Shown here piece by piece: positions 1-64,000 of a DNA stretch of 64,000 bases. The stretch is taken from positions 1,116,001 to 1,180,000 of the forward strand of contig CP148074.1 in the NCBI GenBank assembly GCA_037482215.1. The letters run 5' to 3'. How positions within the stretch are numbered: the stretch's first letter is position 1; every line of letters begins with the position of its first letter. A program made the translations under genes and the position numbers. Origin of the DNA: Pseudomonas mendocina (GTDB taxonomy: Bacteria; Pseudomonadota; Gammaproteobacteria; Pseudomonadales; Pseudomonadaceae). The notes below the pieces were generated by a model. It had not been told where the DNA came from, ran no database searches, and saw nothing but the letters and a program-made list of their open reading frames with translations.

Positions 1-1
1 C

Positions 2-544
2 AAGATGGACGTGAAAACCGGTAAGTACGAAGTTGCTCTGCCGCTGCGTAACTGGAAACGCCCGAACTACAGCGCGCCTGATGTTCTGTATTTCTGGCCT
101 CACCAGACTTCGCGCAATGACTTCTCCATGCTCTACACCGCTGCGAAGTTCCAAGACGAGAAGCAAGACCTTGCCACTGCTGAGTACCTCTATGGTTTCT
201 TGAGCATCGACCTGAAGACTGGCAAGACAATCGTTGAAGACTTTGCGCCGTTGATCGAGCTGTACTTCTCCGGCTTACGTTCGCCGAAGGACCCGAACCA
301 GATGTTTGGCGTACTGAACCGCCTGACCAAGTACGACATCAAGGAGAAGAAGCTGCTGAAGGCTGCCAACCTTGATCACTCGTACTATTGCATCGCCTTT
401 AACACCAAAGGCAGCAAGCTGTATCTGGCCGGTACCTTCAACGACATCGCTGTTTATGATCCTGAGAACCTGGAAAAGATCAAAAACATCGAGCTGCCAG
501 GCGGTGACATGGCCATCACCACCACCCAAGTGTTTGTTCGCTAA
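2..544 (+). CDS. Quinohemoprotein amine dehydrogenase beta subunit, 3' part
   Basis: The visible 180 residues are the C-terminal half of the beta-propeller subunit of quinohemoprotein amine dehydrogenase, a periplasmic enzyme that oxidises primary amines to aldehydes. The frame is open to the left edge, so the gene starts outside the window; the family is about 340-360 residues. Recognisable stretches are ALPLRNWKRPNYS, DVLYFWPHQ, LYFSGLRSPKDPNQ, NLDHSYYCIAF and the terminal LPGGDMAITTTQVFVR, which fit propeller blades of this subunit. The beta subunit gene usually follows the alpha and gamma genes, which would lie to the left. A long inverted repeat follows the stop codon. Identification is from remembered family sequence. 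Confidence 0.85.
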   Translation, partial: KMDVKTGKYEVALPLRNWKRPNYSAPDVLYFWPHQTSRNDFSMLYTAAKFQDEKQDLATAEYLYGFLSIDLKTGKTIVEDFAPLIELYFSGLRSPKDPNQMFGVLNRLTKYDIKEKKLLKAANLDHSYYCIAFNTKGSKLYLAGTFNDIAVYDPENLEKIKNIELPGGDMAITTTQVFVR

Positions 545-602
545 GACCTGACTGGCCGGCAGGCGATGCCCAGCATCCCTGTCGGTCCTTTCGAGCAGGT
601 AA

Positions 603-638
603 AACGATAAGCCTGCGAACCATCGCATGCTTATCGTT
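603..638 (+). terminator. Inverted repeat after amine dehydrogenase gene, possible terminator
   Basis: Ten-base arms AACGATAAGC and GCTTATCGTT enclose a second inner hairpin TGCGA/TCGCA, giving about 15 bp of nearly continuous pairing. No T-run follows (the next bases are ATCTAAGAGGGG). It may be a weak or bidirectional terminator or an mRNA 3'-end stabiliser. Confidence 0.45.
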
Positions 639-758
639 ATCTAAGAGGGGAGGCATTTGAGCGTGCCGTTAACTGCCCCGATCTATCTGGCCTCTCTGCC
701 TAATGTTGAGGCCTGCTGATAAGCGTTGATCCCAAAACAAAGACAAGAAGGGAAAGCA

Positions 759-2459
759 ATGAATCACCACAGCTATACACGAGGGCAGCAGGATAAGAGC
801 CTGCTTGCCATGACCATAGGCGAAGCCTTTGACGCCACCGTTGCCCGGTTTCCAGAGCGCGAGGCACTCGTTGTATGCCACCAAAGCCTGCGCTATAGCT
901 GGCAGACCCTAGCCGAAGCAGTTGAACGTCATGCGCGTGCGCTAATGGCTGTCGGTATAAAGCGTGGTGATCGTCTGGGTATTTGGGCACCTAACTGCGC
1001 TGAGTGGTGTATTACCCAATTTGCCAGCGCGAAGATCGGTGCAATTCTGGTCAATATCAACCCTGCTTACCGCACGAGTGAGCTGGAATACGCCCTGCGC
1101 CAATCAGGTTGCAGTTGGGTTATTTGTGCTGATGCGTTCAAAACCTCTGACTATCACGCCATGCTCCAAGGTCTGGTACCCGAGCTGAGCGACGCCGTAC
1201 CAGGGCAGATAGCCAGCGATCTTCTGCCAGAATTGCGTGGTGTTGTCAGTCTGGCTGCTAACCCCCCGGCGGGTTTTCTGTCTTGGGCTAGCCTGCAAGC
1301 GCGTGCTGACGAAGTCAGCCCAGCTGAACTGGCTGAGTGCCAAGCCGGTTTGCAATTCGACGATGCCATTAATATTCAGTACACCTCTGGCACTACAGGT
1401 TTCCCAAAAGGGGCGACACTGAGCCACTACAACATTCTTAACAACGGTTACATGGTCGGTGAAAGCCTCCGCCTGACTGAACAGGACCGAATGGTGATCC
1501 CGGTGCCGTTGTATCACTGCTTTGGCATGGTGATGGGCAACCTGGGCTGTATGACCCATGGTTCCACCATGATTTACCCAAGCGACGCGTTTGACCCGCT
1601 GACCACCCTGCGTGTGGTCGCTCAAGAAAAAGCCACGGCACTGTATGGTGTGCCGACCATGTTCATTGCTGAGTTGGATCACCCGCAGCGCGGTGAGTTT
1701 GATCTGTCCAGCCTGCGTACAGGCATCATGGCCGGAGCAACGTGCCCCATCGAAGTGATGCGCCGCGTCATTAGCGAAATGCACATGAGCGAAGTACAGA
1801 TCGCCTACGGCATGACGGAGACCAGCCCCGTTTCACTGCAAACCGGGCCGGATGATGACCTGGAGCTGCGCGTTACCACGGTCGGACGCACCCAGCCACA
1901 GCTGGAAAGTAAGATCGTCGATGCCGAAGGTAAAATCGTTCCCCGTGGCACCATCGGTGAACTCTGCACCCGTGGCTACAGCGTGATGTTGGGGTACTGG
2001 AATAATCCCCAAGCCACAGCCGAAGCGATTGATGCTGGGCGCTGGATGCACACAGGTGATCTGGCCTCTATGGATGAGAACGGATATGTCTGTATCGTAG
2101 GGCGCAGTAAAGACATGATCATCCGGGGTGGTGAGAACGTTTACCCGCGTGAGCTTGAGGAGTTTTTCTTCACCCATCCGGCTGTTGCGGATGTACAGGT
2201 CATTGGTATTCCGTGCACTAAGTTCGGTGAGGAAATCGTCGCTTGGGTCAAGTTCCACCCTGGCCACAGCGTGACCGAAGACGAGCTGCGTGCGTGGGCC
2301 AAAGAGCGAATTGCCCATTTTAAAGTGCCGCGTTATTTCCGTTTTGTTGAGGACTTCCCGATGACGGTAACCGGGAAAATCCAGAAGTTCGTCATGCGGG
2401 AAATCAGTATTCAAGAGTTGGCGCCGCCAGAGGCAGGAAAGGTGGCCGCTATTGGCTAA
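759..2459 (+). CDS. Fatty acyl-CoA synthetase-type AMP-binding protein
   Basis: A 566-residue member of the ANL superfamily that activates a carboxylic acid with ATP and CoA to acyl-CoA in the cytoplasm. The P-loop-like motif [11 protein letters not shown], the A5 motif YGMTETSPV, the A7 region [13 protein letters not shown] and the C-terminal lysine motif TVTGKIQKF are all intact. The start is the ATG in GGGAAAGCAATG, preceded by GAAGGG; an in-frame ATG at 726 lacks a ribosome site. Its length matches medium/long-chain acyl-CoA ligases. It stands between the amine dehydrogenase gene and an AraC regulator. A role in activating the acid made from an amine-derived aldehyde is only an inference from position; the substrate cannot be read from sequence. 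Confidence 0.85.
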
Positions 2460-2515
2460 TGCAGCACTCCTGTAATACTCCTTTGTCGGCAAGCTATTAG
2501 AAGTTCAGATCAGGC

Positions 2516-3535
2516 ATGTCCACAGAGAAAGGAACCATTTCGATCCACTTGCTAAACGAGGCCCTGCTGGAGTTCCGCCAGCGGGGCTTTGATGATTTAG
2601 CGGTGCTCAACGATGCAGGCATAACCACTGAACTGTTGAACAAGCCCTATGGGAGGGTGCCATCGCAGCTCTATGGCCATTTATGGTTAACGACCGCACG
2701 GGTGATGGACGACGAGTTCTTCGGAATGAACAGCCGTCGCATGAAATGCGGAAGTTTCGCTTACATGACGCGGGCAGCCATCAAAGAACCAACTTTGGGT
2801 GATGCGCTTACTGTGGCGCTGGGGTTTCTTGATCTGCTGTTTGACGATTTTTCGCCCTGTCTGAAGCAGCATGGTGGTATCGCTGAAATCGCCATCGAAG
2901 AGCCGTCAGGTCAGTCATCCCGTGCGTTTAGTTACTTTACGCTGTGGCTGATGATTCACGGTTTGATGTGCTGGTTGGCCCGCAGGCGTATTCCGGTGCT
3001 TGGGGTGGATTTACGCTGTGCAGAGCCTGGTTATATTGAAGATTACCGGGTGATGTTCAGCACTAACCTGCGCTTTTCGCGCCCGCACAGCAGGTTGTTA
3101 TTTAATGCTGATTGTCTGGATATGCCGATACGCAGAACGCCACGTGATCTAAAGCGTTTCCTGGCTGGCTTACCGGCCAATATCTTGGTTCGCTACCGCG
3201 ATCCACAAAGTTTAGCTGCACGTGTTCGTAGTTATTTGCGTAGTATACGGCCTGAGCGTTGGCCGACTCTGGAGGCACTAGCGAGCCATTTTTACATGGC
3301 TTCCTCAACGCTTCGCCGCAAGCTGTCCCTGGAAGGGCAGTCCTATCAAAGCCTTAAAGACACGGTACGTCGCGATCTGGCCATTGCTCGTTTGGACAAT
3401 GGTGAGGGCAACTTTACCGAGTTGGCCTTCGAGCTTGGTTTCGCCGATACCAGTGCCTTCTATAAGGCTTTCAAAAAATGGACCGGTTCAACTCCGGGGC
3501 AATACCGAACATTGATGCATCCCGACTCAACTTAG
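2516..3535 (+). CDS. AraC-family transcriptional regulator (OruR/ArgR-like N-domain)
   Basis: A 339-residue cytoplasmic regulator. The N-terminal two thirds resemble the arabinose-binding-like domain found in Pseudomonas AraC regulators of the OruR type. The C-terminal ~100 residues form the double helix-turn-helix domain, with WPTLEALASHFYMASSTLRRKL and the family hallmark ELAFELGFADTSAFYKAFKKWTGSTPGQYR near the end. It begins 56 bp after the acyl-CoA ligase stop and is co-directional with it, so it may control that ligase or the downstream acyl-CoA operon. The ligand is unknown. Confidence 0.85.
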   Translation: MSTEKGTISIHLLNEALLEFRQRGFDDLAVLNDAGITTELLNKPYGRVPSQLYGHLWLTTARVMDDEFFGMNSRRMKCGSFAYMTRAAIKEPTLGDALTVALGFLDLLFDDFSPCLKQHGGIAEIAIEEPSGQSSRAFSYFTLWLMIHGLMCWLARRRIPVLGVDLRCAEPGYIEDYRVMFSTNLRFSRPHSRLLFNADCLDMPIRRTPRDLKRFLAGLPANILVRYRDPQSLAARVRSYLRSIRPERWPTLEALASHFYMASSTLRRKLSLEGQSYQSLKDTVRRDLAIARLDNGEGNFTELAFELGFADTSAFYKAFKKWTGSTPGQYRTLMHPDST

Positions 3536-3616
3536 GCGGGATTGCGCCGATAACTCACAAAAGGGTACGCAATGTACGTGCCCGAACGCCGACCGAAGTA
3601 CACAGGACAGACATCC

Positions 3617-5755
3617 ATGCTTCTCAACCGACTTTCTATCCAGTGGAAGATTACTCTGCTGGCCGGGCTCTGTTTGCTTGCAATCGTTGCTGTGTTGATC
3701 AGTGTTTCGCTTTACCGAATGGGGGCTTCTACCGAACTGGTTAAGGCCAATAGTGCTGAGGTGCTTGAAGCATCTGCACGAGAACGCATGAGCGGTGAGG
3801 GCAAAGTTCAAGCACTGACCATTCAGCGCCATTTCATTACCGCCTATAAAGATGGTGTCAACTTCAGCCGCCAGGTTCTTCATCAGCGCGACCAAGCCCT
3901 TAATTTGGGTATGGATGACGAAGCCCTGCGTGCAAGCTTGAACCAGCAGGTTAAGGAAGCCCTGCAAGCCAATCCACTGCTGCTCGGGCTTTACGTTGTG
4001 TTCGATACCAACGCCCTTGATGGCAATGATGCTGCCTTCGTAGGCCGCACCGACCTCGGCAGTAATGAGAGCGGCCGCTTCTCAGCATACTGGGCACAAA
4101 ATAATGGGCAATTCACGCCTTTGGCGCCGAGTGAGGAGCTGATTAAAGATCCCACAGTGATGCTCGACGGCACCCCATTTAGCACATGGTTTAACTGCCC
4201 CCATGAAACCGGAAAACCGTGTCTGCTGAACCCTTACTTTGATGATGCCTCGGGCGAGAAGATGCTCATCACCACGTTGACCTTCCCTCTAAAGGAGAAT
4301 GGTCAGGTGATCGGTATCGTGGGCATCGATATTAGCCTGCGCAGTCTGCAGCAATTGGCTAGCAGCGGCAGTGAGGGCTTGTTTGACGGACAAGGGGCCA
4401 TCAGCATTATTACCCATGGTGGTTTGCTTGCAGGTTACAGCAAGGACGCTGAGCAGCTCGGCAAAGGGCTAGCCAGTGTTCAAGCACAGGGCGAGGCGCT
4501 ACTTGAGTTGCAACGCAAGGGGCAGGCCCATGAACAAGTGGTGAATAACACATTGCAGGTATTGGCACCGCTGCAACCTATCCCGGAGTCACAGCCTTGG
4601 GCTGTTTTGCTGGAAGTGCCTATGGATGTGCTACTCAAGCCTGCGCTTGACCTTCAGCAGGAGATGGACACACGCAATACCCAAGGGACTGTTCTGGAAG
4701 TCCTGATTGGTCTTGCGCTAGCTGTTTTGGGGTTACTGCTGGTGTGGCTGACTGCCCGTGGCGTCACTCGCCCAATTTTGGGTGTGGCTAACATGCTCAA
4801 AGATATTGCCACCGGCGAGGGCGATTTGACTCGGCGGCTTAACTACTCCCGTAAGGATGAGTTGGGCGAGCTAACGGGCTGGTTCAACCGCTTCCTCGAT
4901 AAGTTGCAGCCGACTATTGCTGACGTAAAACGCTCTGTTCAGGATGCGCGTGGTACTGCGGATCAGTCGGCGGCGATTGCCAGCCAGACCAGTTCAGGTA
5001 TGCAGCAGCAATACCGGGAAGTGGATCAGGTGGCTACGGCCTCCCATGAAATGAGTGCAACGGCGCACGATGTGGCCCGCAGTGCTGCACAAGCTGCGGA
5101 GGCGGCGCGTGGCGCTGACCATGCGACTCGCGAAGGGCTGAGTGTAATCAGCCGCACCACCAGCACCATCGAGCAGCTGGCCAGTGAGATGAGCGCTGCA
5201 ATGGAAGAAGTGCAGGCGTTGGCCACCAGCAGTGAACAAATTGGCTCGGTGTTGGAAGTGATTCGCGCCATTGCTGAGCAGACCAACCTGTTGGCACTTA
5301 ACGCCGCCATTGAGGCTGCCCGTGCAGGTGAGGCCGGGCGTGGCTTCGCAGTCGTGGCAGATGAAGTCCGTAACCTTGCCAAGCGTACTCAAGACTCGGT
5401 AGAGGAAATCCGCCAGGTGATTGAGGGCTTGCAGCACGGCACGCGCGAAGTGGTCGGCTCCATGCACAGCAGCCACCGTCAGGCTCAAGGCAGTGTGGAG
5501 CAAGTTGAGCAAGCCGTTGCGGCCCTTCAGCGCATTGGCGAGGCGGTTACCGTTATCACGGATATGAACTTGCAGATTGCTTCGGCTGCCGAGGAGCAAA
5601 GCTCGGTGGCTGAAGAGATCAACCGCAATGTGTCTGCAATACGCGATGTCACTGAAAGCCTCTCAGGCCAGGCCCAGGAGTCGGCACAGGTCAGTCAGGC
5701 ACTGAACCGTCTGGCTAACCACCAGCAGGGTCTGATGGATCAGTTCCGCGTGTGA
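3617..5755 (+). CDS. Methyl-accepting chemotaxis protein with periplasmic Cache domain
   Basis: A 712-residue inner-membrane chemoreceptor. TM1 lies at residues ~8-30 ([19 protein letters not shown]). A ~330-residue periplasmic domain of the double-Cache type follows, then TM2 near residue 365 ([17 protein letters not shown]), a HAMP domain ([22 protein letters not shown]) and the cytoplasmic signalling hairpin with the conserved tip [19 protein letters not shown]. The architecture resembles the Pseudomonas PctA/PctB/PctC amino-acid receptors, but ligand residues were not checked. The start at 3617 is preceded by AGGA at 9 bp; an in-frame ATG 45 bp upstream would place a charged stretch before TM1. 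A strong terminator follows. Confidence 0.9.
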
Positions 5756-5792
5756 TGCAGTGCCCCGCTGGGGGCTGTTGCTTGATTTAAGC

Positions 5793-5822
5793 AAAACCCA
5801 TCGCAGGAGTGCGATGGGTTTT
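5793..5822 (+). terminator. Rho-independent terminator after chemoreceptor gene
   Basis: A 13-bp perfect stem (AAAACCCATCGCA / TGCGATGGGTTTT) with the 4-base loop GGAG. The A-rich and T-rich arms give it terminator character in both directions. Confidence 0.85.
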
Positions 5823-5978
5823 GTGCTTTATGGCACCTGAACACGCCTCAGGGGCTGCCATGTACAGCTTCTTTGTCAAATCCGCTCACAGAGGTTGATG
5901 GCTTTCGACATTGTCGGCCAGCCTCTACAGCGCGACTATCGTGGCTATCCAACAAAAACAAGATGGGAGGCCATACCC

Positions 5979-7592
5979 ATGCGTGATTACTTTTCCGCTG
6001 CCAAAGAGTTCGACTACGCCAGTGCTGTATCTAATACGCTGGCTGGCAATCTCGATGCCATCAACGCCTGCGTTGAGTGCTGTGACCGCTATGCCGATAC
6101 AGACCGTGTTGCGCTGATTTGGGAAGGTGCCAAGGGGGATCGGGCGACCTGGACTTTTGCTCAACTGAAGGCCGCATCGGCACGCTTTGCTAACTGGCTG
6201 AAGGCGCAAGGTGTAGGCCCAGGTGATTGTGTGTCGGGTATGTTGCCGCGCACGCCTGAGTTGCTAATCACTATTCTAGGAACCTGGCGTGCAGGGGCTG
6301 TTTACCAGCCGCTGTTCACTGCATTTGGCCCCAAAGCCATTGAACACCGTGTGCAGACCGCTGGTTCAAAACTGGTCGTCACTGACGTTGTTAACCGGCC
6401 TAAGTTTGATGAAGTTCAAGGCGTACCGCCGGTGCTGACCGTTGGTTATGACTTTTGGGACGCGCTGGAGGCTCAGTCTGAGAGCTTTGAGCCAGTCATG
6501 CGCAAGGCTTCCGATCCGTTCATGTTGATGTTCACCTCCGGCACCACTGGGCTGGCCAAGCCGCTGGCTGTGCCGTTGAAAGCCATTACTGCGTTCGTCA
6601 GCTACATGCGTGATGCGGTGGATTTGCGCCCAGAGGATAAATTCTGGAACCTGGCTGATCCGGGTTGGGCGTATGGCCTCTACTACGCGGTCACCGGGCC
6701 GTTGGCCATGGGTCATGCGACTACTTTCTACGAGGGTGGTTTCACCGTGGAAAGCACCTGCCGCATCATCCGCGAATACGGCATCAACAACCTGGCAGGC
6801 TCGCCTACGGCTTATCGTTTGTTATTGGCTGCTAGAAATGAGGTTGAAGCCTCTATCAAAGGTTGCCTGCGTGCTGTCAGCAGTGCGGGTGAACCTCTGA
6901 CGCCGGAAGTGATTCGTTGGTTTGCTGAGAAACTGGGCTGCACCATCCATGACCACTACGGCCAAACTGAGCTGGGCATGGTGCTGTGCAACCACCACGC
7001 ACTCGCGCATCCGGTTCGCCTCGGCGCTGCTGGCTTTGCCATGCCTGGGCATCGTGTGGTGGTGCTGGATGAGCAACTGAATGAATTGCCAGCGGGCCGC
7101 CCCGGCATCCTGTCTGTGGATATGTCCCAGTCTCCGCTGTTCTGGTTCCCAGGCTATCAGGGCATGGCCACCAAAGCCTTCCAGGGTAACTACTACCTGA
7201 GTGGCGACACGGTGGAGCTGAACGAAGATGGCAGTATCAGCTTTGTAGGCCGCGCGGATGATGTGATCACCACCTCAGGCTATCGCGTAGGCCCGTTTGA
7301 TGTTGAAAGCGCCCTGATTGAGCACCCGGCAGTGATTGAGTCCGCAGTGATTGGTAAACCTGATCCTGAGCGTACCGAGCTGGTCAAAGCGTTTGTTGTC
7401 CTGCATGCAGGGCACGCCGCTGATGCAGCGCTGGCTGAAGAACTTCAGCAGTTTGTGCGCAAAAGACTGTCTGCCCATGCCTACCCGCGCGAGATTGAAT
7501 TCGTCGCGGAACTGCCTAAAACACCGAGTGGCAAGATCCAGCGCTTCCTCCTGCGTAATCAGGAGATCGCAAAGGCTCAGGCTGCTAACTGA
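5979..7592 (+). CDS. AMP-dependent acyl-CoA synthetase (short/branched acyl)
   Basis: A 537-residue ANL ligase and the first gene of a five-gene acyl-CoA degradation cluster. Motifs include MFTSGTTGLAKPL (P-loop), DHYGQTELGM (A5), YYLSGDTVELNEDG (A7), GRADDVITTSGYRVGPFD (A8) and the catalytic lysine region KTPSGKIQRFLLR. The start at 5979 (MRDYFSAAKEF) follows GGGAGG at 8 bp and matches the family N-terminus; an upstream in-frame ATG at 5895 is less likely. The A8 region and size resemble acetyl/propionyl- and medium-chain acyl-CoA synthetases. The gene order ligase-SDR-thiolase-acyl-CoA dehydrogenase resembles P. putida PP_2213-2217 and P. aeruginosa PA2555-PA2552 as I recall them. The substrate is likely a short or methyl-branched acid (inference). 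Confidence 0.85.
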   Translation: MRDYFSAAKEFDYASAVSNTLAGNLDAINACVECCDRYADTDRVALIWEGAKGDRATWTFAQLKAASARFANWLKAQGVGPGDCVSGMLPRTPELLITILGTWRAGAVYQPLFTAFGPKAIEHRVQTAGSKLVVTDVVNRPKFDEVQGVPPVLTVGYDFWDALEAQSESFEPVMRKASDPFMLMFTSGTTGLAKPLAVPLKAITAFVSYMRDAVDLRPEDKFWNLADPGWAYGLYYAVTGPLAMGHATTFYEGGFTVESTCRIIREYGINNLAGSPTAYRLLLAARNEVEASIKGCLRAVSSAGEPLTPEVIRWFAEKLGCTIHDHYGQTELGMVLCNHHALAHPVRLGAAGFAMPGHRVVVLDEQLNELPAGRPGILSVDMSQSPLFWFPGYQGMATKAFQGNYYLSGDTVELNEDGSISFVGRADDVITTSGYRVGPFDVESALIEHPAVIESAVIGKPDPERTELVKAFVVLHAGHAADAALAEELQQFVRKRLSAHAYPREIEFVAELPKTPSGKIQRFLLRNQEIAKAQAAN

Positions 7593-7611
7593 TTGGTAAG
7601 GAAGAAACATC

Positions 7612-8379
7612 GTGCGTATAGAAAACTCAGTATTCCTGGTAACCGGCGGCAGTTCGGGTCTTGGTCTGGCCACTGCCCGTGAGCTGCTGGCGCAGGGTGG
7701 CAAAGTGGTGTTGGTGGATATCAATGCTGAGGCCGGTGCTGCCCGCGCCGAAGAGCTTGGCGCCAATGCACGCTTCGTTAAGGCTGATATCACCCGTGAA
7801 GATGAAGCCCGTGCTGCTGTAAACACTGCCGTCGAGGTGTTCGGCGGCCTGCATGGGCTGGTCAATTGCGCCGGTGTTGCACCTGCTGAGAAAGTTATCG
7901 GCCGTAATGGCGTACATGGTCTGGACAGTTTTGCCCGCACCATCAACATCAACCTGATTGGTAGCTTCAACATGCTGCGCTTGGCTGCGGAGGCCATGTC
8001 TCAGGGTGAGCCGAATGCTGAAGGCGAGCGGGGCGTGATCATCAATACCGCTTCAGTGGCGGCCTTTGATGGCCAGATTGGTCAGGCTGCCTACTCCGCT
8101 TCAAAAAGCGGCGTGGTCGGTATGACGCTGCCGATCGCCCGTGAACTGGCGCGCACTGGCATCCGTGTCATGTGTATCGCTCCAGGCATCTTCGAGACGC
8201 CGATGATGGCGGGCATGCCACAGGAAGTACGCGACTCGTTGGGGGCTGCTGTGCCATTCCCTCCACGCCTGGGACGCCCGGCTGAATACGCCTCGCTGGT
8301 ACGCCATATTGTTGAGAACACCATGCTTAACGGTGAAGTGATCCGTCTCGACGGCGCTATCCGAATGGCTGCTAAGTAA
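7612..8379 (+). CDS. SDR-type 3-hydroxyacyl-CoA dehydrogenase (HSD10-like)
   Basis: A 255-residue NAD-dependent short-chain dehydrogenase. The nucleotide-binding motif [12 protein letters not shown], the NNAG-equivalent NCAGVAP, the catalytic Ser in [15 protein letters not shown] and YxxxK in AAYSASKSG are present. The C-terminal [19 protein letters not shown] is typical of the type II 3-hydroxyacyl-CoA dehydrogenase/HSD10 group, which oxidises (2-methyl-)3-hydroxyacyl-CoA. It uses GTG as start, preceded by AAGGAAG. It lies 19 bp after the ligase and 10 bp before the thiolase, so it is surely co-transcribed. It is expected to catalyse the third step of the beta-oxidation cycle encoded here. 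Confidence 0.88.
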
Positions 8380-8389
8380 GGAGAGAGCC

Positions 8390-9577
8390 ATGGACAAGAA
8401 CACCATCGTTATCGTCAGTGCCGCACGAACTGCCATGGGCGGTTTCCAAGGTGACTTTAAAGACATGACCGCTGCGCAACTGGGTGCTGCTGCCAACCGT
8501 GCCGTACTGGAACGCGCTGGCATTGCTGGCGACGCCATTGATGAAGTCATCATGGGTTGCGTACTCCAAGCGGGGCAAGGTCAAGCGCCGGCCCGCCAGT
8601 CTGCGTTGGGTGCAGGTCTGCCGCAGAGTGTGGTGTGCTCCACCGTGAACAAGATGTGCGGCTCGGGCATGAAAGCCGTGATGCTGGCCCATGACCTGTT
8701 GCGTTCAGGCAGTGCCGATGTGGTTCTGGCGGGCGGTATGGAAAGCATGTCCAACGCGCCTTACCTGCTGGATCGTGCGCGTCCTGGTTACCGCATGGGC
8801 CACGGCAAAGTGCTGGATCATATGTTCCTCGATGGGCTGGAAGATGCCTACGATAAAGGCCGTCTCATGGGCACCTTTGCTGAAGATTGCGCACAAACCT
8901 ACGGTTTCACCCGCGAGCAGCAGGACGCCTTTGCTGTCGAGTCCCTGACCCGTGCGCAGAAAGCCATGGCTGAAGGTCGCTTCACGGCTGAGATCGTGCC
9001 GGTGCAGGCTAAATCCGGTCGTGAGCTGATCACCGTGAGCCAGGACGAGCAGCCGCCTAAGGCGCGTCTGGATAAGATTCCGACCCTCAAGCCTGCTTTC
9101 CGTGAGGGCGGCACTGTCACTGCTGCGAATGCCAGCTCTATTTCCGATGGCGCAGCCTCTTTGCTGTTGATGCGTCTTGAAGAAGCTGAAAAACGCGGTC
9201 TCAAACCACTGGCCGCCGTAGCTGGCCATGCCTCCTTTGCCCATGCGCCGAACCTGTTCACCACCGCTCCCGTGGGTTCGATTCAACGCCTGATGGCGCG
9301 CACGGGCTGGAACCTGAGCGACGTCGACCTGTTTGAGGTCAACGAAGCGTTTGCGGTCGTGCCCATGGTTGCCATGCGCGATCTGGACATCCCTCACGAT
9401 AAGCTCAACATCCACGGTGGTGCCTGTGCACTGGGCCACCCGATTGGTGCTTCAGGCGCCCGCGTGCTGGTAACGCTGCTCAATGCGCTGGACCAGCATG
9501 GGCTGAAGCGTGGTGTGGCGTCGCTGTGCATCGGTGGTGGTGAGGCCACAGCTGTTGCCCTCGAACTGATTCGCTAA
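8390..9577 (+). CDS. Acetyl-CoA acetyltransferase / acyl-CoA thiolase
   Basis: A 395-residue thiolase that cleaves 3-ketoacyl-CoA with CoA in the last step of the cycle. The nucleophile region [12 protein letters not shown] (Cys ~90), the [13 protein letters not shown] motif, the active-site His in [19 protein letters not shown] and the second Cys in [15 protein letters not shown] are intact. The length is normal for a degradative or biosynthetic thiolase. AAGGAGAGAGCC precedes the ATG. Its place after the SDR dehydrogenase suggests it acts on (methyl-)acetoacetyl-CoA-type substrates, giving acetyl-CoA and a shorter acyl-CoA. Confidence 0.92.
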
Positions 9578-9588
9578 AGGAGCTGGTG

Positions 9589-10716
9589 ATGATCCCTTCA
9601 GAAGACGAAATTCAGATCCGCGATATGGCGCGCCAGTTTGCTCAAGAGCGACTGAAGCCTTTTGCCGAGAGCTGGGATCGGGAACATCGCTTCCCGGCTG
9701 AGGCCATTCGCGAGATGGCCCAGTTGGGGTTTCTCGGCATGCTGGTGCCGGAAGAGTGGGGCGGTGCTGCCACTGGCCACCTGGCCTACGCCATGGCGCT
9801 GGAAGAGATTGCAGCAGGCGACGGTGCCTGCTCGACGATCATGAGTGTGCATAACTCAGTGGGCTGCATGCCTATCCTCAAGTTCGGTACCACGGAACAG
9901 AAGCAGCGTTTCCTCGTGCCGCTGGCCAGCGGTGAGATGATCGGTGCGTTTGCCCTTACCGAGCCGCAAGCAGGTTCTGACGCCAGTGATCTGCGCACCC
10001 GGGCGCGCCGGGATGGCGATCATTACATCCTCAACGGCGCCAAGCAGTTCATCACCTCTGGCAGCCACGCCGGGATGGTCATTGTCTTTGCCGTGACCGA
10101 TCCGCAAGCCGGTAAAAAGGGGATCAGTGCCTTCATCGTTCCAACCGATACCCCCGGTTACTCGGTGGTGCGTGTGGAAGAAAAACTCGGCCAGCATGCC
10201 TCCGACACCTGCCAAATTCAGCTGGATGATGTGCGGATTCCCGCGTCCTTGCGCCTTGGCGAAGAAGGTGAGGGCTACCGCATCGCGCTGTCTAATCTGG
10301 AAGGCGGACGCATTGGGATTGCCGCACAGTCCGTTGGTATGGCCCGCGCAGCGTTTGAAGCCGCCCGTGACTATGCCCACGAGCGCAAGACCTTCGGCAA
10401 GCCGATCATTGAGCACCAGGCTGTCGCGTTCCGCCTGGCCGACATGGCCACCCAGATTGCTGTCGCCCGGCAAATGGTGCACCACGCCGCCAGTTTGCGT
10501 GAAGCAGGCATGCCCTGCCTGACCGAAGCGTCCATGGCCAAGCTATTCGCTTCAGAAATGGCCGAGAAAGTCTGTTCAGCCGCCATCCAAACCTTGGGCG
10601 GTTATGGCTATCTCAAAGACTTCCCGGTTGAGCGTATCTACCGCGACGTGCGCGTTTGCCAGATCTATGAAGGCACCAGCGACGTGCAGCGGATGGTCAT
10701 TGCACGCAGTCTCTGA
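9589..10716 (+). CDS. Acyl-CoA dehydrogenase
   Basis: A 375-residue FAD-dependent acyl-CoA dehydrogenase for the first oxidation of the cycle, passing electrons to ETF. FAD/substrate-binding motifs [16 protein letters not shown] and [12 protein letters not shown], and the C-terminal [37 protein letters not shown], are conserved. The catalytic base Glu is in the YEGTS segment. The ATG at 9589 has AAGGAG at 6 bp; an adjacent GTG at 9586 is too close. It is the fourth gene of the cluster and ends before a terminator. Size and motifs fit short/branched-chain acyl-CoA dehydrogenases. Confidence 0.92.
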
Positions 10717-10742
10717 TTACTCATCCCCCTGAGTTTTCTTTT

Positions 10743-10788
10743 CTCCCTTACAAGCGACACCTGAGGCGTTTGTAAGGGAGTTTTTTTA
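10743..10788 (+). terminator. Rho-independent terminator after acyl-CoA dehydrogenase
   Basis: The stem CTCCCTTACAAGCG pairs with CGTTTGTAAGGGAG and is followed by seven Ts. It separates the ligase-SDR-thiolase-dehydrogenase operon from the enoyl-CoA hydratase gene, which would then need read-through or its own promoter. Confidence 0.9.
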
Positions 10789-10836
10789 TCTCGATAACGA
10801 GGCGTTGGCCTCGTCAGAACCAAGAAGGTAGCCTCC

Positions 10837-11610
10837 ATGACTTACCAGACTCTGCTGGTGGAGCAGGTCGCCGCGGTCGGCCTGGTCACCCTTAATCGTC
10901 CTAGCGCCTTAAACGCCATCAACTCTGAGTTGATTGATGAGCTGAATACGGTGCTTGATGGCTTTGAGCGCGATGCATCCATCGGATGTGTAGTGATCAC
11001 TGGCTCGACCAAGGCCTTCGCAGCCGGTGCCGATGTTAAGGAAATGGCCGGCTTGCAGTACCCGGACACCTACCTGGATGACTTCCTCGGACGCTGGGAC
11101 AAAGTCGCACAGCGCCGCAAACCCATTATTGCAGCAGTAGCCGGTCACGCATTGGGTGGCGGATTTGAGCTGGCGTTGATGTGCGATTTCATCATCGCAG
11201 CGGAGAATGCCAATTTCGGCCTGCCGGAAGTTAAATTGGGCGTGATCCCAGGGGCCGGGGGCATCCAGCGCCTGACGCGCCTGGTTGGGCGCGCCAAAGC
11301 CATGGATATGTTGCTCAGCGGTCGCACCATGAATGCCCAAGAAGCAGACCGCACAGGGGTTGTGGCCCGTGTCGTGGCCACTGAGGCGCTGCTTGAGTCG
11401 GCGCTGCAAAGTGCGCAAGCCATTGCCGCTCAGTCACGCACCGCAGTGATGATGCTCAAAGAATGCGTTAACCGCGTGGACGAGGGGGCCTTAGGCGAAG
11501 GGCTACGCTTCGAGCGCAGAATGTTCCAGGCGATCTTCGCTACCCCAGATCAAAAGGAAGGCATGGGCGCCTTTATTGAAAAACGTAAGCCTGACTTTGG
11601 GCGTAAGTGA
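10837..11610 (+). CDS. Enoyl-CoA hydratase
   Basis: A 257-residue crotonase-fold enzyme that hydrates 2-enoyl-CoA to 3-hydroxyacyl-CoA. It shows the oxyanion-hole segments STKAFAAGADVKEMAGL and AAVAGHALGGGFELALMCDF. The first catalytic Glu is in GGGFELAL and the second in FGLPEVKLGVIPGAGG; the downstream LVGRAKAMDMLLSGR is also typical. It completes the beta-oxidation set encoded upstream, supplying the step between the dehydrogenase and the SDR enzyme. It is set off from them by a terminator and carries its own ribosome site (GAAGGTAGCCTCC ATG). Confidence 0.92.
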   Translation: MTYQTLLVEQVAAVGLVTLNRPSALNAINSELIDELNTVLDGFERDASIGCVVITGSTKAFAAGADVKEMAGLQYPDTYLDDFLGRWDKVAQRRKPIIAAVAGHALGGGFELALMCDFIIAAENANFGLPEVKLGVIPGAGGIQRLTRLVGRAKAMDMLLSGRTMNAQEADRTGVVARVVATEALLESALQSAQAIAAQSRTAVMMLKECVNRVDEGALGEGLRFERRMFQAIFATPDQKEGMGAFIEKRKPDFGRK

Positions 11611-11717
11611 GTGCGAAGCTGAGGCTAGTTCTGTCACGGGGGGAGAGGCCATGGGGATTACCCCGGCCAATCTGCTCCCCGCGTCATACGCTTGCAGGTG
11701 TCTGGCTGGTAGCGCAC

Positions 11718-13547
11718 TCACTCAATAATGCGATTGAGTGAGTGCGCCAGTTGATCGATTCGCTCCCGCGTCGCATCAACAAGCTGGCTTATTTGAGCCG
11801 CTGCATCGGATGAGTCACTGGCCAAGTTGCGCACTTCGGATGCAACCACTGCAAAGCCCCGGCCCGCATCACCAGCTCTGGCCGCTTCAATTGCCGCATT
11901 CAGGGCAAGCAAGTTGGTCTGGCTAGATATCCCGGAAATACTGCCAATAATATTGCCGATCTGTTGGCCGACACGAAGCAGCTCATCCATCGCGATTTGC
12001 GTTTCTTTGATGGCTGCCTGGCGGTCAGTGATATCGACACCAATCATCACATGCCGGGTTATACGACCTTCGAAATCCATCAAATGGCTGATGCGAGCAT
12101 CAAACGCGTGCTTATTGCCATCCTGGTCTGAAAACTCCACCAACAGCCTTTTGGCCTGCCCGTTAACTCGGGTTGATTGGTGTGCTGCAACCTGTTGCCA
12201 CAGCTCCCGGCCAATCGCTAAAACCTGATTGGGCGACCCTGCGCGCGTCGCTAGCACTTCATTGTAATGAGCGAGGCTGCCGTCACTGTTCCATTCAACC
12301 AGCAGCAGGGTTTCGTTAATCAGATCGAGGCGATCCAGTGAGTCTTTTGCCTGCTGCTTAGTCGCGGTGATATCTGCCTGCACCGATATGAATTTATTCA
12401 CTCGGCCCGCCTCATCAAACACAGGGTTGATCGACATCGCGACCCAGTAAGGCTTGCCACTTCGGTTGTAGTTCAGGATCTCTTCGTAAAAGGGTTCTGC
12501 ACGAGCCAAACAGTCGCGGATACGGGCAACTGTGGCCGAGTCCGTACCATCTCCCTGGAGCAGCCGCCCTGGGATTTGACCTTTAATGTCCTCTAGCGAG
12601 TAGCCGGTCATTTGAGTGAACCCACGGTTTACGTACTCAATGGCCCCCTTATTGTCAGTAATAACCACCGCGTTACTGGTTTCATTGGCCACGAGAGAAA
12701 GCATTGCAACTTCCTCTCTGCGGCACACCTCTTCGGTGACATCCTTCACGAACGCAGTAAACAACACCTTGTTGCCCGTAGTGACCCGCGTCAGGGTGAA
12801 AAGCCCCCACTTGAGTCCCCCATCTTTGCAGTAAACAGGGAGCTCCACGGGCTTTCCGATGATGTGGTTGATGCCTGTCTGCCGATTGCGATTTACGTAA
12901 GTGTCATGATTATTGCGATGCTCAGGGCTTACCAGCATCCGAACATTCTTGCCGATGAGTTCTTGGCTGTTGTAACCCCAAAGCTCTACAGCAGCAGTGT
13001 TGCAGAAAATAATGTTGTTACTTTCATCAATCGTGATGACTGCATCGTTGGATTGATGAAGAACCTGCTCAATCAATGTGCGCTCTTCACGCTCAATACT
13101 GCAGTCACGGGCAAACGCGGTGTAGTAGATATGTCTGCCAACATTGATTTTAGAAAGTGTTAAGTTGATCCAAGTGGTGGAACCATCTTTTCGTTCAATC
13201 TCTAATTCAATGGCTGAGCCTACAGTCCTGTCAGTGCCTTCTGTTCGGTGCCTGTTTATGTATTGGTCGTGCTGGGCACGGTGCTGGACAGGTACGAGAA
13301 GTTTGACATTTTTCCCCATGACTTCTTCGGACGTATATCCCCAAAGTTTCTGCGCAGCGGTGTTATAGCCAATAACATTGTTATTGTTGTCGATTGTCAC
13401 TATGGCAATAGTGCTCTGCTGTAAAGACTTGATCGCAATCTGGGACTTCTTCAACAACATAATGATATTTCCAATAATCGAGCTTGTTTCAAGGCAATGC
13501 TCGGCTAGCCCTAAGTCGTGTGCTTCGAGTTCTTTGAGTTGAATCAA
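11718..13547 (-). CDS. Soluble multi-PAS methyl-accepting chemotaxis protein
   Basis: A 609-residue cytoplasmic chemoreceptor with about four tandem PAS domains ([48 protein letters not shown] and a fourth near residue 410). A short signalling hairpin with the tip [19 protein letters not shown] closes the protein; no transmembrane segment is visible. The shape resembles BdlA/Aer-2-type PAS receptors that sense oxygen or redox state. The first two PAS domains are clearly duplicates of each other ([17 protein letters not shown] and [17 protein letters not shown]). The start is uncertain: the frame opens with TTG at 13547 without a clear ribosome site; ATG at codon 30 is the alternative. Confidence 0.85.
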
Positions 13548-14097
13548 TTGTGGTCACTGGCAGAGGAACGATCCGTGCCCAAATCAGCTGAACTGCGATG
13601 GCAGACAGCCGCAGTGTCGCAACGCTTAGTCGATGAGACCGACCGCCAGCCAGTCGGCTAGCAACGCTGCTATTGGGCTGTGTCCCCGATGGAGCAAGGT
13701 GCTTGCATTATGAATCAGAAACCAAATACTTGTACAATACAATTTTCTTGTACAGTATTGCTTTGCCTGCGCTACCATGTCGCTGCCCAAGGTTCTCGTG
13801 ATCGGAATTCACTAGGACAGGAAAGGGCTGGTGCTGGTTAGATGTCGCAATCACTGCGTGCTTGGGCCACGCTATCCCATGCGTGGCTCGCTTTTGGGAC
13901 AGAGTGGGCGTGGGCTGTTTCTAGGTGAACGCACAGGTGTGAGCTTCAGGGGACATGCTACAAAGTTTTCTGATTGTATAGATTTTTACTGTGTGGCTGG
14001 TGGGCTAGTTTCCGCTGACCTGAGTGCGGTTTCGAGGCATGAACCTCGAAGTGACTATAAAGAATGATTTTTAAGTGGCCTGCGTGTTGGAGAGATC
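13548..14097. promoter_or_regulatory. Intergenic region with TTGTACA direct repeats
   Basis: This 550-bp stretch separates the divergent PAS receptor and EAL genes. TTGTACAATA (13730-13739) and TTGTACAGTA (13748-13757) are repeated with an 18-bp period, close to two helical turns, in an AT-rich patch. That is what a tandem regulator site would look like. A short open frame at 13831-14067 has no ribosome site or recognisable protein features. Confidence 0.35.
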
Positions 14098-14877
14098 ATG
14101 TTAATCGCAAAACAAAGCCATTCGAATAAGGAAGCGCCCAAAGTGGGTTGCTCCGAGTGCCGAAATATTGAAGGCTTAGGTTTTGATTTCACCATGGCAT
14201 TCCAGCCGATTGTCGACGTTGTCGATAATCGTCCATACGCCTATGAAGCGCTAGTACGTGGAATAAATGGTGAAAGCGCTGGTGATATTTTGGGCAGGGT
14301 CAATGACACCAATCGCTATCGGTTTGATCAGGCGTGCAGAGTTAAAGCGATAGAGCAGGCATCGCGTTTAGGCTTGCAAAACATACCAGACTGCCTGTTG
14401 AGTATTAACTTTTTACCTAATGCAGTTTACAGGCCGGAAACCTGTATCAGAGCAACGCTAGAGGCAGCCAGGAAATATCAATTTCCCCTAGAGCGGATTA
14501 TGTTTGAAGTCACTGAAGGTGAGCAGATACATGATACCGAACACCTTAAGAATATATTTAAAGAATACAGCCGACAGGGTTTCACCACCGCAATTGATGA
14601 TTTTGGTGCTGGCTATTCGGGCTTGAACTTGCTCGCTAACTTTCAACCCCACGTAATAAAACTCGACATGGCCCTGACACGTAATCTACATCAGGATTCA
14701 GTGCGCCAAGCCATCGTCTCCGGCATCGTCCTCGTCGCCGATCGGCTGGGCATTCGCATAGTTGCCGAAGGTATTGAGCACGCCGGTGAGCGTGATGCAC
14801 TACGAGAGCTCGGTATCCGCTATATGCAAGGCTACTTATTCGCCAAACCACAGATTGGGACGTTGCAACTTTGCTAG
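14098..14877 (+). CDS. EAL-domain cyclic-di-GMP phosphodiesterase
   Basis: A 259-residue single-domain EAL protein predicted to hydrolyse c-di-GMP. Metal and substrate motifs are intact: EALVRG (EAL), SINFLPNAVY, MFEVTEGE, the loop 6 segment AIDDFGAGYSGLNLL, VIKLDMAL and IVAEGIEH. No GGDEF, signal peptide or membrane segment is visible. The N-terminal CSECRNIEG is a short cysteine-containing lead-in, resembling the extension in some BLUF-EAL or stand-alone EAL proteins. It is transcribed away from the PAS chemoreceptor and ends before a strong terminator at the prophage border. Confidence 0.88.
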   Translation: MLIAKQSHSNKEAPKVGCSECRNIEGLGFDFTMAFQPIVDVVDNRPYAYEALVRGINGESAGDILGRVNDTNRYRFDQACRVKAIEQASRLGLQNIPDCLLSINFLPNAVYRPETCIRATLEAARKYQFPLERIMFEVTEGEQIHDTEHLKNIFKEYSRQGFTTAIDDFGAGYSGLNLLANFQPHVIKLDMALTRNLHQDSVRQAIVSGIVLVADRLGIRIVAEGIEHAGERDALRELGIRYMQGYLFAKPQIGTLQLC

Positions 14878-14981
14878 TGTCGCTTTAACAAAGCATGCAA
14901 GTCTGCACACACCACAGGGAGAGGCAGTTTGGTGTGTACTAGAGTCAGCTAGACGATTTGGTATCGGGTCGATAGCGCTTA

Positions 14982-15025
14982 AACACAAAAGCCCTGGTCA
15001 TTTTCATGGCCAGGGCTTTTGTGTT
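14982..15025. terminator. Strong bidirectional terminator at the prophage left border
   Basis: A 16-bp perfect stem (AACACAAAAGCCCTGG / CCAGGGCTTTTGTGTT), extendable through CAT/ATG in the loop. Its A-rich and T-rich arms allow termination on both strands. It ends the EAL gene and lies just left of a tRNA-3'-end-like fragment. Confidence 0.9.
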
Positions 15026-15030
15026 GCATT

Positions 15031-15050
15031 TGGCCGGGGGGATTTGAACC
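15031..15050 (-). other. tRNA/tmRNA 3'-end-like fragment, left prophage border
   Basis: Read on the minus strand, this is a T-loop GGTTCAAATCC followed by CCCCGGCCA, as in the last 20 bases of a tRNA or tmRNA. No tRNA body adjoins it. A related fragment lies at 26293-26315. It may be part of an attachment site left by integration. The 216 bp from here to the DUF2971 gene hold only this fragment and the repeat at 15145. Confidence 0.5.
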
Positions 15051-15144
15051 AGTTTTCAAAGGGTGTCAATTCGGCTCTATTCAGCATGTTACGGTGTTTT
15101 CAGCTTTTTAACTGGATCAGTTCGGTACTGTTTAGGGGCAGTGA

Positions 15145-15166
15145 TTTCGACACTTTTTCGACACTT
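15145..15166. repeat. 22-bp direct repeat, left end of filamentous prophage
   Basis: TTTCGACACTTTTTCGACAC plus TT is identical to 26225-26246. It contains two tandem copies of a TTTCGACACT unit, and one more TTTTCGACACTT occurs inside the replication gene near 25106. The pair encloses the phage genes, so it is either the att repeat or a set of integrase arm-type sites. Confidence 0.7.
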
Positions 15167-15266
15167 GTGCAGCTTTAACTCATTACTTCTGAAGCGCAAA
15201 AAATAGTTAAAGTGCTGGTGACACTCCCTGTGCGCATCTTTTTCATTCATTGGCTGAATAAGTTTT

Positions 15267-16133
15267 TCAGAAAACCCTTAATGAGCATTCACTTTCATTA
15301 ACTTCACATTCGATAGAGTGCTTTTCTAGAAAATCTTCTAGGCCTTCTCGAGCTAGTTTCATGTTTAAGTTTGGCCCAATCGTAATTCCTTTTATAGATT
15401 CAGGGTCTATAGGGTATTCAAAATAAGGGACTATTATTCCGGATTTGGTTCTGAATTTAGTGATGTGGTCTTTTGCTAGTGCTGATTGAATTATAAGTCT
15501 TGTTTCCTGTTCGTCGTGAAACTCTTTAGGCTTTACTGCGCAGGTATGGAAAAATAGGTCGTTAGCTAATCTATGCATGGCATCTGTAAGGTCGCTCATT
15601 ATTGGCTGATGTTTCTTTGCTAGTGGTTGACTTATATTTATTGCTATGGAATTTGAGTGTTTTTCAATTTCTTTAAGAAAATCTTTAAGTTCTAATATTG
15701 TGCTGATTTTATCTTCGTTGTAGCTGACATCTTCTAGTCGGGCTACTACTTTTTTTTCTTTTTCCAATACACCGTCTATGAGTATTTTTTCTACGTGAAA
15801 TTCTATTGAGTAGCCTGCATTCTTGGGGCAGTAAGACATCCATTGTCGTAGGTTATCTCTGGCTCTCGAGAAGGAGACGATATAGTTGTTCCTTTTTGTT
15901 AGGTTGTTTTGGATGAAGTCTGGTATGACGTTGTAAAGTCCTCTAGTGGCTTTTTTAACTTCATTGTCGCTGGGGTTGCTTGTCGCATGTTGAGCACAGA
16001 TTTTTTTAATGTGATTGATCCCGGCATTCATTTCTTGAGAGTCATTTAAAAAACGTATGTCTGTAGCCCATAGCTTTTTATTCTGAATGATGCCGACCAG
16101 GCCATTAACATCTGTATAGTGGTGAAGTTCCAT
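15267..16133 (-). CDS. DUF2971-family protein, prophage cargo
   Basis: A 288-residue protein with the DUF2971 signature: N-terminal LHHYTDVNGLVGIIQNKKLW and ATDIRFLNDSQEMNAG, then YIVSFSRARDNLRQWMSYC and a C-terminal KPKEFHDEQETRLII with PESIKGITIGP. DUF2971 proteins are common cargo in phages and islands and have been linked to phage defence or toxicity; their biochemistry is not settled. The gene is markedly AT-rich compared with its neighbours. It sits between the left border repeat and the phage regulatory genes and is transcribed toward the border, the usual place for accessory genes in Pf-like prophages. Confidence 0.75.
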   Translation of the reverse strand: MELHHYTDVNGLVGIIQNKKLWATDIRFLNDSQEMNAGINHIKKICAQHATSNPSDNEVKKATRGLYNVIPDFIQNNLTKRNNYIVSFSRARDNLRQWMSYCPKNAGYSIEFHVEKILIDGVLEKEKKVVARLEDVSYNEDKISTILELKDFLKEIEKHSNSIAINISQPLAKKHQPIMSDLTDAMHRLANDLFFHTCAVKPKEFHDEQETRLIIQSALAKDHITKFRTKSGIIVPYFEYPIDPESIKGITIGPNLNMKLAREGLEDFLEKHSIECEVNESECSLRVF

Positions 16134-16257
16134 TAAATAGCCTCCTGTCTAATATAAGTAGAGTTTTTTAAATTGTATTTGTGAACTCTTAAGTTCTGTT
16201 TGATGGGAAATCTGCATGGCATTTGGTAGCTCTTTGAACTGCCATCTTTTATAACGC

Positions 16258-16998
16258 TTATCCCATCGGGCTAAAGGTGTTTGCTGCTGAACAATAGCGT
16301 AGTTTCATTCGCTCGCTGTAGTCCTGCCGATCAAGATCGTACTGTTTGCGCCATCGTCTGCACTCTTCGTGGTAGTGCTGCTTTGCGCCTTTTCTGCATT
16401 CTCGGTATTCAATAGACCCGCGCCGGTAGTTTGCGCAGACGCTTGAGCTGTCGATGTAGTTATTTACTGATATCCACTGTGCACGGTATGCCGTGCTGCC
16501 ATCCCAGCTTTTGATCGTTTGGAGTGTGCGTTCCTGCACTGGCTCGTTGCGTCTTTGCTGGGGGCGCTGCTGCGCTATGGTTTGGCTGGGTGGCGGTGTG
16601 TAGATGTTTACAGGCTGCTTTGGCCTGTAGTTACCATCATTGAAGTCGTTAATTCTGTTCCCGCTCTGTGCGCGCTGCCTTTCGATTTCTTCAATCTTTT
16701 CAAGTCGTCGCATTTCGGCTTGTCTGATAGCTTCGCGAATTTGTTCTTCTGTTAGTTGGCGCGGCTCTGATTGAATCGGTTGTGGCGGGATGGCGGGGGA
16801 TGGGGAGCCAAAAAGAGGCTGTCCGTTTATACGGATGGCTTGTTTGAGATGGTTTAGGTCGATCTGTATGGGGTTTCCATATTTAAGTGCGAGTGCCCAA
16901 GCTATAGCTGAAGCTATACCTATGATCAGAATGGTTTTCAGAGGTGACCGGCGCTTTCTTCTTATGTAGGCGGGGGCATCATCCCAGTCCGTTCTCAT
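16258..16998 (-). CDS. Single-pass membrane protein of unknown function
   Basis: A 246-residue protein with a basic N-terminus (YIRRKRRSPLK), one membrane segment at residues ~20-40 (TILIIGIASAIAWALAL), a charged predicted helix around residues 85-115 and a proline/glutamine-rich linker. A Cys-containing C-terminal domain follows (CANYRRGSIEYRECRKGAKQHYHEECRRW). The positive residues before the membrane segment suggest an N-in/C-out topology with the Cys domain in the periplasm. I do not recognise the family. It is transcribed with the repressor-like gene and DUF2971, away from the phage structural operon, and may serve host exclusion or envelope modification (speculation). Confidence 0.6.
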   Translation of the reverse strand: MRTDWDDAPAYIRRKRRSPLKTILIIGIASAIAWALALKYGNPIQIDLNHLKQAIRINGQPLFGSPSPAIPPQPIQSEPRQLTEEQIREAIRQAEMRRLEKIEEIERQRAQSGNRINDFNDGNYRPKQPVNIYTPPPSQTIAQQRPQQRRNEPVQERTLQTIKSWDGSTAYRAQWISVNNYIDSSSVCANYRRGSIEYRECRKGAKQHYHEECRRWRKQYDLDRQDYSERMKLRYCSAANTFSPMG

Positions 16999-17069
16999 GC
17001 TGTTTCCTTATTATTCTTTGCCTTTTTTCGCCTGGGCGTACCACTTCAACGCGACTTCTTTGGTTATAG

Positions 17070-17354
17070 CTATCCCGCGCTTGGTTTGGGCAAGTTTGAA
17101 TTTGCTGCGTCGTATTCAGGGCTTCTATGCCCATTCTCGGGCTCAATTTTTCCGCTGATCAACCACAGTGCATATTCGGGAAATACTTGGGCAAGGATTC
17201 CTACCTCCTCAGTACTGATGCGTATCTTCCCGCTACTGATGTTTCTCCATCGCTCATAGTTTTTCCCGCCTTCTTCACTCAGGCGTTTAGGGCCAACTTC
17301 GCGAATCAATGCAAGCGCTCTATTGCGCACTTCATCCATATTCAAAAAATTCAT
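17070..17354 (-). CDS. Phage helix-turn-helix repressor-like protein
   Basis: A 94-residue protein. It resembles small DNA-binding proteins at the regulatory end of Pseudomonas filamentous prophages, with RNRALALIREVGPKRLSEEG, ERWRNISSGKIRISTEEVGI and LAQVFPEYALWLISGKIEPE, the last being typical of phage repressors. It is transcribed divergently from the excisionase-like gene across a 70-bp region full of GCGTAA/TTACGC and TTTACTCC/GGAGTAAA repeats. A lysogeny-control role is inferred from that arrangement. Confidence 0.7.
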   Translation of the reverse strand: MNFLNMDEVRNRALALIREVGPKRLSEEGGKNYERWRNISSGKIRISTEEVGILAQVFPEYALWLISGKIEPENGHRSPEYDAANSNLPKPSAG

Positions 17355-17355
17355 T

Positions 17356-17420
17356 ATGCGTAACCTTTACTCCGTGCAAATACAGAGTAAGATTTACGCA
17401 GGAGTAAATATTACGCAAAT
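17356..17420. promoter_or_regulatory. Prophage switch operator region
   Basis: Between the divergent repressor-like and excisionase-like genes lie GCGTAA (17358), TTTACTCC (17366), GAGTAA (17385), TTACGC (17394), GGAGTAAA (17401) and TTACGC (17411). The first and second elements recur as inverted partners, giving nested dyads that overlap both start regions. This is what a phage repressor operator would look like. Confidence 0.6.
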
Positions 17421-17455
17421 TCAGCTTGCGCCTAATGACCCTAAATAGTGCCGGA

Positions 17456-17680
17456 ATGAACCAGACAATGGAAATAGAAAACCAAGATCAGCCCCAAGTC
17501 GCCCCTCTGGCAGATGTTGAGTTGCCTGAGGTTTGGGCCGAACGCAATGGCGTTACTGTCGGCACTGCTCGTGGATGGGTCAAAAAATCCGTTCTGCCTT
17601 CACTTCGTGTCGGTAAACGCCGCATGGTCAATTGCGTTCTTTGGCGTCAGTACCTTGCTGAGCGGGAGTGGGTGGAATGA
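17456..17680 (+). CDS. Excisionase/MerR-like DNA-binding protein
   Basis: A small protein whose C-terminal half is a winged helix of the excisionase type: LPEVWAERNGVTVGTARGW is the helix-turn-helix and VLPSLRVGKRRMVN the wing. It probably regulates early phage transcription and/or excision with the integrase at the right end of the prophage. The start is uncertain; in-frame options are TTG 17426, ATG 17435, ATG 17456 and ATG 17468, none with a strong ribosome site, while the domain is intact in all. The stop TGA directly abuts the next ATG. Confidence 0.7.
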   Translation: MNQTMEIENQDQPQVAPLADVELPEVWAERNGVTVGTARGWVKKSVLPSLRVGKRRMVNCVLWRQYLAEREWVE

Positions 17681-17974
17681 ATGAAAAGCCTGAATCAGTA
17701 CCTGCGCCAACCCCATCAGCCGGACTGCACCTGCTCGGTGTGCTGGGTAAAGATCGAAGCGGCCAAGCTGGTTCAAACACCGTCCGTACAGTGCGACCAA
17801 TGTCGCCCGTCATCGGCGCTCTTGGTCAACTGCCGTTGGCAAATAACTCCGGCCTTCAAGTGCCCCAGCCACACGCCAAGCTCCCGGCCCCCTCGTTACT
17901 GGTACTGCATCCAGAACATCGGCAAACCGGTGCCTTTTGTACCGATTCACGAACCATTCGATTTGGTGGGGTGA
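17681..17974 (+). CDS. Small cysteine-rich phage protein
   Basis: A 97-residue protein with paired cysteines (CTCSVCW near residue 16 and CDQC near 38) that could bind zinc; the C-terminus is proline/aromatic-rich. It starts on the base after the previous stop and ends 4 bp before the next gene, the tight packing expected in an inovirus early operon. An overlapping frame (17668-17982) is open but lacks the cysteine pattern. Function unknown. Confidence 0.5.
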   Translation: MKSLNQYLRQPHQPDCTCSVCWVKIEAAKLVQTPSVQCDQCRPSSALLVNCRWQITPAFKCPSHTPSSRPPRYWYCIQNIGKPVPFVPIHEPFDLVG

Positions 17975-17978
17975 CAGC

Positions 17979-18197
17979 ATGAGAATTCCATCTTTCGCTA
18001 TCAACGCGTTTCTTTTCTTCTTTTTCTTAACGATTACTTATTCATTGTGTGCGCCGTTTTTGCCCGGTTCCTTTGAGACCGTGCGTGATGTTATCGAAAG
18101 ACTCTCGCCTCCGGCATCCGTGACTGGCCCCGCTGATGCAACTGATACAGCGCCGCTTGTTCCGCCAGTCGCGGGTGGCGGTGGCGAAACGGGATAA
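17979..18197 (+). CDS. Small membrane protein of filamentous prophage
   Basis: A 72-residue protein starting MRIPSFAINAFLFFFFL, with a strongly hydrophobic N-terminal segment (residues ~5-25) that is either a signal anchor or a signal peptide. A Pro/Ala/Thr-rich tail ending in GGGGETG follows. It lies 4 bp after the Cys-rich gene and just before a terminator hairpin. No family was recognised; it may be a morphogenesis or minor envelope protein. Confidence 0.5.
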   Translation: MRIPSFAINAFLFFFFLTITYSLCAPFLPGSFETVRDVIERLSPPASVTGPADATDTAPLVPPVAGGGGETG

Positions 18198-18224
18198 CAA
18201 GGGCAGGGCCCTTGGTGTTTTAAC
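18198..18224 (+). terminator. Terminator-like hairpin before ssDNA-binding gene
   Basis: The stem CAAGGGC/GCCCTTG with a 3-base loop is followed by GGTGTTTT. It would attenuate transcription between early and DNA-binding/coat genes. The rest of the 168-bp gap to 18366 shows nothing else I can support. Confidence 0.55.
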
Positions 18225-18366
18225 TCAGATTCAACGCATTAACCGGATTTAACCGCGTAAGCCGAAACAACCAGCAGCGTGAACGTGTGAGTTCACCTGA
18301 CGGGATCGCTCGGCCTGCGTAAAGGCAAAACCGCGCAATAAGGCGCAATTAAGTGAGGTATCAAAA

Positions 18367-18708
18367 ATGGCTCGTTCCACTATGGAAGTTGCGTTTATCG
18401 GCACTCAGATGACCCAAGTAGAAGGCGCTAAGTACGCCAAGATTTTCTACGGTGATGAAGCCGACGGTAAAACTGAACACGGCCTGTCAGTTATCGGCAT
18501 GCCCATCGCTGATGATGTTGCAGATGAAGTCTTTTTTGCCGGCTCGCAATTCGATCCGCTCCAGATGGTTCGTATCACTTTCGAGGTCGCGCGTGGTGGT
18601 CAGAACAAGGGCAAAAACCTCGCTCTGCACATTGAAGCCGTGAATCCAAAGCCTGCGACCTCTACGGCTCCGGTTTCCAAGGCCTCGGCTGATCCAGTTA
18701 AGCCCTAA
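18367..18708 (+). CDS. Phage single-stranded DNA-binding protein (pV-like)
   Basis: A 113-residue protein resembling the ssDNA-binding proteins of Pf-type inoviruses, which coat the single-stranded progeny genome before export. The body (MARSTMEVAFIGTQMTQVE ... MVRITFEVARGGQNKG) has an OB-fold-like beta-rich character. The C-terminus is an Ala/Pro/Thr/Ser tail. A good ribosome site (AAGTGAGG) precedes the ATG. It is the first gene of the coat operon, where this gene stands in Pf-like phages. The assignment rests on length, context and recalled similarity. Confidence 0.75.
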   Translation: MARSTMEVAFIGTQMTQVEGAKYAKIFYGDEADGKTEHGLSVIGMPIADDVADEVFFAGSQFDPLQMVRITFEVARGGQNKGKNLALHIEAVNPKPATSTAPVSKASADPVKP

Positions 18709-18710
18709 GG

Positions 18711-18908
18711 GTGACGGCCATGCTGATCGTTGATCGTGTGTTCTGTGACAGCTGCATGTGTCTGATGGGGCAGCTGCATAACTTCTCTCAAGAGGAGCAG
18801 GAACGTATCAGCGACTTCCGCATGGCTCCCGATTTTTGCTTATGCCCTGACTGCGCTCCGATTCGTGTCGAGGCGGATAAGCAGCAGGGCAGTTCAACCG
18901 AGGGTTAG
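18711..18908 (+). CDS. Small CxxC-containing phage protein
   Basis: A 65-residue protein with two CxxC-type pairs (CDSCMC near residue 12 and CLCPDC near 45), suggesting a zinc-binding knuckle. It lies 2 bp after the ssDNA-binding gene and is followed by two very small membrane-protein genes. Function unknown. Confidence 0.6.
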   Translation: MTAMLIVDRVFCDSCMCLMGQLHNFSQEEQERISDFRMAPDFCLCPDCAPIRVEADKQQGSSTEG

Positions 18909-18910
18909 TC

Positions 18911-19027
18911 ATGGGGATTGAGGCCTATTTAGCAAACGTCACCCTTGGCGACCTTTGGGCGCTGCAATTCATTCAAGGGGCATTAACGCTGATGGCCCTT
19001 GGTTTGATTCACGGGCATCAGAGGTAA
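18911..19027 (+). CDS. 38-residue membrane protein, minor coat candidate
   Basis: A tiny gene with product MGIEAYLANVTLGDLWALQF and one hydrophobic segment to the end (ALTLMALGLIHGHQR). It is in the position and size class of inovirus pVII/pIX end-cap proteins, between the Cys-rich gene and a second small membrane protein. Its ATG is 3 bp after the previous stop. Support comes from context and hydropathy only. Confidence 0.55.
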   Translation: MGIEAYLANVTLGDLWALQFIQGALTLMALGLIHGHQR

Positions 19028-19032
19028 CGGAT

Positions 19033-19158
19033 ATGGCTTTCACTTGGGGGCAATACCTCGTTATGGCTGGGCTGATGCTTGGCGCACTGGGTCTAGGCGT
19101 CGCCTGGGGCGGCTTCCGGCTTGGCTGGAAGGAATTGATAGACGCTTCAACTAGCTGA
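19033..19158 (+). CDS. 41-residue membrane protein, minor coat candidate
   Basis: The product MAFTWGQYLVMAGLMLGALG is followed by LGVAWGGFRLGWKELIDAST: a single glycine-rich membrane helix with a short charged tail. With the preceding 38-residue gene it makes a pair of tiny membrane proteins just before the major coat gene, as in the pVII/pIX region of filamentous phages. Confidence 0.6.
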   Translation: MAFTWGQYLVMAGLMLGALGLGVAWGGFRLGWKELIDASTS

Positions 19159-19168
19159 GGTATTTCTC

Positions 19169-19471
19169 ATGTATCAATCTGCAAAAGAAGTCGCCATTCG
19201 TGGCGCACGTGCTGTTCAGAACGTTGCCAGTGTCGGTAAAGCACTGGGCGGCAAAACTGCTGCTGTGATCACTGTTGGTGCTGCCGGTATGACTGCCGGT
19301 GCTGCTAACGCGGCAATCACGGTTCCTCAGGAACTGCTGGATGTTTTCACTGATCTGGCTACAGCCTTCGGTACTTTGGTGGCGGCTGGTGCGATTCTGT
19401 TCGGTGTGATTCGCGGCACTCTGGCCCTGTTCAAACTGGCTCGCTCCGTCTTCGGCGCCGCTGGGGCTTAA
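19169..19471 (+). CDS. Filamentous phage major coat protein (pVIII-like)
   Basis: A 100-residue precursor. A positively charged N-terminal region and a hydrophobic stretch (TAAVITVGAAGMTAGAANAA) form the leader, with a plausible signal peptidase site after ANAA. The predicted mature ~50 residues have an acidic start (ITVPQELLDVFTDLATAFG), a membrane helix (TLVAAGAILFGVI) and a basic C-terminus (LFKLARSVFG), the canonical pVIII layout. The basic end would face the DNA in the virion. It is preceded by GAGG and followed 18 bp later by the adhesin gene. Confidence 0.85.
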   Translation: MYQSAKEVAIRGARAVQNVASVGKALGGKTAAVITVGAAGMTAGAANAAITVPQELLDVFTDLATAFGTLVAAGAILFGVIRGTLALFKLARSVFGAAGA

Positions 19472-19489
19472 GGGTAGGGAGGCTGATAG

Positions 19490-21064
19490 ATGCGCGCGGC
19501 TATTGGCCTTCGCTTATTGCTTGCCCTCACCCTGTTGGGGTGGGGGCAGTTTGGGTTTGCTGTTGATTATTATTGGACTCATACAGGTTCTTCTACGCGG
19601 TTTTCAAGTGCTTCCGCTGCGTGTACTTCTTTGGCTTCACGCCAATTTCAGCCAAATGCCAGCGTCAGGTTTGCAGGTTCTTTTACCCCTGTTGGTGGTA
19701 CTACAACCTCTCTTTACTGCAATATTGAAATTTGTTATTCGGGGGGCACTACCTGTGGTTCACCTACTCCTGAGTATGTAGTTCCTTACAATGGCAATGC
19801 TCTATCCGTTTCACGTTCTGGTGATTCATGCCCTGCCGGCGCAACTTATGACGCTTCTAAAGGCGAATGCGTAGCACCTGAGCCACCAAAAGACTGTTCC
19901 TCTCATAACGGCAAATTTATTGTTGCGGGTGTCTCTGGCCGGGCGGCTGGAAATTTGTATACCACGCCTAGCGTTGTTTCTATTGACGGTGCTCGCTATA
20001 TCACTGCGCCGGATGGCAATACTCGCTGCAAACCGAACTTCGATGGTTCCGGTACTGCTTTATGTGCGGTTCGCTATTACGGGGACGGTACTTGTTTGCC
20101 TGAGGGTGAGGCTTCTGAGAGTGATCTTTCAGAAGGCTCTTATGTCGAAGTCGAAGCTGATACTAATGGTGAGGATAAGTGCTTCAATTTCGGCGGCAGT
20201 GAACTGTGTCTTTCACCTGATAACGCTGGTTGCGATATCTATAAAGGTACTCCTTGGTGCTATAAGACTGGTGATAACTGTGGCGAGGTGAATGGCAGCT
20301 TCGTTTGCTTTCCTAAGTCATCATCTCGTCAGTGCTTATTCTCTAACGGAAAGCTGGAGTGCATTGAAACTGGTAATCCTCCCGGCTCTAAAGCTCCTAC
20401 CTTAATTCCTCCGTCTTCATCTGATCATCCGTATAACGGCGGCAATGCTGACGGTAATGATAAGAACGATCCTAAGGCTCCAGGCACTGGTGATGACACC
20501 AATTATGCCGGTGGTGGTGGGCCTCCTACTGACCTTAGCCAAACCAATGATGAACTACGTGGTTTGGGTGAGAAGGTCGATGAATCTAATGATCTGCTTG
20601 GTGACATTCTCGACGTTCTGAATGGTGAGGGTGAGGATGATTCCGGTGACTCAGATGGCACGCCTGCTGATGCTGAGGCTGAAGGTGCTGCTGTAGGTGA
20701 GGCTATCGCTGATGCCTTGACTGATAGCGTTGAGCTTGCCGATGAAGAACGTAATGAAGAAATAGAAGACGTTCTGAATCAGATCCCGAACCAAGTTGCT
20801 CAATGGTTCGGTGCGGATGGTTCAGCTGTTGGGCTGGATTTCTTGCACACCATCATTCCGCAGCCTGTTGCTTGCGCTGATTACGTGATTCCGTTTTCGC
20901 TTGCGGGCTATTCAGCCAATTTACGCCTGCCTGTTTGTGCCTTGGCTCCCTATAAACCAATTCTTGAATGGGTCATCTGGTGCCTGACGGCTATCGGTGC
21001 TTGGCGTATCGCTTACTCAGGGCTGCGTCAGGAAGACGCTAAGCATGCAAGGAGTGGTTACTAA
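19490..21064 (+). CDS. Phage adsorption protein (pIII/CoaA-like)
   Basis: A 524-residue minor coat protein. A signal peptide (LRLLLALTLLGWGQFGFA) leads to Cys-rich domains (about 18 cysteines up to residue ~300), a Gly/Asn/Asp-rich linker (residues ~300-350) and an acidic helical region. The C-terminal membrane anchor is near residue 490 (PILEWVIWCLTAIGAW). This is the order of inovirus attachment proteins, whose N-terminal domains bind the pilus/receptor and whose C-domain caps the virion. Codon use is richer in T-ending codons than in the flanking chromosome, consistent with phage origin. It overlaps the next gene by one base (TAATG). Confidence 0.8.
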   Translation: MRAAIGLRLLLALTLLGWGQFGFAVDYYWTHTGSSTRFSSASAACTSLASRQFQPNASVRFAGSFTPVGGTTTSLYCNIEICYSGGTTCGSPTPEYVVPYNGNALSVSRSGDSCPAGATYDASKGECVAPEPPKDCSSHNGKFIVAGVSGRAAGNLYTTPSVVSIDGARYITAPDGNTRCKPNFDGSGTALCAVRYYGDGTCLPEGEASESDLSEGSYVEVEADTNGEDKCFNFGGSELCLSPDNAGCDIYKGTPWCYKTGDNCGEVNGSFVCFPKSSSRQCLFSNGKLECIETGNPPGSKAPTLIPPSSSDHPYNGGNADGNDKNDPKAPGTGDDTNYAGGGGPPTDLSQTNDELRGLGEKVDESNDLLGDILDVLNGEGEDDSGDSDGTPADAEAEGAAVGEAIADALTDSVELADEERNEEIEDVLNQIPNQVAQWFGADGSAVGLDFLHTIIPQPVACADYVIPFSLAGYSANLRLPVCALAPYKPILEWVIWCLTAIGAWRIAYSGLRQEDAKHARSGY

Positions 21065-21435
21065 TGGGCTGGATACTTAACTTCTTTAAAAAGCTGTTTC
21101 CGACTGCTTTTGCATGGATCGCTAAGTTCCTTTTGGGCTTCATCATGCCCATTGTTGGCCCTGTTGTTCAGGCCATTGCCTCTTTGCTTCGTAAGATAGG
21201 GATATTCCTCCTTATCTTCGCTGCGATTGCTGCTGCCATCGCTGTGTTTTCTTCCGGCATTGATTACGTGGTGTCGCGCATTGCTTCGCTGGTTTCACCT
21301 GACCTTGTGCTGGTGGGGCGGATGATGTTGCCCGGTAACTTGTCGTTCTGCGTCTCGCTGCTGGTCTTTCTCAAGCTCAAGTCACTGGCCTTTTATTGGG
21401 TGACAAGGCTCTCCGAAAAACTAATCCATACCTGA
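21064..21435 (+). CDS. DUF2523 membrane protein (pVI-like)
   Basis: A 123-residue very hydrophobic protein with about three membrane segments (LLGFIMPIVGPVVQAIASL, IGIFLLIFAAIAAAIAVF, and NLSFCVSLLVFLKL). It is placed between the adhesin and the Zot gene. This matches DUF2523 proteins, regarded as the pVI minor coat protein that works with pIII to release the virion. The start ATG overlaps the pIII stop. Confidence 0.8.
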   Translation: MGWILNFFKKLFPTAFAWIAKFLLGFIMPIVGPVVQAIASLLRKIGIFLLIFAAIAAAIAVFSSGIDYVVSRIASLVSPDLVLVGRMMLPGNLSFCVSLLVFLKLKSLAFYWVTRLSEKLIHT

Positions 21436-21443
21436 GTTCTGCT

Positions 21444-22550
21444 ATGGCCGTTTATATCGTGACCGGCAAACTCGGTGCCGGTAAGACGCTGCTGGTTGTC
21501 ATGCGGATTCTTGATTACCTGAAAAAGCGCCGCCGGGTTGCCGTCAATATCGACGTGAAAATGGAAAAGCTCTGCAAGGCGGATAACCGGCATTCCCGCC
21601 TTGTGCGTCTTCCTGATTTGCCCTCCGCTGATGACCTTATCGGTTTAGGAATGGGCTGCGAGAAATACGACGAAGAGATGTTCGGCGGCATCTTTCTCGA
21701 TGAGGCGGGCGTCTGGCTTAACTCGCGTGACTGGAATAGCGGTGGCCGTACTGACCTGCTCAAGTTCTTTCTGTTCCTGCGTAAGCGCCGTTGGGATTTG
21801 TGGTTGTGCGTCCAGAACGTCAACGTCATTGATAAGCAGATTCGTGAGTCCATTGCTGAACACGTTGTTTATATCAACCGCCTGGATCGCATAAAGCTGC
21901 CGTTTCCTGTTGGCCCGCTGCTGCGTGTTCTCTCTCTGGGCATCTTCAAAGGCCGCTTGCCGAAAATGCATCAGGCCATCGTTAAGTACGGCGCCAAATT
22001 CAATTCACCCAAAGTCGATGATTGGTTTTATCGCGGTCATGACTTTTACAGCTTCTACGACACCACGCAGGAATACGACAAGGGTTATGACAAAGGCTCT
22101 TACTCGATGCTGCCTCCGGGTTACTGGCGTCGTGTGATTCCTGCTGCCCAGCGCAACGCGGGGTTTTATATGCGCACTACAAAAATCTTCTTCAAACGGT
22201 TTGGTGTGATTAATGGTTTTTTTGCCGGGGCGCTGGTGGCTTTGGCTATCAGCTTGCCTGTTTTTTGTGGCATTGCTGCATCCCGTCATTACTCGTATCA
22301 ACCGGTTTTTTCTACTGTGGCCAGCTCTCCAGCTGATCAGGACCTTAAAAAGCTTGCCACTGAGTTTGAGGGCTACCGGATTGCCACTTATGGCGAGCTG
22401 GCAGGGCAGAACTTTTACATTTTCGTTGATCCCGATGGGCGTCGTATCAAATCGGATGATTTGTTAGGGCGTGACGTACTGGTGAAGGATCGCGGCCCTC
22501 GTGAAGCCCTGCTTGTTCGGGGTTCTGACTATCACTCTATCTACAGGTGA
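21444..22550 (+). CDS. zot: Zot-domain assembly ATPase (pI)
   Basis: A 368-residue inner-membrane protein. The Walker A motif is at the extreme N-terminus (IVTGKLGAGKTLL) and Walker B at GGIFLDEAGVWLNSR. A membrane segment is near residue 270 (FFAGALVALAISLPVFCGI), with a periplasmic tail of about 80 residues. It energises extrusion of the phage through the envelope and contacts the outer-membrane secretin, whose gene directly follows here. The family is named after Zonula occludens toxin of Vibrio CTX phage, but assembly is the established function. The ATG at 21444 begins right at the conserved N-terminus; the frame is open further upstream. Confidence 0.92.
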   Translation: MAVYIVTGKLGAGKTLLVVMRILDYLKKRRRVAVNIDVKMEKLCKADNRHSRLVRLPDLPSADDLIGLGMGCEKYDEEMFGGIFLDEAGVWLNSRDWNSGGRTDLLKFFLFLRKRRWDLWLCVQNVNVIDKQIRESIAEHVVYINRLDRIKLPFPVGPLLRVLSLGIFKGRLPKMHQAIVKYGAKFNSPKVDDWFYRGHDFYSFYDTTQEYDKGYDKGSYSMLPPGYWRRVIPAAQRNAGFYMRTTKIFFKRFGVINGFFAGALVALAISLPVFCGIAASRHYSYQPVFSTVASSPADQDLKKLATEFEGYRIATYGELAGQNFYIFVDPDGRRIKSDDLLGRDVLVKDRGPREALLVRGSDYHSIYR

Positions 22551-22554
22551 TCTT

Positions 22555-23898
22555 ATGTCTGTTCGCGTTCCCGGCTGCCTGCGGGCGGCTCCTTTACTGC
22601 TCGGGCTATTGGCCGCTTCTGTGCAATCTGCTGAGCGTGTTGAGCTGTACGATGCGACGTTGCAAGACTTCGTGGAGTGGGCTGCTGTTCAGCTGAATAA
22701 GTCGGTAGTTGTGGGCTCGGATATCCGCTCGGCTCCGGTGTCGATCTTCGCCACTTACAACGGCCCTCAGGAGCTTGAGCAACTGCTCGAAAATGCTGTT
22801 CAGTCTGCCGGTTTTCATTTCTCGCTAACTGATAGCGCTATTCGGATTAGCTCCCAAGCTATCCCTGAGTCTCCTGAGCTGATCACCCGTGTTTTTCAGC
22901 TACAGCACCTTCAATCTGATTTTGCTGAACAGTCTGTTCGTGATGTTCTCAACTCCCGTGCTTCAAACACTGAATCAACCTCAAGCCAACTGATGGTCAC
23001 GCCATCACCTACCAGCAATGCCGTGATTGTTACGGGCACTTCTCAGCAGTTGGATGCAATCCGCCAAGTCCTGCAGGAAATTGATAAGCCAAGGCGTCAG
23101 GTCGAAATTACTGCAGTTATTGCTGAACTGTCTGATGATGACTTCACTGCCATGGGGCTCAATGTCGGGGCTGATTCTGATCGGGTGAACTTGGGCGGGA
23201 TGACTGTTCGGCCTAGTGACCGTTCCGACCTTGGGTTTAGCCTCACCTTTAATGGCCCGACCATTTCGGCATTTCTGCAGGCCATCAAAACCAGTGGTAA
23301 CAGTCGGCTACTTTCTACGCCCCAGCTCCTGACGCTTAACCGTGAGTCGGCCTCTATCGTTGTCGGCCAGAACGTCCCCTTTATCACTGGCCAGACCACC
23401 AGCGGCTCTACTCCTGCCTCTGATCCTTTCCAGACAATCGTTCGTCAGGATGTTGGGGTAAGCCTTGAGGTCACGCCTTTTATCACGCCTGCGGATGCTA
23501 TCGAATTACAGGTTAGCCAGTCGGCCTCTAGTGTCTCTGACGATAAAACAGCGGCTGACATCATCACCAACACACGCCGGGTTCTAACGCGTGTTCAGTT
23601 AAAGGATGGGCAGGGGGTGTTGCTGGGTGGTTTGCGCTCCCAGCAGAAGGACAAGTCCGTGTCGGCGGTACCCATTCTTTCCGATATTCCATACCTAGGC
23701 AGGGTGTTTCGCTCTGAGTCTGAGCGTGTCCGCACCACAAACCTCGTTGTGCTGCTAACGGCCCGTATTCACTCCCTTGAGGATTCAGTGCTCGTGCCAG
23801 ATGACACGAAACCTTGGGTGGATTTGTCGTTCTTGCAGCAGGGCGAGGATTCACGCGCAGCGCGAGGCCTCGCCCTGCGCGGCAAGAACGCCCTCTGA
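22555..23898 (+). CDS. Phage-encoded secretin (pIV, type II/III secretin family)
   Basis: A 447-residue outer-membrane channel protein. A signal peptide (LLLGLLAASVQSAE) is followed by N-domains (an STN-like segment, YDATLQDFVEWAAVQLNKSV) and a KH-like N1 domain ending in SNAVIVTGTSQQLDAIRQVL. The secretin C-domain carries the family signatures VGQNVPFITGQ, VGVSLEVTPFIT and GGLRSQQKDKSVSAVPILSDIPYLG. It forms the exit pore for the virion. It begins 4 bp after zot, so the two probably form one assembly machine. Some Pseudomonas and Vibrio inoviruses lack this gene and use a host secretin; this one carries its own. Confidence 0.92.
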   Translation: MSVRVPGCLRAAPLLLGLLAASVQSAERVELYDATLQDFVEWAAVQLNKSVVVGSDIRSAPVSIFATYNGPQELEQLLENAVQSAGFHFSLTDSAIRISSQAIPESPELITRVFQLQHLQSDFAEQSVRDVLNSRASNTESTSSQLMVTPSPTSNAVIVTGTSQQLDAIRQVLQEIDKPRRQVEITAVIAELSDDDFTAMGLNVGADSDRVNLGGMTVRPSDRSDLGFSLTFNGPTISAFLQAIKTSGNSRLLSTPQLLTLNRESASIVVGQNVPFITGQTTSGSTPASDPFQTIVRQDVGVSLEVTPFITPADAIELQVSQSASSVSDDKTAADIITNTRRVLTRVQLKDGQGVLLGGLRSQQKDKSVSAVPILSDIPYLGRVFRSESERVRTTNLVVLLTARIHSLEDSVLVPDDTKPWVDLSFLQQGEDSRAARGLALRGKNAL

Positions 23899-23967
23899 CG
23901 TCCCTGTAACACGTCAGAAAAACAGAATTAAAACGGTTCAATTCGGCACTATTTGGGAAATTTGCAG
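23899..23967. promoter_or_regulatory. Dyad upstream of phage replication gene, possible origin/regulatory site
   Basis: A CTGACGT...ACGTCAG inverted repeat begins within the secretin stop and is followed by an A-rich run, then TTCAATTCGGCACTATTTGGG before the replication gene. A similar TCAATTCGGCTCTATT lies at 15065 near the left border. Its place next to the initiator gene fits a plus-strand origin or initiator operator, but no nick motif could be named. Confidence 0.3.
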
Positions 23968-25245
23968 ATGAAAGTTAAAGATCACGTTCGTGTAGATCAG
24001 CTTTTCAATGAATCAAAAACAGGTCGGCTCTTTTTTGATAACAGCACTGCAAAAATTACTGATCTGTCTGATGTTCGTTTGTTGCGTTGTGGCGTTGATA
24101 CGGTGCGCCAGTTGTATCGTGGCTTGATCAAGCCTGAGGTGATGGGGCTTTTTGAGACACCGGGGGCTTTGGTCGACTTTGCTGGTCAACGCTGGCATTC
24201 AGGCCGTGTTGGTCGTGACTCTGGCTATCAATACAAACTGCAAAATGCCGATCTAGGCATCATTCTTCTGGTCAAAAACTTCAACTCCAAGCTGGATAGC
24301 ATCGGCCCACACTTGAAAATTGAGGTTTCGCCTCATGCTATCGACACGCTTTCGCCTGAGCGCTTGCAAGCTCGTTTGGATTTCTACGCAAGCGAACTAC
24401 TCACCAATGTTGAGCTGAACCAGTGTGCTGTCCATTTGGCGCTTGATCTTCAAGGCTGGACGCCTCCTGCTGATCTTGTCGCACGCATGCACTGTAAGGC
24501 GCGTGCTCACCGTGAGATTTCTGGGATTAATGAAATTTCATGGGCCACTAAATCCAGTGTTTACGGGCGGGGTGAAACGTCTATGTTTGGCTCTGCGAAT
24601 GGGGTTCAGCTCTGTATCTACAACAAAACAGAACAGGCCAGGGCTACCGACAAATTGGACTTTTGGGAAAGCGTTTGGCGTCGTCGTGATAGCTTCGATG
24701 AAAACGATCCTGATAACTACAATTCCGCTCAAGACGTCTGGCGTGTTGAGTTGCGCTATCACCACTCAGTTATCCAGCAATTCGCCAGCGGCTCCTTCGA
24801 TCTGCAAACCGGCTCTACTATCGACACACGTTCTTTTGGTGCTTTTGCCGGGCATTTAGATGGCCTTTGGCGTTACGGTCTGCGTCAGTTCAAATTGCTT
24901 TCCCGTCCCGGCTACTTTGAGCCGATCTGGACTCTGATCCGTGATGATGTTCGTGTCGATCTGCCCGTTGATTCGCTGCTGGGTGAAACTGAATACAAGC
25001 GCTATTACAAAACGTCTCGGGGCTTCTCTGGCAAAAACGTGGAGCTGTTCTTGGGAAACTTCGTAAGCCTGCTAGCTCGTGAGCGGGTGGGCGTAAAGAA
25101 GGCGTTTTCGACACTTAAGGAATGGGACTGCTGGGGCGTTATTCGTGATCACTATGCCGCCAAAGGCATGTCTGAATATGACCTTTACAAGCATGTTAAG
25201 GCCTTGCTTGAGGAGCGGCATGTCCGCTGGGGTAGGGCTGTCTGA
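23968..25245 (+). CDS. Filamentous phage replication initiation protein (gene II/X family)
   Basis: A 425-residue protein resembling the phage/plasmid replication initiators of inoviruses (RstA/pII group), which nick the origin to start rolling-circle replication. It has the central LKIEVSPHAI, the block WRVELRYHHSVIQQFASGSF and a C-terminal KKAFSTLKEWDCWGVIRDHY. It starts at ATG 23968 and its stop overlaps the integrase start by one base. A TTTTCGACACTT element identical to part of the border repeats lies inside the gene near 25106. Identity of the catalytic tyrosine was not established. Confidence 0.75.
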   Translation: MKVKDHVRVDQLFNESKTGRLFFDNSTAKITDLSDVRLLRCGVDTVRQLYRGLIKPEVMGLFETPGALVDFAGQRWHSGRVGRDSGYQYKLQNADLGIILLVKNFNSKLDSIGPHLKIEVSPHAIDTLSPERLQARLDFYASELLTNVELNQCAVHLALDLQGWTPPADLVARMHCKARAHREISGINEISWATKSSVYGRGETSMFGSANGVQLCIYNKTEQARATDKLDFWESVWRRRDSFDENDPDNYNSAQDVWRVELRYHHSVIQQFASGSFDLQTGSTIDTRSFGAFAGHLDGLWRYGLRQFKLLSRPGYFEPIWTLIRDDVRVDLPVDSLLGETEYKRYYKTSRGFSGKNVELFLGNFVSLLARERVGVKKAFSTLKEWDCWGVIRDHYAAKGMSEYDLYKHVKALLEERHVRWGRAV

Positions 25246-26249
25246 TGGCGATTCAGCAACAGCCAGATGGTCGCTGGAAAGTGGATGTGGAGCCTATAAA
25301 GGGGTCTCGCTTTCGCAAAATCTTTAAGACTAAGGCTGAGGCGCTTCGGTTTGAATCAACTTGCCGTACTAAGCTTGTCGATACGCCAGAATGGTCGCCA
25401 AAGCCTCCTGATACTCGCCGGTTATCTGCTTTGATTGCTTCGTGGTTTGAGCTTCATGGTTATTCGTTGCGTGATGGTGCGCGTCGTCGGGCCAAGCTCG
25501 ATGCGCTTTGCAAGTCACTGCGTAACCCTGTTGCTGCCAAGCTTGACCCTGAGGTCTACGCTCATAATCGACGGGTTCGTCTCCAGTCTGGTACGTCTGG
25601 AAAGACGCTTAATAATGAGCTGGGCTATTTGCGTTCCGTCTACAACGAATTGCGGTCACTTGGTCATATTGATTACGACAATCCTTTGGCTTTGGTTCGG
25701 CCTTTACGTTTGCAGGAACGTGAACTCTCTTGGCTCACTGCTGAACAGGTCACTGAATTGCTGGATTCAATCCGCCAGGGCTGTGATAACCCACACACTG
25801 AGCCGGTTACGCTGATATGCCTTGCTACGGGGGCGCGGTGGTCTGAGGCTGAGCGGTTGCGTCCTGCCTCTTTACGATCCGGCGTTGTGACTTTTAGCGG
25901 TACTAAAAGTGGCAAGGTGCGTGCTGTGCCGATCAGGCCAGACCTTGAGGATTTATTGCGAAAACACTGGAAGCGTCACGGCCAATTCACTGGCTGTATC
26001 ACTTCTTTTAGGCGTGCTCTGGAACGTACGTCGATTGATCTGCCCAAAGGTCAGGCTACACACGCCTTAAGGCATACGTTTGCCAGTCACTTTATGCAAA
26101 ACGGCGGGAATATCCTGACTTTGCAGAAAATCCTTGGCCATTCCAGCTTGGTTATGACGATGCGCTATGCGCACCTATCTCCTGATCATCTCGCGGATGC
26201 TATCCGCCTCGGGCCGCTTGCCGTTTTCGACACTTTTTCGACACTTTGA
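25245..26249 (+). CDS. Phage tyrosine integrase
   Basis: A 334-residue site-specific tyrosine recombinase. The N-terminal SAM-like/arm-binding part (DGRWKVDVEPIKGSRFRKI) resembles a phage AP2-like DNA-binding domain. The catalytic domain has the Arg of ATGARWSEAERLRP, HALRHTFASHFMQ (HxxR), and LGHSSLVMTMRYAHLSP containing the His/Trp-position His and the nucleophilic Tyr. The 22-bp border repeat overlaps the last codons and ends just before the stop, so recombination near it would leave the coding end intact. Filamentous phages often rely on host XerCD; this one has its own integrase. Confidence 0.9.
   Translation: MAIQQQPDGRWKVDVEPIKGSRFRKIFKTKAEALRFESTCRTKLVDTPEWSPKPPDTRRLSALIASWFELHGYSLRDGARRRAKLDALCKSLRNPVAAKLDPEVYAHNRRVRLQSGTSGKTLNNELGYLRSVYNELRSLGHIDYDNPLALVRPLRLQERELSWLTAEQVTELLDSIRQGCDNPHTEPVTLICLATGARWSEAERLRPASLRSGVVTFSGTKSGKVRAVPIRPDLEDLLRKHWKRHGQFTGCITSFRRALERTSIDLPKGQATHALRHTFASHFMQNGGNILTLQKILGHSSLVMTMRYAHLSPDHLADAIRLGPLAVFDTFSTL
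26225..26246. repeat. 22-bp direct repeat, right end of filamentous prophage
   Basis: This is identical over 22 bp to 15145-15166, with two tandem TTTCGACACT units. It overlaps the 3' end of the integrase gene. The two copies are 11.08 kb apart. Confidence 0.7.
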
Positions 26250-26265
26250 CGTTTCAAAAAATAAA

Positions 26266-26288
26266 AAAGCCTTGAAAATCAAGGCTTT
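26266..26288. terminator. Terminator after phage integrase
   Basis: The stem AAAGCCTTGA / TCAAGGCTTT with a 3-base loop has an A-rich left side and T-rich right side, so it may act in both directions. It mirrors the terminator plus tRNA-like fragment arrangement at 14982-15050. Confidence 0.8.
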
Positions 26289-26292
26289 ATAT

Positions 26293-26315
26293 TGGTGGAG
26301 CCGGGGTAATCTGAA
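26293..26315 (-). other. tRNA/tmRNA 3'-end-like fragment, right prophage border
   Basis: On the minus strand the sequence ends GGCTCCACCA, preceded by ACCCC and TTCAGATT, like a decayed T-arm plus acceptor and CCA of a tRNA or tmRNA. No body adjoins it. With the fragment at 15031-15050 it brackets the phage and suggests integration at an RNA-gene 3' end whose functional copy lies outside the window. Confidence 0.5.
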
Positions 26316-26366
26316 TTGATTTTTTATCCTATTGAAATATATAAGAAAATACCGGTTTAATTCTTT

Positions 26367-26391
26367 CTTGGAATACCTTTTGGAATACCGG
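26367..26391. repeat. 25-bp att-like direct repeat, left end of genomic island
   Basis: The sequence CTTGGAATACC, one variable base, then TTTGGAATACCGG matches 63897-63921 with a single mismatch. Each copy holds two TGGAATACC half-sites. The P4-type integrase gene ends its upstream region right beside the other copy, so these are the likely attL/attR of a 37.5-kb island. Confidence 0.85.
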
Positions 26392-26467
26392 ATTGCCGGA
26401 TTTGAACTCAGGATGCTGTAGTGCTTCCTGGAGGTTGATCTTGCTGTCTCTGTCGGCGGGGCGTCAT

Positions 26468-27319
26468 TCAAGCATCGGTGAGATATACGCCGGCTTCAGC
26501 TTCCATCCTCACCAGATTCTCAATGACTTGAGCGCGTTTCATGCCATGCGCTTTAGCTAGCGCATCGAGCTGGGCGATCACCGTTTTCGAGAGCATGACG
26601 TTGACCTGCTTTTTATCGGCGGCGCGCTCGTCGAATTGCTTGCGACTCCATCGCCTCTTGATCTCTCGAATCATGGCCGTCCGTTCGTTGCGGCCTATAT
26701 CTTCCTGGTCGAAGAACATCAGCAGCTCTTGGTGGTTGCTGATAGGAGGCTGTCTTGAAAATGGCGTCAGGTAATTCTTCTGGAGCCACTCCCAGGCGCA
26801 GGCACATCGCTTCTCGCCGTCTTTATTATCGGCAAACCACTCGAACTCACTGTCCTTTGCTTTGTGCCTGAGCCAGGCCCGGTGAAGGAGTTCGACCTCG
26901 GATGCCTTCTCAGCAAGATCGACATCCCAAAGGTCGATCATGGCGATGAGGCGGTCCCTGCCTGTGAGGTGGACTAGCCCGCGAGGCAAGCGCAGGCCAG
27001 TCATATGCTCGATCTCGCGGAGCAGCCACCGATACTGCCGTTCATCCTCTGTGATCCATTCCAGTTTTTCCTTTGGAAGCAGGAGCCGGTCTTTCTCTTG
27101 AGGGATACGGGACTGGAATAGCTTCTGGTCCTTCAGGGATCTGGCTATCTCGTCACGCATGGTGAGGCCGTTGCAGGTTTTGAGATCAAGCCTGGCCTCT
27201 CTGTAGTAGTCGAGGTACAGCCACAGCCAGATGTCGTGGCGATGGTTTCGATGAGGTTCTAGGAGCAGCTCGCTCAGCCTGTCCGCATCCTTGCTGCGTG
27301 CACGATTGTCAGTTTTCAC
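26468..27319 (-). CDS. Ribbon-helix-helix C-terminal protein of unknown function
   Basis: A 283-residue cytoplasmic protein. The last ~45 residues (QVNVMLSKTVIAQLDALAKA, then HGMKRAQVIENLVRMEAE) look like a ribbon-helix-helix DNA-binding domain. The first ~200 residues are charged and Trp-rich (HDIWLWLYLDYY, CAWEWLQKNYLTPF) with no family I know. It is the first gene inside the left island border and is read toward the border. Proteins of this layout occur beside AlpA/integrase genes in Pseudomonas islands, so a regulatory or partition-like role in island maintenance is possible. The ATG is supported only weakly (GAAATGACGTG upstream). Confidence 0.6.
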   Translation of the reverse strand: MKTDNRARSKDADRLSELLLEPHRNHRHDIWLWLYLDYYREARLDLKTCNGLTMRDEIARSLKDQKLFQSRIPQEKDRLLLPKEKLEWITEDERQYRWLLREIEHMTGLRLPRGLVHLTGRDRLIAMIDLWDVDLAEKASEVELLHRAWLRHKAKDSEFEWFADNKDGEKRCACAWEWLQKNYLTPFSRQPPISNHQELLMFFDQEDIGRNERTAMIREIKRRWSRKQFDERAADKKQVNVMLSKTVIAQLDALAKAHGMKRAQVIENLVRMEAEAGVYLTDA

Positions 27320-27439
27320 GTCATTTCAATCCAGGTCTAAGGTCGGTCTTGGTGCAGATTCTCTCTTGATTCTACAGATATTCTAACTACGTTCTATATG
27401 AATTCTGTTTGTCATCTATTCAATATCTATGGTGATTCT

Positions 27440-27628
27440 ATGAATAGAATTTTCTTTTTGATCCCGTATTTACTCGGTTTCAGCTGGTTTTATGCAGTTT
27501 CCTCATTCTTTCAATTCGAATCTAATGTAGTGCGGTGTAATGGTGCGCTGCGGGACACCATCCTGAAAGCGCGGTTCGCTAGCCACGCTCAGGTAGTCGA
27601 CAAGATGATCAGGAGGATGGGACGCTAG
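27440..27628 (+). CDS. Possible small membrane protein
   Basis: A 62-residue frame starting MNRIFFLIPYLLGFSWFYAV, with one hydrophobic segment and a basic C-terminus (DKMIRRMGR). GGTGA lies 6 bp upstream. It stands alone between the ribbon-helix-helix gene and alpA with no recognised family, so it may be spurious. The following ~245 bp to alpA contain nothing I can support. Confidence 0.3.
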   Translation: MNRIFFLIPYLLGFSWFYAVSSFFQFESNVVRCNGALRDTILKARFASHAQVVDKMIRRMGR

Positions 27629-27873
27629 ATTGGCCTGACGGAAAAACGGCTATATAGAACTCACACCGGATACCTACAGGGCATGTGTGAGCCGAGGCGG
27701 TTTCTGAATGCTGGCGGGATAGTCACGAGGCTGGGCTGGAGCTCTTGCCTGGCTTCGGGTGTCAGAGAGCTGTACGTTGAAAGCTTGTAGGTGCTCTGGG
27801 GCTGCGAATCAGTCCTTCAGTGTTTTTTTACCGGCTCTGCCAATCCTCTGAACGAATACGAGGAGCCCCGTTC

Positions 27874-28104
27874 ATGAGGATCATCCGTCTGAAAGAAGTT
27901 ATCGACTCGACCGGTCTTGCCCGATCAACCATCTACAAATACATCGGAGAAGGAACCTTCCCGAAACCGGTCTCGCTGGGCGACCGCTGCGTCGGTTGGG
28001 TCGATAGCGAGGTGCACGACTGGATCCTGGCCAGGATCGAGGAACGTGACCAGGCCGAGGGAGCTACTGCGCGCCCTATCGGTCACCTGAGCATGGCCAG
28101 CTAG
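27874..28104 (+). CDS. alpA: AlpA-family excisionase/transcriptional activator
   Basis: A 76-residue winged-helix protein with the AlpA signature: MRIIRLKEVIDSTGLARSTI, the YKYIGEGTFPKPVSLGDRCV wing and a conserved VGWVDSEVHDWI. AlpA proteins act as excisionases or activators of the integrase of P4-like satellites and islands. GAGGAGCCCC precedes the ATG. The partner is probably the P4-type integrase at the right border (62592-63848). A stem-loop follows. Confidence 0.88.
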   Translation: MRIIRLKEVIDSTGLARSTIYKYIGEGTFPKPVSLGDRCVGWVDSEVHDWILARIEERDQAEGATARPIGHLSMAS

Positions 28105-28111
28105 AACCAGC

Positions 28112-28145
28112 AGCGCCATGACCGGCTACGGCTGGTCATGGCGCT
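28112..28145 (+). terminator. Stem-loop after alpA
   Basis: A 12-bp perfect stem AGCGCCATGACC/GGTCATGGCGCT with a 10-base loop. No T-run follows, so it may be a rho-independent terminator only in part, or a replication-linked structure. Confidence 0.55.
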
Positions 28146-28441
28146 TATGCCGCTGCTGAGGCTTCTCTGATCTCAGCTAACTCTCCCGAAGCTCGGTGCG
28201 GTAAATCTCTCGACAGGCTTGGCAATGTTGCTCCCCATTGCCCGGCCTGAACGGGAAGGTCTGTATCGCTCAGGGCTGCATCTATTGATATAGCGATATA
28301 GCGATTAACTATCTACTCTATCTATCCAATAGCAACCATCACTACCCATCACCACTGACTACCACCAGAGGGAAAGAAGACCAGTAAAAAGAAACAGACC
28401 ACGTACCTGGTATGCACCAACAACCAACCAGGTACTCAGCT
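28146..28441. other. Non-coding region with AT-rich repeats before the Rep gene
   Basis: It holds tandem GATATAGC units (28286-28304) and then CTATCTACTCTATCTATCC and CATCACTACCCATCACCACT-like short repeats, ending just before the Gp2-like gene. An origin for that protein or an AlpA binding region are reasonable guesses. No gene is visible. Confidence 0.35.
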
Positions 28442-29413
28442 ATGAACAACCGCAAGCACAACACCCACCTCTCCCAGTCCGATATAGCCCTGCAGATCGA
28501 ATCGCTCGTCCAAGCTATCGAGCACAGCGATACACCTGCATTCCGGATCACGTACAAACGGTCTGGCTATGAGCGTGTCGAGCAGACCAGACTGTCCCGT
28601 CACTTCACCCACGTGCAGCAGATGTGCAACCTATTCGATGATCGTGTGCCATGCGACTACAGCGAGCACCTGTTAGCGTTCCGGGAAGCCTGTGACGACA
28701 TTGGCCTTCAGCGCTCACCCAATGGTCCTGTCTGCATGAGCGAGACGGGTACGTACTGGCTCAGTCATCAACAGAGCATGAACGTACTCACCGAACGTAT
28801 ACGTGAGCTGACACGAGAGCAGTGGTATCGGCGTAGGAAGTGGGACCGACAGGAGTTGGCCAAGCAGCAGGATAGGGACATCACCGAGTACACGGATGCG
28901 ATGATGAGCCGATACTCGCGTACGACGATCATCAGGTTGAACCTGTACTACTGGTCTGAGTCCCAAACCAGGCTGCGTATCGAGCAAGTGTTCGATCACT
29001 TGGATGCCCTGATTACCAAGCACCACCGCCATCCGATCTTCAAGCACCTTATCGGCTACATCTACGCCGTGGAGCAGGGGGATCGAAATGACGGTAGGGG
29101 TTACCACATCCATGCAGCCTACTTCTTCAATGGCAACATAGTGTGCCGGGATGTCTGTAAGGCAACTGGGATCGGCAAGCTGTGGGAGGAGATCACTCGT
29201 CGTCAGGGCTATGCCCACAGCTGCAACCATGACAAGGAACAGTACGGTGACAAGCTAGGCATAGGCCAGATCCATAGGGGCGATCAGTCGAAGCGGCCTA
29301 ATACCCACGAGGCAATGCGGTACTTGGTCAAGGACGATCAGCACCTGCGCTTGAAGCCTGCAGGGGCACGCTGCCTGCGTAAGGGTACTCTGAACCGTGT
29401 TCGTCGCAGATAA
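28442..29413 (+). CDS. Inovirus Gp2-like / YagK-YfjJ family HUH replication protein
   Basis: A 323-residue protein of the group annotated as inovirus-type Gp2 or YagK/YfjJ C-terminal domain. It contains the HUH motif YHIHAAYFF (His222 and His224) that binds metal in rolling-circle initiators, preceded by IGYIYAVEQGDRNDG. Downstream, HEAMRYLVKDDQ is where a catalytic tyrosine is expected. The start at 28442 (MNNRKHNTHLS) is chosen over ATG 28412. With alpA it forms a satellite-like replication/excision module; nicking activity is inferred from the motif only. It converges on umuC. Confidence 0.75.
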   Translation: MNNRKHNTHLSQSDIALQIESLVQAIEHSDTPAFRITYKRSGYERVEQTRLSRHFTHVQQMCNLFDDRVPCDYSEHLLAFREACDDIGLQRSPNGPVCMSETGTYWLSHQQSMNVLTERIRELTREQWYRRRKWDRQELAKQQDRDITEYTDAMMSRYSRTTIIRLNLYYWSESQTRLRIEQVFDHLDALITKHHRHPIFKHLIGYIYAVEQGDRNDGRGYHIHAAYFFNGNIVCRDVCKATGIGKLWEEITRRQGYAHSCNHDKEQYGDKLGIGQIHRGDQSKRPNTHEAMRYLVKDDQHLRLKPAGARCLRKGTLNRVRRR

Positions 29414-29426
29414 GTGAATGCGAAGG

Positions 29427-30701
29427 CTACTTGGCCTTTGCGACCATTAACTCAGACCAGCGAGTGGTATAGGCGGGGGAGAGCAATTCTCTGCGCATAG
29501 CCCACTCGGCTGGTTTAGCTATGCGTCCTGGCTGCAGTGTGCCGCGCCCCCAGCGATTGTTGATCGCGTCCAGAGTGCTCATCAGTCGCTCGGTTTTCAC
29601 GGGCTGTTCAGGGGCGAACAGATCAGGGGTGTACTCATTCTTACGACACAGATCCAAGAGGAGCACTTGGGCCTTGGCGTAGCTGAAACCCTCTCTGAAG
29701 ACCTGCTTGAGCCCAGTTTGAACTGCCTGGATGATCAGCCTGCTGTCATCGGTCGGGTAGGGCAGTTGGCAGAGAACGCCGTTGGCGTATTTAGCCTCGG
29801 TTGGGTTGAACATCCCGGTGCGCAGACTGACCCGCACCTGTCTGCAGAGCGACTCCTGCTTGCGGAGCTTTTCAGCAGCGCGCGTCGCATAGCTGGTGAC
29901 GGCCTCTTGGATAGGCGCTAACTCTCGCAGGCGCTTGCCGAATGAGCGGCTACTGCAGATCTCTTGCTTGGCTTCGATTTCGTTCTCGATCTCCAGGCAC
30001 GCTACCCCGCGCAGTTCGCGCACAGTTTTCTCCACCACGACATTGAATCGCTTGCGCAGTGTCCAGGCATCCATCTGTGCCAAGTCCCAAGCTGTCTTGA
30101 TTTGCATGCCTTCCAGGTGAGCACGCATCCGGGGACCAACGCCCCAGACTTCCTCTACTGGCATGGCCTTGAGCAGCTTGTCGCGCCGAACCGGATCGCG
30201 GATGTCTACGACGCCACCAGTTTGCTTCTGCCAGCGCTTGGCGGCGTTATTGGCGAGCTTGGCCAGTGTCTTGGTGGTGGCGATGCCTATGCCGACCGGG
30301 ATACCAGTCTTCTGCTTAATCTCTGCCTGCACCTGACGGCCTATCGACTCCAGTGGTTCGGGTAGACCGGTCATATCGGCAAAGGCTTCGTCGATGCTGT
30401 AGACCTCGATGCCTGGAAAGCAGCCCTCCAGGATCGTCATCACACGCTCGCTCATATCGCCATAGAGGGCGTAGTTGCTGCTGAAGGCGACGACACCGTG
30501 GCGCTTGAGGTCGCCCCTGATCTCGTGGAAGAGGGCGCCCATTTTCACGAACGGCTTAGCATCGGCAGAGCGAGCAATAACACAGCCGTCGTTGTTGCTG
30601 AGCACCACGATGGGCGTGCGCAACAAGTCAGGGCGGAACACTCGCTCGCAACTGGCGTAGAAGCTGTTGCAGTCGACCAGTGCGTATACCGGCTCAGCCA
30701 T
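29427..30701 (-). CDS. umuC: DNA polymerase V catalytic subunit UmuC (RulB-like)
   Basis: A complete 424-residue Y-family translesion polymerase. Palm catalytic motifs are intact: [17 protein letters not shown] at the N-terminus and [11 protein letters not shown] for the metal-binding Asp-Glu pair, with little-finger region [12 protein letters not shown]. The C-terminal extension typical of UmuC, which contacts UmuD' and RecA, is present. Its start overlaps the end of umuD by 8 bp, so the two are co-translated. It is SOS-controlled through the LexA box at 31147. Mobile-element copies of this pair are usually called rulAB. Confidence 0.95.
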
Positions 30702-31131
30702 GGGTGAGGTGATTCCGCAAGCTATGAGTGACGACGCCCCAGATCGTCAGCTCATCGTTCTCCAGGATGTAACGCGGAGAGTAGGCCGGGTTCTCCGACT
30801 GCAGGATGAACTGGCCCTGTTCCTGTGCCAGGCGCTTTACCAGGACATCGCCGTTTAAGCAGGCAACGACCACATGGCCCGGTTTTGCTGGGATGGCGCG
30901 GCTGACGATCAGATGGTCACCGTCAAAGATGCCTGCCCCTGTCATGCTGTCACCGCTCACGGTAACCACATAGGTGTGCGGTGCTTGCAGATCCAACAGG
31001 GTATCAAGCGAAAGCTTGTGCTCCATGTGATCAAGCGCCGGGCTGGGAAAGCCAGCCGGAACGCGTGCATCAAAGAGGGGAAGGAGTGCGCTGCTGCTCT
31101 GCAGTGGGCCGAGGATAAGTGCGGTGCTCAT
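30694..31131 (-). CDS. umuD: SOS mutagenesis protein UmuD (RulA-like)
   Basis: A 145-residue LexA/UmuD-fold protein. The self-cleavage site appears as AGFPSPA near residue 27 (Ala-Gly in place of the commoner Cys-Gly). The catalytic Ser is in [15 protein letters not shown] and the Lys in [14 protein letters not shown]. RecA-stimulated cleavage gives UmuD', which forms Pol V with UmuC. The ATG lies 16 bp from the LexA box. Both genes look complete. Confidence 0.93.
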
Positions 31132-31146
31132 AACGGGCTGCCCAAT

Positions 31147-31166
31147 AACTGTATTTATATACAGTA
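31147..31166. promoter_or_regulatory. LexA (SOS) box upstream of umuDC
   Basis: AACTGTATTTATATACAGTA is a near-perfect match to the gammaproteobacterial LexA consensus (CTG, ten bases, CAG with AT-rich centre). It overlaps the expected umuD promoter. The next gene on the other strand starts 143 bp away. Confidence 0.95.
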
Positions 31167-31308
31167 GTCATCGCTCCGCTATCCAGACAAGGCGCGTTCG
31201 TCGCCGGTGTCTGGGGTATGCACGGATTGTTTACAGGCGAAAAGTAGACAGATCGCCCTGTCGGGCTGTTCTCGCTAGGTTGGTGGAAACCGACCAGGAG
31301 GATCTCCT

Positions 31309-31410
31309 ATGAACTTGCTACCCACCCTTAACGATCTTTTGCCGTTGGCGCTGATGCTGCCTGCACTGCTTGGGCTGGCCAAGCTGGCCTACGGAGGTAC
31401 TACTGACTAG
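31309..31410 (+). CDS. 33-residue hydrophobic peptide
   Basis: The product MNLLPTLNDLLPLALMLPAL continues LGLAKLAYGGTTD: one leucine-rich membrane helix. A full AGGAGG ribosome site lies 7 bp before the ATG, but its AGGAG can pair with CTCCT directly before the start through a 3-base loop, so translation could be structurally gated. The peptide faces away from umuDC. Size and character resemble SOS-linked toxic peptides such as TisB, but no sequence family was recognised and no antisense RNA is evident. Confidence 0.5.
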   Translation: MNLLPTLNDLLPLALMLPALLGLAKLAYGGTTD

Positions 31411-31462
31411 AGATAGCCTCGCCTGGCCGCATCGATTCAAAGCCAGACGTGCCTGTCGTTAG

Positions 31463-32338
31463 TCAGTGGTACAGCCAGGGCTGCAGCTCATCCAGGTTGG
31501 TTACGACGATCTGCTGCGCCGTAGCTTTAGCGTGCACCTTGGTCGGATCGATCTGATAGCGCTGCAGCACATACTGCACAAGAGCACCTCGGGTCTCGAT
31601 CACCAGCTGTCCGTCACGCATGCCGTAGTCGGCTTCGATAATCGCGCGCTGCTCCGGCTTAAGGCGAGAATCCGGTTCAATGATGACCTGTACCTGACTG
31701 TTCCAGCCCGGATCCTGCTCACGGGTGTTTTCGGTTTCGTCGTCCATTAACTCGGGCTCACCACGAAAGCGGCTGAGCACAAAGTCCCGGTAATCTCGAT
31801 TCTTCTCACAATAGGCGCGAACGTGCCAGCGCATACCGGTGTAGATCAGCGTATGCGGCGCGATCAGGCGGGTTTCGCCGTCCGGCGTCGTGAAGGACAC
31901 ATACTCGCACTCCAGTCGCAGCCCATCGCGGCAGGCCTTGAGCAGTGGGCGCAGCACCTCCGGGCGCACTGAGCGATCCGGCACATCCAGTACCTCAGTG
32001 TGCGCATAGGCCAATGCCAGCCCTTCAACATACGGTGCACGGTCGTGACTCTCGTTGAGCAGGTGCAGGTAGGCGCTGGCGCTGTCATCGATAAACAGCG
32101 GTTTGAAGTGCAGGCTCGGCACATACCCCTTCAAATGCTTGTCGTATTCCAGGTTCTTCGGCGCGTAGTCGGTGATGTAGGAATTGATGTCCTTCGACGC
32201 CTGCTGGCGGCTGATACCGAAGCTCTGCATCAGATGCCCAGTGGTTAAACGTCCTTCCCACCACACCACCGTTTCGATCAGGCGATAGCGCAGCGCCAGA
32301 TCCCAGCGCACGGACTCTATTTCCTGTTTGCGTTTCAT
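31463..32338 (-). CDS. WYL-domain transcriptional regulator (BrxR/CapW-like)
   Basis: A 291-residue regulator. The N-terminal winged helix is RLTTGHLMQSFGISRQQASKDI. The central WYL domain carries GLRLECEYVSFTTPDGETRLIAPHTLIYTGMRWHVRAYC. A C-terminal extension (WCX-like) ends DELQPWLYH. This three-part layout is that of BrxR/CapW, which repress defence operons until infection. It lies just upstream of, and divergent to, the type I restriction-Druantia operon at 33273-51569, so it is the prime candidate for its regulator. The signal it senses is unknown. It would bind in the 138-bp gap at 32339-32476 or upstream of hsdM. Confidence 0.85.
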   Translation of the reverse strand: MKRKQEIESVRWDLALRYRLIETVVWWEGRLTTGHLMQSFGISRQQASKDINSYITDYAPKNLEYDKHLKGYVPSLHFKPLFIDDSASAYLHLLNESHDRAPYVEGLALAYAHTEVLDVPDRSVRPEVLRPLLKACRDGLRLECEYVSFTTPDGETRLIAPHTLIYTGMRWHVRAYCEKNRDYRDFVLSRFRGEPELMDDETENTREQDPGWNSQVQVIIEPDSRLKPEQRAIIEADYGMRDGQLVIETRGALVQYVLQRYQIDPTKVHAKATAQQIVVTNLDELQPWLYH

Positions 32339-32476
32339 CCCAGCCTCACTTGCTCGAAAACTTTACCTGTACGAACGCACACTCTAGATGCGTCAAGCCA
32401 CGCTACATATCTTGATCCTGACAAACAAGCCGGCCAATCCAGGCTGGCTCAGGAAGTGCAATCAAGGAGTAGTGAA

Positions 32477-33145
32477 ATGGCATTGATCAACTGCAGCGAG
32501 TGCGATCGCATGGCCAGCGACCAGGCGGCTGCCTGCCCGCATTGTGGTGCGCCTATTGCTAAGCAGACTGTCGCCGTTCAAATACAGCCCGCCCAAGCCA
32601 TTAGCCGCAATGTCGGTTTCTGGCTGGGCGTCGGTATTTTTCTGTTTCCGGTCATCTTTGTTTGGTTCCTGCTGCGGCAAGGGCATAGCACCACCAGTCG
32701 GGTAATCGGCTTTGCCTGGTTGGCGGTTATGTTGGTTGCGATGGCCTCGGGGGATCGCCCTTCGAGCAAGCCTGCTCCAGGCTCAACCAGTCAGAGCCAA
32801 CCGGCGAAAGTGGTTGCTCCTGTTGAGCCACTGCTAGAAGTGAGCGCTCAGCAACTGGCCCATGTCTATGACCGCAATACGGTCGCGGCGGACCAGTAGT
32901 TCAAAGGCAAGACCTTCAAGGTCACTGGCGTGGTGGACTCTATCAATACCGATCTGTTCGGCAACCCCTACGTCACTCTGCGGGGCGGGGTAAATCAGTT
33001 CATGGAGCCGCAATTCAAGCTTGATGATGCCTATGCCAACTACGCCGCAGGGCTGCAGAGTGGCATGCGCGTCAGTCTGATCTGCATTGGGGGAGGTGAT
33101 GTGGCCAAGACGCCCATGTCCAAGGACTGCACCCCAGCCAACTAA
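32477..33145 (+). pseudogene. Zinc-ribbon/OB-fold (tRNA_anti-like) protein, interrupted by amber codon
   Basis: A 222-codon frame: N-terminal zinc ribbon (CSECDRMASDQAAACPHCG), a membrane segment (FWLGVGIFLFPVIFVWFLL), a second hydrophobic stretch and a C-terminal OB-fold-like domain (FKGKTFKVTGVVDSINTDLF). The frame is broken once, by TAG at 32897-32899 between VAADQ and FKGKTF, with no frameshift. In related proteins this point is uninterrupted (VAADxxYKGK-type), so a nonsense change is likely. The first 140 codons could still make a truncated membrane protein. It precedes hsdM by about 130 bp. Confidence 0.75.
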
Positions 33146-33272
33146 GTTGGAAAATCAGCACCTTAGCCGTTTACCGATACTGGCCCGAAGTTATCCAACC
33201 GGTTAAGGTGTGGCATTGATCACATATATTTCGCAGGGATGGCCTTCCCTGCTTTTTGGAAGGAACGTGCGC

Positions 33273-35192
33273 GTGAACCAGCAAACCCTGGCCCCCTTTA
33301 TCTGGAACATCGCGGACCTGTTGCTCGGAGCCTTCAAACCCTCCGAGTACGGCCGCATTATCCTGCCGTTCACCGTGCTGCGTCGTCTGGAGTGTGTGCT
33401 GGAGCCCACCCGTGACAAGGTGCGCAGCCAGTATGAGGCGATGAAGGCCAGTGGCGTGGATATGGATCTCATCCTGCCGACCACAGCCGGCGCCACCTTC
33501 TACAACGTCTCGCAGTTCTCCCTCGGCTCGGTCGGCTCCACCAGCACCCGCGCCAACATTGAAGACTACATCGCCAAGTTCTCCGCCAACGCCCGCCAGG
33601 TGTTCGAGCACTTCGCCTTTGACCGTTGGCTGGAGAAGCTGGAAAAGGCCAACCTGCTCTATCTGGTGGCGCAGAAGTTTGCAGCAGTCGATCTGCATCC
33701 GGACAAGATCAGCAACCATGAAATGGGCTTGGTCTTTGAACACCTGATCCGCAAGTTTGCCGAGTCCTCCAACGACGATGCCGGGCAGTACTTTACCCCG
33801 CGCGATGTGGTGCGCCTGGCCACCACCCTGGTGTTCGCGCCGGATCATCAGGCGCTCAATGGCGAGGGCGTGGTGCGCACCGTGTACGACTGCGCCGCCG
33901 GCACGGGCGGATTTCTGTCATCGGCCATCGAGCAGGTCTACGAGTGGAACCCCAATGCCCGCCTGGTGCCCTACGCCCAGGAGCTGAACCCGGAGACCTA
34001 CGCCATCTCTGTGGCCGACAAACTGATCCAGGGCTACGACACCCGCAACATCAAACTCGGCAACACCCTGTCTGACGATCATCTACCCCATGAGCAGTTC
34101 GACTACTGCCTGGCCAACCCGCCGTTCGGGGTGAAGTGGGAGAACGTGCAGAAGCAGGTACAAGCCGAGCACAGTCAGCAGGGCTTCGCTGGCCGCTTCG
34201 GTGCTGGCCTGCCGCGTGTGGGTGATGGCTCGCTGCTGTTCCTCATGCACCTGCTGTCCAAGCGCAAGCCGGTTGAGCTGGGCGGCAGCCGCATCGGTAT
34301 CGTGCTGTCCGGCTCGCCGCTGTTCAACGGCGGCGCCGGATCCGGCGAGTCTGAGATCCGCCGCTGGATTCTGGAGAACGACTGGTTGGAGGCGATCATC
34401 GCCCTGCCCACCGACCTGTTCTATAACACCGGTATCGGTACCTATATCTGGGTGCTGTCCAACCACAAGGACGCGCTGCGCAAGGGCAGGGTGCAGCTGA
34501 TCGATGCCAGCGCCATGCACGCGCTCATGCGCAAGAGCCTTGGCAGCAAGCGCAAGTACCTCTCGGACGAACAGATTGCCGAGATCGCCAAGCTGCACGA
34601 GGCCTTCGAGGAAGGCCCGAACTCGAAGATTTTTTCCACCACCGACTTCGGCTACCGCCGCATCACCGTCGAGCGCCCGCTGCGTCTGCGTTTTTCGGTC
34701 ACTCCGGACAAGCTCGCTACGTACCGCGACACCAAGGGTGCCGATCAGGCCGAGGCCTTTGCTGGCGTGCAGGGCGAGTTCGACAACCTGCCGGCCTTCC
34801 TCAAGGCCGCCGGCATTAAGAAGCTTGGCAAGGGCGCGCTTAAGTCCGCGCTGGCCTGCTTCGGTGAGCGCGATGCCAGCGCCCAGCCGGTGCTGGACGA
34901 CAAGGGCAACCAACAGGCCGACGCCGATCTGCGCGAGTTCGAGAACGTACCGCTTAACCAAAGCATCGACGACTACTTCGCCCGCGAAGTGCTGCCCCAT
35001 GTGCCGGATGCCTGGATCGACACCGGCAAGACGGACGCGAAGGATGGCCAGGTCGGCATCGTCGGCTACGAGATCAACTTCAACCGCTACTTCTACGTCT
35101 ACCAACCGCCGCGCCCACTGGCCGAGATCGATGCCGATCTCAAGGCTGTAGAGGTCGAGATTGCCGCGCTGTTGGGCGAGGTAACGGCATGA
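33273..35192 (+). CDS. hsdM: Type I restriction-modification methyltransferase subunit HsdM
   Basis: A 639-residue N6-adenine methyltransferase. The N-terminal HsdM helical domain (FIWNIADLLLGAFKPSEYGR) is followed by SAM motif I (VYDCAAGTGGFLSSAI), the catalytic motif IV (YCLANPPFGVKW) and a C-terminal region for subunit contact. It modifies the target of the cognate HsdS. The GTG start at 33273 has GGAAGGA at 8 bp; a longer frame from 33210 has none. The stop overlaps the hsdS start by 4 bp (ATGA), giving translational coupling. It is the first gene of an 18-kb co-directional operon. Confidence 0.95.
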   Translation: MNQQTLAPFIWNIADLLLGAFKPSEYGRIILPFTVLRRLECVLEPTRDKVRSQYEAMKASGVDMDLILPTTAGATFYNVSQFSLGSVGSTSTRANIEDYIAKFSANARQVFEHFAFDRWLEKLEKANLLYLVAQKFAAVDLHPDKISNHEMGLVFEHLIRKFAESSNDDAGQYFTPRDVVRLATTLVFAPDHQALNGEGVVRTVYDCAAGTGGFLSSAIEQVYEWNPNARLVPYAQELNPETYAISVADKLIQGYDTRNIKLGNTLSDDHLPHEQFDYCLANPPFGVKWENVQKQVQAEHSQQGFAGRFGAGLPRVGDGSLLFLMHLLSKRKPVELGGSRIGIVLSGSPLFNGGAGSGESEIRRWILENDWLEAIIALPTDLFYNTGIGTYIWVLSNHKDALRKGRVQLIDASAMHALMRKSLGSKRKYLSDEQIAEIAKLHEAFEEGPNSKIFSTTDFGYRRITVERPLRLRFSVTPDKLATYRDTKGADQAEAFAGVQGEFDNLPAFLKAAGIKKLGKGALKSALACFGERDASAQPVLDDKGNQQADADLREFENVPLNQSIDDYFAREVLPHVPDAWIDTGKTDAKDGQVGIVGYEINFNRYFYVYQPPRPLAEIDADLKAVEVEIAALLGEVTA

Positions 35193-36532
35193 GCCATTAC
35201 AAGCCCTATCCGGCCTACAAGGACTCCGGGGTGGAGTGGTTGGGGCGGGTGCCGGAGCATTGGAGCGTGGTACGCATGCGCTATTCCGCCACCTTGAACC
35301 CTCCTGTTCGTCGCGACTTGTTGGAAGATCCAGATCAAGAGGTTTCCTTCTTGCCGATGGAGGCTATTGGCGAGGATGGTTCGCTCAACCTCGAGCAGAA
35401 TCGTCCGGTAGTCGAAGTGAGAAGTGGCTATTCCTATTTTGAGGATGGTGATGTGGCCTTCGCTAAAGTCACGCCCTGCTTTGAGAATGGGAAGGGGGCT
35501 CTGATGCGGGGGCTGCAGTGCGCAGCAGGGTTTGGCACCACCGAGTTGACTGTGCTTCGTCCGAATCCAGCGGTAGCAGATGCCCGCTACATCAACTACA
35601 TCGTTCAAGGCTCTAGTTTTCGTGCCTTCGGTGCCGGTGCAATGACCGGAGCGGGTGGCCTGAAGCGAGTTCCGGATGAGTTCACGCGCAATTTTCCGGT
35701 ATCGCTTCCTGAACTCGGTGAGCAGCGTGTAATCGCCAGCAACCTAGACCGCGAAACCGCCCGCATCGACTCACTGATTGAAAAGAAAACCCGCTTTATC
35801 GAACTGCTGCGCGAAAAGCGCCAGGCGCTGATCACCCATGCCGTCACCAAGGGCCTCGATCCCAATGTGAAGATGAAAGACTCCGGCGTGGAGTGGCTGG
35901 GGGAGGTGCCGGAGCATTGGGAGGTATTGCAGCTACGACATACTGCTCGGTTGGAGTCAGGCCATACACCCAGTCGCTCAAAGCCAGAATACTGGGTCGA
36001 CTGCACTGTGCCGTGGTTCACGCTCGCAGATGTCTGGCAGGTTCGTAGTGGTGAGCAGAAGTACGTATCCGAGACATCTGAGATGGTTAGTCAGCTAGGC
36101 CTGGAGAATTCATCAGCCCGTTTGCTGCCTGCCGGCTCCGTGTTCTTGTCCCGGACTGCCTCTGTGGGCTTTACGGGCATCATGGCGGTCGACATGGCAA
36201 CCTCCCAGGACTTCGCAGTGTGGACATGTACTAGTGAGCTATTTAACGAGTACCTCTACTACGTACTGCTGGGCATGAAACCGGATTTTGATCGATTGAT
36301 GATGGGCTCGACCCACAAGACCATCTACATGCCGGATATAGAGGCTATTCGAATTGCTCGTCCGCCAGTTGATGAGCAGCGAGGCATCGTCAGTGTGTTG
36401 AGTGGCCAGCTTGGTCGCTTCAAATCTGTCATTGATAAGACCGGGCGCAGTATCGAACTCCTGAGAGAACGCCGCTCCGCCCTGATCACCGCCGCCGTCA
36501 CCGGTCAGATCGATCTGCGGGAGGCGGTATGA
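35189..36532 (+). CDS. hsdS: Type I restriction specificity subunit HsdS
   Basis: A 447-residue DNA-recognition subunit with two target-recognition domains (residues ~20-180 and ~235-390), each ended by a conserved helical spacer. The internal duplication is plain: KDSGVEWLGRVPEHW at residue ~11 and KDSGVEWLGEVPEHW at residue ~230, and SLIEKKTRFIELLREKRQALITHAV versus SIELLRERRSALITAAV. It directs the HsdMS complex to a bipartite site; the sequence recognised cannot be read off. It overlaps both neighbours by 4 bp. Confidence 0.95.
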   Translation: MSHYKPYPAYKDSGVEWLGRVPEHWSVVRMRYSATLNPPVRRDLLEDPDQEVSFLPMEAIGEDGSLNLEQNRPVVEVRSGYSYFEDGDVAFAKVTPCFENGKGALMRGLQCAAGFGTTELTVLRPNPAVADARYINYIVQGSSFRAFGAGAMTGAGGLKRVPDEFTRNFPVSLPELGEQRVIASNLDRETARIDSLIEKKTRFIELLREKRQALITHAVTKGLDPNVKMKDSGVEWLGEVPEHWEVLQLRHTARLESGHTPSRSKPEYWVDCTVPWFTLADVWQVRSGEQKYVSETSEMVSQLGLENSSARLLPAGSVFLSRTASVGFTGIMAVDMATSQDFAVWTCTSELFNEYLYYVLLGMKPDFDRLMMGSTHKTIYMPDIEAIRIARPPVDEQRGIVSVLSGQLGRFKSVIDKTGRSIELLRERRSALITAAVTGQIDLREAV

Positions 36533-37476
36533 GCCAGGGCCGCAGCCTGCGTCTGTTTCTGGTGGATGGCACGCCCAATGGCCTGCTCACCGCCGAGATC
36601 ATGAACTGGACCGGCCATGTGCTGACCGGCCCGCGCTCCAAGCTGGCCGAACTGGTGCAGCGCCCCGAGTGCGCGCGCACCGGCGTGTACTTTCTGGTCG
36701 GCCCCGACCCGGATAACAGCCTGCGCTCGCAGGTGTATATCGGCGAGTCGGACGATGTGGCCAAACGACTGAAAAGCCATAACCGCCCGGAAGAGGCTGG
36801 CGGCAAGGACTTCTGGGAGCGCGTCTGTCTGGTGACCAGCAAGGACCAGAACCTGACCAAGGCTCATGTGAAGTACCTGGAAAGCCTGCTGATCGGCATC
36901 GCCAGCAATCTGGGCCGCTGCGAGCTGGTCAACGGTACCGCGCATGAATACGTCAGCCTGCCCGAGTCCGACCGCGCCGATATGGCCTTTTTTCTGGAGC
37001 AGATCCGCACCGTGCTGCCGGTGCTGGGCTTCGACTTCCTGCGTGAGCTGACCAAACCTTCCGCGCCCGCTGCTGCCAGCACGGCGGCACCGGTCAGCCG
37101 ATCTCCGCGCTTCAGTCTGGAGGTTCCACGCTACCGCTTGAGCGCCCAGGGCCAGGAAATCGACGGTGAATTTTTTGTACTCAAAGGCTCCAAGGCCCGC
37201 GCCGAATGGGTGGGCACCGAGCGCGGCTATCAGGGCCTGTTCAAGCAACTGGTCGACGAGGGCGTACTGGTTGCCGATGGCGGCGAGCACCTGAACTTCA
37301 GCGACGACTACGCCTTCAGCAGCCCCAGTGCGGCAGCGGCGGTGGTCTGTGGTCGCGCCGCGAATGGGCGTACATCTTGGGTGGTTGAGGAAACAGGGCA
37401 GACGTATGCCGCTTGGCAGGATTCGCAGTTGAATAGCCTGGTATCTGGAGCAAGCAGTCCATCAAGTGATGACTGA
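36529..37476 (+). CDS. GIY-YIG nuclease with DUF4357
   Basis: A 315-residue protein. An N-terminal GIY-YIG-type fold (GVYFLVGPD near residue 45 and QVYIGESDDVAKRLKSH near 67, with FWERVCLVTSKDQNLTKAH downstream) is joined to a C-terminal DUF4357 domain (EWVGTERGYQGLFKQLVDEG). The exact catalytic Tyr/Arg set was only partly verified. Proteins of this layout are recurrent companions of type I restriction loci, with unproven role. It is locked to hsdS by a 4-bp overlap, so it is produced with the methylase complex. It may be an accessory nuclease. Confidence 0.8.
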   Translation: MSQGRSLRLFLVDGTPNGLLTAEIMNWTGHVLTGPRSKLAELVQRPECARTGVYFLVGPDPDNSLRSQVYIGESDDVAKRLKSHNRPEEAGGKDFWERVCLVTSKDQNLTKAHVKYLESLLIGIASNLGRCELVNGTAHEYVSLPESDRADMAFFLEQIRTVLPVLGFDFLRELTKPSAPAAASTAAPVSRSPRFSLEVPRYRLSAQGQEIDGEFFVLKGSKARAEWVGTERGYQGLFKQLVDEGVLVADGGEHLNFSDDYAFSSPSAAAAVVCGRAANGRTSWVVEETGQTYAAWQDSQLNSLVSGASSPSSDD

Positions 37477-37497
37477 TGACGGAGCGCAGGAGGCGTT

Positions 37498-37998
37498 ATG
37501 AGTGAGCCTATGTTGAGTAAGGCTGCTGAGCTGGAGTTTCAGAAGTCTTGTTATGGCAAGTGTGCCGCGATTAAGCGCAGTGATCTGAGGCCTCTATTGG
37601 ATGAGAGGAAGCTGCTGGCTTCTGATCTGTTCTACCAGGCCCTCCAGTACGTCATTTCGCATAGCGAGAAGCACCGTGAATTCAGCCGTTTGGGTGTTCT
37701 GGTAGATCTTTTCGATGTCCGGGATAACCAGCTGTTTATCGCCTATTGGCTCAGTGAGCGCCTAGGCCTGAAGTGCTCGATGGACAAAGGGCAAGTTCGT
37801 TTCAAGGCCACTGGGCAACCGGCCAAGCCTGACTTGCGGTTCAAGGAAGGAGTCTCTGAGTTTTTTAAGCGAGGCTTGAAGCGCTCATCGCAAGACACCT
37901 CCGCTGCGGAGAAGAAAAAACCGTTGCCTAAGCGTGTTGATATGCTGGATTCTTGGGCTCGGCTTCCTGGCAGCTACGGAGCGGGCAAGAGAAATTGA
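37498..37998 (+). CDS. Unknown protein embedded in type I RM operon
   Basis: A 166-residue soluble protein; I do not recognise a family. The first ~110 residues look like a compact alpha/beta domain (AAIKRSDLRPLLDERKLLAS, EFSRLGVLVDLFDVRDNQLF). The last ~50 are basic and lysine-rich (FFKRGLKRSSQDTSAAEKKK), suggesting nucleic-acid contact. It sits 21 bp after the GIY-YIG gene and 17 bp before the PIN-domain gene. The N-terminal half resembles a dimerising partner more than an enzyme, which is impression only. GGAGGCGTT precedes the ATG. Confidence 0.65.
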   Translation: MSEPMLSKAAELEFQKSCYGKCAAIKRSDLRPLLDERKLLASDLFYQALQYVISHSEKHREFSRLGVLVDLFDVRDNQLFIAYWLSERLGLKCSMDKGQVRFKATGQPAKPDLRFKEGVSEFFKRGLKRSSQDTSAAEKKKPLPKRVDMLDSWARLPGSYGAGKRN

Positions 37999-38015
37999 TC
38001 AATTCGGATGATGAA

Positions 38016-38681
38016 ATGAAGCAGCGTCTGATCCTGGTGGACTACGAGAACATCGGTAAGATCGACCTGTCGCTGCTTGATGCTTCCTATAAGGCCATCA
38101 TTTTTGTAGGGGCCAGGCAGAACACGCCCAAGGCTTCGCGCAAGCCGTCCACTGCGCATCGCTTTTCACGTGTGGACTTCCAGAAGATTGAGGGCGTGGG
38201 TAAGAACGCGCTGGATTTTCATATCGCCTTTCAGTTGGGGCGTACCTTTGAGACTGCGCCGGAAACGCAGTGCATCGTCCTTTCCAAGGATAAGGGTTTC
38301 GACCCGCTCCTGGCCTACCTGAACAAGAACGGCTTGGCGTGCCAGCGCATTGCTGCGCTTGAAGAATTGTTGGCGGAAGAACTGCCTGAGCCAGTAGCTC
38401 TAGCCCCAGAAAATGCATGCGGACGCTGCGGCAAGGCCAGTTGCGTGGAGCACCTGGGTGGCCAGTGGTGTAGCCATTGCGGCCATTTCTCCAGCCCGCC
38501 GGATCCACAGCAGATGCCTTCTCGCCAGACGAAGTATCGCGAAAAGAAAAAAGACAGTTACAGCTACGAACCGCTAATGGGGACCTGTGCCTGGTGCCAC
38601 CAGAGAACCGACATGAGTGGTGGCATCTACGACGACGGTGAGTGGATGTGCCCAGGCTGTATCAGCGCTTACGCCCGATAG
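38016..38681 (+). CDS. PIN/NYN-type nuclease with C-terminal zinc ribbons
   Basis: A 221-residue protein. The N-terminal ~115 residues are a PIN-like/NYN domain: LILVDYENIGKIDLSLL (first acidic residue), KNALDFHIAFQLGRTF (central Asp) and CIVLSKDKGFDPLLAYL (third Asp), the acidic pattern of metal-dependent RNases. The C-terminus has two zinc-ribbon modules (CGRCGKASC...CSHCGHF and CAWCHQRTD...CPGC). The start is the ATG at 38016. It lies inside the RM operon before hsdR. An RNase effector triggered by restriction or infection is a reasonable guess; no function is established. Confidence 0.75.
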   Translation: MKQRLILVDYENIGKIDLSLLDASYKAIIFVGARQNTPKASRKPSTAHRFSRVDFQKIEGVGKNALDFHIAFQLGRTFETAPETQCIVLSKDKGFDPLLAYLNKNGLACQRIAALEELLAEELPEPVALAPENACGRCGKASCVEHLGGQWCSHCGHFSSPPDPQQMPSRQTKYREKKKDSYSYEPLMGTCAWCHQRTDMSGGIYDDGEWMCPGCISAYAR

Positions 38682-38735
38682 ACAGTATTTGATGTGCCGT
38701 TCCCAGGGATGGCCGAGAAGTTTAAGGATAAAACC

Positions 38736-41700
38736 ATGAGCCAAATCCACCACGAATGCGAACTGGAACGCCATATCGTCGAGCAGCTTGAAGCTGCCGG
38801 GTGGCTGGTTGGCAAGTCCGCCGACTATGACCAGGGGCGCGCACTGTTCCCCGAGGATGTGCTGGGTTGGTTGGAGGACAGTCAATCAGCGGCTATGGAC
38901 AAGCTCCGCGCCATGAACGGTACCGGTACACGTGATGTGGTGCTGGATCGGCTGGTCAAACAGCTGGAGAACAAGGTCGATGGCGGCACGGTGAATGTGC
39001 TGCGTTATGGCTGTGCCGTGGCGGGAGGTGGCACCCTCGCCATGAGCCAGGCACTGCCCGAAGACGAGCGCAATGACACGGTGATCGCCCGCTATGCGGT
39101 CAACCGCCTGCGTGTGGTGCCGCAGCTGCGTTACTCGCTGGACAAGGCGGATGAGATCGACCTGGCCTTTTTTATCAACGGCATCCCGGTGGCTACGGTG
39201 GAGCTGAAGACCGACTTCACCCAGTCGGTGCAGGCTGCCATGCAGCAGTACCGCATGGATCGCAAGCCCGAGCGCAAGAACGGCGGCCTGGAGCCGCTGC
39301 TGAGCTTCAAGCGCGGCGCGGTGGTGCACTTCGCCATGAGCGACAGCGACATCCGCATGACTACCAAGCTGGCAGGGGATTCGACCTTCTTCCTGCCCTT
39401 CAACCGGGGCAACGATGGCGCCGCCGGCAATCCGCCGGGCGAGAAAGGTCAGTATCCGGTGAGCTACTTGTGGGAGCGGGTGCTGCATAAGGACAACTGG
39501 CTGCACATCTTCCATCGTTTCGTGCTGCAGGAGCGTAAGGAAGCCCAGGACGTCAACGGCAAGACCTATTTCAAGGAAGGCCTGATCTTCCCGCGTTTCC
39601 ATCAGTGGGAAGGCGTGACCAAGATGATCGACGCGGTGCGGGTTGAGGGGGCAGGGCAACCGTACCTGATCCAGCACAGTGCCGGCTCGGGCAAGACCAA
39701 TACCATTGCCTGGACTGCGCATTCGCTGATCCGTGTGCGCCGTCCTGATGGCGAACCGTACTTTCACAGCGTGATAGTGGTGACCGACCGCCAGGTGCTG
39801 GACCAACAGCTGCAGGATGCTATCCAGCAGATCGAGCACCAGGCCGGCGTGGTCTGCGCCATCGACCGTCAGCAGTCGAGCCTGCCGAAGAGCCAGCAGC
39901 TTGCTAAGGCCATGCTTGATGGCGTGCCGATCATCGTCTGTACCCTGCAGACCTTCCCATATGCGCAGAAGGCCATTCTCGGCGAGCAGAGCCTGCGCAA
40001 CCGCCGCTTCGCCATCATCATCGACGAGGCGCACAGCTCGACCGGAGGCAGTACGGCGGATGACCTGCGCTATGTGCTGACCGGGCAGAGCGAGGCGGAG
40101 TGGGAAACGCTTTCCAAGGAGGAGCGGCTGTCCGTCTGGCAGAGCTCGCGTTCGCGGCCGGGCAATGCCAGCTACTTCGCCTTCACCGCCACGCCCAAGC
40201 ATTCGACGCTGAGTCTGTTCGGACGCCCGCGCAACCCGGCGCAGCCCGTGAGCACCGACAACCCCCCGGCACCGTTCCATCTCTACACCATGCAGCAGGC
40301 TATCGACGAGGGCTTCATCCTCGATGTGCTGAAGAACTACACCAGCTACGAGGTGGCGTTCAAAATCGGCAGCGAGATGGTCGATGACAAGCGCGTGGAT
40401 GAGAAGAGCGCCGGGCGCAAGCTGGCCAAGTGGCTGTCGCTTAACCCGGTGAACGTGGGGCAGAAGGTAGAGCTGATCGTTGAACACTTCCGCAAGAACG
40501 TCGCACACCTGCTAGGTGGTCAGGCCAAGGCCATGGTGGTGACCAGCTCGCGTGCGGCAGCGGTGAAGTACCACCTGGCGCTAGAGGATTACTGCAAGCG
40601 TAAGGGCTACGACAACGTGCAGGCGATGGTGGCCTTCTCCGGTGAGGTACCTAACACGGATGTGCAGGAGCCCAGTCTGCCCAAGGATCACCAGTTCAGT
40701 GAAACCAACCTGAACACCGGCCTGCATGGCCGTGACATGCGCAAGGTGTTCGATACCCCGGACTACCGGGTGATGATCGTTGCCAATAAATACCAGACCG
40801 GCTTCGATCAGCCGAAGCTGGTGGCCATGTACCTGGACAAAAAAATATCCGGCGTGGAGGCGGTGCAGACGCTGTCGCGCTTGAACCGTACCTTCCCCGG
40901 TAAGGACAAGACTTTCGTTATCGACTTCGCCAACAAGGCCGAAGAGATCCTCGCATCGTTCAAGACCTTCTACCGCGATGCCCAGGTGGCGGATATCCAG
41001 GATCCGAACATCGTCTACGACATCAAGCAGCGCCTGGATGGGATGTTCATCTACGAGCAGGCTGAGGTCGAGGCATTCGGCGATGCCATCGTCGATCCTA
41101 AGGTGACGCACCAGAAACTGTTCTCGCTGACGCAATCTGCTACGGACCGTTTCAACGGCAAGCTGAAGACACTCAACGACGCTATCGATCAGTGGGAAAA
41201 GGACTGGGAGAAGGCTGATGAGGAGGGCAACGAGCAGGCCAAGCAATACGCCGATATGCAGCGGGCGGAGTACTGCAAGGCGCGCGACGAGCTGATGATC
41301 TTCAGCGAGAGCCTGACCAAGTTTGTGCGCAGCTACGAGTACATCGCTCAGCTCATCGACTTCGCCGACCCAAGCCTAGAGGCCTTCGCCAGCTATGCCC
41401 GCCTGCTGCGTAAGCGGCTCAAGGGCATCACGGCGGAGCAGGTGGATCTGGGCGACCTCAAGCTCAGCCACTACAAGATCAAGAAAGGCGACAACCTCAG
41501 CGGCGTAGGCGTGCAGGCGGAAACACCTGGCCTCTACGGCATGACCGACAACGGCTTGCGCGACGCCCGCGACCGCGAGAAGAAGTACCTTACCGAACTG
41601 ATCGAGAAGCTCAACAACGCCTTCGGTAAGGACATCACCGATACCGATCAGGTGGCGTTTGCTGTGCACGTTTCCGAGAAGCTACGCGCCGACAGCGTGG

Positions 41701-41924
41701 TGATGGCCCAGGTGCAGAACAACACCATGGAGCAGGCCATGAAGGCCGACCTGCCCACGAAAGCCATCTCCGCCATCGCCGCCGCCATGAACAGCCACAC
41801 CAGCATGGCGACCAAGCTGCTCAGTGACGAGTCGACGCGCGATGTGTTTCTGACGGTGGTGTATGAGCTGCTGAAGAAGGATGCGGGGGCGGATTTGCTC
41901 GGCTCTACCAGGCCAAGTGCTTAA
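38736..41924 (+). CDS. hsdR: Type I restriction endonuclease subunit HsdR
   Basis: A 1062-residue translocase-nuclease. The N-terminal PD-(D/E)xK nuclease has IDLAFFINGIPVATVELKT. SF2 motor motifs are HSAGSGKTNTIAWTAH (I), IIIDEAHSSTGG (II), YFAFTATPKH (III) and VEAVQTLSRLNRTFPGKDK (VI). The C-terminal helical region would dock HsdM2S. The start at 38736 (MSQIHHECEL) follows AAGGAT; an in-frame ATG at 38694 has no ribosome site. It cleaves unmethylated DNA after translocation. A 54-bp gap from the PIN gene and 48 bp to druH keep it in the same operon. Confidence 0.95.
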   Translation: MSQIHHECELERHIVEQLEAAGWLVGKSADYDQGRALFPEDVLGWLEDSQSAAMDKLRAMNGTGTRDVVLDRLVKQLENKVDGGTVNVLRYGCAVAGGGTLAMSQALPEDERNDTVIARYAVNRLRVVPQLRYSLDKADEIDLAFFINGIPVATVELKTDFTQSVQAAMQQYRMDRKPERKNGGLEPLLSFKRGAVVHFAMSDSDIRMTTKLAGDSTFFLPFNRGNDGAAGNPPGEKGQYPVSYLWERVLHKDNWLHIFHRFVLQERKEAQDVNGKTYFKEGLIFPRFHQWEGVTKMIDAVRVEGAGQPYLIQHSAGSGKTNTIAWTAHSLIRVRRPDGEPYFHSVIVVTDRQVLDQQLQDAIQQIEHQAGVVCAIDRQQSSLPKSQQLAKAMLDGVPIIVCTLQTFPYAQKAILGEQSLRNRRFAIIIDEAHSSTGGSTADDLRYVLTGQSEAEWETLSKEERLSVWQSSRSRPGNASYFAFTATPKHSTLSLFGRPRNPAQPVSTDNPPAPFHLYTMQQAIDEGFILDVLKNYTSYEVAFKIGSEMVDDKRVDEKSAGRKLAKWLSLNPVNVGQKVELIVEHFRKNVAHLLGGQAKAMVVTSSRAAAVKYHLALEDYCKRKGYDNVQAMVAFSGEVPNTDVQEPSLPKDHQFSETNLNTGLHGRDMRKVFDTPDYRVMIVANKYQTGFDQPKLVAMYLDKKISGVEAVQTLSRLNRTFPGKDKTFVIDFANKAEEILASFKTFYRDAQVADIQDPNIVYDIKQRLDGMFIYEQAEVEAFGDAIVDPKVTHQKLFSLTQSATDRFNGKLKTLNDAIDQWEKDWEKADEEGNEQAKQYADMQRAEYCKARDELMIFSESLTKFVRSYEYIAQLIDFADPSLEAFASYARLLRKRLKGITAEQVDLGDLKLSHYKIKKGDNLSGVGVQAETPGLYGMTDNGLRDARDREKKYLTELIEKLNNAFGKDITDTDQVAFAVHVSEKLRADSVVMAQVQNNTMEQAMKADLPTKAISAIAAAMNSHTSMATKLLSDESTRDVFLTVVYELLKKDAGADLLGSTRPSA

Positions 41925-41972
41925 GAGACGTTGTTGTCGGTAAAGCGGCTAGGGAGTCAAAAGGAGTTTGCA

Positions 41973-44900
41973 ATGGACGTGACTGCACCTGTTACCAGTG
42001 CTGCGAAGGCATGGTTGAGTGAGTTTCTGTTTAACCGTGAGATGTTCAAGGGGCCTGACGGTACACCTCTTTATAGTTATCACGTTACAGAGGACGAGTT
42101 CCGGTCGCTTGTTGAGCTACTTCGTTCCTACTTCAAGCGTGGTGCTGTGGCAAACAGTTCCGCTCATCTGGCGGCATGTTTTTGTCTATTCGTGAGCGAG
42201 CAGTATCGGCGCGCCTATAACAGCTCTTGGTCATGGTCAGGACCTGAGTCTTTGCTGGAGGCATCCTTGTCTCCGCAGCAGCATGCCAGCCTAACGGCCA
42301 CTGGGTTGGCCTATTGGAAACGGCCGATTCGACTCCGGGAGAATGGGCGCGACTGGCTTGGCTCGCTATTCGCTGAGGGCGGGCTTCCGTGGCCATTGGT
42401 TCAAAGTGAGTCACACGGGTTCGGGCGCGCTGTGCGCAGGGGTATTAAGCATTTCTACCGAACTGAAGGTAACCGCAGGACAACCGCGGACCTAATGGCG
42501 GACTTCGAAAATGACCTACCGCTCATTTTTCGCAACCTCGAAACGCGTCGGCTTTTAGCGGGCATCGTTGATCAGCTCATGTATCTGGTTGAGCATCACC
42601 CACTCAAGGATCAACAGGATCCAGTCAGTTATCTGGATCAGGCAGCCCCAGGATGGACAGATGCCTTCCCAATTCCATTAGATGAAAGCAATGCACGCAC
42701 GCTGCTCAATGACTGGCTCCGCGACGCCGGGCAGAAGCGCAAGGAGCGTCAAGAGTCCTTGGAGAGGGCGAGGGCCTTCACTTGCGAACATTTTCTGCAT
42801 GGCACATTGCCGCAATGGTTGATACGCACCGAATTGATCCTGCCTCATGAGGCAGAGTTTGCGGTTGATTCGACAAGTCTGAGTAGTACCCGACTTGAGC
42901 TGGCCTACTACGAGGGCGAAAGGCTCCTAGCTAGAGGGCCCGCCGTTTACGGACAGCTTACTGAAAAAGGTATCAAGGCGCGCTTCTCCAATCCTCAAGT
43001 CACGCTCGAACGTCGCAAACCTGGCGAGCCGGTGAGTCTTCGCTTGTTGGACAACGGGCGTGTGGTGCATTGCCAATACTTCGATGGCAGCGCCCTCGAT
43101 TATCACGATGTACCTTTGATTTTCGAGAGTCGCTCCGAGCGCTGGCAACTGGTTGCTGTGTCTAGTTGCTCGCTGTCATCTGGACTGGTTCGACTTCGAG
43201 TTCCCAAGGGCTTTTCGACCAGTTGCGAAGGTGACGCTGCAAAGCCTTTGGCCGAGGACCAAGAAAATGGCCTCTGGATGGATGCAAACTCCAACTTCAC
43301 GCTGGTAAAGGGGGAGGATAGCTATCTAGTCGCGCTTAATCAGGCGGACAGCGATGACTCTAAACCAACTCTCTCGGGTGTGTTTGCACTTTACGAAAGC
43401 ACCCCCTCGATGGTCTTCCTGGGGTGGCCCAACCTTGAGTTGCCTGAAGGTTACCCTTATTCCAGAGATGACTTGTTCGAGTTCGTCAATGGCAAGCTTC
43501 TTGACCGACGACTTATCGGCCAATACGGCTCGGTGCGTTACACCCTGCGCACTCGATCGGGAAAGACACTCATGCAGCGCCGTTTCGGCGTGCTGCCTAG
43601 AGATTTTGGTCTTTCGCTGTTCCCCGAAGTACGCGAACAGCCTGCACGTATCGAGATCAAAGGGGCTGCGCAGCTTGATCCGCATATTGTCAGCAATGCC
43701 TTGGTAGTGGAGCAGTCAGAAAATTCGCTGTATCTGCGCCATCGAGGAGACGTACCGCCTTCGACCTTTATGATCGAAGTAGGTCAAGGATTGCCCACGC
43801 TGCAGTTGCACTTGCCCTATCCCTACCAGGGGGCCCGCCTGCTGGACCAATTCGGCAATCCGTCGCGAGCCAGAGAGTTGTTACTGGTTGATCTGATGGG
43901 GTATCGCATCTCACTGACCTCAGGGTTAACCCAAGGACAGACCTTCCACATGCAGTTGGAACTGGTGAGCGCGGAGCAGCAGCCGCATCCGCAACGCACG
44001 TACAGCATTCGGGTAGGTTCGGCACCTGTGATGCTCAACCTGTTCAGCTACCTAGCTGACATGCAGAACATGCTTGGAGCAGTAGATGAGCAGGATGCCT
44101 ATATCAGGCTTTCTGTTGAGGCCGAAAAACCACTGCTTAAATTCGATATTCGCCGATATGGTGGCCAGCTTGAGTGGGAAGGTCGCTATGCCTTCCATAT
44201 AGGCGGCGTCTCCAATAAAGCTGTACTGGATGGTGTGAAGGCAGAGGCTATGCTCCTGTCCGATCCCAAGCGAGCCCCTTTGCAGTTGATCGAGAAGACC
44301 AGTGAATCAGTTGGTACTGGTAGCTTCGAGATACCACAGGCTATGCAGTCTCGTGGGCCGTGGCTGATCTACCCTGCAGACAACTCAGGCATTCGTTTTC
44401 GTCCAGCGCTGTATTTGCTGCCTGAAAACAGTCTGGATACCGCAGGAGAGGTTATTTCACTACACCGGGCCGCTGAGCTGTTTCACCCTTGGCGCAATCC
44501 GTATGTCATCGAGCAGCAGGTTGCTGCTATGGCGGACGATTTTAACCACAGTGGCTGGCAGTACTTAGCCGACTTGAAGCAGAACTACCATCACCTGCCG
44601 CTATCATCGTTCGAGACCTGGAAGGCTCTATCGCGCAACCAAGAGGCATTGAGCTTCGCAGTTTTCCGTCTTGAGATGGATGAATCTTTCTGCCTTCGCA
44701 TCCGTGACGAGCTCGCAGTTATTTGGGAAACCATCCCGCTTCCTCTATGGGTACGGGCGCATCGGCTTTTCCACAACGCTATGCGCTTGACTGGGCTTCC
44801 CGAGGTTCTGGTCAACAATCTTGTATCGAATCGTGCCAGTGTACTGCGCTTCATCGTTTCCGGATTTGAATATCTTGGGGATTACCTGAGCACCGGTAGC

Positions 44901-45275
44901 CGAAGCTCATTGATAAAACTGCCACCAGAAAATGTTCTGCCGATCTGGTATCAGGAGCTGCGCCGATTTCATGAAGCTAACCGGAATTGGCCAACTCTTT
45001 TGGGTCGCGAGCTTTCCAACTGGATTGACGGGCAGAAACTGCCGCCTTTGGTAAAGGCTCTTTCATTGGCTGAGTTCACTGATGCGGTCACCTATCTGCC
45101 CATATTCATGGCCTATGTCACAGCCGGTCGGGCAAGAATTACTGACCTGCCGGCGACACCAGCCTATCTGAAATTTGCGATACGATTGATTTCCGACTTC
45201 GACCGTCAGGGATGGTTCGTGCCTGCACACGCCCTGATGGTGTCTTATTTGCTCGCCTCGCAGGACGAGGCATAA
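41973..45275 (+). CDS. druH: Druantia type III protein DruH (STY4851/ECs_5259 family)
   Basis: An 1100-residue protein without a recognised enzymatic motif. It resembles the large STY4851/ECs_5259-family proteins that precede DruE in Druantia type III systems. It has an N-terminal alpha-helical part (LSEFLFNREMFKGPDG, RGIKHFYRTEGNRRT) and a long beta-rich middle. Evidence is size, composition and direct pairing with a ~2100-residue DUF1998 helicase only 9 bp downstream. The ATG at 41973 has AAAAGGAG at 7 bp. Druantia III protects against phages by an unresolved mechanism. Confidence 0.78.
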   Translation: MDVTAPVTSAAKAWLSEFLFNREMFKGPDGTPLYSYHVTEDEFRSLVELLRSYFKRGAVANSSAHLAACFCLFVSEQYRRAYNSSWSWSGPESLLEASLSPQQHASLTATGLAYWKRPIRLRENGRDWLGSLFAEGGLPWPLVQSESHGFGRAVRRGIKHFYRTEGNRRTTADLMADFENDLPLIFRNLETRRLLAGIVDQLMYLVEHHPLKDQQDPVSYLDQAAPGWTDAFPIPLDESNARTLLNDWLRDAGQKRKERQESLERARAFTCEHFLHGTLPQWLIRTELILPHEAEFAVDSTSLSSTRLELAYYEGERLLARGPAVYGQLTEKGIKARFSNPQVTLERRKPGEPVSLRLLDNGRVVHCQYFDGSALDYHDVPLIFESRSERWQLVAVSSCSLSSGLVRLRVPKGFSTSCEGDAAKPLAEDQENGLWMDANSNFTLVKGEDSYLVALNQADSDDSKPTLSGVFALYESTPSMVFLGWPNLELPEGYPYSRDDLFEFVNGKLLDRRLIGQYGSVRYTLRTRSGKTLMQRRFGVLPRDFGLSLFPEVREQPARIEIKGAAQLDPHIVSNALVVEQSENSLYLRHRGDVPPSTFMIEVGQGLPTLQLHLPYPYQGARLLDQFGNPSRARELLLVDLMGYRISLTSGLTQGQTFHMQLELVSAEQQPHPQRTYSIRVGSAPVMLNLFSYLADMQNMLGAVDEQDAYIRLSVEAEKPLLKFDIRRYGGQLEWEGRYAFHIGGVSNKAVLDGVKAEAMLLSDPKRAPLQLIEKTSESVGTGSFEIPQAMQSRGPWLIYPADNSGIRFRPALYLLPENSLDTAGEVISLHRAAELFHPWRNPYVIEQQVAAMADDFNHSGWQYLADLKQNYHHLPLSSFETWKALSRNQEALSFAVFRLEMDESFCLRIRDELAVIWETIPLPLWVRAHRLFHNAMRLTGLPEVLVNNLVSNRASVLRFIVSGFEYLGDYLSTGSRSSLIKLPPENVLPIWYQELRRFHEANRNWPTLLGRELSNWIDGQKLPPLVKALSLAEFTDAVTYLPIFMAYVTAGRARITDLPATPAYLKFAIRLISDFDRQGWFVPAHALMVSYLLASQDEA

Positions 45276-45284
45276 GGAGTGGCG

Positions 45285-48200
45285 ATGCGATTTTTCAGGG
45301 ACCTAATCGAGCAAAGCCTTGAGCGTACCCGTGAGGCAACGCTCGGCGTCTTGGGCATCAATCATCCGGGTTTGCGTCGTCACCTGAGCGAAAGCATGGT
45401 GAACACATTGGGCGCCGAGGGCTGCTTCCTTGCGCCGCCAGTTTTCGAGCACACCTTTGGCTGGCGTGAAGCTGAACTGCGCCTGCAGGATCTGCCGTCG
45501 GTGGGCTTGCTATCGCCCAGCCTGCTTGACACGTTGGCCAGTGCACCAGCCTACCGCTTTCCGAAAACAGCCCACCCCTATGTTCATCAGTTGCAGGCCT
45601 GGCGCATCCTGCTCGACGAACAGCCCCGCTCAGCGGTCATCACCACCGGAACTGGTTCGGGCAAAACCGAATGCTTCATGGTGCCGATCCTCGAGGATCT
45701 GATCCGCGAGCATGAGCGTAGCAAGACTGCGTTGGTCGGTGTCCGTGCCCTTTTTCTCTACCCGCTTAATGCCCTGATCAACTCGCAGCAGGAGCGCCTC
45801 GACGCCTGGACCCGCAGGTACGGCAGCGACATTCGCTTCTGCCTGTACAACGGCAAGACTGAAGAACGCGCCGACAAGGTTCGCAAGGAACAGCAGCAGA
45901 AGCCCAACCAGATCCTGTCGCGGGAACTGTTGCGCAAGGAACCGGCACCGATCCTGATGACCAACGCCACCATGCTGGAGTACATGCTGGTGCGTCAGGT
46001 CGACAACCCGATCCTGGAGATTTCCAGGCAGCAGAAATCGTTGCGCTGGATCGTCCTCGATGAGGCACACACCTATGTGGGCTCCCAGGCGGCGGAAATG
46101 TCTCTGTTGCTGCGCAGGGTGGTCCAGGCCTTCGGCAGGCAGTCCGAGCAGATTCGCTTCATCGCCACCTCGGCCACCATCGCCGGAGCCGATGCGCAGG
46201 AGCGACTGAAACGCTATCTGGCCGACCTGGCGGGCGTTCCGCTCGACCAGGTCGAAGTGATTGGCGGCTCGCGCGTTTGGCCCGATCTGGCATTCGACTC
46301 TGCAGGCAACGATATCGGCCTGCAGGCCATCCGGGATATCGAACCGGAAACGGCAGTATCCGCCGCACGCTTCAAGGCCCTGTGCGACAGCACCATCGCC
46401 AGGAGCCTGCGCCATGCGGTGGTCAGCTCCGACAAGCCCCTCGACCTGCATGACCTGATTGGTACAGTTTCCGAGCAGTTGCAGGGAGGCAGCTCCCTCG
46501 AACAGCAGCAGAAGGTGCTCGACTGGCTCGACACCATAACCGGCACGCATCCGGCCGAAGGCCAGCCGCCGTTCCTCAAACTCCGCATCCACCTGTTCCA
46601 GCGCATGCTGCATGGCCTCTGGGCCTGCGTAGACCCGCAGTGCAGTGCCAAATCAGCTCATCTGCAGGACTGGCCCTTCGGTAACGTCTATGTGACCCAG
46701 CGTGCGCGCTGCGAGTGCCATGCCCCGGTGTACGAACTGGGCTTCTGTGACGATTGCAAGACGCCGCACCTGCTAGCAGAAGATCGCAATGGCGAACTGC
46801 ACCAGCCCAGCCCTTACGCCGGCGATGAGTTCGCGCTCAATCACGAAGGCGGTGGCGAGGATGCGGCAGCCGAACTGTTGAAGGCGAATGCCGCCAGTGA
46901 TCGCCTGATCATTGCCGGATCGCCTGCGGCGCATGAGCCTTACGTCTCAATCACTCTGGATCTTGAGAGCCAAAAGCTAGGTGCAGTCAATGCCGCCCGC
47001 AATATCAATCTCTGTCTAGTTAAAGAAGGAAAAGAGGGTACAGACAAAAAAGAAAAAGACTTCGCCTGCTGCAGCCACTGTGAGCACTCGACTTGGGGGT
47101 CGAGCGACTTCCTGCGAAAAGCCTACCTCGGTGCACCGTTCTACATTGCCAACGCCGTGCCGACCGTCTTGGAATTCTGTCCCGATCCTGACAAGGCGGA
47201 TTGCGAAGGCCGCTCTCCCGAAGAGCTGCCGGGGCGCGGGCGCAAGCTGATCACCTTCACCGACAGCCGCCAGGGCACCGCGCGCATGGCGGTGAGGATG
47301 CAGCAGGAAGCGGAGCGCTCACGGCTACGCGGGCTGGTATTTGAAAAACTGAGGAATGCGCAGGCCAAGGCCGATGCTGCACCCAAGGACACCCCCAGCG
47401 GAAATCCTGCCGAGCTTCTTGCCCAGGCAGAAAACCTGGAAAAAATAGGCATGGCTGGCATGGCGGCAGAACTGCGAAAGCAAGCTGAACTTTTGCATAG
47501 CGGCGCAGCGCCTGCCAATCAGACCGAGACCATTCCTTGGCCGCAGATGGCCGACACCATCGCGGCAGCCAGGGATATCGACAAGTTCATCCTGCGCTAC
47601 AACCGCTATGCCAATCCGGCGCTGTTCGATGGCAGTGAAGGCGGTCTGACCATGGCGCGCCTGCTGCTGGCCCGCGAGTTCTCCCGGCGTCCCAAGAACC
47701 AGAACAGCACGGAAACGCTGGGACTGATCAAGGTCGGCTACCAGGGGCTGGAGAAGGTGACGACATCTCCACCTCTGTGGGTCGATACCCGCGCCATTCC
47801 CGCAATGGGCGCTGCAGATGATTCCAGAACTGCTCTGACGCTGGATGACTGGCGCGACTTTCTCAAGGTGGCACTCGACTTTTATATACGGGAGAACACC
47901 TTCATCCTAATGGAAAACAAGATGCGCCGCTGGATGGGCAGCCGCTTCAGTCCAAAGTCGCTTTTCTCGCCCAAGAGCGACGTGCAGGAAAGCAGCACTA
48001 TCCGAAAGTGGCCGCAGATCAAGCCGGGCACACCCCACCGTCTGATCAAGCTGCTCGAGCTGGCAACCGGCATGAATCGCACCATGAATGCGGATGCCGA
48101 CAAGATCAACAGCTGGCTCGAAGCGGCGTGGCTGGCGTTGATCAATGCCGGCATTCTGGAGTCCTCCGATACCGGACATCGTTTGCGCCTGGAGAGCCTC

Positions 48201-51200
48201 ACATTCTCGTTGCCTAACGAGGGCTGGGTTTGCCCCTTGACCCGGCGCATCTTCGATACCACCTTCCGTGGTCTGACCCCCTATCTGCCACAAAAGCTGC
48301 TGAGCCAGGACTACCGCTGCCAGAAGATACAGCTTCCCGCCTTGAGCAGCCTGATGCCGGATGGCTCCCCGGTAGCCAAGCAGGTGCAGATCCGTCAGCT
48401 GGCCGCAAAAGATCCTGTCATTACCCAGCTGCGCCAGGAAAGCTTGTGGACGGATATCAGCGACCGAACGGTCGAGGGCGGTTTTTACTACCGAACCGCA
48501 GAGCACTCGGCGCAGCAGTCGGCAAAACGGCTGGATGACTATGTCGAGGAATTCAAGCGCGGCGATATAAATGTGCTGAACTGCTCCACCACTATGGAGA
48601 TGGGCGTGGATATCGGCGGTATCTCTGCTGTGGTGATGAACAACCTGCCGCCACATCCGGCCAACTATCTTCAGCGCGCCGGTCGAGCCGGGAGACGCAG
48701 TGAGGCTCGGGCCATCGCCTATACGCTGTGCAAGGCTGATCCGCATAACCAGCGTGCCTTCACCAATCCCAAATGGCCGTTCGTGACTGCCATTCCGGCA
48801 CCAAGCATCACCCTCAGCTCCGCGCGGATCGTACAGCGGCATGTCAACTCGCTGCTGCTGGCTCTATTCCTGCGCATGCACAGCAGCAATGATGGCGACC
48901 GTACCAAGCTGACCCTGCACAGGTTCTTCGCCTCGGACGAATCACCTGCTCAGCAGTTCGTAGCCTGGCTCACGGCAAGTCCGGATGATTATGAGGGCGC
49001 CGTTAAGCAGCTGGTGCGCGGCACCTGCCTGGAAGGTCGCTCGCTTAGCTCAATAACCGGTGAAACCCGGCTGGCATTGCGCGACCTCGAGGAGCGTTGG
49101 CTTGGTGAGTACCGCAATATCAACCACAAGCTCCAGACCGGCAGCGACGGGCCATACAAGAAGGCCCTGATGCTGGAAAAGCAGCGCCATGAAAATGAGT
49201 ACCTGCTCCGCTATCTGGCGTCGTCCGCATTCCTACCGGGCTATGGCTTCCCGACTGACGTGGTGAGCCTCAAGACATACAACGTCGAGGATTTCCTGCA
49301 TCAGCAGCGGAAAAGCGATGCTAGTCGCGAGGATAGCATCTTCGACAATAAGGAAATGCCCTCGCGCAGCCTGAACATCGCCATTCGCGAATATGCCCCC
49401 GGCGCTCAGGTGGTGATAGATGGTCGCGTCTACCGCTCTGCCGGTGTCAGTCTGCAGTGGCATGCCGACGGCCAAGTTAACGAAGCACAGAAATTCGACA
49501 TTGCCTGGCGCTGCCCGGAATGCGGCAACACGGGGGTGATCGAAAACGCCTATGCCAATAACGAAGGACTGTGCTGCTCGCATTGCACAACACCGATTCC
49601 ACCCAGCGAGCGCCGCATGGTGTTACGTCCGGGCGGCTTTGTGAGCGATTTCTACGAGGAAACCACCAACGATGTCACTTCGCAGAAGTACATCCGCGTT
49701 GAGCGACCGCGCATCCAGCTGTACGGCGAAAGCATTGCCTTACCTGATCAGCGCTGTGGCTTCGTGCGCTTCGGTCATGACGGCAGCGTATTCCATCATT
49801 CGTCCGGCGAACATGAAATGGGTTATGCCGTATGCATGACCTGTGGCCGCGCGGAATCCATGCTTGCCTCGGGCGAAGTGCCCAGAGATCTGCAACCCGA
49901 TAAAGCTCACCGCCCGGTTGGCGGGCTGGCCGGCAGCCGCAAGGAGCATGACTGTTCTGGGGAGGCGGTCAAGGCTAGTCTGCACCTGGGCTACCAGATC
50001 CGTACCGATGTGTTGGAGCTCACCCTTAGGAATCCCCTTACGGGGGAATGGCTTCCTGACAATCCCGAGGGCCGGCTGATTGCAACAACGCTCGGCGTTG
50101 CCATGCGGGACGTGATCGCCGACCGACTCGGTATTGCCAGCAGTGAAATGGGCTTCAGCCATCGCCTCGATCGCGACCGTGACACACGGCAAGGCCGCTC
50201 TGTCATCCAGCTGTTCGATGAAGTCAGCGGGGGGGCGGGTTTCGTGCTGGCTGGCCTGAGCGATATCGCATTGCTGCTGGGTAAGGCTCTGGATCGGCTG
50301 CAATGTCCGGCCAACTGCGAGAATGTCTGCTCGCAATGCTTGGCCAGTCAGGATAGCCGTGTCGAGCGTGAAGAGCTGGATCGCAAGTTGGCGCTGCGTT
50401 GGCTGAGCGAATGCCGACTGGTTGAGCATCTGAGGCTGCCCGATGTATTTGCTGGCCTGCATGGCGCGCGCTATTGCTCAGTTGGTCCGCTACGCGAACT
50501 GAGTGCCGCCATCAACTCGCTGGATCGCCGCGATCAGACTACATCGATTCTGCTGTGCCTCCACGGCGACCCTAGGGATTGGGATCTTGACCATCCCCGG
50601 TTCCGGGAACAGGTGTTGACCTGGGCCATTTCCGAACGAATCAAGGTTCGTCTCGGCATTGCTGAACCAGCGCTGTTGAACTCGGAGCAAAAGGAAACCC
50701 TGGCACTGCTTGCCCGTCTGGGCGTTGAGCTAGTCGAGTGGCAAACCGGAGCGTTGCAAGCCCCGTATATGGTTGCCCAACTGTCATCCCAGGCTGGTGC
50801 CCGGAGCCTATACAGCAACATGAACAACGTCGCGGTGCCCGGATCTGATTGGCTACAAGGACATACCGATGTGGTTTGGGCATCCAGCAAATTGATGCCA
50901 GCTGTTATGGGTAACTCCATAGACAGTGCAGCCTGGCACCAACCGCCGCAGGGGGCGCGTATCGTTGAAATTTCTTCGCAGCTTGACGGGCCTGTTAACA
51001 CCCTAACAAACCGCCTCAAAGCGATGATCGATGCTCAGATGCCGGAGTTGGCAGCTTTGATCCGCAATGATCGGGCAATTTCGGTCAGCTACTCAGATCG
51101 CTACCTGAAATCACCCTTGTCGGTGATGTTCCTTACAGGTTTCCTGGAGCTGTTTCAAAATGATGAGCTTCAGTCTTTATCGATACAGACGCTAGCGCCG

Positions 51201-51569
51201 AGTGGTAACCAACCAAGCTATCTGCTCAGTCATGATTGGATGCGGAGGGATGACCAGGTCACGATTCTCAGGCTCTGGCTGATGGAGCAATTTGATATTG
51301 AGCCGGACATTACTGTAATGAATAACCCTCGAGATTTGTTGCACAGCCGGGTTATTACAACCAGATGGGCATCAGGTAGCACCAGTAAGATCCTATTGGA
51401 TCAAGGTATGGGCTACTGGCGCGGAAGGATGCCATACAGGGATCAGATGAACTTTGACTTCAATGCTTCACCCCATGATCAGAAAGAGCTTTTGTGCGAT
51501 AGATATGGATACGTTCAAATGCAACAGGGTGGGGAGTGGCCGACCTATGTCAGTTGCGTTATTGATTGA
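45285..51569 (+). CDS. druE: Druantia DruE, DUF1998-containing SF2 helicase
   Basis: A 2094-residue helicase. Motif I is TTGTGSGKTECFMVPILE near residue 120. Motif II is VLDEAHTYVGSQAAE near 260, followed by TSATIAGADAQ (III). The second RecA lobe has CSTTMEMGVDIGGI and YLQRAGRAGRRSEARA (VI) near 1110-1130. Zinc-binding clusters occur at CECHAPVYELGFCDDC, at CPECGNTGV...CCSHC and in the DUF1998 domain (CPANCENVCSQCLASQDS, ~residue 1680), which also has QLFDEVSGGAGFV. The ATG at 45285 has AAGGAG at 5 bp. It is the universal core of Druantia systems and the last gene of the operon. Confidence 0.85.
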   Translation: MRFFRDLIEQSLERTREATLGVLGINHPGLRRHLSESMVNTLGAEGCFLAPPVFEHTFGWREAELRLQDLPSVGLLSPSLLDTLASAPAYRFPKTAHPYVHQLQAWRILLDEQPRSAVITTGTGSGKTECFMVPILEDLIREHERSKTALVGVRALFLYPLNALINSQQERLDAWTRRYGSDIRFCLYNGKTEERADKVRKEQQQKPNQILSRELLRKEPAPILMTNATMLEYMLVRQVDNPILEISRQQKSLRWIVLDEAHTYVGSQAAEMSLLLRRVVQAFGRQSEQIRFIATSATIAGADAQERLKRYLADLAGVPLDQVEVIGGSRVWPDLAFDSAGNDIGLQAIRDIEPETAVSAARFKALCDSTIARSLRHAVVSSDKPLDLHDLIGTVSEQLQGGSSLEQQQKVLDWLDTITGTHPAEGQPPFLKLRIHLFQRMLHGLWACVDPQCSAKSAHLQDWPFGNVYVTQRARCECHAPVYELGFCDDCKTPHLLAEDRNGELHQPSPYAGDEFALNHEGGGEDAAAELLKANAASDRLIIAGSPAAHEPYVSITLDLESQKLGAVNAARNINLCLVKEGKEGTDKKEKDFACCSHCEHSTWGSSDFLRKAYLGAPFYIANAVPTVLEFCPDPDKADCEGRSPEELPGRGRKLITFTDSRQGTARMAVRMQQEAERSRLRGLVFEKLRNAQAKADAAPKDTPSGNPAELLAQAENLEKIGMAGMAAELRKQAELLHSGAAPANQTETIPWPQMADTIAAARDIDKFILRYNRYANPALFDGSEGGLTMARLLLAREFSRRPKNQNSTETLGLIKVGYQGLEKVTTSPPLWVDTRAIPAMGAADDSRTALTLDDWRDFLKVALDFYIRENTFILMENKMRRWMGSRFSPKSLFSPKSDVQESSTIRKWPQIKPGTPHRLIKLLELATGMNRTMNADADKINSWLEAAWLALINAGILESSDTGHRLRLESLTFSLPNEGWVCPLTRRIFDTTFRGLTPYLPQKLLSQDYRCQKIQLPALSSLMPDGSPVAKQVQIRQLAAKDPVITQLRQESLWTDISDRTVEGGFYYRTAEHSAQQSAKRLDDYVEEFKRGDINVLNCSTTMEMGVDIGGISAVVMNNLPPHPANYLQRAGRAGRRSEARAIAYTLCKADPHNQRAFTNPKWPFVTAIPAPSITLSSARIVQRHVNSLLLALFLRMHSSNDGDRTKLTLHRFFASDESPAQQFVAWLTASPDDYEGAVKQLVRGTCLEGRSLSSITGETRLALRDLEERWLGEYRNINHKLQTGSDGPYKKALMLEKQRHENEYLLRYLASSAFLPGYGFPTDVVSLKTYNVEDFLHQQRKSDASREDSIFDNKEMPSRSLNIAIREYAPGAQVVIDGRVYRSAGVSLQWHADGQVNEAQKFDIAWRCPECGNTGVIENAYANNEGLCCSHCTTPIPPSERRMVLRPGGFVSDFYEETTNDVTSQKYIRVERPRIQLYGESIALPDQRCGFVRFGHDGSVFHHSSGEHEMGYAVCMTCGRAESMLASGEVPRDLQPDKAHRPVGGLAGSRKEHDCSGEAVKASLHLGYQIRTDVLELTLRNPLTGEWLPDNPEGRLIATTLGVAMRDVIADRLGIASSEMGFSHRLDRDRDTRQGRSVIQLFDEVSGGAGFVLAGLSDIALLLGKALDRLQCPANCENVCSQCLASQDSRVEREELDRKLALRWLSECRLVEHLRLPDVFAGLHGARYCSVGPLRELSAAINSLDRRDQTTSILLCLHGDPRDWDLDHPRFREQVLTWAISERIKVRLGIAEPALLNSEQKETLALLARLGVELVEWQTGALQAPYMVAQLSSQAGARSLYSNMNNVAVPGSDWLQGHTDVVWASSKLMPAVMGNSIDSAAWHQPPQGARIVEISSQLDGPVNTLTNRLKAMIDAQMPELAALIRNDRAISVSYSDRYLKSPLSVMFLTGFLELFQNDELQSLSIQTLAPSGNQPSYLLSHDWMRRDDQVTILRLWLMEQFDIEPDITVMNNPRDLLHSRVITTRWASGSTSKILLDQGMGYWRGRMPYRDQMNFDFNASPHDQKELLCDRYGYVQMQQGGEWPTYVSCVID

Positions 51570-51664
51570 CTTGCCTCCGCTTCTGCTAAGCGTCAAGTAT
51601 CAATGAAAAGAAAAAGTGGGAGCCCGTGCAGACAGTCTTTCGACTACCCACGCTGGCTCTCCGT

Positions 51665-51838
51665 TCAAGGGTTCATTTTTACTTTCTGCTTCCGGTAGAT
51701 CCAGCACGCCAACACCACGGCAATCAGCAATGGTGGAAAGCGCACCATCAGAATCACCAACAGTAATATTGCCAGACAACCGGCCAAGATCCCGGCAAAC
51801 ATGAATGCCGAGGCAACAGTCCGTAACAGCAGTTTCAT
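51665..51838 (-). CDS. 57-residue two-segment membrane protein
   Basis: The product starts MKLLLRTVASAFMFAGILAG and has two hydrophobic segments around MVRFPPLL, with a basic tail (YRKQKVKMNP). AAGGAG lies 6 bp before the ATG, so it can be translated by itself. It is also in frame with the truncated RadC-like gene immediately upstream, so a fused product is possible. No family was recognised. Confidence 0.5.
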   Translation of the reverse strand: MKLLLRTVASAFMFAGILAGCLAILLLVILMVRFPPLLIAVVLACWIYRKQKVKMNP

Positions 51839-52027
51839 TGGCATCTCCTTACAGGTAGCCGCGCTCAGGTGTCTGAACACTTCCTTAGGTGAAGTCAGTT
51901 CACGGCCTTTGCGCAGACGCAGGCTGGCCAGTTGCTTGGCCATCTGCAGGATGTCGTTTTCCGTCACCGGCGAATCGACCAGGTAGGTGCCGGTCGTGTC
52001 ACTGGCTTTCAGCTTGTGCAGGCGCAT
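51839..52027 (-). pseudogene. Truncated RadC-like (MPN/JAB) gene, N-terminal fragment
   Basis: The fragment starts MRLHKLKASDTTGTYLVDSP after an AAGGAGG ribosome site. It carries the segment that normally leads into the RadC MPN domain (LRLRKGRELTSPKEVFRHL). The frame then turns into SAATCKEM and the small membrane protein, so the whole catalytic His/Asp domain is missing. It overlaps the 3' end of the metal-binding protein gene by 29 bp. It looks like a deletion scar in the recombination module. Confidence 0.6.
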
Positions 52028-52943
52028 GGCGGCCTCCTTGGTCTGTGGGTGGGGTTTGACGAGCAGCCTGTGCATCGAGCTTTTCAGCCAGGCTGGGTTT
52101 GGTGGGGTGGAGTGAAGCGGTGGGCGCTGCTGCAGGTGCTTCGCCCTCCGAGTAGAACTCTTCGACGATGGTGCTGGCATCCTCCTCGCTGTCTTCGAAC
52201 GCACCGTTGCCAAAGCCACGCCGTGCTGCCTCATCCAAAGCGGCTTGATCGAAGCCTGCAGCCTGACGCCGTGAGTCGAGTTCACTGGCAGTTACTAATG
52301 CCTCCGCCATGTCCATACCGCCGCGTACCGTCAGGTCGGTGTAAAAGATCGGCGTGCCATGGCTCTGGCGTGTCGACTTACCACGCAGACGCAGTTCCAG
52401 CGGCAGGCAGGCCAGGCGGTTGCCTGAAATGGCCTGGAAGTAATGCAGACGAGCGGCCAGGGTGCGGATGCTGTTGAAGCCGGTGGTGCGGAACACGAAG
52501 CTGCCCAGCGGATCCTCATCGCCAATCACCACATTCAGTCGGCCGTAGGGCTTGCAAGCGCCTCCCTTGGCCAGCGGACAGGCATCCGGCGAAGGGCAGG
52601 GCAACGACTGCATACCATCCTGAGTGACCCGCTTGCAGGTCTCGCCATTGCCGACGCAGACGGGGCGTCCGGATTGTCGGTCGAACAGCGTGTAGTCGGC
52701 TCGGAAATTCAGCTCCGGCTCGTTGAACAGCAGGCGTACCGGAATGCTGCGCAGCTTGTCGTCCTTGCCCTGACGCAGTTCGTCATTGAGCGGGTGCAGC
52801 AGCCAGCCATCCTTGCCTTGCACCTGGGACGTGATAGTGAACTGGTCATCTTTCTCCGGCAGGCGCTTGCCGTTCTTCTCGATGACCTTGCCGATGGAAA
52901 TCCGCCCGAGTACCGGTGGAGTGATAGCCAGACCTTTGAGCAT
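51999..52943 (-). CDS. Hydrolase/metal-binding-type protein of recombination module
   Basis: A 314-residue protein starting MLKGLAITPPVLGRISIGKV. A cysteine cluster with GRPVCVGNGETCKR and LPCPSPDACPLAKGGACKP suggests metal binding. The flexible acidic and Ala/Pro-rich tail looks unstructured. The set radC, this gene, yqaJ-type exonuclease and DUF932 recurs in Pseudomonas ICEs and plasmids, where this protein is usually labelled hydrolase or metal-binding protein. A role with the exonuclease in recombination is inferred from linkage. The start follows AGGAGACTC. Confidence 0.65.
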   Translation of the reverse strand: MLKGLAITPPVLGRISIGKVIEKNGKRLPEKDDQFTITSQVQGKDGWLLHPLNDELRQGKDDKLRSIPVRLLFNEPELNFRADYTLFDRQSGRPVCVGNGETCKRVTQDGMQSLPCPSPDACPLAKGGACKPYGRLNVVIGDEDPLGSFVFRTTGFNSIRTLAARLHYFQAISGNRLACLPLELRLRGKSTRQSHGTPIFYTDLTVRGGMDMAEALVTASELDSRRQAAGFDQAALDEAARRGFGNGAFEDSEEDASTIVEEFYSEGEAPAAAPTASLHPTKPSLAEKLDAQAARQTPPTDQGGRHAPAQAESQ

Positions 52944-53034
52944 GGAGAGTCTCCTGGAAATGAAAAAAGGCCAGCCACGCAGCGCGAACTGCATGGACTG
53001 GCCAAGGGGAGGGAAGGGATGTAGTAGTTGGGTT

Positions 53035-54039
53035 TCAGCCGACCAGGAAGCGCCGTGCACCCGTTTTCAGCAGTGGGTACTTGGCCTGCAGGTGCGGCTT
53101 TTCTTTGAGCAGTTGCGCGACGTCGAAGCCGACACTGTCTTTGGCCTTGCGCCAGGTGATGTAACCGTTGGAGAACTCCGCCCGGCTGGCATCGCCCATG
53201 GCCTGCTGCAGCATCTGCTTTAGCTCAGCCTCGCGTTTTTCCTTGTCGGCAATCGACTGACGAACAGCCTTCAGCTCGACGTAAGCCGCGCTGAGCCCGG
53301 CATGCTGGCTGAAGTCGACGATCTGACCGTTGTCCTCCGGGTAGAGGCAGCGCAGTGCTGACTCTGCCGAAGCGGTGCCATCAGCCGGTGGCGGCGTATC
53401 AGTCTCCACGTAGTGCCAGAACTGGCGCTCCAGCTCGATCAGGCTAGCGATCATCTGCTCATCCCGCTCGATACGGTGGATCTCCAGCGTCTGACCACCC
53501 AGCAGTACCGCCACATCCGCCGCCTGCTTGCCGGTGACGGCGAGCTGGTGCATTACCTGCAGCTGTACATACTCCGGCACGCCCTCTTTCCAGAGGCGTG
53601 CCCCGTTTATGCCGGCTGTCTTGCATTCAAGGATCTGCACATCGTCGGCCCCGATCACCTCGCGGTCGATGTTGGCCAGCATCCAGGGCAACTCCGGATC
53701 AGGATGCTGCAGCACGGCGTTGATGCGCCGTACCTTGTTCTTAGTGCGCTTGCTGTAGTGCCAGGCCACGATGGGCTCCAACACGTTGCCCCAGTACATC
53801 GGGCTTTCCTCATCCTGAGGATCAGCCTTGGGCATGCCAGCATCGCGCCCGGTCTTTTCCAGCCACAGCTCCAGCTGCGACTTATAGGGGTTCAGACCGA
53901 CCGCCGCCGCAGCGTCCGAACTACCGATGCCTTGCTTGCGGATCTGCAGCCAGTCCTCGCGGGGTAGCTCCTTGGTGCTAACCAGGCGCAGAGCGGGACG
54001 GATTTTGCTGGTGCTGCGATTCAATGAAGTGGCTTTCAT
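53035..54039 (-). CDS. YqaJ-family viral recombinase exonuclease
   Basis: A 334-residue lambda-exonuclease-like enzyme. The YqaJ signature is at residues ~30-165: WLQIRKQGIGSSDAAAAVGL, SQLELWLEKTGR, and the catalytic core LPWMLANIDREVIGADDVQILECKTA, which supplies the Asp and the ExK. GVPEYVQLQVMHQLAVTG completes it. A helical C-terminal part follows. Such exonucleases work with an annealase to recombine mobile DNA; no annealase gene is evident next to it. The ATG at 54039 follows AAGGTGAAC; an upstream extension to 54180 is unlikely. Confidence 0.85.
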   Translation of the reverse strand: MKATSLNRSTSKIRPALRLVSTKELPREDWLQIRKQGIGSSDAAAAVGLNPYKSQLELWLEKTGRDAGMPKADPQDEESPMYWGNVLEPIVAWHYSKRTKNKVRRINAVLQHPDPELPWMLANIDREVIGADDVQILECKTAGINGARLWKEGVPEYVQLQVMHQLAVTGKQAADVAVLLGGQTLEIHRIERDEQMIASLIELERQFWHYVETDTPPPADGTASAESALRCLYPEDNGQIVDFSQHAGLSAAYVELKAVRQSIADKEKREAELKQMLQQAMGDASRAEFSNGYITWRKAKDSVGFDVAQLLKEKPHLQAKYPLLKTGARRFLVG

Positions 54040-54113
54040 AGTGTTCACCTTGCAGAAATAGAAACGCCCGACCTGCAACGAAGCGGGTCGGGCGTTATGG
54101 GGTGGGTAAAAGG

Positions 54114-55082
54114 TCAGGCGACCAGTTGCAGGGCTGTATCCAGGGCGCGCTGCTTGATCTGGGCACCTTGCCCGAACCATGCGGAGTCGAGGCGGTACTC
54201 CGTGCTGCGTGCCCGGCGCTCGTGATCGACGTACTCGGTCACGGCATTGAGCAGGCCCCAGGCAGTGCCGCGTGCTGAGTCGAGCTGGCTGCCCCGGCCA
54301 CGGCCTTCGTACAGCTCCTGCACTTTGCGCAGAGCGCGCTCGTTCGGCAGCTGTTCAGGAAGCGGACCGGTCGGGCTGGTCTCACACATCACGTTCATAA
54401 AGAAGCCCAGTGCCTCATGCCACTGCACCTTGCGTTCCGCCAGGTGGCGCATGCGGTACATGAAGTCGTCCCATTGCGAGACGGCTATGCCGAGCTGCTT
54501 CTTCACCAGATCGCCGTCGAAGCGGGTGCTGTGCGGCACCTTGATCGCACGGCTGGTGCCGTCCAGGGCGATGGTGAGGGTGTTATTGCAGACCACGCGA
54601 ATGGTGGTGGGCGTTGCCGTGGTGGCCAGAGTGCCGTCGCAGGAAGTGGCCAACAGCAGGTAGCCATTCACCTGGTCGTTACCCTTGAGTGCAGCGCCCT
54701 GCCCGGTTCGCGCCAGCGCCCAGAACTTGCGCCCGCCCTTGAGCACGCCAGCGGTTTCCAGCTCGTAGCCGGAGACCTCGGTCAGGTCGCGGTAAAACTC
54801 CAGGACATCCTTTGGCTGCACGGTGTGATATCGCTGCGAGACCACCGAAAGCGGTGCCTTGGTGTCCGAACGGTAGAGCACCTTCTGTTCTGGGAATGAG
54901 TGGATCGCGCCCAGGTGGCCGATGGCGTCCGATTTGAAATGCACGGGGCTTTCTAGAATCTGCCAGTCCATGCCGGCTTCGCGTTGCCAGACTTCGATGG
55001 GTTGTTTCTGCGGCAGGTTGTTGCCCAAGCCGTGCCACGGAGTGGCGCCAACGTAGGCCATTTGTTCGATTTGATGAGCCAT
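54114..55082 (-). CDS. DUF932 domain protein
   Basis: A 322-residue protein of the DUF932 family found on plasmids, phages and ICEs. It starts MAHQIEQMAYVGATPWHGLG, typical of the family, and continues with LYRSDTKAPLSVVSQRYHTV and NGYLLLATSCDGTLATTATP. The function of the family is unknown. It is the first gene of the exonuclease module, with AAAGGAAATTCG before the ATG. It is complete, unlike the RadC-like gene at the other end of the module. Confidence 0.85.
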   Translation of the reverse strand: MAHQIEQMAYVGATPWHGLGNNLPQKQPIEVWQREAGMDWQILESPVHFKSDAIGHLGAIHSFPEQKVLYRSDTKAPLSVVSQRYHTVQPKDVLEFYRDLTEVSGYELETAGVLKGGRKFWALARTGQGAALKGNDQVNGYLLLATSCDGTLATTATPTTIRVVCNNTLTIALDGTSRAIKVPHSTRFDGDLVKKQLGIAVSQWDDFMYRMRHLAERKVQWHEALGFFMNVMCETSPTGPLPEQLPNERALRKVQELYEGRGRGSQLDSARGTAWGLLNAVTEYVDHERRARSTEYRLDSAWFGQGAQIKQRALDTALQLVA

Positions 55083-55179
55083 GACGAATTTCCTTTGGGT
55101 GCAGGCCGGCATAAAGCGCCGCGCATGGCGCAGCACCGGCAATCAGTGATGGGTAAGAAAGAAGAGAACGGTGGCCTGA

Positions 55180-55509
55180 TCAGGCCGGCAGGTTGAAGCG
55201 GTGACCGCAGAGCAGGCAGAGGTTGTGGGCCAGTACATGGCGGTCGAGCGACTCGCCGAGCTGAGCGCCCAGCGCACAGCCGCCTACACCTCCGGCCAGA
55301 CCACCGAGAATGGCACCGGATACCGAGCCTAGAGTGATACCGACAGGGCCGGCGATAACGCCGAGTGCTGCACCGGCCTTGCCGCCTGCCAGAGCAGCGC
55401 TAACGCCACGTGCGAGGCCACCGACCGCGCCGATAGCAGCGCCGGCTTTCATGGCGTGATGGAAAGAAGCGACTTTGGGAGAGTGACAGCGAGGGCACTG
55501 CAATGACAT
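55180..55509 (-). CDS. Split zinc-ribbon, glycine-zipper protein
   Basis: A 109-residue protein. The first half of a zinc ribbon is at the N-terminus (CPRCHSPKV) and the second at the C-terminus (CLLCGHRF). The ~70 residues between them are a glycine/alanine zipper (GAAIGAVGGLARG, GKAGAALGVIAGPVG, AILGGLAGGVGG) likely to cross or insert in a membrane. The two half-ribbons could close over the membrane hairpin. A strong AAGGAGG site precedes the ATG, within an AGGAGGATCTCC element shared with the leader at 31296. Function unknown. Confidence 0.65.
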   Translation of the reverse strand: MSLQCPRCHSPKVASFHHAMKAGAAIGAVGGLARGVSAALAGGKAGAALGVIAGPVGITLGSVSGAILGGLAGGVGGCALGAQLGESLDRHVLAHNLCLLCGHRFNLPA

Positions 55510-55681
55510 GGGGAGATCCTCCTTGTTGGCTATGTCATTGCGGTAATGTGTGGCTGAGATTTTTTTGAATCGAATGGCTGCTTCGCAGCAGTGCTAACTA
55601 GGTGCGAGCGGGCTGGAGTCGGCCAGAAGCGGACATTCACAGTGACTGAGGAATGAGGGGCGGGTCACTTTTGCTCGGATA

Positions 55682-55787
55682 ACCTAACGCCCGCAACAGC
55701 GGAATATTTGGAGTGGATTGTTTTGCGGTAGCGTAGCGTTAAACCGCAAAACAAGGAACGGAAAATATTTCTGACTGCTTGCGCTTG

Positions 55788-55793
<6 letters not shown>
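55682..55793 (-). repeat. Integron attC site of the truncated monooxygenase cassette
   Basis: On the minus strand it opens with ATTTAAC (fits RYYYAAC; its TAA is the cassette stop codon) and closes with GTTAGGT (fits GTTRRRY), 112 bp apart. Inside are complementary arms (AAGCGCAAGCAG versus CCCGCAACAG, and GAAATATTT/AAATATTCC). A central perfect 12-bp hairpin is formed by TTGTTTTGCGGT / ACCGCAAAACAA. The 172 bp to its left (55510-55681) hold no gene. Confidence 0.82.
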
Positions 55794-56458
<665 letters not shown>

Positions 56459-56495
56459 TTAGTACTTGCTAATTTATTTATTTCTAATATACTAA
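56459..56495. promoter_or_regulatory. AT-rich dyad operator upstream of BigR-like gene
   Basis: TTAGTA (56459-56464) and TACTAA (56490-56495) form an inverted repeat with a second inner CTAAT/CTAAT pair in an AT-rich patch 32 bp before the ArsR-family start. This resembles operators of BigR/SqrR regulators, which repress their own sulfide operons. Confidence 0.5.
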
Positions 56496-56526
56496 AAATG
56501 TCGATTTACGCTGAGGTAGTGCATTG

Positions 56527-56844
56527 ATGATTACAAGTGAAAGTCTGGCCGCTATGCGTGAGCACGCTCGCGCTGCGGCGGCGCTGATGAAGTCGCTGTC
56601 GAACGAAAATCGTTTGATGATTTTGTGCACGCTGGTCGGTGGCGAAATGTCGGTGAGCGAACTCAATGAGCGGGTGCCGCTGAGTCAGTCGGCTCTGTCT
56701 CAGCACCTGGCCAGTTTGCGCGAGTCTGAATTGGTCGAGACGCGCAAAGAAGCGCAAACGGTGTATTACCGTCTGAAGGGTGATGCCGCGACCAAAATTA
56801 TTACGGTGTTGCAATCCATTTATTGTCCCACCGAGGAGAGGTAA
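56527..56844 (+). CDS. ArsR-family regulator, BigR/YgaV-like persulfide sensor
   Basis: A 105-residue winged-helix repressor. The HTH is MSVSELNERVPLSQSALSQHL and the wing ETRKEAQTVYYRL. Two cysteines, in LMILCTLVGG and SIYCPTEER, sit where BigR and SqrR carry the dithiol that senses persulfide. It has no arsenic-type ELCVCDL motif. It heads a tight operon with rhodanese, TauE and persulfide dioxygenase genes, which these regulators control. ATG 56527 is used; TTG at 56524 is adjacent. Confidence 0.85.
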   Translation: MITSESLAAMREHARAAAALMKSLSNENRLMILCTLVGGEMSVSELNERVPLSQSALSQHLASLRESELVETRKEAQTVYYRLKGDAATKIITVLQSIYCPTEER

Positions 56845-56846
56845 GT

Positions 56847-57374
56847 ATGAAACGTATTCATCCGAGAGATTTGTTAACCAATGCCTCTGCCGAGCTGTGC
56901 GTGTTAGATGTGCGCACCGCACCCGAAGTCGCGGCGGCGGGCTTGCCCGGAGCGCTGCATATTCCACTACACGAGTTGACGCCGGAGCGTTTGCGCAGCG
57001 AGCTCGAAAAATCGGGCAAGCAGGGTTCTTGTGTTTATCTGTTATGCCAGGGCGGTAAGCGGGCGGAACAGGCGGCGCAGCAATTGACAGGCAAAGTTGA
57101 TCTGGAACTGTGCGTGATTGAAGGCGGCATGAACGAAGTGCAAAAGTGCAATATCGCCGTGACGCAGAGCGCGACAACAAAGCCAATGTCACTTGAACAG
57201 CAGGTGCGTATTGTGGCGGGAACACTGGTTTTAGTGGGTGTCGTGTTAGGAACCTGGGTTCACGCCGGCTTTTACGGACTCTCGGCATTTGTCGGCGCGG
57301 GGCTGATTTTTGCGGGCGTAACCAATGCCTGCCTGATGGGCAAATTGCTGGCCCGCGCGCCCTGGAATAAATAA
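56847..57374 (+). CDS. Rhodanese fused to DUF2892 membrane domain
   Basis: A 175-residue protein. The rhodanese domain (residues ~5-110) has LDVRTAPEVAAAGLPGALHI and the active-site loop LLCQGGKRAEQAA with catalytic Cys. A C-terminal DUF2892 part follows with two membrane segments (IVAGTLVLVGVVLGTWV and GLSAFVGAGLIFAGVT). It would transfer sulfane sulfur at the inner membrane. GAGAGGTAAGT precedes the ATG 3 bp after the regulator stop. The same fusion often accompanies persulfide dioxygenase genes. Confidence 0.88.
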   Translation: MKRIHPRDLLTNASAELCVLDVRTAPEVAAAGLPGALHIPLHELTPERLRSELEKSGKQGSCVYLLCQGGKRAEQAAQQLTGKVDLELCVIEGGMNEVQKCNIAVTQSATTKPMSLEQQVRIVAGTLVLVGVVLGTWVHAGFYGLSAFVGAGLIFAGVTNACLMGKLLARAPWNK

Positions 57375-57389
57375 GCAGCGAGTCGAGTC

Positions 57390-58235
57390 ATGATGACCTT
57401 GATCCTGATCGGGCTGGTGATTGGTTTGGTGCTGGGTTTGACCGGCGCAGGCGGATCGGTTTTTGCGGTGCCTTTGTTGATGTTCGCCGGTTTGCCTATG
57501 ACCGAAGCGGTGGGCCTGTCATTAGGCACGGTCGCCGCCAGTACCTTATATGGCAGCCTGCGGGGCGGGTTTCAGCAGCATCCGATTTTATGGAAGCCCG
57601 GCGTCATTCTGGCCACGGTGGGTGCGCTCACCGCACCTTTCGGAAAATGGCTGGGATTGCGGATTGATGAACAGCTGCTCGTAGTGGGTTTCAGTGTGCT
57701 GGCGCTAATTATTGCGCTGCGTATGTGGTACAGCGCGGTGCGTGATCCTGAAGCGGCGACCATCGTTCGCGCCGGTGATTTTTCGCACACCGAGCGGCCG
57801 GGGCTGCTGTGTAACCTGAGTCAGAGTGGACAGTTTGAATTACGGCCGCGATGCGTCAGTGGATTGTTGATCGGCGGTGTGGTGGTCGGTTTGTTGTCCG
57901 GTTTATTCGGTGTCGGTGGTGGCTTTCTGATCGTGCCACTGTTATTGGCGTTAAGCCCTATCAGTATGGCGCAGGCGGTTAACACATCGCTGATGGTTAT
58001 CGCGCTGGTCAGTAGCTCGGGGTTTATTAGTCACCTGCTGTTGAGCGAGCAAAATAATGTTTCGCTGCTGGCGCTGGTGGTATTTGGCGGGGTGATTGGA
58101 ATGTGGTCAGGGCAGAAGGTCAGTCACCGAATCGCTAACGCACTGCTGCAAAAATTATTTGCCCTGACGCTGTTAATGATTGCGCTGTTAACGTTGATAC
58201 AAAAGCTGGCGCCAGTGATGTTTACACCCAGCTGA
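57390..58235 (+). CDS. TauE/SafE-family sulfite/organosulfur exporter
   Basis: A 281-residue inner-membrane permease with about eight transmembrane segments in two homologous halves. Each half starts with a TauE signature: ILIGLVIGLVLGLTGAGGS near residue 3 and GGVVVGLLSGLFGVGGGFLI near 167. In this operon it most likely exports sulfite formed by persulfide oxidation. It begins 15 bp after the rhodanese stop. Confidence 0.9.
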   Translation: MMTLILIGLVIGLVLGLTGAGGSVFAVPLLMFAGLPMTEAVGLSLGTVAASTLYGSLRGGFQQHPILWKPGVILATVGALTAPFGKWLGLRIDEQLLVVGFSVLALIIALRMWYSAVRDPEAATIVRAGDFSHTERPGLLCNLSQSGQFELRPRCVSGLLIGGVVVGLLSGLFGVGGGFLIVPLLLALSPISMAQAVNTSLMVIALVSSSGFISHLLLSEQNNVSLLALVVFGGVIGMWSGQKVSHRIANALLQKLFALTLLMIALLTLIQKLAPVMFTPS

Positions 58236-58273
58236 AGACTAAACCCTGTTATTGATATTGCATGAGGTGACTT

Positions 58274-59014
58274 ATGATTTTTCGCCAACTGTTTGAACGA
58301 GAATCCAGCACTTACACTTACCTCATTGGTTGCCGCGAAACCGGCGAGGCAGCACTGATTGATACCGTCAAAGAAGAGGTGCCCAAATATCTGCAGTTGC
58401 TGGACGAGCTGAATCTTCGACTGGTTTATGTTCTGGATACGCACACGCACGCCGATCACGTAACCGGTGCCGGTGATTTGCGCGATGCTACCGGGTGTAT
58501 CACCTTGCTGGGTGAAAAAGCGCAATCCAGCTGCGTATCTGAATTGCTGAGCGATGGTGATGAAGTAACGATTGGCAAGCTCACGCTGCAAGCGATGTTT
58601 ACACCGGGTCATACCGACGATTCTTACACCTTTGTGTTGCGTCATCAGGGACAAACTTACGCATTTACTGGCGATACCTTGCTGATTCGCGGCACCGGTC
58701 GCACGGATTTTCAAAACGGCAGCGCGGTAGATCAATACCACAGCTTATTTGCCAAACTGCTGCAACTGCCCGGCGATACCTTGGTGTATCCCGCCCATGA
58801 CTATAAGGGCTGGACCATGAGTACGATTGATGAAGAAAAGGCGCACAACCCGCGCCTGCAAGTGAAGGATGTGCAGGCCTACGTGGAGTTGATGAGCAAT
58901 CTGAATCTACCGAATCCCAAAATGATGGATGTCGCCGTACCCGCTAATCGCGCCTGTGGGCAGCCGGAGCAACAAACGCTGACGCAGCCTGCTGATCGCA
59001 GTCAGGGAGGGTGA
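58274..59014 (+). CDS. Persulfide dioxygenase-like metallo-beta-lactamase-fold enzyme (Blh/ETHE1 type)
   Basis: A 246-residue MBL-fold protein. The first metal motif is DTHTHADHVTGAGDL (HxHxDH), then FTPGHTDDSYTF (His), FTGDTLLIRGTGRTDFQNG (Asp), and PAHDYKGWTMSTIDEEKAHN (His). The GRTDFQNG segment is typical of ETHE1-type mononuclear iron persulfide dioxygenases, which turn glutathione persulfide into sulfite. It would supply substrate for the TauE exporter. GAGGTGACTT precedes the ATG. A terminator overlaps the stop. Confidence 0.9.
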   Translation: MIFRQLFERESSTYTYLIGCRETGEAALIDTVKEEVPKYLQLLDELNLRLVYVLDTHTHADHVTGAGDLRDATGCITLLGEKAQSSCVSELLSDGDEVTIGKLTLQAMFTPGHTDDSYTFVLRHQGQTYAFTGDTLLIRGTGRTDFQNGSAVDQYHSLFAKLLQLPGDTLVYPAHDYKGWTMSTIDEEKAHNPRLQVKDVQAYVELMSNLNLPNPKMMDVAVPANRACGQPEQQTLTQPADRSQGG

Positions 59015-59035
59015 GAGAAATTCTCTCACCTTTTT
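59010..59035 (+). terminator. Terminator of the sulfide operon
   Basis: The stem GGTGAGAG / CTCTCACC, loop AAATT, is followed by five Ts. It lies at the right end of the foreign block; cassette sequence resumes a few bases later. Confidence 0.9.
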
Positions 59036-59041
59036 ACGCCT

Positions 59042-59329
59042 CTAATTTACTTCTTGTAAAACAGGGCGCTGCAACCCGGCTTTTGACAGTGCGCAGTTGC
59101 GGAGCGATAGCGAAGCCAATGCCCGAAAACTGCAAAAAATTGAGCCGGTCATGTATTGAGCGGACTGCATTACAGTAGACTCAAGAAGCTGCTCATTTGC
59201 TTTCCATGTCTGGCGTGATAGTGCGGCAAGCTTCCGCGCATTGTTGAATGTTGAACCGAAAGCAAAACATGCCGACGCAACAAAACCAGCGCAGCAAGAT
59301 AAAATGGTGAGTAATATTGTGGTGGTCAT
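59042..59329 (-). CDS. Integron cassette ORF, small membrane protein
   Basis: A 95-residue frame beginning MTTTILLTILSCCAGFVASA, 10 bp after the attC of the preceding cassette, which is the usual spacing for a cassette gene. It has one N-terminal membrane segment and a polar helix (NARKLAALSRQTWKANEQLL). The last ~40 residues (GSIFCSFRALASLSLRNCAL) look less protein-like and may read into a degenerate attC; no RYYYAAC box was found before the foreign block begins. Function unknown. Confidence 0.5.
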   Translation of the reverse strand: MTTTILLTILSCCAGFVASACFAFGSTFNNARKLAALSRQTWKANEQLLESTVMQSAQYMTGSIFCSFRALASLSLRNCALSKAGLQRPVLQEVN

Positions 59330-59338
59330 ACCGTTCCA

Positions 59339-59410
59339 ATTTAACGCCGCGCTCTGCGGCAATTTTGGAGCGCAGCGGAAAAATTGTCCGACAGCAGCGC
59401 CTTGTTATAC
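59339..59410 (-). repeat. Integron attC site of the zinc-hook ATPase cassette
   Basis: Minus strand: GTATAAC (1L-like) begins 10 bp after the ATPase stop and GTTAAAT (fits GTTRRRY) ends it, 72 bp long. Between them the arms form a stem (CCGCTGCGCTCCAAAATTGC / GCCGCAGAGCGCGG region) typical of short attC sites. Confidence 0.78.
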
Positions 59411-59420
59411 GCATTCCTAC

Positions 59421-61712
59421 TCAAGACACGACTTCCATCATTTCTTGATAGTGCTTTTCGTCCAGTTCATTTATCCAGTCAAAAATATCTGAAATGACTG
59501 AAACGCCTTCACCAATCAGGTTTTCAACAAAGTCTTCATTGGTTTCAATAAGGTCATTATGTGAATATTCATTGATGAACTTTCTAATCTTTTCCTTCCC
59601 TTCGTCTTCAGGGTTCTGACTTGCTGAAACGGCCGTATTAAACAAGTTGGCGAAATTGCCCCGGTTCTTTGGAAATTTGAATGACAAGAAGGATTCAAGT
59701 AGTTTTCGGGATAAATTGGCGGCAAGAAAATGATCGTCCGTTTCAAGCGTCTGTTGATTTTTTAACGAATTCAGCCGTGAAAATATGTAATGATATTCTG
59801 AATTATATAAGGTTAATGCTGGTTCGGCGTTTGTATAAGTTGAAGTTCGTGGCACTCCGTTGTTTGCCTTAACAACGTAGAAATTTGCGATATTCTGATT
59901 GTCACGTTTATTCTTCCGTGAAATCCAATCACGAACCAACTTGAAGAACGTGAAGTTGTGGGTAAGAACAAACAGTTGCTTTGCTTTTTCACAGTTCACC
60001 TTCATAAATGAGTAAGCGTGGAAAAGGTGATTGGAGTCAAAACTTGAAATGGGGTCATCTACAACAACAATAGTATCTTCAATGTTGTTGTCATTTTCTT
60101 TCAACTTGGTTATGAAGTAGACGAAAGCAATAGCTGTCTTTTCACCTTCACTTAAATTACCGTCAACCTGTTCCGAATCGTTCCGAAGTATTTCATACCC
60201 TTTTTTAACCGGATTGAATCGAAGGGTCAATTCACTGCGCCCAAGAAACTTATGAAGTGATTCATTAAACTGGTCAGCGCCCAGGCCTTCATTTGATAGT
60301 GAATCTTCAAGCGTTCGGATTTCTGTGTTTCTAGTGTTAATTGTTGTTTTTAGCGTTTCATTTGCGGCAGTGCGATCAACGACTTCTTTTTTCTTCTCGT
60401 GATACCCGAATGATTTCACTTCAGTAGTTGCGTAGTGAAGTTCAAGTCGCTTTTTAGCTTTATCAGTTTCTTCTTTGAAATTTCCTGACTTATGGTTGTG
60501 CTTATCAACAGCCGCGCCAATATAGGTCATTGCATCGTTAAACGCCTTAACGGATGATTCACTGATAACTTCTACCGTTAGACCAGTTTCAAGCGGATTG
60601 GCAGTCTTTTCCTTTAGCGCAGTGTGCCACACTGCTATTTCTCCGTTTAAGGCTGTGATAGCTTTTTCTAATGCTGTACAGGCTTCACCGTACCCGCTTT
60701 TGAATTCGTCGTAAAAATCACTTGTAGCGGGTAATGTTGGGGGCTGAATATATTGACCAGCAAGCCAGCCATCAGCACCTTCAAGCCGGGCTTGAAAGGC
60801 TTTGTAATCGTCATTAAAGTGGGCTTCAAGTTGTTTGGTGCGTTCTTCCGTGATGGTGTTTCCACAGTATTCGCACTGGTTTGTATCGTGACGCTTATGA
60901 AGATCAAGACCAGTTTCAACCCAAGACTTTATATCGCCATGTTCAACAAGCCGCTGGATTGTTTGACTAACCACGCTGGTTTTTAAAAGATCATCAAGAC
61001 GTTCTTTTGCTTTGGTGAAGATTTCTTGATTAATGGTCTGTTGATTAAAGGTGATCGAGGACTTTTGATCAGGCTTCGCGGCATTGGTTAATTCAACAAT
61101 TTGTTGGTCATCAAGAAGCGAGTCGTCCGACTTGCTTTCTTCAAGGTGGTCTTCTATGAATTTTCCAAATTTACGCTTATCGTAGTTAAGGTAGTAACTG
61201 TCTGTAGTGTCAATGGATTGAAGACTTGTCTTCATATGTCGCGCGCTATCGGTTTCAAATTTTGAAACAGCGCTATCAAGTTTCTTTATTGCTTCAGCTT
61301 CTATGCCGTGTGATTTGCTATCGACTTCCTGTTCTTTTTTTAACCGTTCTAGTTTTTCACGTTCTTCAATCTTCTCTTTATCAACAAGCAATATACTTTT
61401 TACAGTGCTGTTCCATGAAATGTTTTCATCAATAAAGTCATGGTTAAAGGTGTATATGTTTAGCTCAGAATTCGCCACGTTCGCTTGTGTGATAGGCGTG
61501 CCGCTGTCTACGCTTACCGAGAATTCCGAAGAAGGAAATTTACTTGACGTGACTTTATTCTCGATACACCGAAACAAACCCGAAAGCGTAGATTTTCCGC
61601 TTCCATTCCACCCATAGAACAAATTGTATTTTCCGAAATCTTTAGCATTGCTGTTCGTATGATCTTGGAAGATACCGAATTGCTTTAATTTTTGTATACT
61701 TTTTATTGACAT
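59421..61712 (-). CDS. Zinc-hook AAA_13 ATPase, RloC/PrrC-like
   Basis: A 763-residue Rad50-like ATPase. Walker A is LFYGWNGSGKSTLSGLF near residue 30; the ABC signature is GNLSEGEKTAIAFVYF; Walker B is VVVDDPISSFDSNHLF. Two coiled-coil arms meet at a CEYC hook (Cys280, Cys283). The C-terminal part has NLSRKLLESFLSF with R669-x3-E673 and NEYSH with His718, the arrangement of the anticodon-nuclease triad in PrrC and RloC. An AGGGG site precedes the ATG. The gene is AT-rich relative to the island and is bounded by attC sites on both sides, so it is an unusually large gene cassette. tRNase activity is inferred. Confidence 0.8.
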   Translation of the reverse strand: MSIKSIQKLKQFGIFQDHTNSNAKDFGKYNLFYGWNGSGKSTLSGLFRCIENKVTSSKFPSSEFSVSVDSGTPITQANVANSELNIYTFNHDFIDENISWNSTVKSILLVDKEKIEEREKLERLKKEQEVDSKSHGIEAEAIKKLDSAVSKFETDSARHMKTSLQSIDTTDSYYLNYDKRKFGKFIEDHLEESKSDDSLLDDQQIVELTNAAKPDQKSSITFNQQTINQEIFTKAKERLDDLLKTSVVSQTIQRLVEHGDIKSWVETGLDLHKRHDTNQCEYCGNTITEERTKQLEAHFNDDYKAFQARLEGADGWLAGQYIQPPTLPATSDFYDEFKSGYGEACTALEKAITALNGEIAVWHTALKEKTANPLETGLTVEVISESSVKAFNDAMTYIGAAVDKHNHKSGNFKEETDKAKKRLELHYATTEVKSFGYHEKKKEVVDRTAANETLKTTINTRNTEIRTLEDSLSNEGLGADQFNESLHKFLGRSELTLRFNPVKKGYEILRNDSEQVDGNLSEGEKTAIAFVYFITKLKENDNNIEDTIVVVDDPISSFDSNHLFHAYSFMKVNCEKAKQLFVLTHNFTFFKLVRDWISRKNKRDNQNIANFYVVKANNGVPRTSTYTNAEPALTLYNSEYHYIFSRLNSLKNQQTLETDDHFLAANLSRKLLESFLSFKFPKNRGNFANLFNTAVSASQNPEDEGKEKIRKFINEYSHNDLIETNEDFVENLIGEGVSVISDIFDWINELDEKHYQEMMEVVS

Positions 61713-61751
61713 GACACCCCTGACCTAAAATTCTCTCCGGACTAAATTTGC

Positions 61752-61827
61752 GTATAACGTTTGGTTAAGGGGCGGGCTTTAGCCCGTCCCAGTGAGCGAA
61801 GCGAGTGATTTGAACCAATTGTTAGAT
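61752..61827 (-). repeat. Integron attC site of the zinc-ribbon membrane protein cassette
   Basis: Minus strand: ATCTAAC (perfect RYYYAAC, its TAA being the gene's stop) to GTTATAC, 76 bp. The centre GGGACGGGCTAAAGCCCGCC is a strong hairpin, and CAATTGGTTCAAATCA pairs with the region around TTAACCAAAC. Confidence 0.82.
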
Positions 61828-62214
61828 TGCATTTGCACCGTTCCCGAAAAGAAGATAACCGCCAATTGCTATAGACACAATTATAAGAAGTTCGAGCGCT
61901 GCCCTAATGCGTGCCCGTGATATTTTTTTCGAATCTGTGGGTATAAGATTTGCGTTGGAGCTATGTGTAAAAAGAGCGATTGTTATACCTAGCGGAGAAA
62001 GCAGTAAGGGGTACCAGCTTTTTAAAATAACAGCAAGCATGATACTGCCCCAAAATGCCACCTCGAAAGATATGGCAACTAGCGCATGACTCCAACCCGA
62101 CACATAGCTTTTTTCCCCACAGCTTGAACATTTAGCAGGGCGGATGCTTGTCGCGTTTATTTTTCTCCAGCCCGAAATAGTAGGCTGATGGCAATGTGGG
62201 CAAGGTGTCTTCAT
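61822..62214 (-). CDS. Integron cassette protein: zinc ribbon plus membrane segments
   Basis: A 130-residue protein. The N-terminal zinc ribbon (CPHCHQPTISGWRKI ... CSSCGEKS) is followed by two or three membrane segments (LVAISFEVAFWGSIMLAVIL, WYPLLLSPLGITIALF, LELLIIVSIAIGGYLLF). Such small zinc-ribbon membrane proteins are frequent in chromosomal integron cassettes; the function is unknown. Its stop codon lies inside its attC and its start is 5 bp after a GTTAGAT recombination core, so it is bounded as a cassette on both sides. Confidence 0.75.
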   Translation of the reverse strand: MKTPCPHCHQPTISGWRKINATSIRPAKCSSCGEKSYVSGWSHALVAISFEVAFWGSIMLAVILKSWYPLLLSPLGITIALFTHSSNANLIPTDSKKISRARIRAALELLIIVSIAIGGYLLFGNGANAI

Positions 62215-62591
62215 GCAAATCTAACAGTGATTAGACCGAACGCTCGACTAATACGCAGCCTAACATTTCGCTAACAATGTTGACTTTTCTCTTGCGGATC
62301 AGTGTTTTATGCATCTTTCACTCCCTTCTGCTGCGACGTTATATCGAACGCGGTATAAGCCAGTTATAGCCGAATGCGGCATAAGCCCGCGCTTCACAGC
62401 ATGTCGCCAAAGCTAGCAGGAATGAATGCTTGTGTGAGATAAGCAAGGCATCCATGCCGCCGAAGATGGGACTGCGCGTGAGAAGTTGTTTCCATAATGC
62501 TTTTTCTGCTGTTGATTGCCAAGAAATTAGTGGCCGCTTCTGGCCGGTTTCTGCCTGTTACTACCGTCTGCTTTACGGTATTTGGCACAAA
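62215..62591. other. Head of the cassette array, non-coding, with tandem 25-bp units
   Basis: On the minus strand three GTTAG cores occur in a row (GTTAGCG near 62270, GTTAGGC at 62258-62264, GTTAGAT at 62219-62225), suggesting attI- or attC-derived sequence without an integron integrase gene. At 62338-62387 (+) two adjacent ~25-bp units, GTTATATCGAACGCGGTATA and GTTATAGCCGAATGCGGCAT, repeat with few differences; each is itself nearly palindromic. A 64-residue frame at 62394-62588 has no support. Confidence 0.4.
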
Positions 62592-63848
62592 TCAGCGTAT
62601 CGAAACTACCTTTCTGTCCCGATTTTCCTTGATAGCTGACATCGAAAGGTTGCCGGTAGCTGCTTCCTGGATGTGTCCGCTCCACCAAGCCATCATCGGG
62701 CGTCTGCGCTCGATGTAGTCCGCCCGGTTGTAAGCGCTGCGAACCTCGTCCTTGTCGACGTGGGCAAGCGCTACTTCGATCAGTTCAGGATCCCAGCCGT
62801 GTTCGTTGAGGATGGTGCTGGCCATTGAACGCATGCCATGGCTGACCAATCGCCCTTCGAAACCCATGCGCTTCAGCGCCATATTGGCGGTCTGGCTGTT
62901 GCAGTGGGTGCGAGGGTTCCGGTCTGCGGGGAATACGTATTCACGATGGCCGCTGTAAGGCTTGATTGCTTCCAGTAACGCGAGGGCCTGTTCCGTGAGC
63001 GGAATCATGTGCGTGCGGCGTTTCTTCATCCGCTCAGCCGGGATCGTCCAGATTTTCTTTTCGAAGTCGATGTCTGCCCATCGAGTGGTAGCTGCTTCCG
63101 CTGGTCGGGTCATGGTGTGAAGCTGCCATTCGATCAGGCAACGGGTCGTTCTTTTTATGCTGGCATTGGCAATTGCCAACATGAGCTCGCTCAGCTCGTC
63201 TGGGGGCAGTGCCGCCATGTTTTTCTTTTTTGGTTTCTTGAAGACAGAGCGGATGCCGCTGAGCGGGTTGGCATGGATCAGTCCCGAGTTGACCCCGTAG
63301 GTCATGATCTCGTTGAGCCGTTGCGTCAGCCGTTTAACGGTCTCAAGGCTGCCCTTGGTTTCGAGCGGCCGAAGCAGGTTGATGACCTGTGGTGCATTGA
63401 TGGCTGAGATCGGAGCCGTACCTAAGTCCGGGAAAACGTGCAGCGTCAGTGAGCGCCAGATGTCCTCGGCGTAAGCCTGTGTCACGGAGTCTTTTTTCAG
63501 CTCATACCAGGCGGTAGCTACGTTCTGAAACGTGTGTTCTGTTGCAGCCCTCTTGGCTTGCTTCAGATTGTCCCGCTCTTCTTTGGGGTCGATGCCGGTG
63601 GCAAGAAGCTCCCTTGCTTCAACGGTCATTTTCCTTGCCTGGGCAAGTGACAGCTCAGGGTATGCACCAAGCCCCATGTTGATGCGCTTCTTGGTTACTG
63701 GGTGGTAATAGTTGAAATTCCACAGCTTAGAGCCATTGCTTCTCACTCGCATTTGTAATCCATCACCGTCGACCAGGATGTAATCCTTTTCCTTGGGCTT
63801 GGCAGCTTTGAGCTTGAGCTCAGAAAGGCGAGAGGCTTGAGCGCACAT
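62592..63848 (-). CDS. int: P4-type tyrosine integrase of the island
   Basis: A 418-residue integrase. The N-terminal DUF4102-type arm-binding domain has LSELKLKAAKPKEKDYILVD, GLQMRVRSNGSKLWNFNYY and MGLGAYPELSLAQARK. A SAM-like core-binding domain follows, then the catalytic domain with Arg in LHTMTRPAEAATTRW, HGMRSMASTILNE (HxxR), LAHVDKDEVRSAYNRADY with the Tyr nucleophile, and RRPMMAWW. This is the family that inserts P4-like islands at RNA-gene ends. Its start codon lies within 50 bp of the right 25-bp repeat, the normal position for such integrases. Confidence 0.95.
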   Translation of the reverse strand: MCAQASRLSELKLKAAKPKEKDYILVDGDGLQMRVRSNGSKLWNFNYYHPVTKKRINMGLGAYPELSLAQARKMTVEARELLATGIDPKEERDNLKQAKRAATEHTFQNVATAWYELKKDSVTQAYAEDIWRSLTLHVFPDLGTAPISAINAPQVINLLRPLETKGSLETVKRLTQRLNEIMTYGVNSGLIHANPLSGIRSVFKKPKKKNMAALPPDELSELMLAIANASIKRTTRCLIEWQLHTMTRPAEAATTRWADIDFEKKIWTIPAERMKKRRTHMIPLTEQALALLEAIKPYSGHREYVFPADRNPRTHCNSQTANMALKRMGFEGRLVSHGMRSMASTILNEHGWDPELIEVALAHVDKDEVRSAYNRADYIERRRPMMAWWSGHIQEAATGNLSMSAIKENRDRKVVSIR

Positions 63849-63849
63849 T

Positions 63850-63878
63850 GGTATTCCATGAGAGGTTTTGGTATTCCA
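63850..63878. promoter_or_regulatory. Inverted GGTATTCCA sites upstream of the integrase gene
   Basis: GGTATTCCA occurs at 63850-63858 and 63870-63878, the reverse complement of the TGGAATACC half-sites in the att repeat at 63897-63921. The cluster overlaps the likely int promoter and may bind integrase or AlpA. Confidence 0.65.
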
Positions 63879-63896
63879 AAAATTACCACCTGAATG

Positions 63897-63921
63897 CTTG
63901 GAATACCATTTGGAATACCGG
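63897..63921. repeat. 25-bp att-like direct repeat, right end of genomic island
   Basis: This matches 26367-26391 at 24 of 25 positions. The 79 bp to its right, up to the window end, are probably chromosome or the next element; no gene is visible there. Confidence 0.85.
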
Positions 63922-64000
63922 GTTTCGCGGATCCAGTCGGACGCTATCGGATCGTGACGACGCTGAAAGCCCCGTATTCACTGGGTTTCAGGCACAAAAA

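Follow-up and report, generated by a model that had tools for sequence, protein, structure and literature searches.

When the genes of Druantia III stand directly behind those of a type I restriction-modification (RM) system, the question arises whether the two form one defence unit, or whether one has been added to the other. We addressed this in a stretch of 64,000 nucleotides from Pseudomonas mendocina (GCA_037482215.1, contig CP148074.1, forward-strand positions 1,116,001 to 1,180,000; “the window”), in which eight uninterrupted plus-strand reading frames stand in a tight co-directional row, 33273-51569, in the order hsdM, hsdS, GIY-YIG/DUF4357, a 166-aa protein without a family, PIN7, hsdR, druH and druE (Table 1). 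A preliminary description, made from the sequence alone, had taken the row for an operon co-regulated by a divergent WYL protein and possibly acting as one layered system. Our analysis points instead to a modular type I RM operon on a tmRNA-integrated island, in which the core hsdM-hsdS-GIY/DUF4357-hsdR offers two positions for cargo and Druantia III is the outer cargo; we regard this reading as likely.

Table 1. Features of the window (coordinates in window positions)
Feature	Position	Strand	Evidence
Partial copy of tmRNA 3' end, candidate left island end	26287..26306	.	repeat search
WYL regulator, BrxR/CapW family	31463..32338	-	Pfam WYL 51 bits; BrxR 7t8k 217.7 bits
Candidate promoter/operator block of WYL gene	32349..32415	-	alignment with L119 WYL upstream region
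Zinc-ribbon frame in the WYL-hsdM interval	32477..33145	+	translation; in-frame TAG 32897-32899
Candidate hsdM promoter	33180..33209	+	CTGGCC 33180-33185, TAAGGT 33204-33209
hsdM, type I DNA methyltransferase	33273..35192	+	Pfam N6_Mtase 182 bits, HsdM_N 88.5 bits; NPPF motif
hsdS, type I specificity subunit	35189..36532	+	Pfam Methylase_S 71.5 bits; PADLOC PDLC03105 388 bits
GIY-YIG/DUF4357 protein, PADLOC candidate PDC-S14	36529..37476	+	PDLC04923 445 bits; DUF4357 67 bits
166-aa protein without family, slot 1 cargo	37498..37998	+	reading frame; 38 homologues
PIN7 protein, slot 1 cargo	37995..38681 (start TTG 37995 or ATG 38016)	+	PIN7 77.9 bits
hsdR, type I restriction subunit	38694..41924 (likely start ATG 38736)	+	SWI2_SNF2, HSDR_N, ResIII, T1R_D3-like above Pfam cut-offs; VELK, DEAH
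druH, Druantia III, first slot 2 gene	41973..45275	+	PDLC00050 1957 bits
druE, Druantia III, YprA-like helicase	45279..51569	+	PDLC00037 2523 bits
Gp3 (recombination-directionality-like), YqaJ and DUF932 genes	51999..55142	-	Pfam
Tyrosine integrase	62592..63848	-	Phage_integrase, Phage_int_M, Arm-DNA-bind_3

The layout given in the preliminary description is confirmed by the coordinates: the eight genes are co-directional, hsdM/hsdS and hsdS/GIY overlap by 4 bp, and no gap is wider than 54 bp when 38736 is taken as the hsdR start. The names given to the genes likewise agree with domain searches in Pfam, PADLOC and NCBIfam, and the co-occurrence of type I RM and Druantia III in one run with a BrxR/CapW-type regulator nearby is borne out. 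HsdM, HsdS and HsdR between them have the methylase, target-recognition and nuclease-motor domains of a type I RM system (Pfam; NPPF, VELK and DEAH motifs); Pfam cut-offs are passed for HsdM_N, N6_Mtase, Methylase_S, DUF4357, PIN7, HSDR_N and SWI2_SNF2, and the GIY-YIG match falls marginally under its own (21.0 vs 22.6 bits). The curated NCBIfam cut-offs, which define named subgroups rather than type I RM as such, are reached neither by hsdM (TIGR00497, 78.5 vs 242.75 bits) nor by hsdR (TIGR00348, 157.6 vs 284.55), and we therefore assign the genes to a diverged type I RM lineage.

DruH and DruE match their PADLOC models over nearly the full length (PDLC00050 over residues 22-1114 of 1114; PDLC00037 over 2-2094 of 2096), and by sequence their genes, on the same strand and 3 bp apart, have the arrangement by which Druantia type III is defined. 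DruE also matches chain 9tu7, named “DEAD/DEAH box helicase” there, with 1049 bits, and DruH matches 9tud_A (E 1.6e-23) over residues 26-278 only; 9tud_A is the sole solved DruH chain found. The likely start of druH is ATG 41973, preceded by AAGGAG and 48 bp from the end of hsdR. A crude scan of 32300-52200, of low power in that its counts were near or under those of shuffled sequence, gave nothing resembling a promoter or terminator at the hsdR-druH junction, and no sigma-70-like site on the plus strand anywhere in the scanned interval.

To see which parts of the run stay together elsewhere, we searched 398 genomes of the genus with hsdR, which gave a match at E <= 1e-100 in 66 genomes (own genome included). 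The close type, set at an identity of at least 78% (78-95%), occurs in 16 other genomes, in four of them only as a partial match (G467, G542, G380 and G634); the loci of all 16, G507 included, were compared. Fourteen close relatives span hsdS to hsdR; the GIY gene is kept in 13 of them and missing in L118. The position before hsdR (slot 1) holds a Schlafen/AlbA-HATPase gene in four (L048, L114, L121, L124), a YhcG/DUF1016 PDDEXK gene in another four (L118, L119, L122, L123), the 166-aa protein with PIN in one (L125), and no co-directional frame of at least 80 aa in five (L115, L116, L117, L120, L128). The position after hsdR (slot 2) could be followed in the 15 other loci with a visible hsdR 3' end (L048, L114-L127): it holds druHE in one of these, PDDEXK_4 genes in two and an Mrr-type gene in one, with a specificity/methylase pair about 450 bp further on in two and no co-directional frame within 500 bp in the remaining nine. 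The window included, six cargo types stand at two fixed places in the RM core. Among PADLOC models of known or candidate defence, PDC-S02 is matched by the L118 YhcG gene and by the Mrr gene, PDC-S26 by both PDDEXK_4 genes, and druHE has matches as well; not all cargo types have such a match, the two Schlafen/AlbA genes tested scoring weakly (at most 30.5 bits) and the 166-aa and PIN proteins not at all.

The one close hsdR with druHE behind it is that of L048, matching Pseudomonas fontis L003. In L003, hsdR-druH-druE are collinear with 38734-51569 of the window (about 12.9 kb, 80% DNA identity), and the hsdR-druH junction, being common to P. fontis, is not private to this genome. Constant separation of the two genes elsewhere was named in the preliminary description as refuting evidence; P. 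fontis joins them, and by this test the proposal is not refuted. Conservation of the eight-gene order found no support: the order was seen in none of the loci examined, and the nearest, L003/L048 of the P. fontis type, differ from it by a Schlafen/AlbA gene at the place of the 166-aa protein and PIN. After genome searches with druH, hsdR and the 166-aa gene, a fixed eight-gene unit was rejected. Locus L125 (genome G467) has the same RM type, the 166-aa protein with PIN, and the Gp3-YqaJ-DUF932 flank, and lacks druHE.

The slot 1 genes of the window were also considered on their own. The 166-aa protein is not assigned to any family by Pfam, PADLOC or NCBIfam; it carries an invariant C-terminal motif, KxxDMLDxxARxPGxxGxG (alignment A1, the window protein and 34 of its 38 homologues), and its gene is present in 10 of 398 genus genomes (E <= 1e-3, own genome included). 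The PIN7 protein, with four CxxC motifs, 1187 homologues and no PADLOC match, is a predicted RNase by family. Searches of solved structures with the 166-aa family profile and the PIN and GIY proteins returned nothing at E <= 1. The 166-aa protein and PIN are not a fixed pair, as among the genus genomes examined they recur together only in G467; eight others have the 166-aa gene, and the seven loci inspected (L146-L152, 42-46% identity, the partial match in G647 being left out) have no match to the window PIN within 18 kb.

Druantia III could be followed in the same way. At E <= 1e-20, druH was found in 11 of 398 genus and 13 of 390 order genomes, and at E <= 1e-3 in 11 of 369 class genomes (own genome included in each); there was no match in phages and viral contigs, and the 18 plasmid records with a match are all below 60% identity. 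We compared 40 druH loci (5 genome contigs, 3 of the 18 plasmid records and 32 further genome stretches), among which L003/L048 and L002/L006 are near-duplicate pairs. HsdM or HsdR lies on the same strand within 12 kb upstream in 11 of the 40, near-duplicates included, and in the other 29 neither was seen in that range, some stretches being shorter (the sequence upstream is 10 kb in L002-L006, 9.7 kb in L049, 2.8 kb in L068 and 0.9 kb in L079); the counts come from a small home-made HMM panel, by which unlike RMs may be missed. The 11 comprise the window type (L003/L048), a YgjP type (L002/L006/L056), a P. luteola type (L023/L061/L063/L064), and two loci, L062 and L065, with HsdR 8-9 kb upstream of druH. 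L021, with an HsdR match 12.3 kb upstream, is outside this count. In the Vreelandella loci L002/L006, druHE has 80% DNA identity to the window and stands behind an hsdR only 21-22% identical; the DNA similarity is confined to druH-druE (41993-51569), with nothing upstream. Since the Vreelandella pair follows a different type I RM and the similarity ends with the pair itself, druHE moves separately. In L049 (74% druH identity) and in L004 and L005 (70%) no RM was seen within 9.7-10 kb upstream, druH being preceded instead by dynamin-like genes (L004) or by an RNB-domain gene (L005), and druHE without an adjacent RM was found on Azotobacter and Marinobacter plasmids and in Oceanisphaera and Zobellella. 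The pair is recurrently but not invariably found beside type I RMs.

The preliminary description had further assigned the control of all eight genes to the WYL protein. That this protein is of the BrxR/CapW kind is supported by structure matches: residues 12-276 of 291 align with BrxR (7t8k), a near full-length similarity, and the CapW-type structures 7tb5 and 7tb6 are matched with 147.6 and 142.6 bits. The proposed reach of the regulator found no such support. The interval that parts WYL from hsdM (32339-33272) is not empty: it contains a zinc-ribbon frame absent from the preliminary description; its part 32477-32899 matches Zn_ribbon_3 with 24.2 bits (cut-off 27, E 2.2e-5), and the frame continues beyond the TAG to 33145. 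Fourteen other loci include the start of hsdM. A WYL homologue is present in two of these, partial in one case and with druHE in neither, although in L003, L117 and L118 absence is unproven with 0.4 to 1.1 kb of upstream sequence. The promoter-like boxes before hsdM, in contrast, are kept in 13 of these 14, with or without a visible WYL; counting the window, CTGG and TAAGGT keep a spacing of precisely 24 bases in all but one of the 15 leaders, a set in which L003 and L048 are probably one species. In L119 (WYL 85%, hsdM 92%) a different frame lies between the two genes, and its WYL upstream region shares 74 of 132 positions with 32339-32470 in the best ungapped alignment, the identities being concentrated in 32349-32415.

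An operator shared by WYL and hsdM was not found, the WYL upstream block and the hsdM promoter region having no common 7-mer (0.9 expected) and three common 6-mers (4.1 expected), and a hairpin with T run before hsdM (33233-33252) was discarded as a terminator or attenuator because the consensus fold of 13 leaders is essentially structureless. A 44% identical WYL protein is encoded divergently and directly upstream of druHE in L071, where no RM was seen. With BrxR-like proteins thus beside hsdM-type loci and beside druHE, control of the whole run by the window WYL is doubtful, and the protein more probably acts locally, or on its own gene, as the repressor of a promoter close by than as an eight-gene switch. 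In PMC9122601, type I restriction accounts for 34 of 210 BrxR-associated systems; the window WYL resembles BrxR/CapW over nearly its whole length, but a gene separates it from hsdM. The word Druantia is absent from the main text of that paper.

As to the setting, the integrase is adjoined by a tmRNA gene whose start, at position 64033, falls just outside the window, and the repeat search gave a second partial copy of the tmRNA 3' end at 15031-15050 besides that in Table 1. An integrase beside tmRNA together with partial 3' copies suggests that the gene run probably lies on a tmRNA-integrated island from about 26.3 to 64.0 kb (about 37.7 kb). Homologues of its Gp3, YqaJ and DUF932 genes (79-84%) follow hsdR in L125.

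Modular cargo appears to fit these data better than one layered system, because the core is constant while the cargo varies among close loci, because druHE also sits behind other RMs, as in Vreelandella, and because L125 has the RM type, the 166-aa protein with PIN and the island flank without druHE. Druantia III would then be, as the gene comparisons suggest, one of several interchangeable add-ons and not part of a fixed eight-gene system. Against this count the hsdR-druH junction of the P. fontis type, which makes the link more than a one-off, the type I RM upstream of druH in 11 of 40 loci, which could mean selected cooperation, and the state of L125, which is not a simple empty site: its hsdR is disrupted and is separated from Gp3 by about 2.7 kb containing three minus-strand frames. 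The operon-like layout and the junction common to two lineages would also suit an integrated system, in which WYL co-regulates RM and Druantia III and the parts depend on each other, for example if DNA ends made by HsdR feed the DruE helicase-nuclease, or if RM methylation marks self for Druantia III. An upstream type I RM recurs in at least three unlike lineages (the window, YgjP and P. luteola types), L071 has its WYL directly upstream of druHE, and PMC13192584 reports that type I RM is enriched around several Druantia III clusters, at distances of up to 20 kb. Yet 29 of 40 druH loci, L049, L004 and L005 among them, are without HsdM/HsdR within 12 kb upstream, druHE is lacking in all but one of the 15 other loci whose hsdR 3' end can be seen, and WYL was not seen in 12 of the 14 other hsdM-start loci (three with at most 1.1 kb upstream); we consider such integration quite unlikely.

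Conversely, the two systems might be mere neighbors, transcribed separately and adjacent because islands collect defence genes. The ribosome-binding site of druH itself and its 48-bp distance from hsdR would allow this, as would the druHE pairs without an adjacent RM on the Azotobacter and Marinobacter plasmids and in Oceanisphaera and Zobellella, but the crude, low-power scan gave no promoter- or terminator-like site in the gap, a promoter would hardly fit into 48 bp (although hsdR itself might contain one), and P. fontis has the same junction; we think this unlikely. A further possibility is a two-stage machine, in which translocation and cutting by HsdR would yield ends and single-stranded stretches engaged by DruH/DruE, and which would have originated on three or more occasions with RMs of different kinds. 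If this improbable reading were true, Druantia III and type I RM would have been repeatedly joined in one transcription unit through a shared DNA pathway.

Under the modular-cargo reading, the inner slot, before hsdR, would hold the 166-aa protein and the predicted RNase PIN7, and the outer slot, after hsdR, druH-druE, whose transcription would probably start at the hsdM promoter and read through. Type I RM cleaves DNA that lacks methylation (PMC12255303) and would act early on incoming DNA. Druantia III has been described as acting late, DruH probably being the sensor and DruE working as a helicase-nuclease on single-stranded intermediates (PMC13192584, a preprint); it may work here on replication intermediates of escaping phages, as a late back-up. 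The slot 1 genes may add further nuclease layers.

Several elements of this picture are already published: RM-Druantia III superoperons, RM enrichment near Druantia III, and defence cargo nested in type I RM. Type I RM and Druantia III occur in predicted superoperons described with CoCoNuTs (PMC11090510); those are CoCoNuT-centred, often with a CARF/RtcR regulator, and neither family is among the eight genes and WYL of the window, where druHE stands directly behind hsdR. The RptR-RMS-DarTG2-M48 island of E. coli (PMC12255303) likewise has a second defence system in a type I RM with a small repressor, and the hsdS-hsdR position is regarded there as a potential recombination hotspot; there, RptR is the repressor and DarTG2 the cargo, inserted between hsdS and hsdR, whereas the window has a second slot, after hsdR, with Druantia III, and the regulator nearby is of the WYL type. 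The Druantia III survey (PMC13192584) reports the DruH and DruE pair, as in the window, and enrichment of type I and IV RM around several clusters; its experiments concern a system from an Escherichia/Klebsiella clade that is frequently carried on SPIDER elements together with Zorya II. ARMADA II and Druantia III are co-encoded on a mobile element with synergy shown (PMC12458937, preprint), the partner not being a type I RM. No description of the hsdR-druH fusion was found in the literature searched, subscription journals being mostly outside its scope. The recurrence of unlike type I RMs upstream of druHE adds a gene-order detail to the published enrichment. One RM core swapping attached genes at two fixed points is also a clear example from nature, since loci that have druHE can be compared with loci that lack it to ask whether defence systems encoded together cooperate or only have a promoter in common.

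Relatives of hsdR below 78% identity were excluded from the slot counts. Five of these loci (L129-L133) have no druH or druE match in the stretches inspected, and in L129 an ISL3 transposase lies behind hsdR.

The flank beside the WYL regulator gene is occupied in the window by umuD- and umuC-like genes, which adjoin it; in the P. fontis type locus none were seen at the corresponding position. There, a relative of the window's YfjJ-like gene lies immediately before hsdM, and such a relative likewise precedes hsdM in two of the loci with close hsdR genes, L117 and L120.

Features of the window and of three plasmid loci
Feature	Sequence	Position	Strand	Remark
YfjJ-like gene	window	28412-29413
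umuD- and umuC-like genes	window	29427-31131	-
Lower-GC stretch	window	15031-26306
Secretin gene	window	22501-23898
Integrase	window	25245-26249
ArsR-type regulator, TauE/SafE transporter, metallo-beta-lactamase-fold protein, consecutive	window	56524-59014	+	family matches
AAA_13 ATPase	window	59421-61712	-	PADLOC candidate PDC-S06, 585 bits
ISL3-family transposase	L110	14904-16208		annotation
ISL3-family transposase	L111	14904-16208		annotation
ISL3-family transposase	L113	15060-16328		annotation

Elsewhere, a gene order like that of the Vreelandella loci, hsdM-hsdS-hsdR-YgjP-druH-druE, is found in a further druH locus (L056), with identities between the two of 31% for hsdR and 29% for YgjP; the arrangement looks either old or repeated. 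On the plasmid loci, where the hsdR relatives are more distant, the annotated transposase gene comes within bases after hsdR, a layout that looks as if the restriction-modification genes were passengers of the insertion sequence.

For the family of the window's 166-aa protein (37498-37998), 38 homologues were found; in an alignment with 34 of them, the C-terminal motif DMLD..AR.PG..G.G is invariant and the rest variable.

Within the same island as the defence run, the AAA_13 ATPase is an additional candidate defence gene, and the three-gene row at 56524-59014 looks like a sulfur-handling cassette. A partial tmRNA 3'-end copy bounds each side of the lower-GC stretch that contains the secretin and integrase genes. 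This stretch resembles a filamentous prophage, which would share its insertion site with the defence island, the two lying in tandem.
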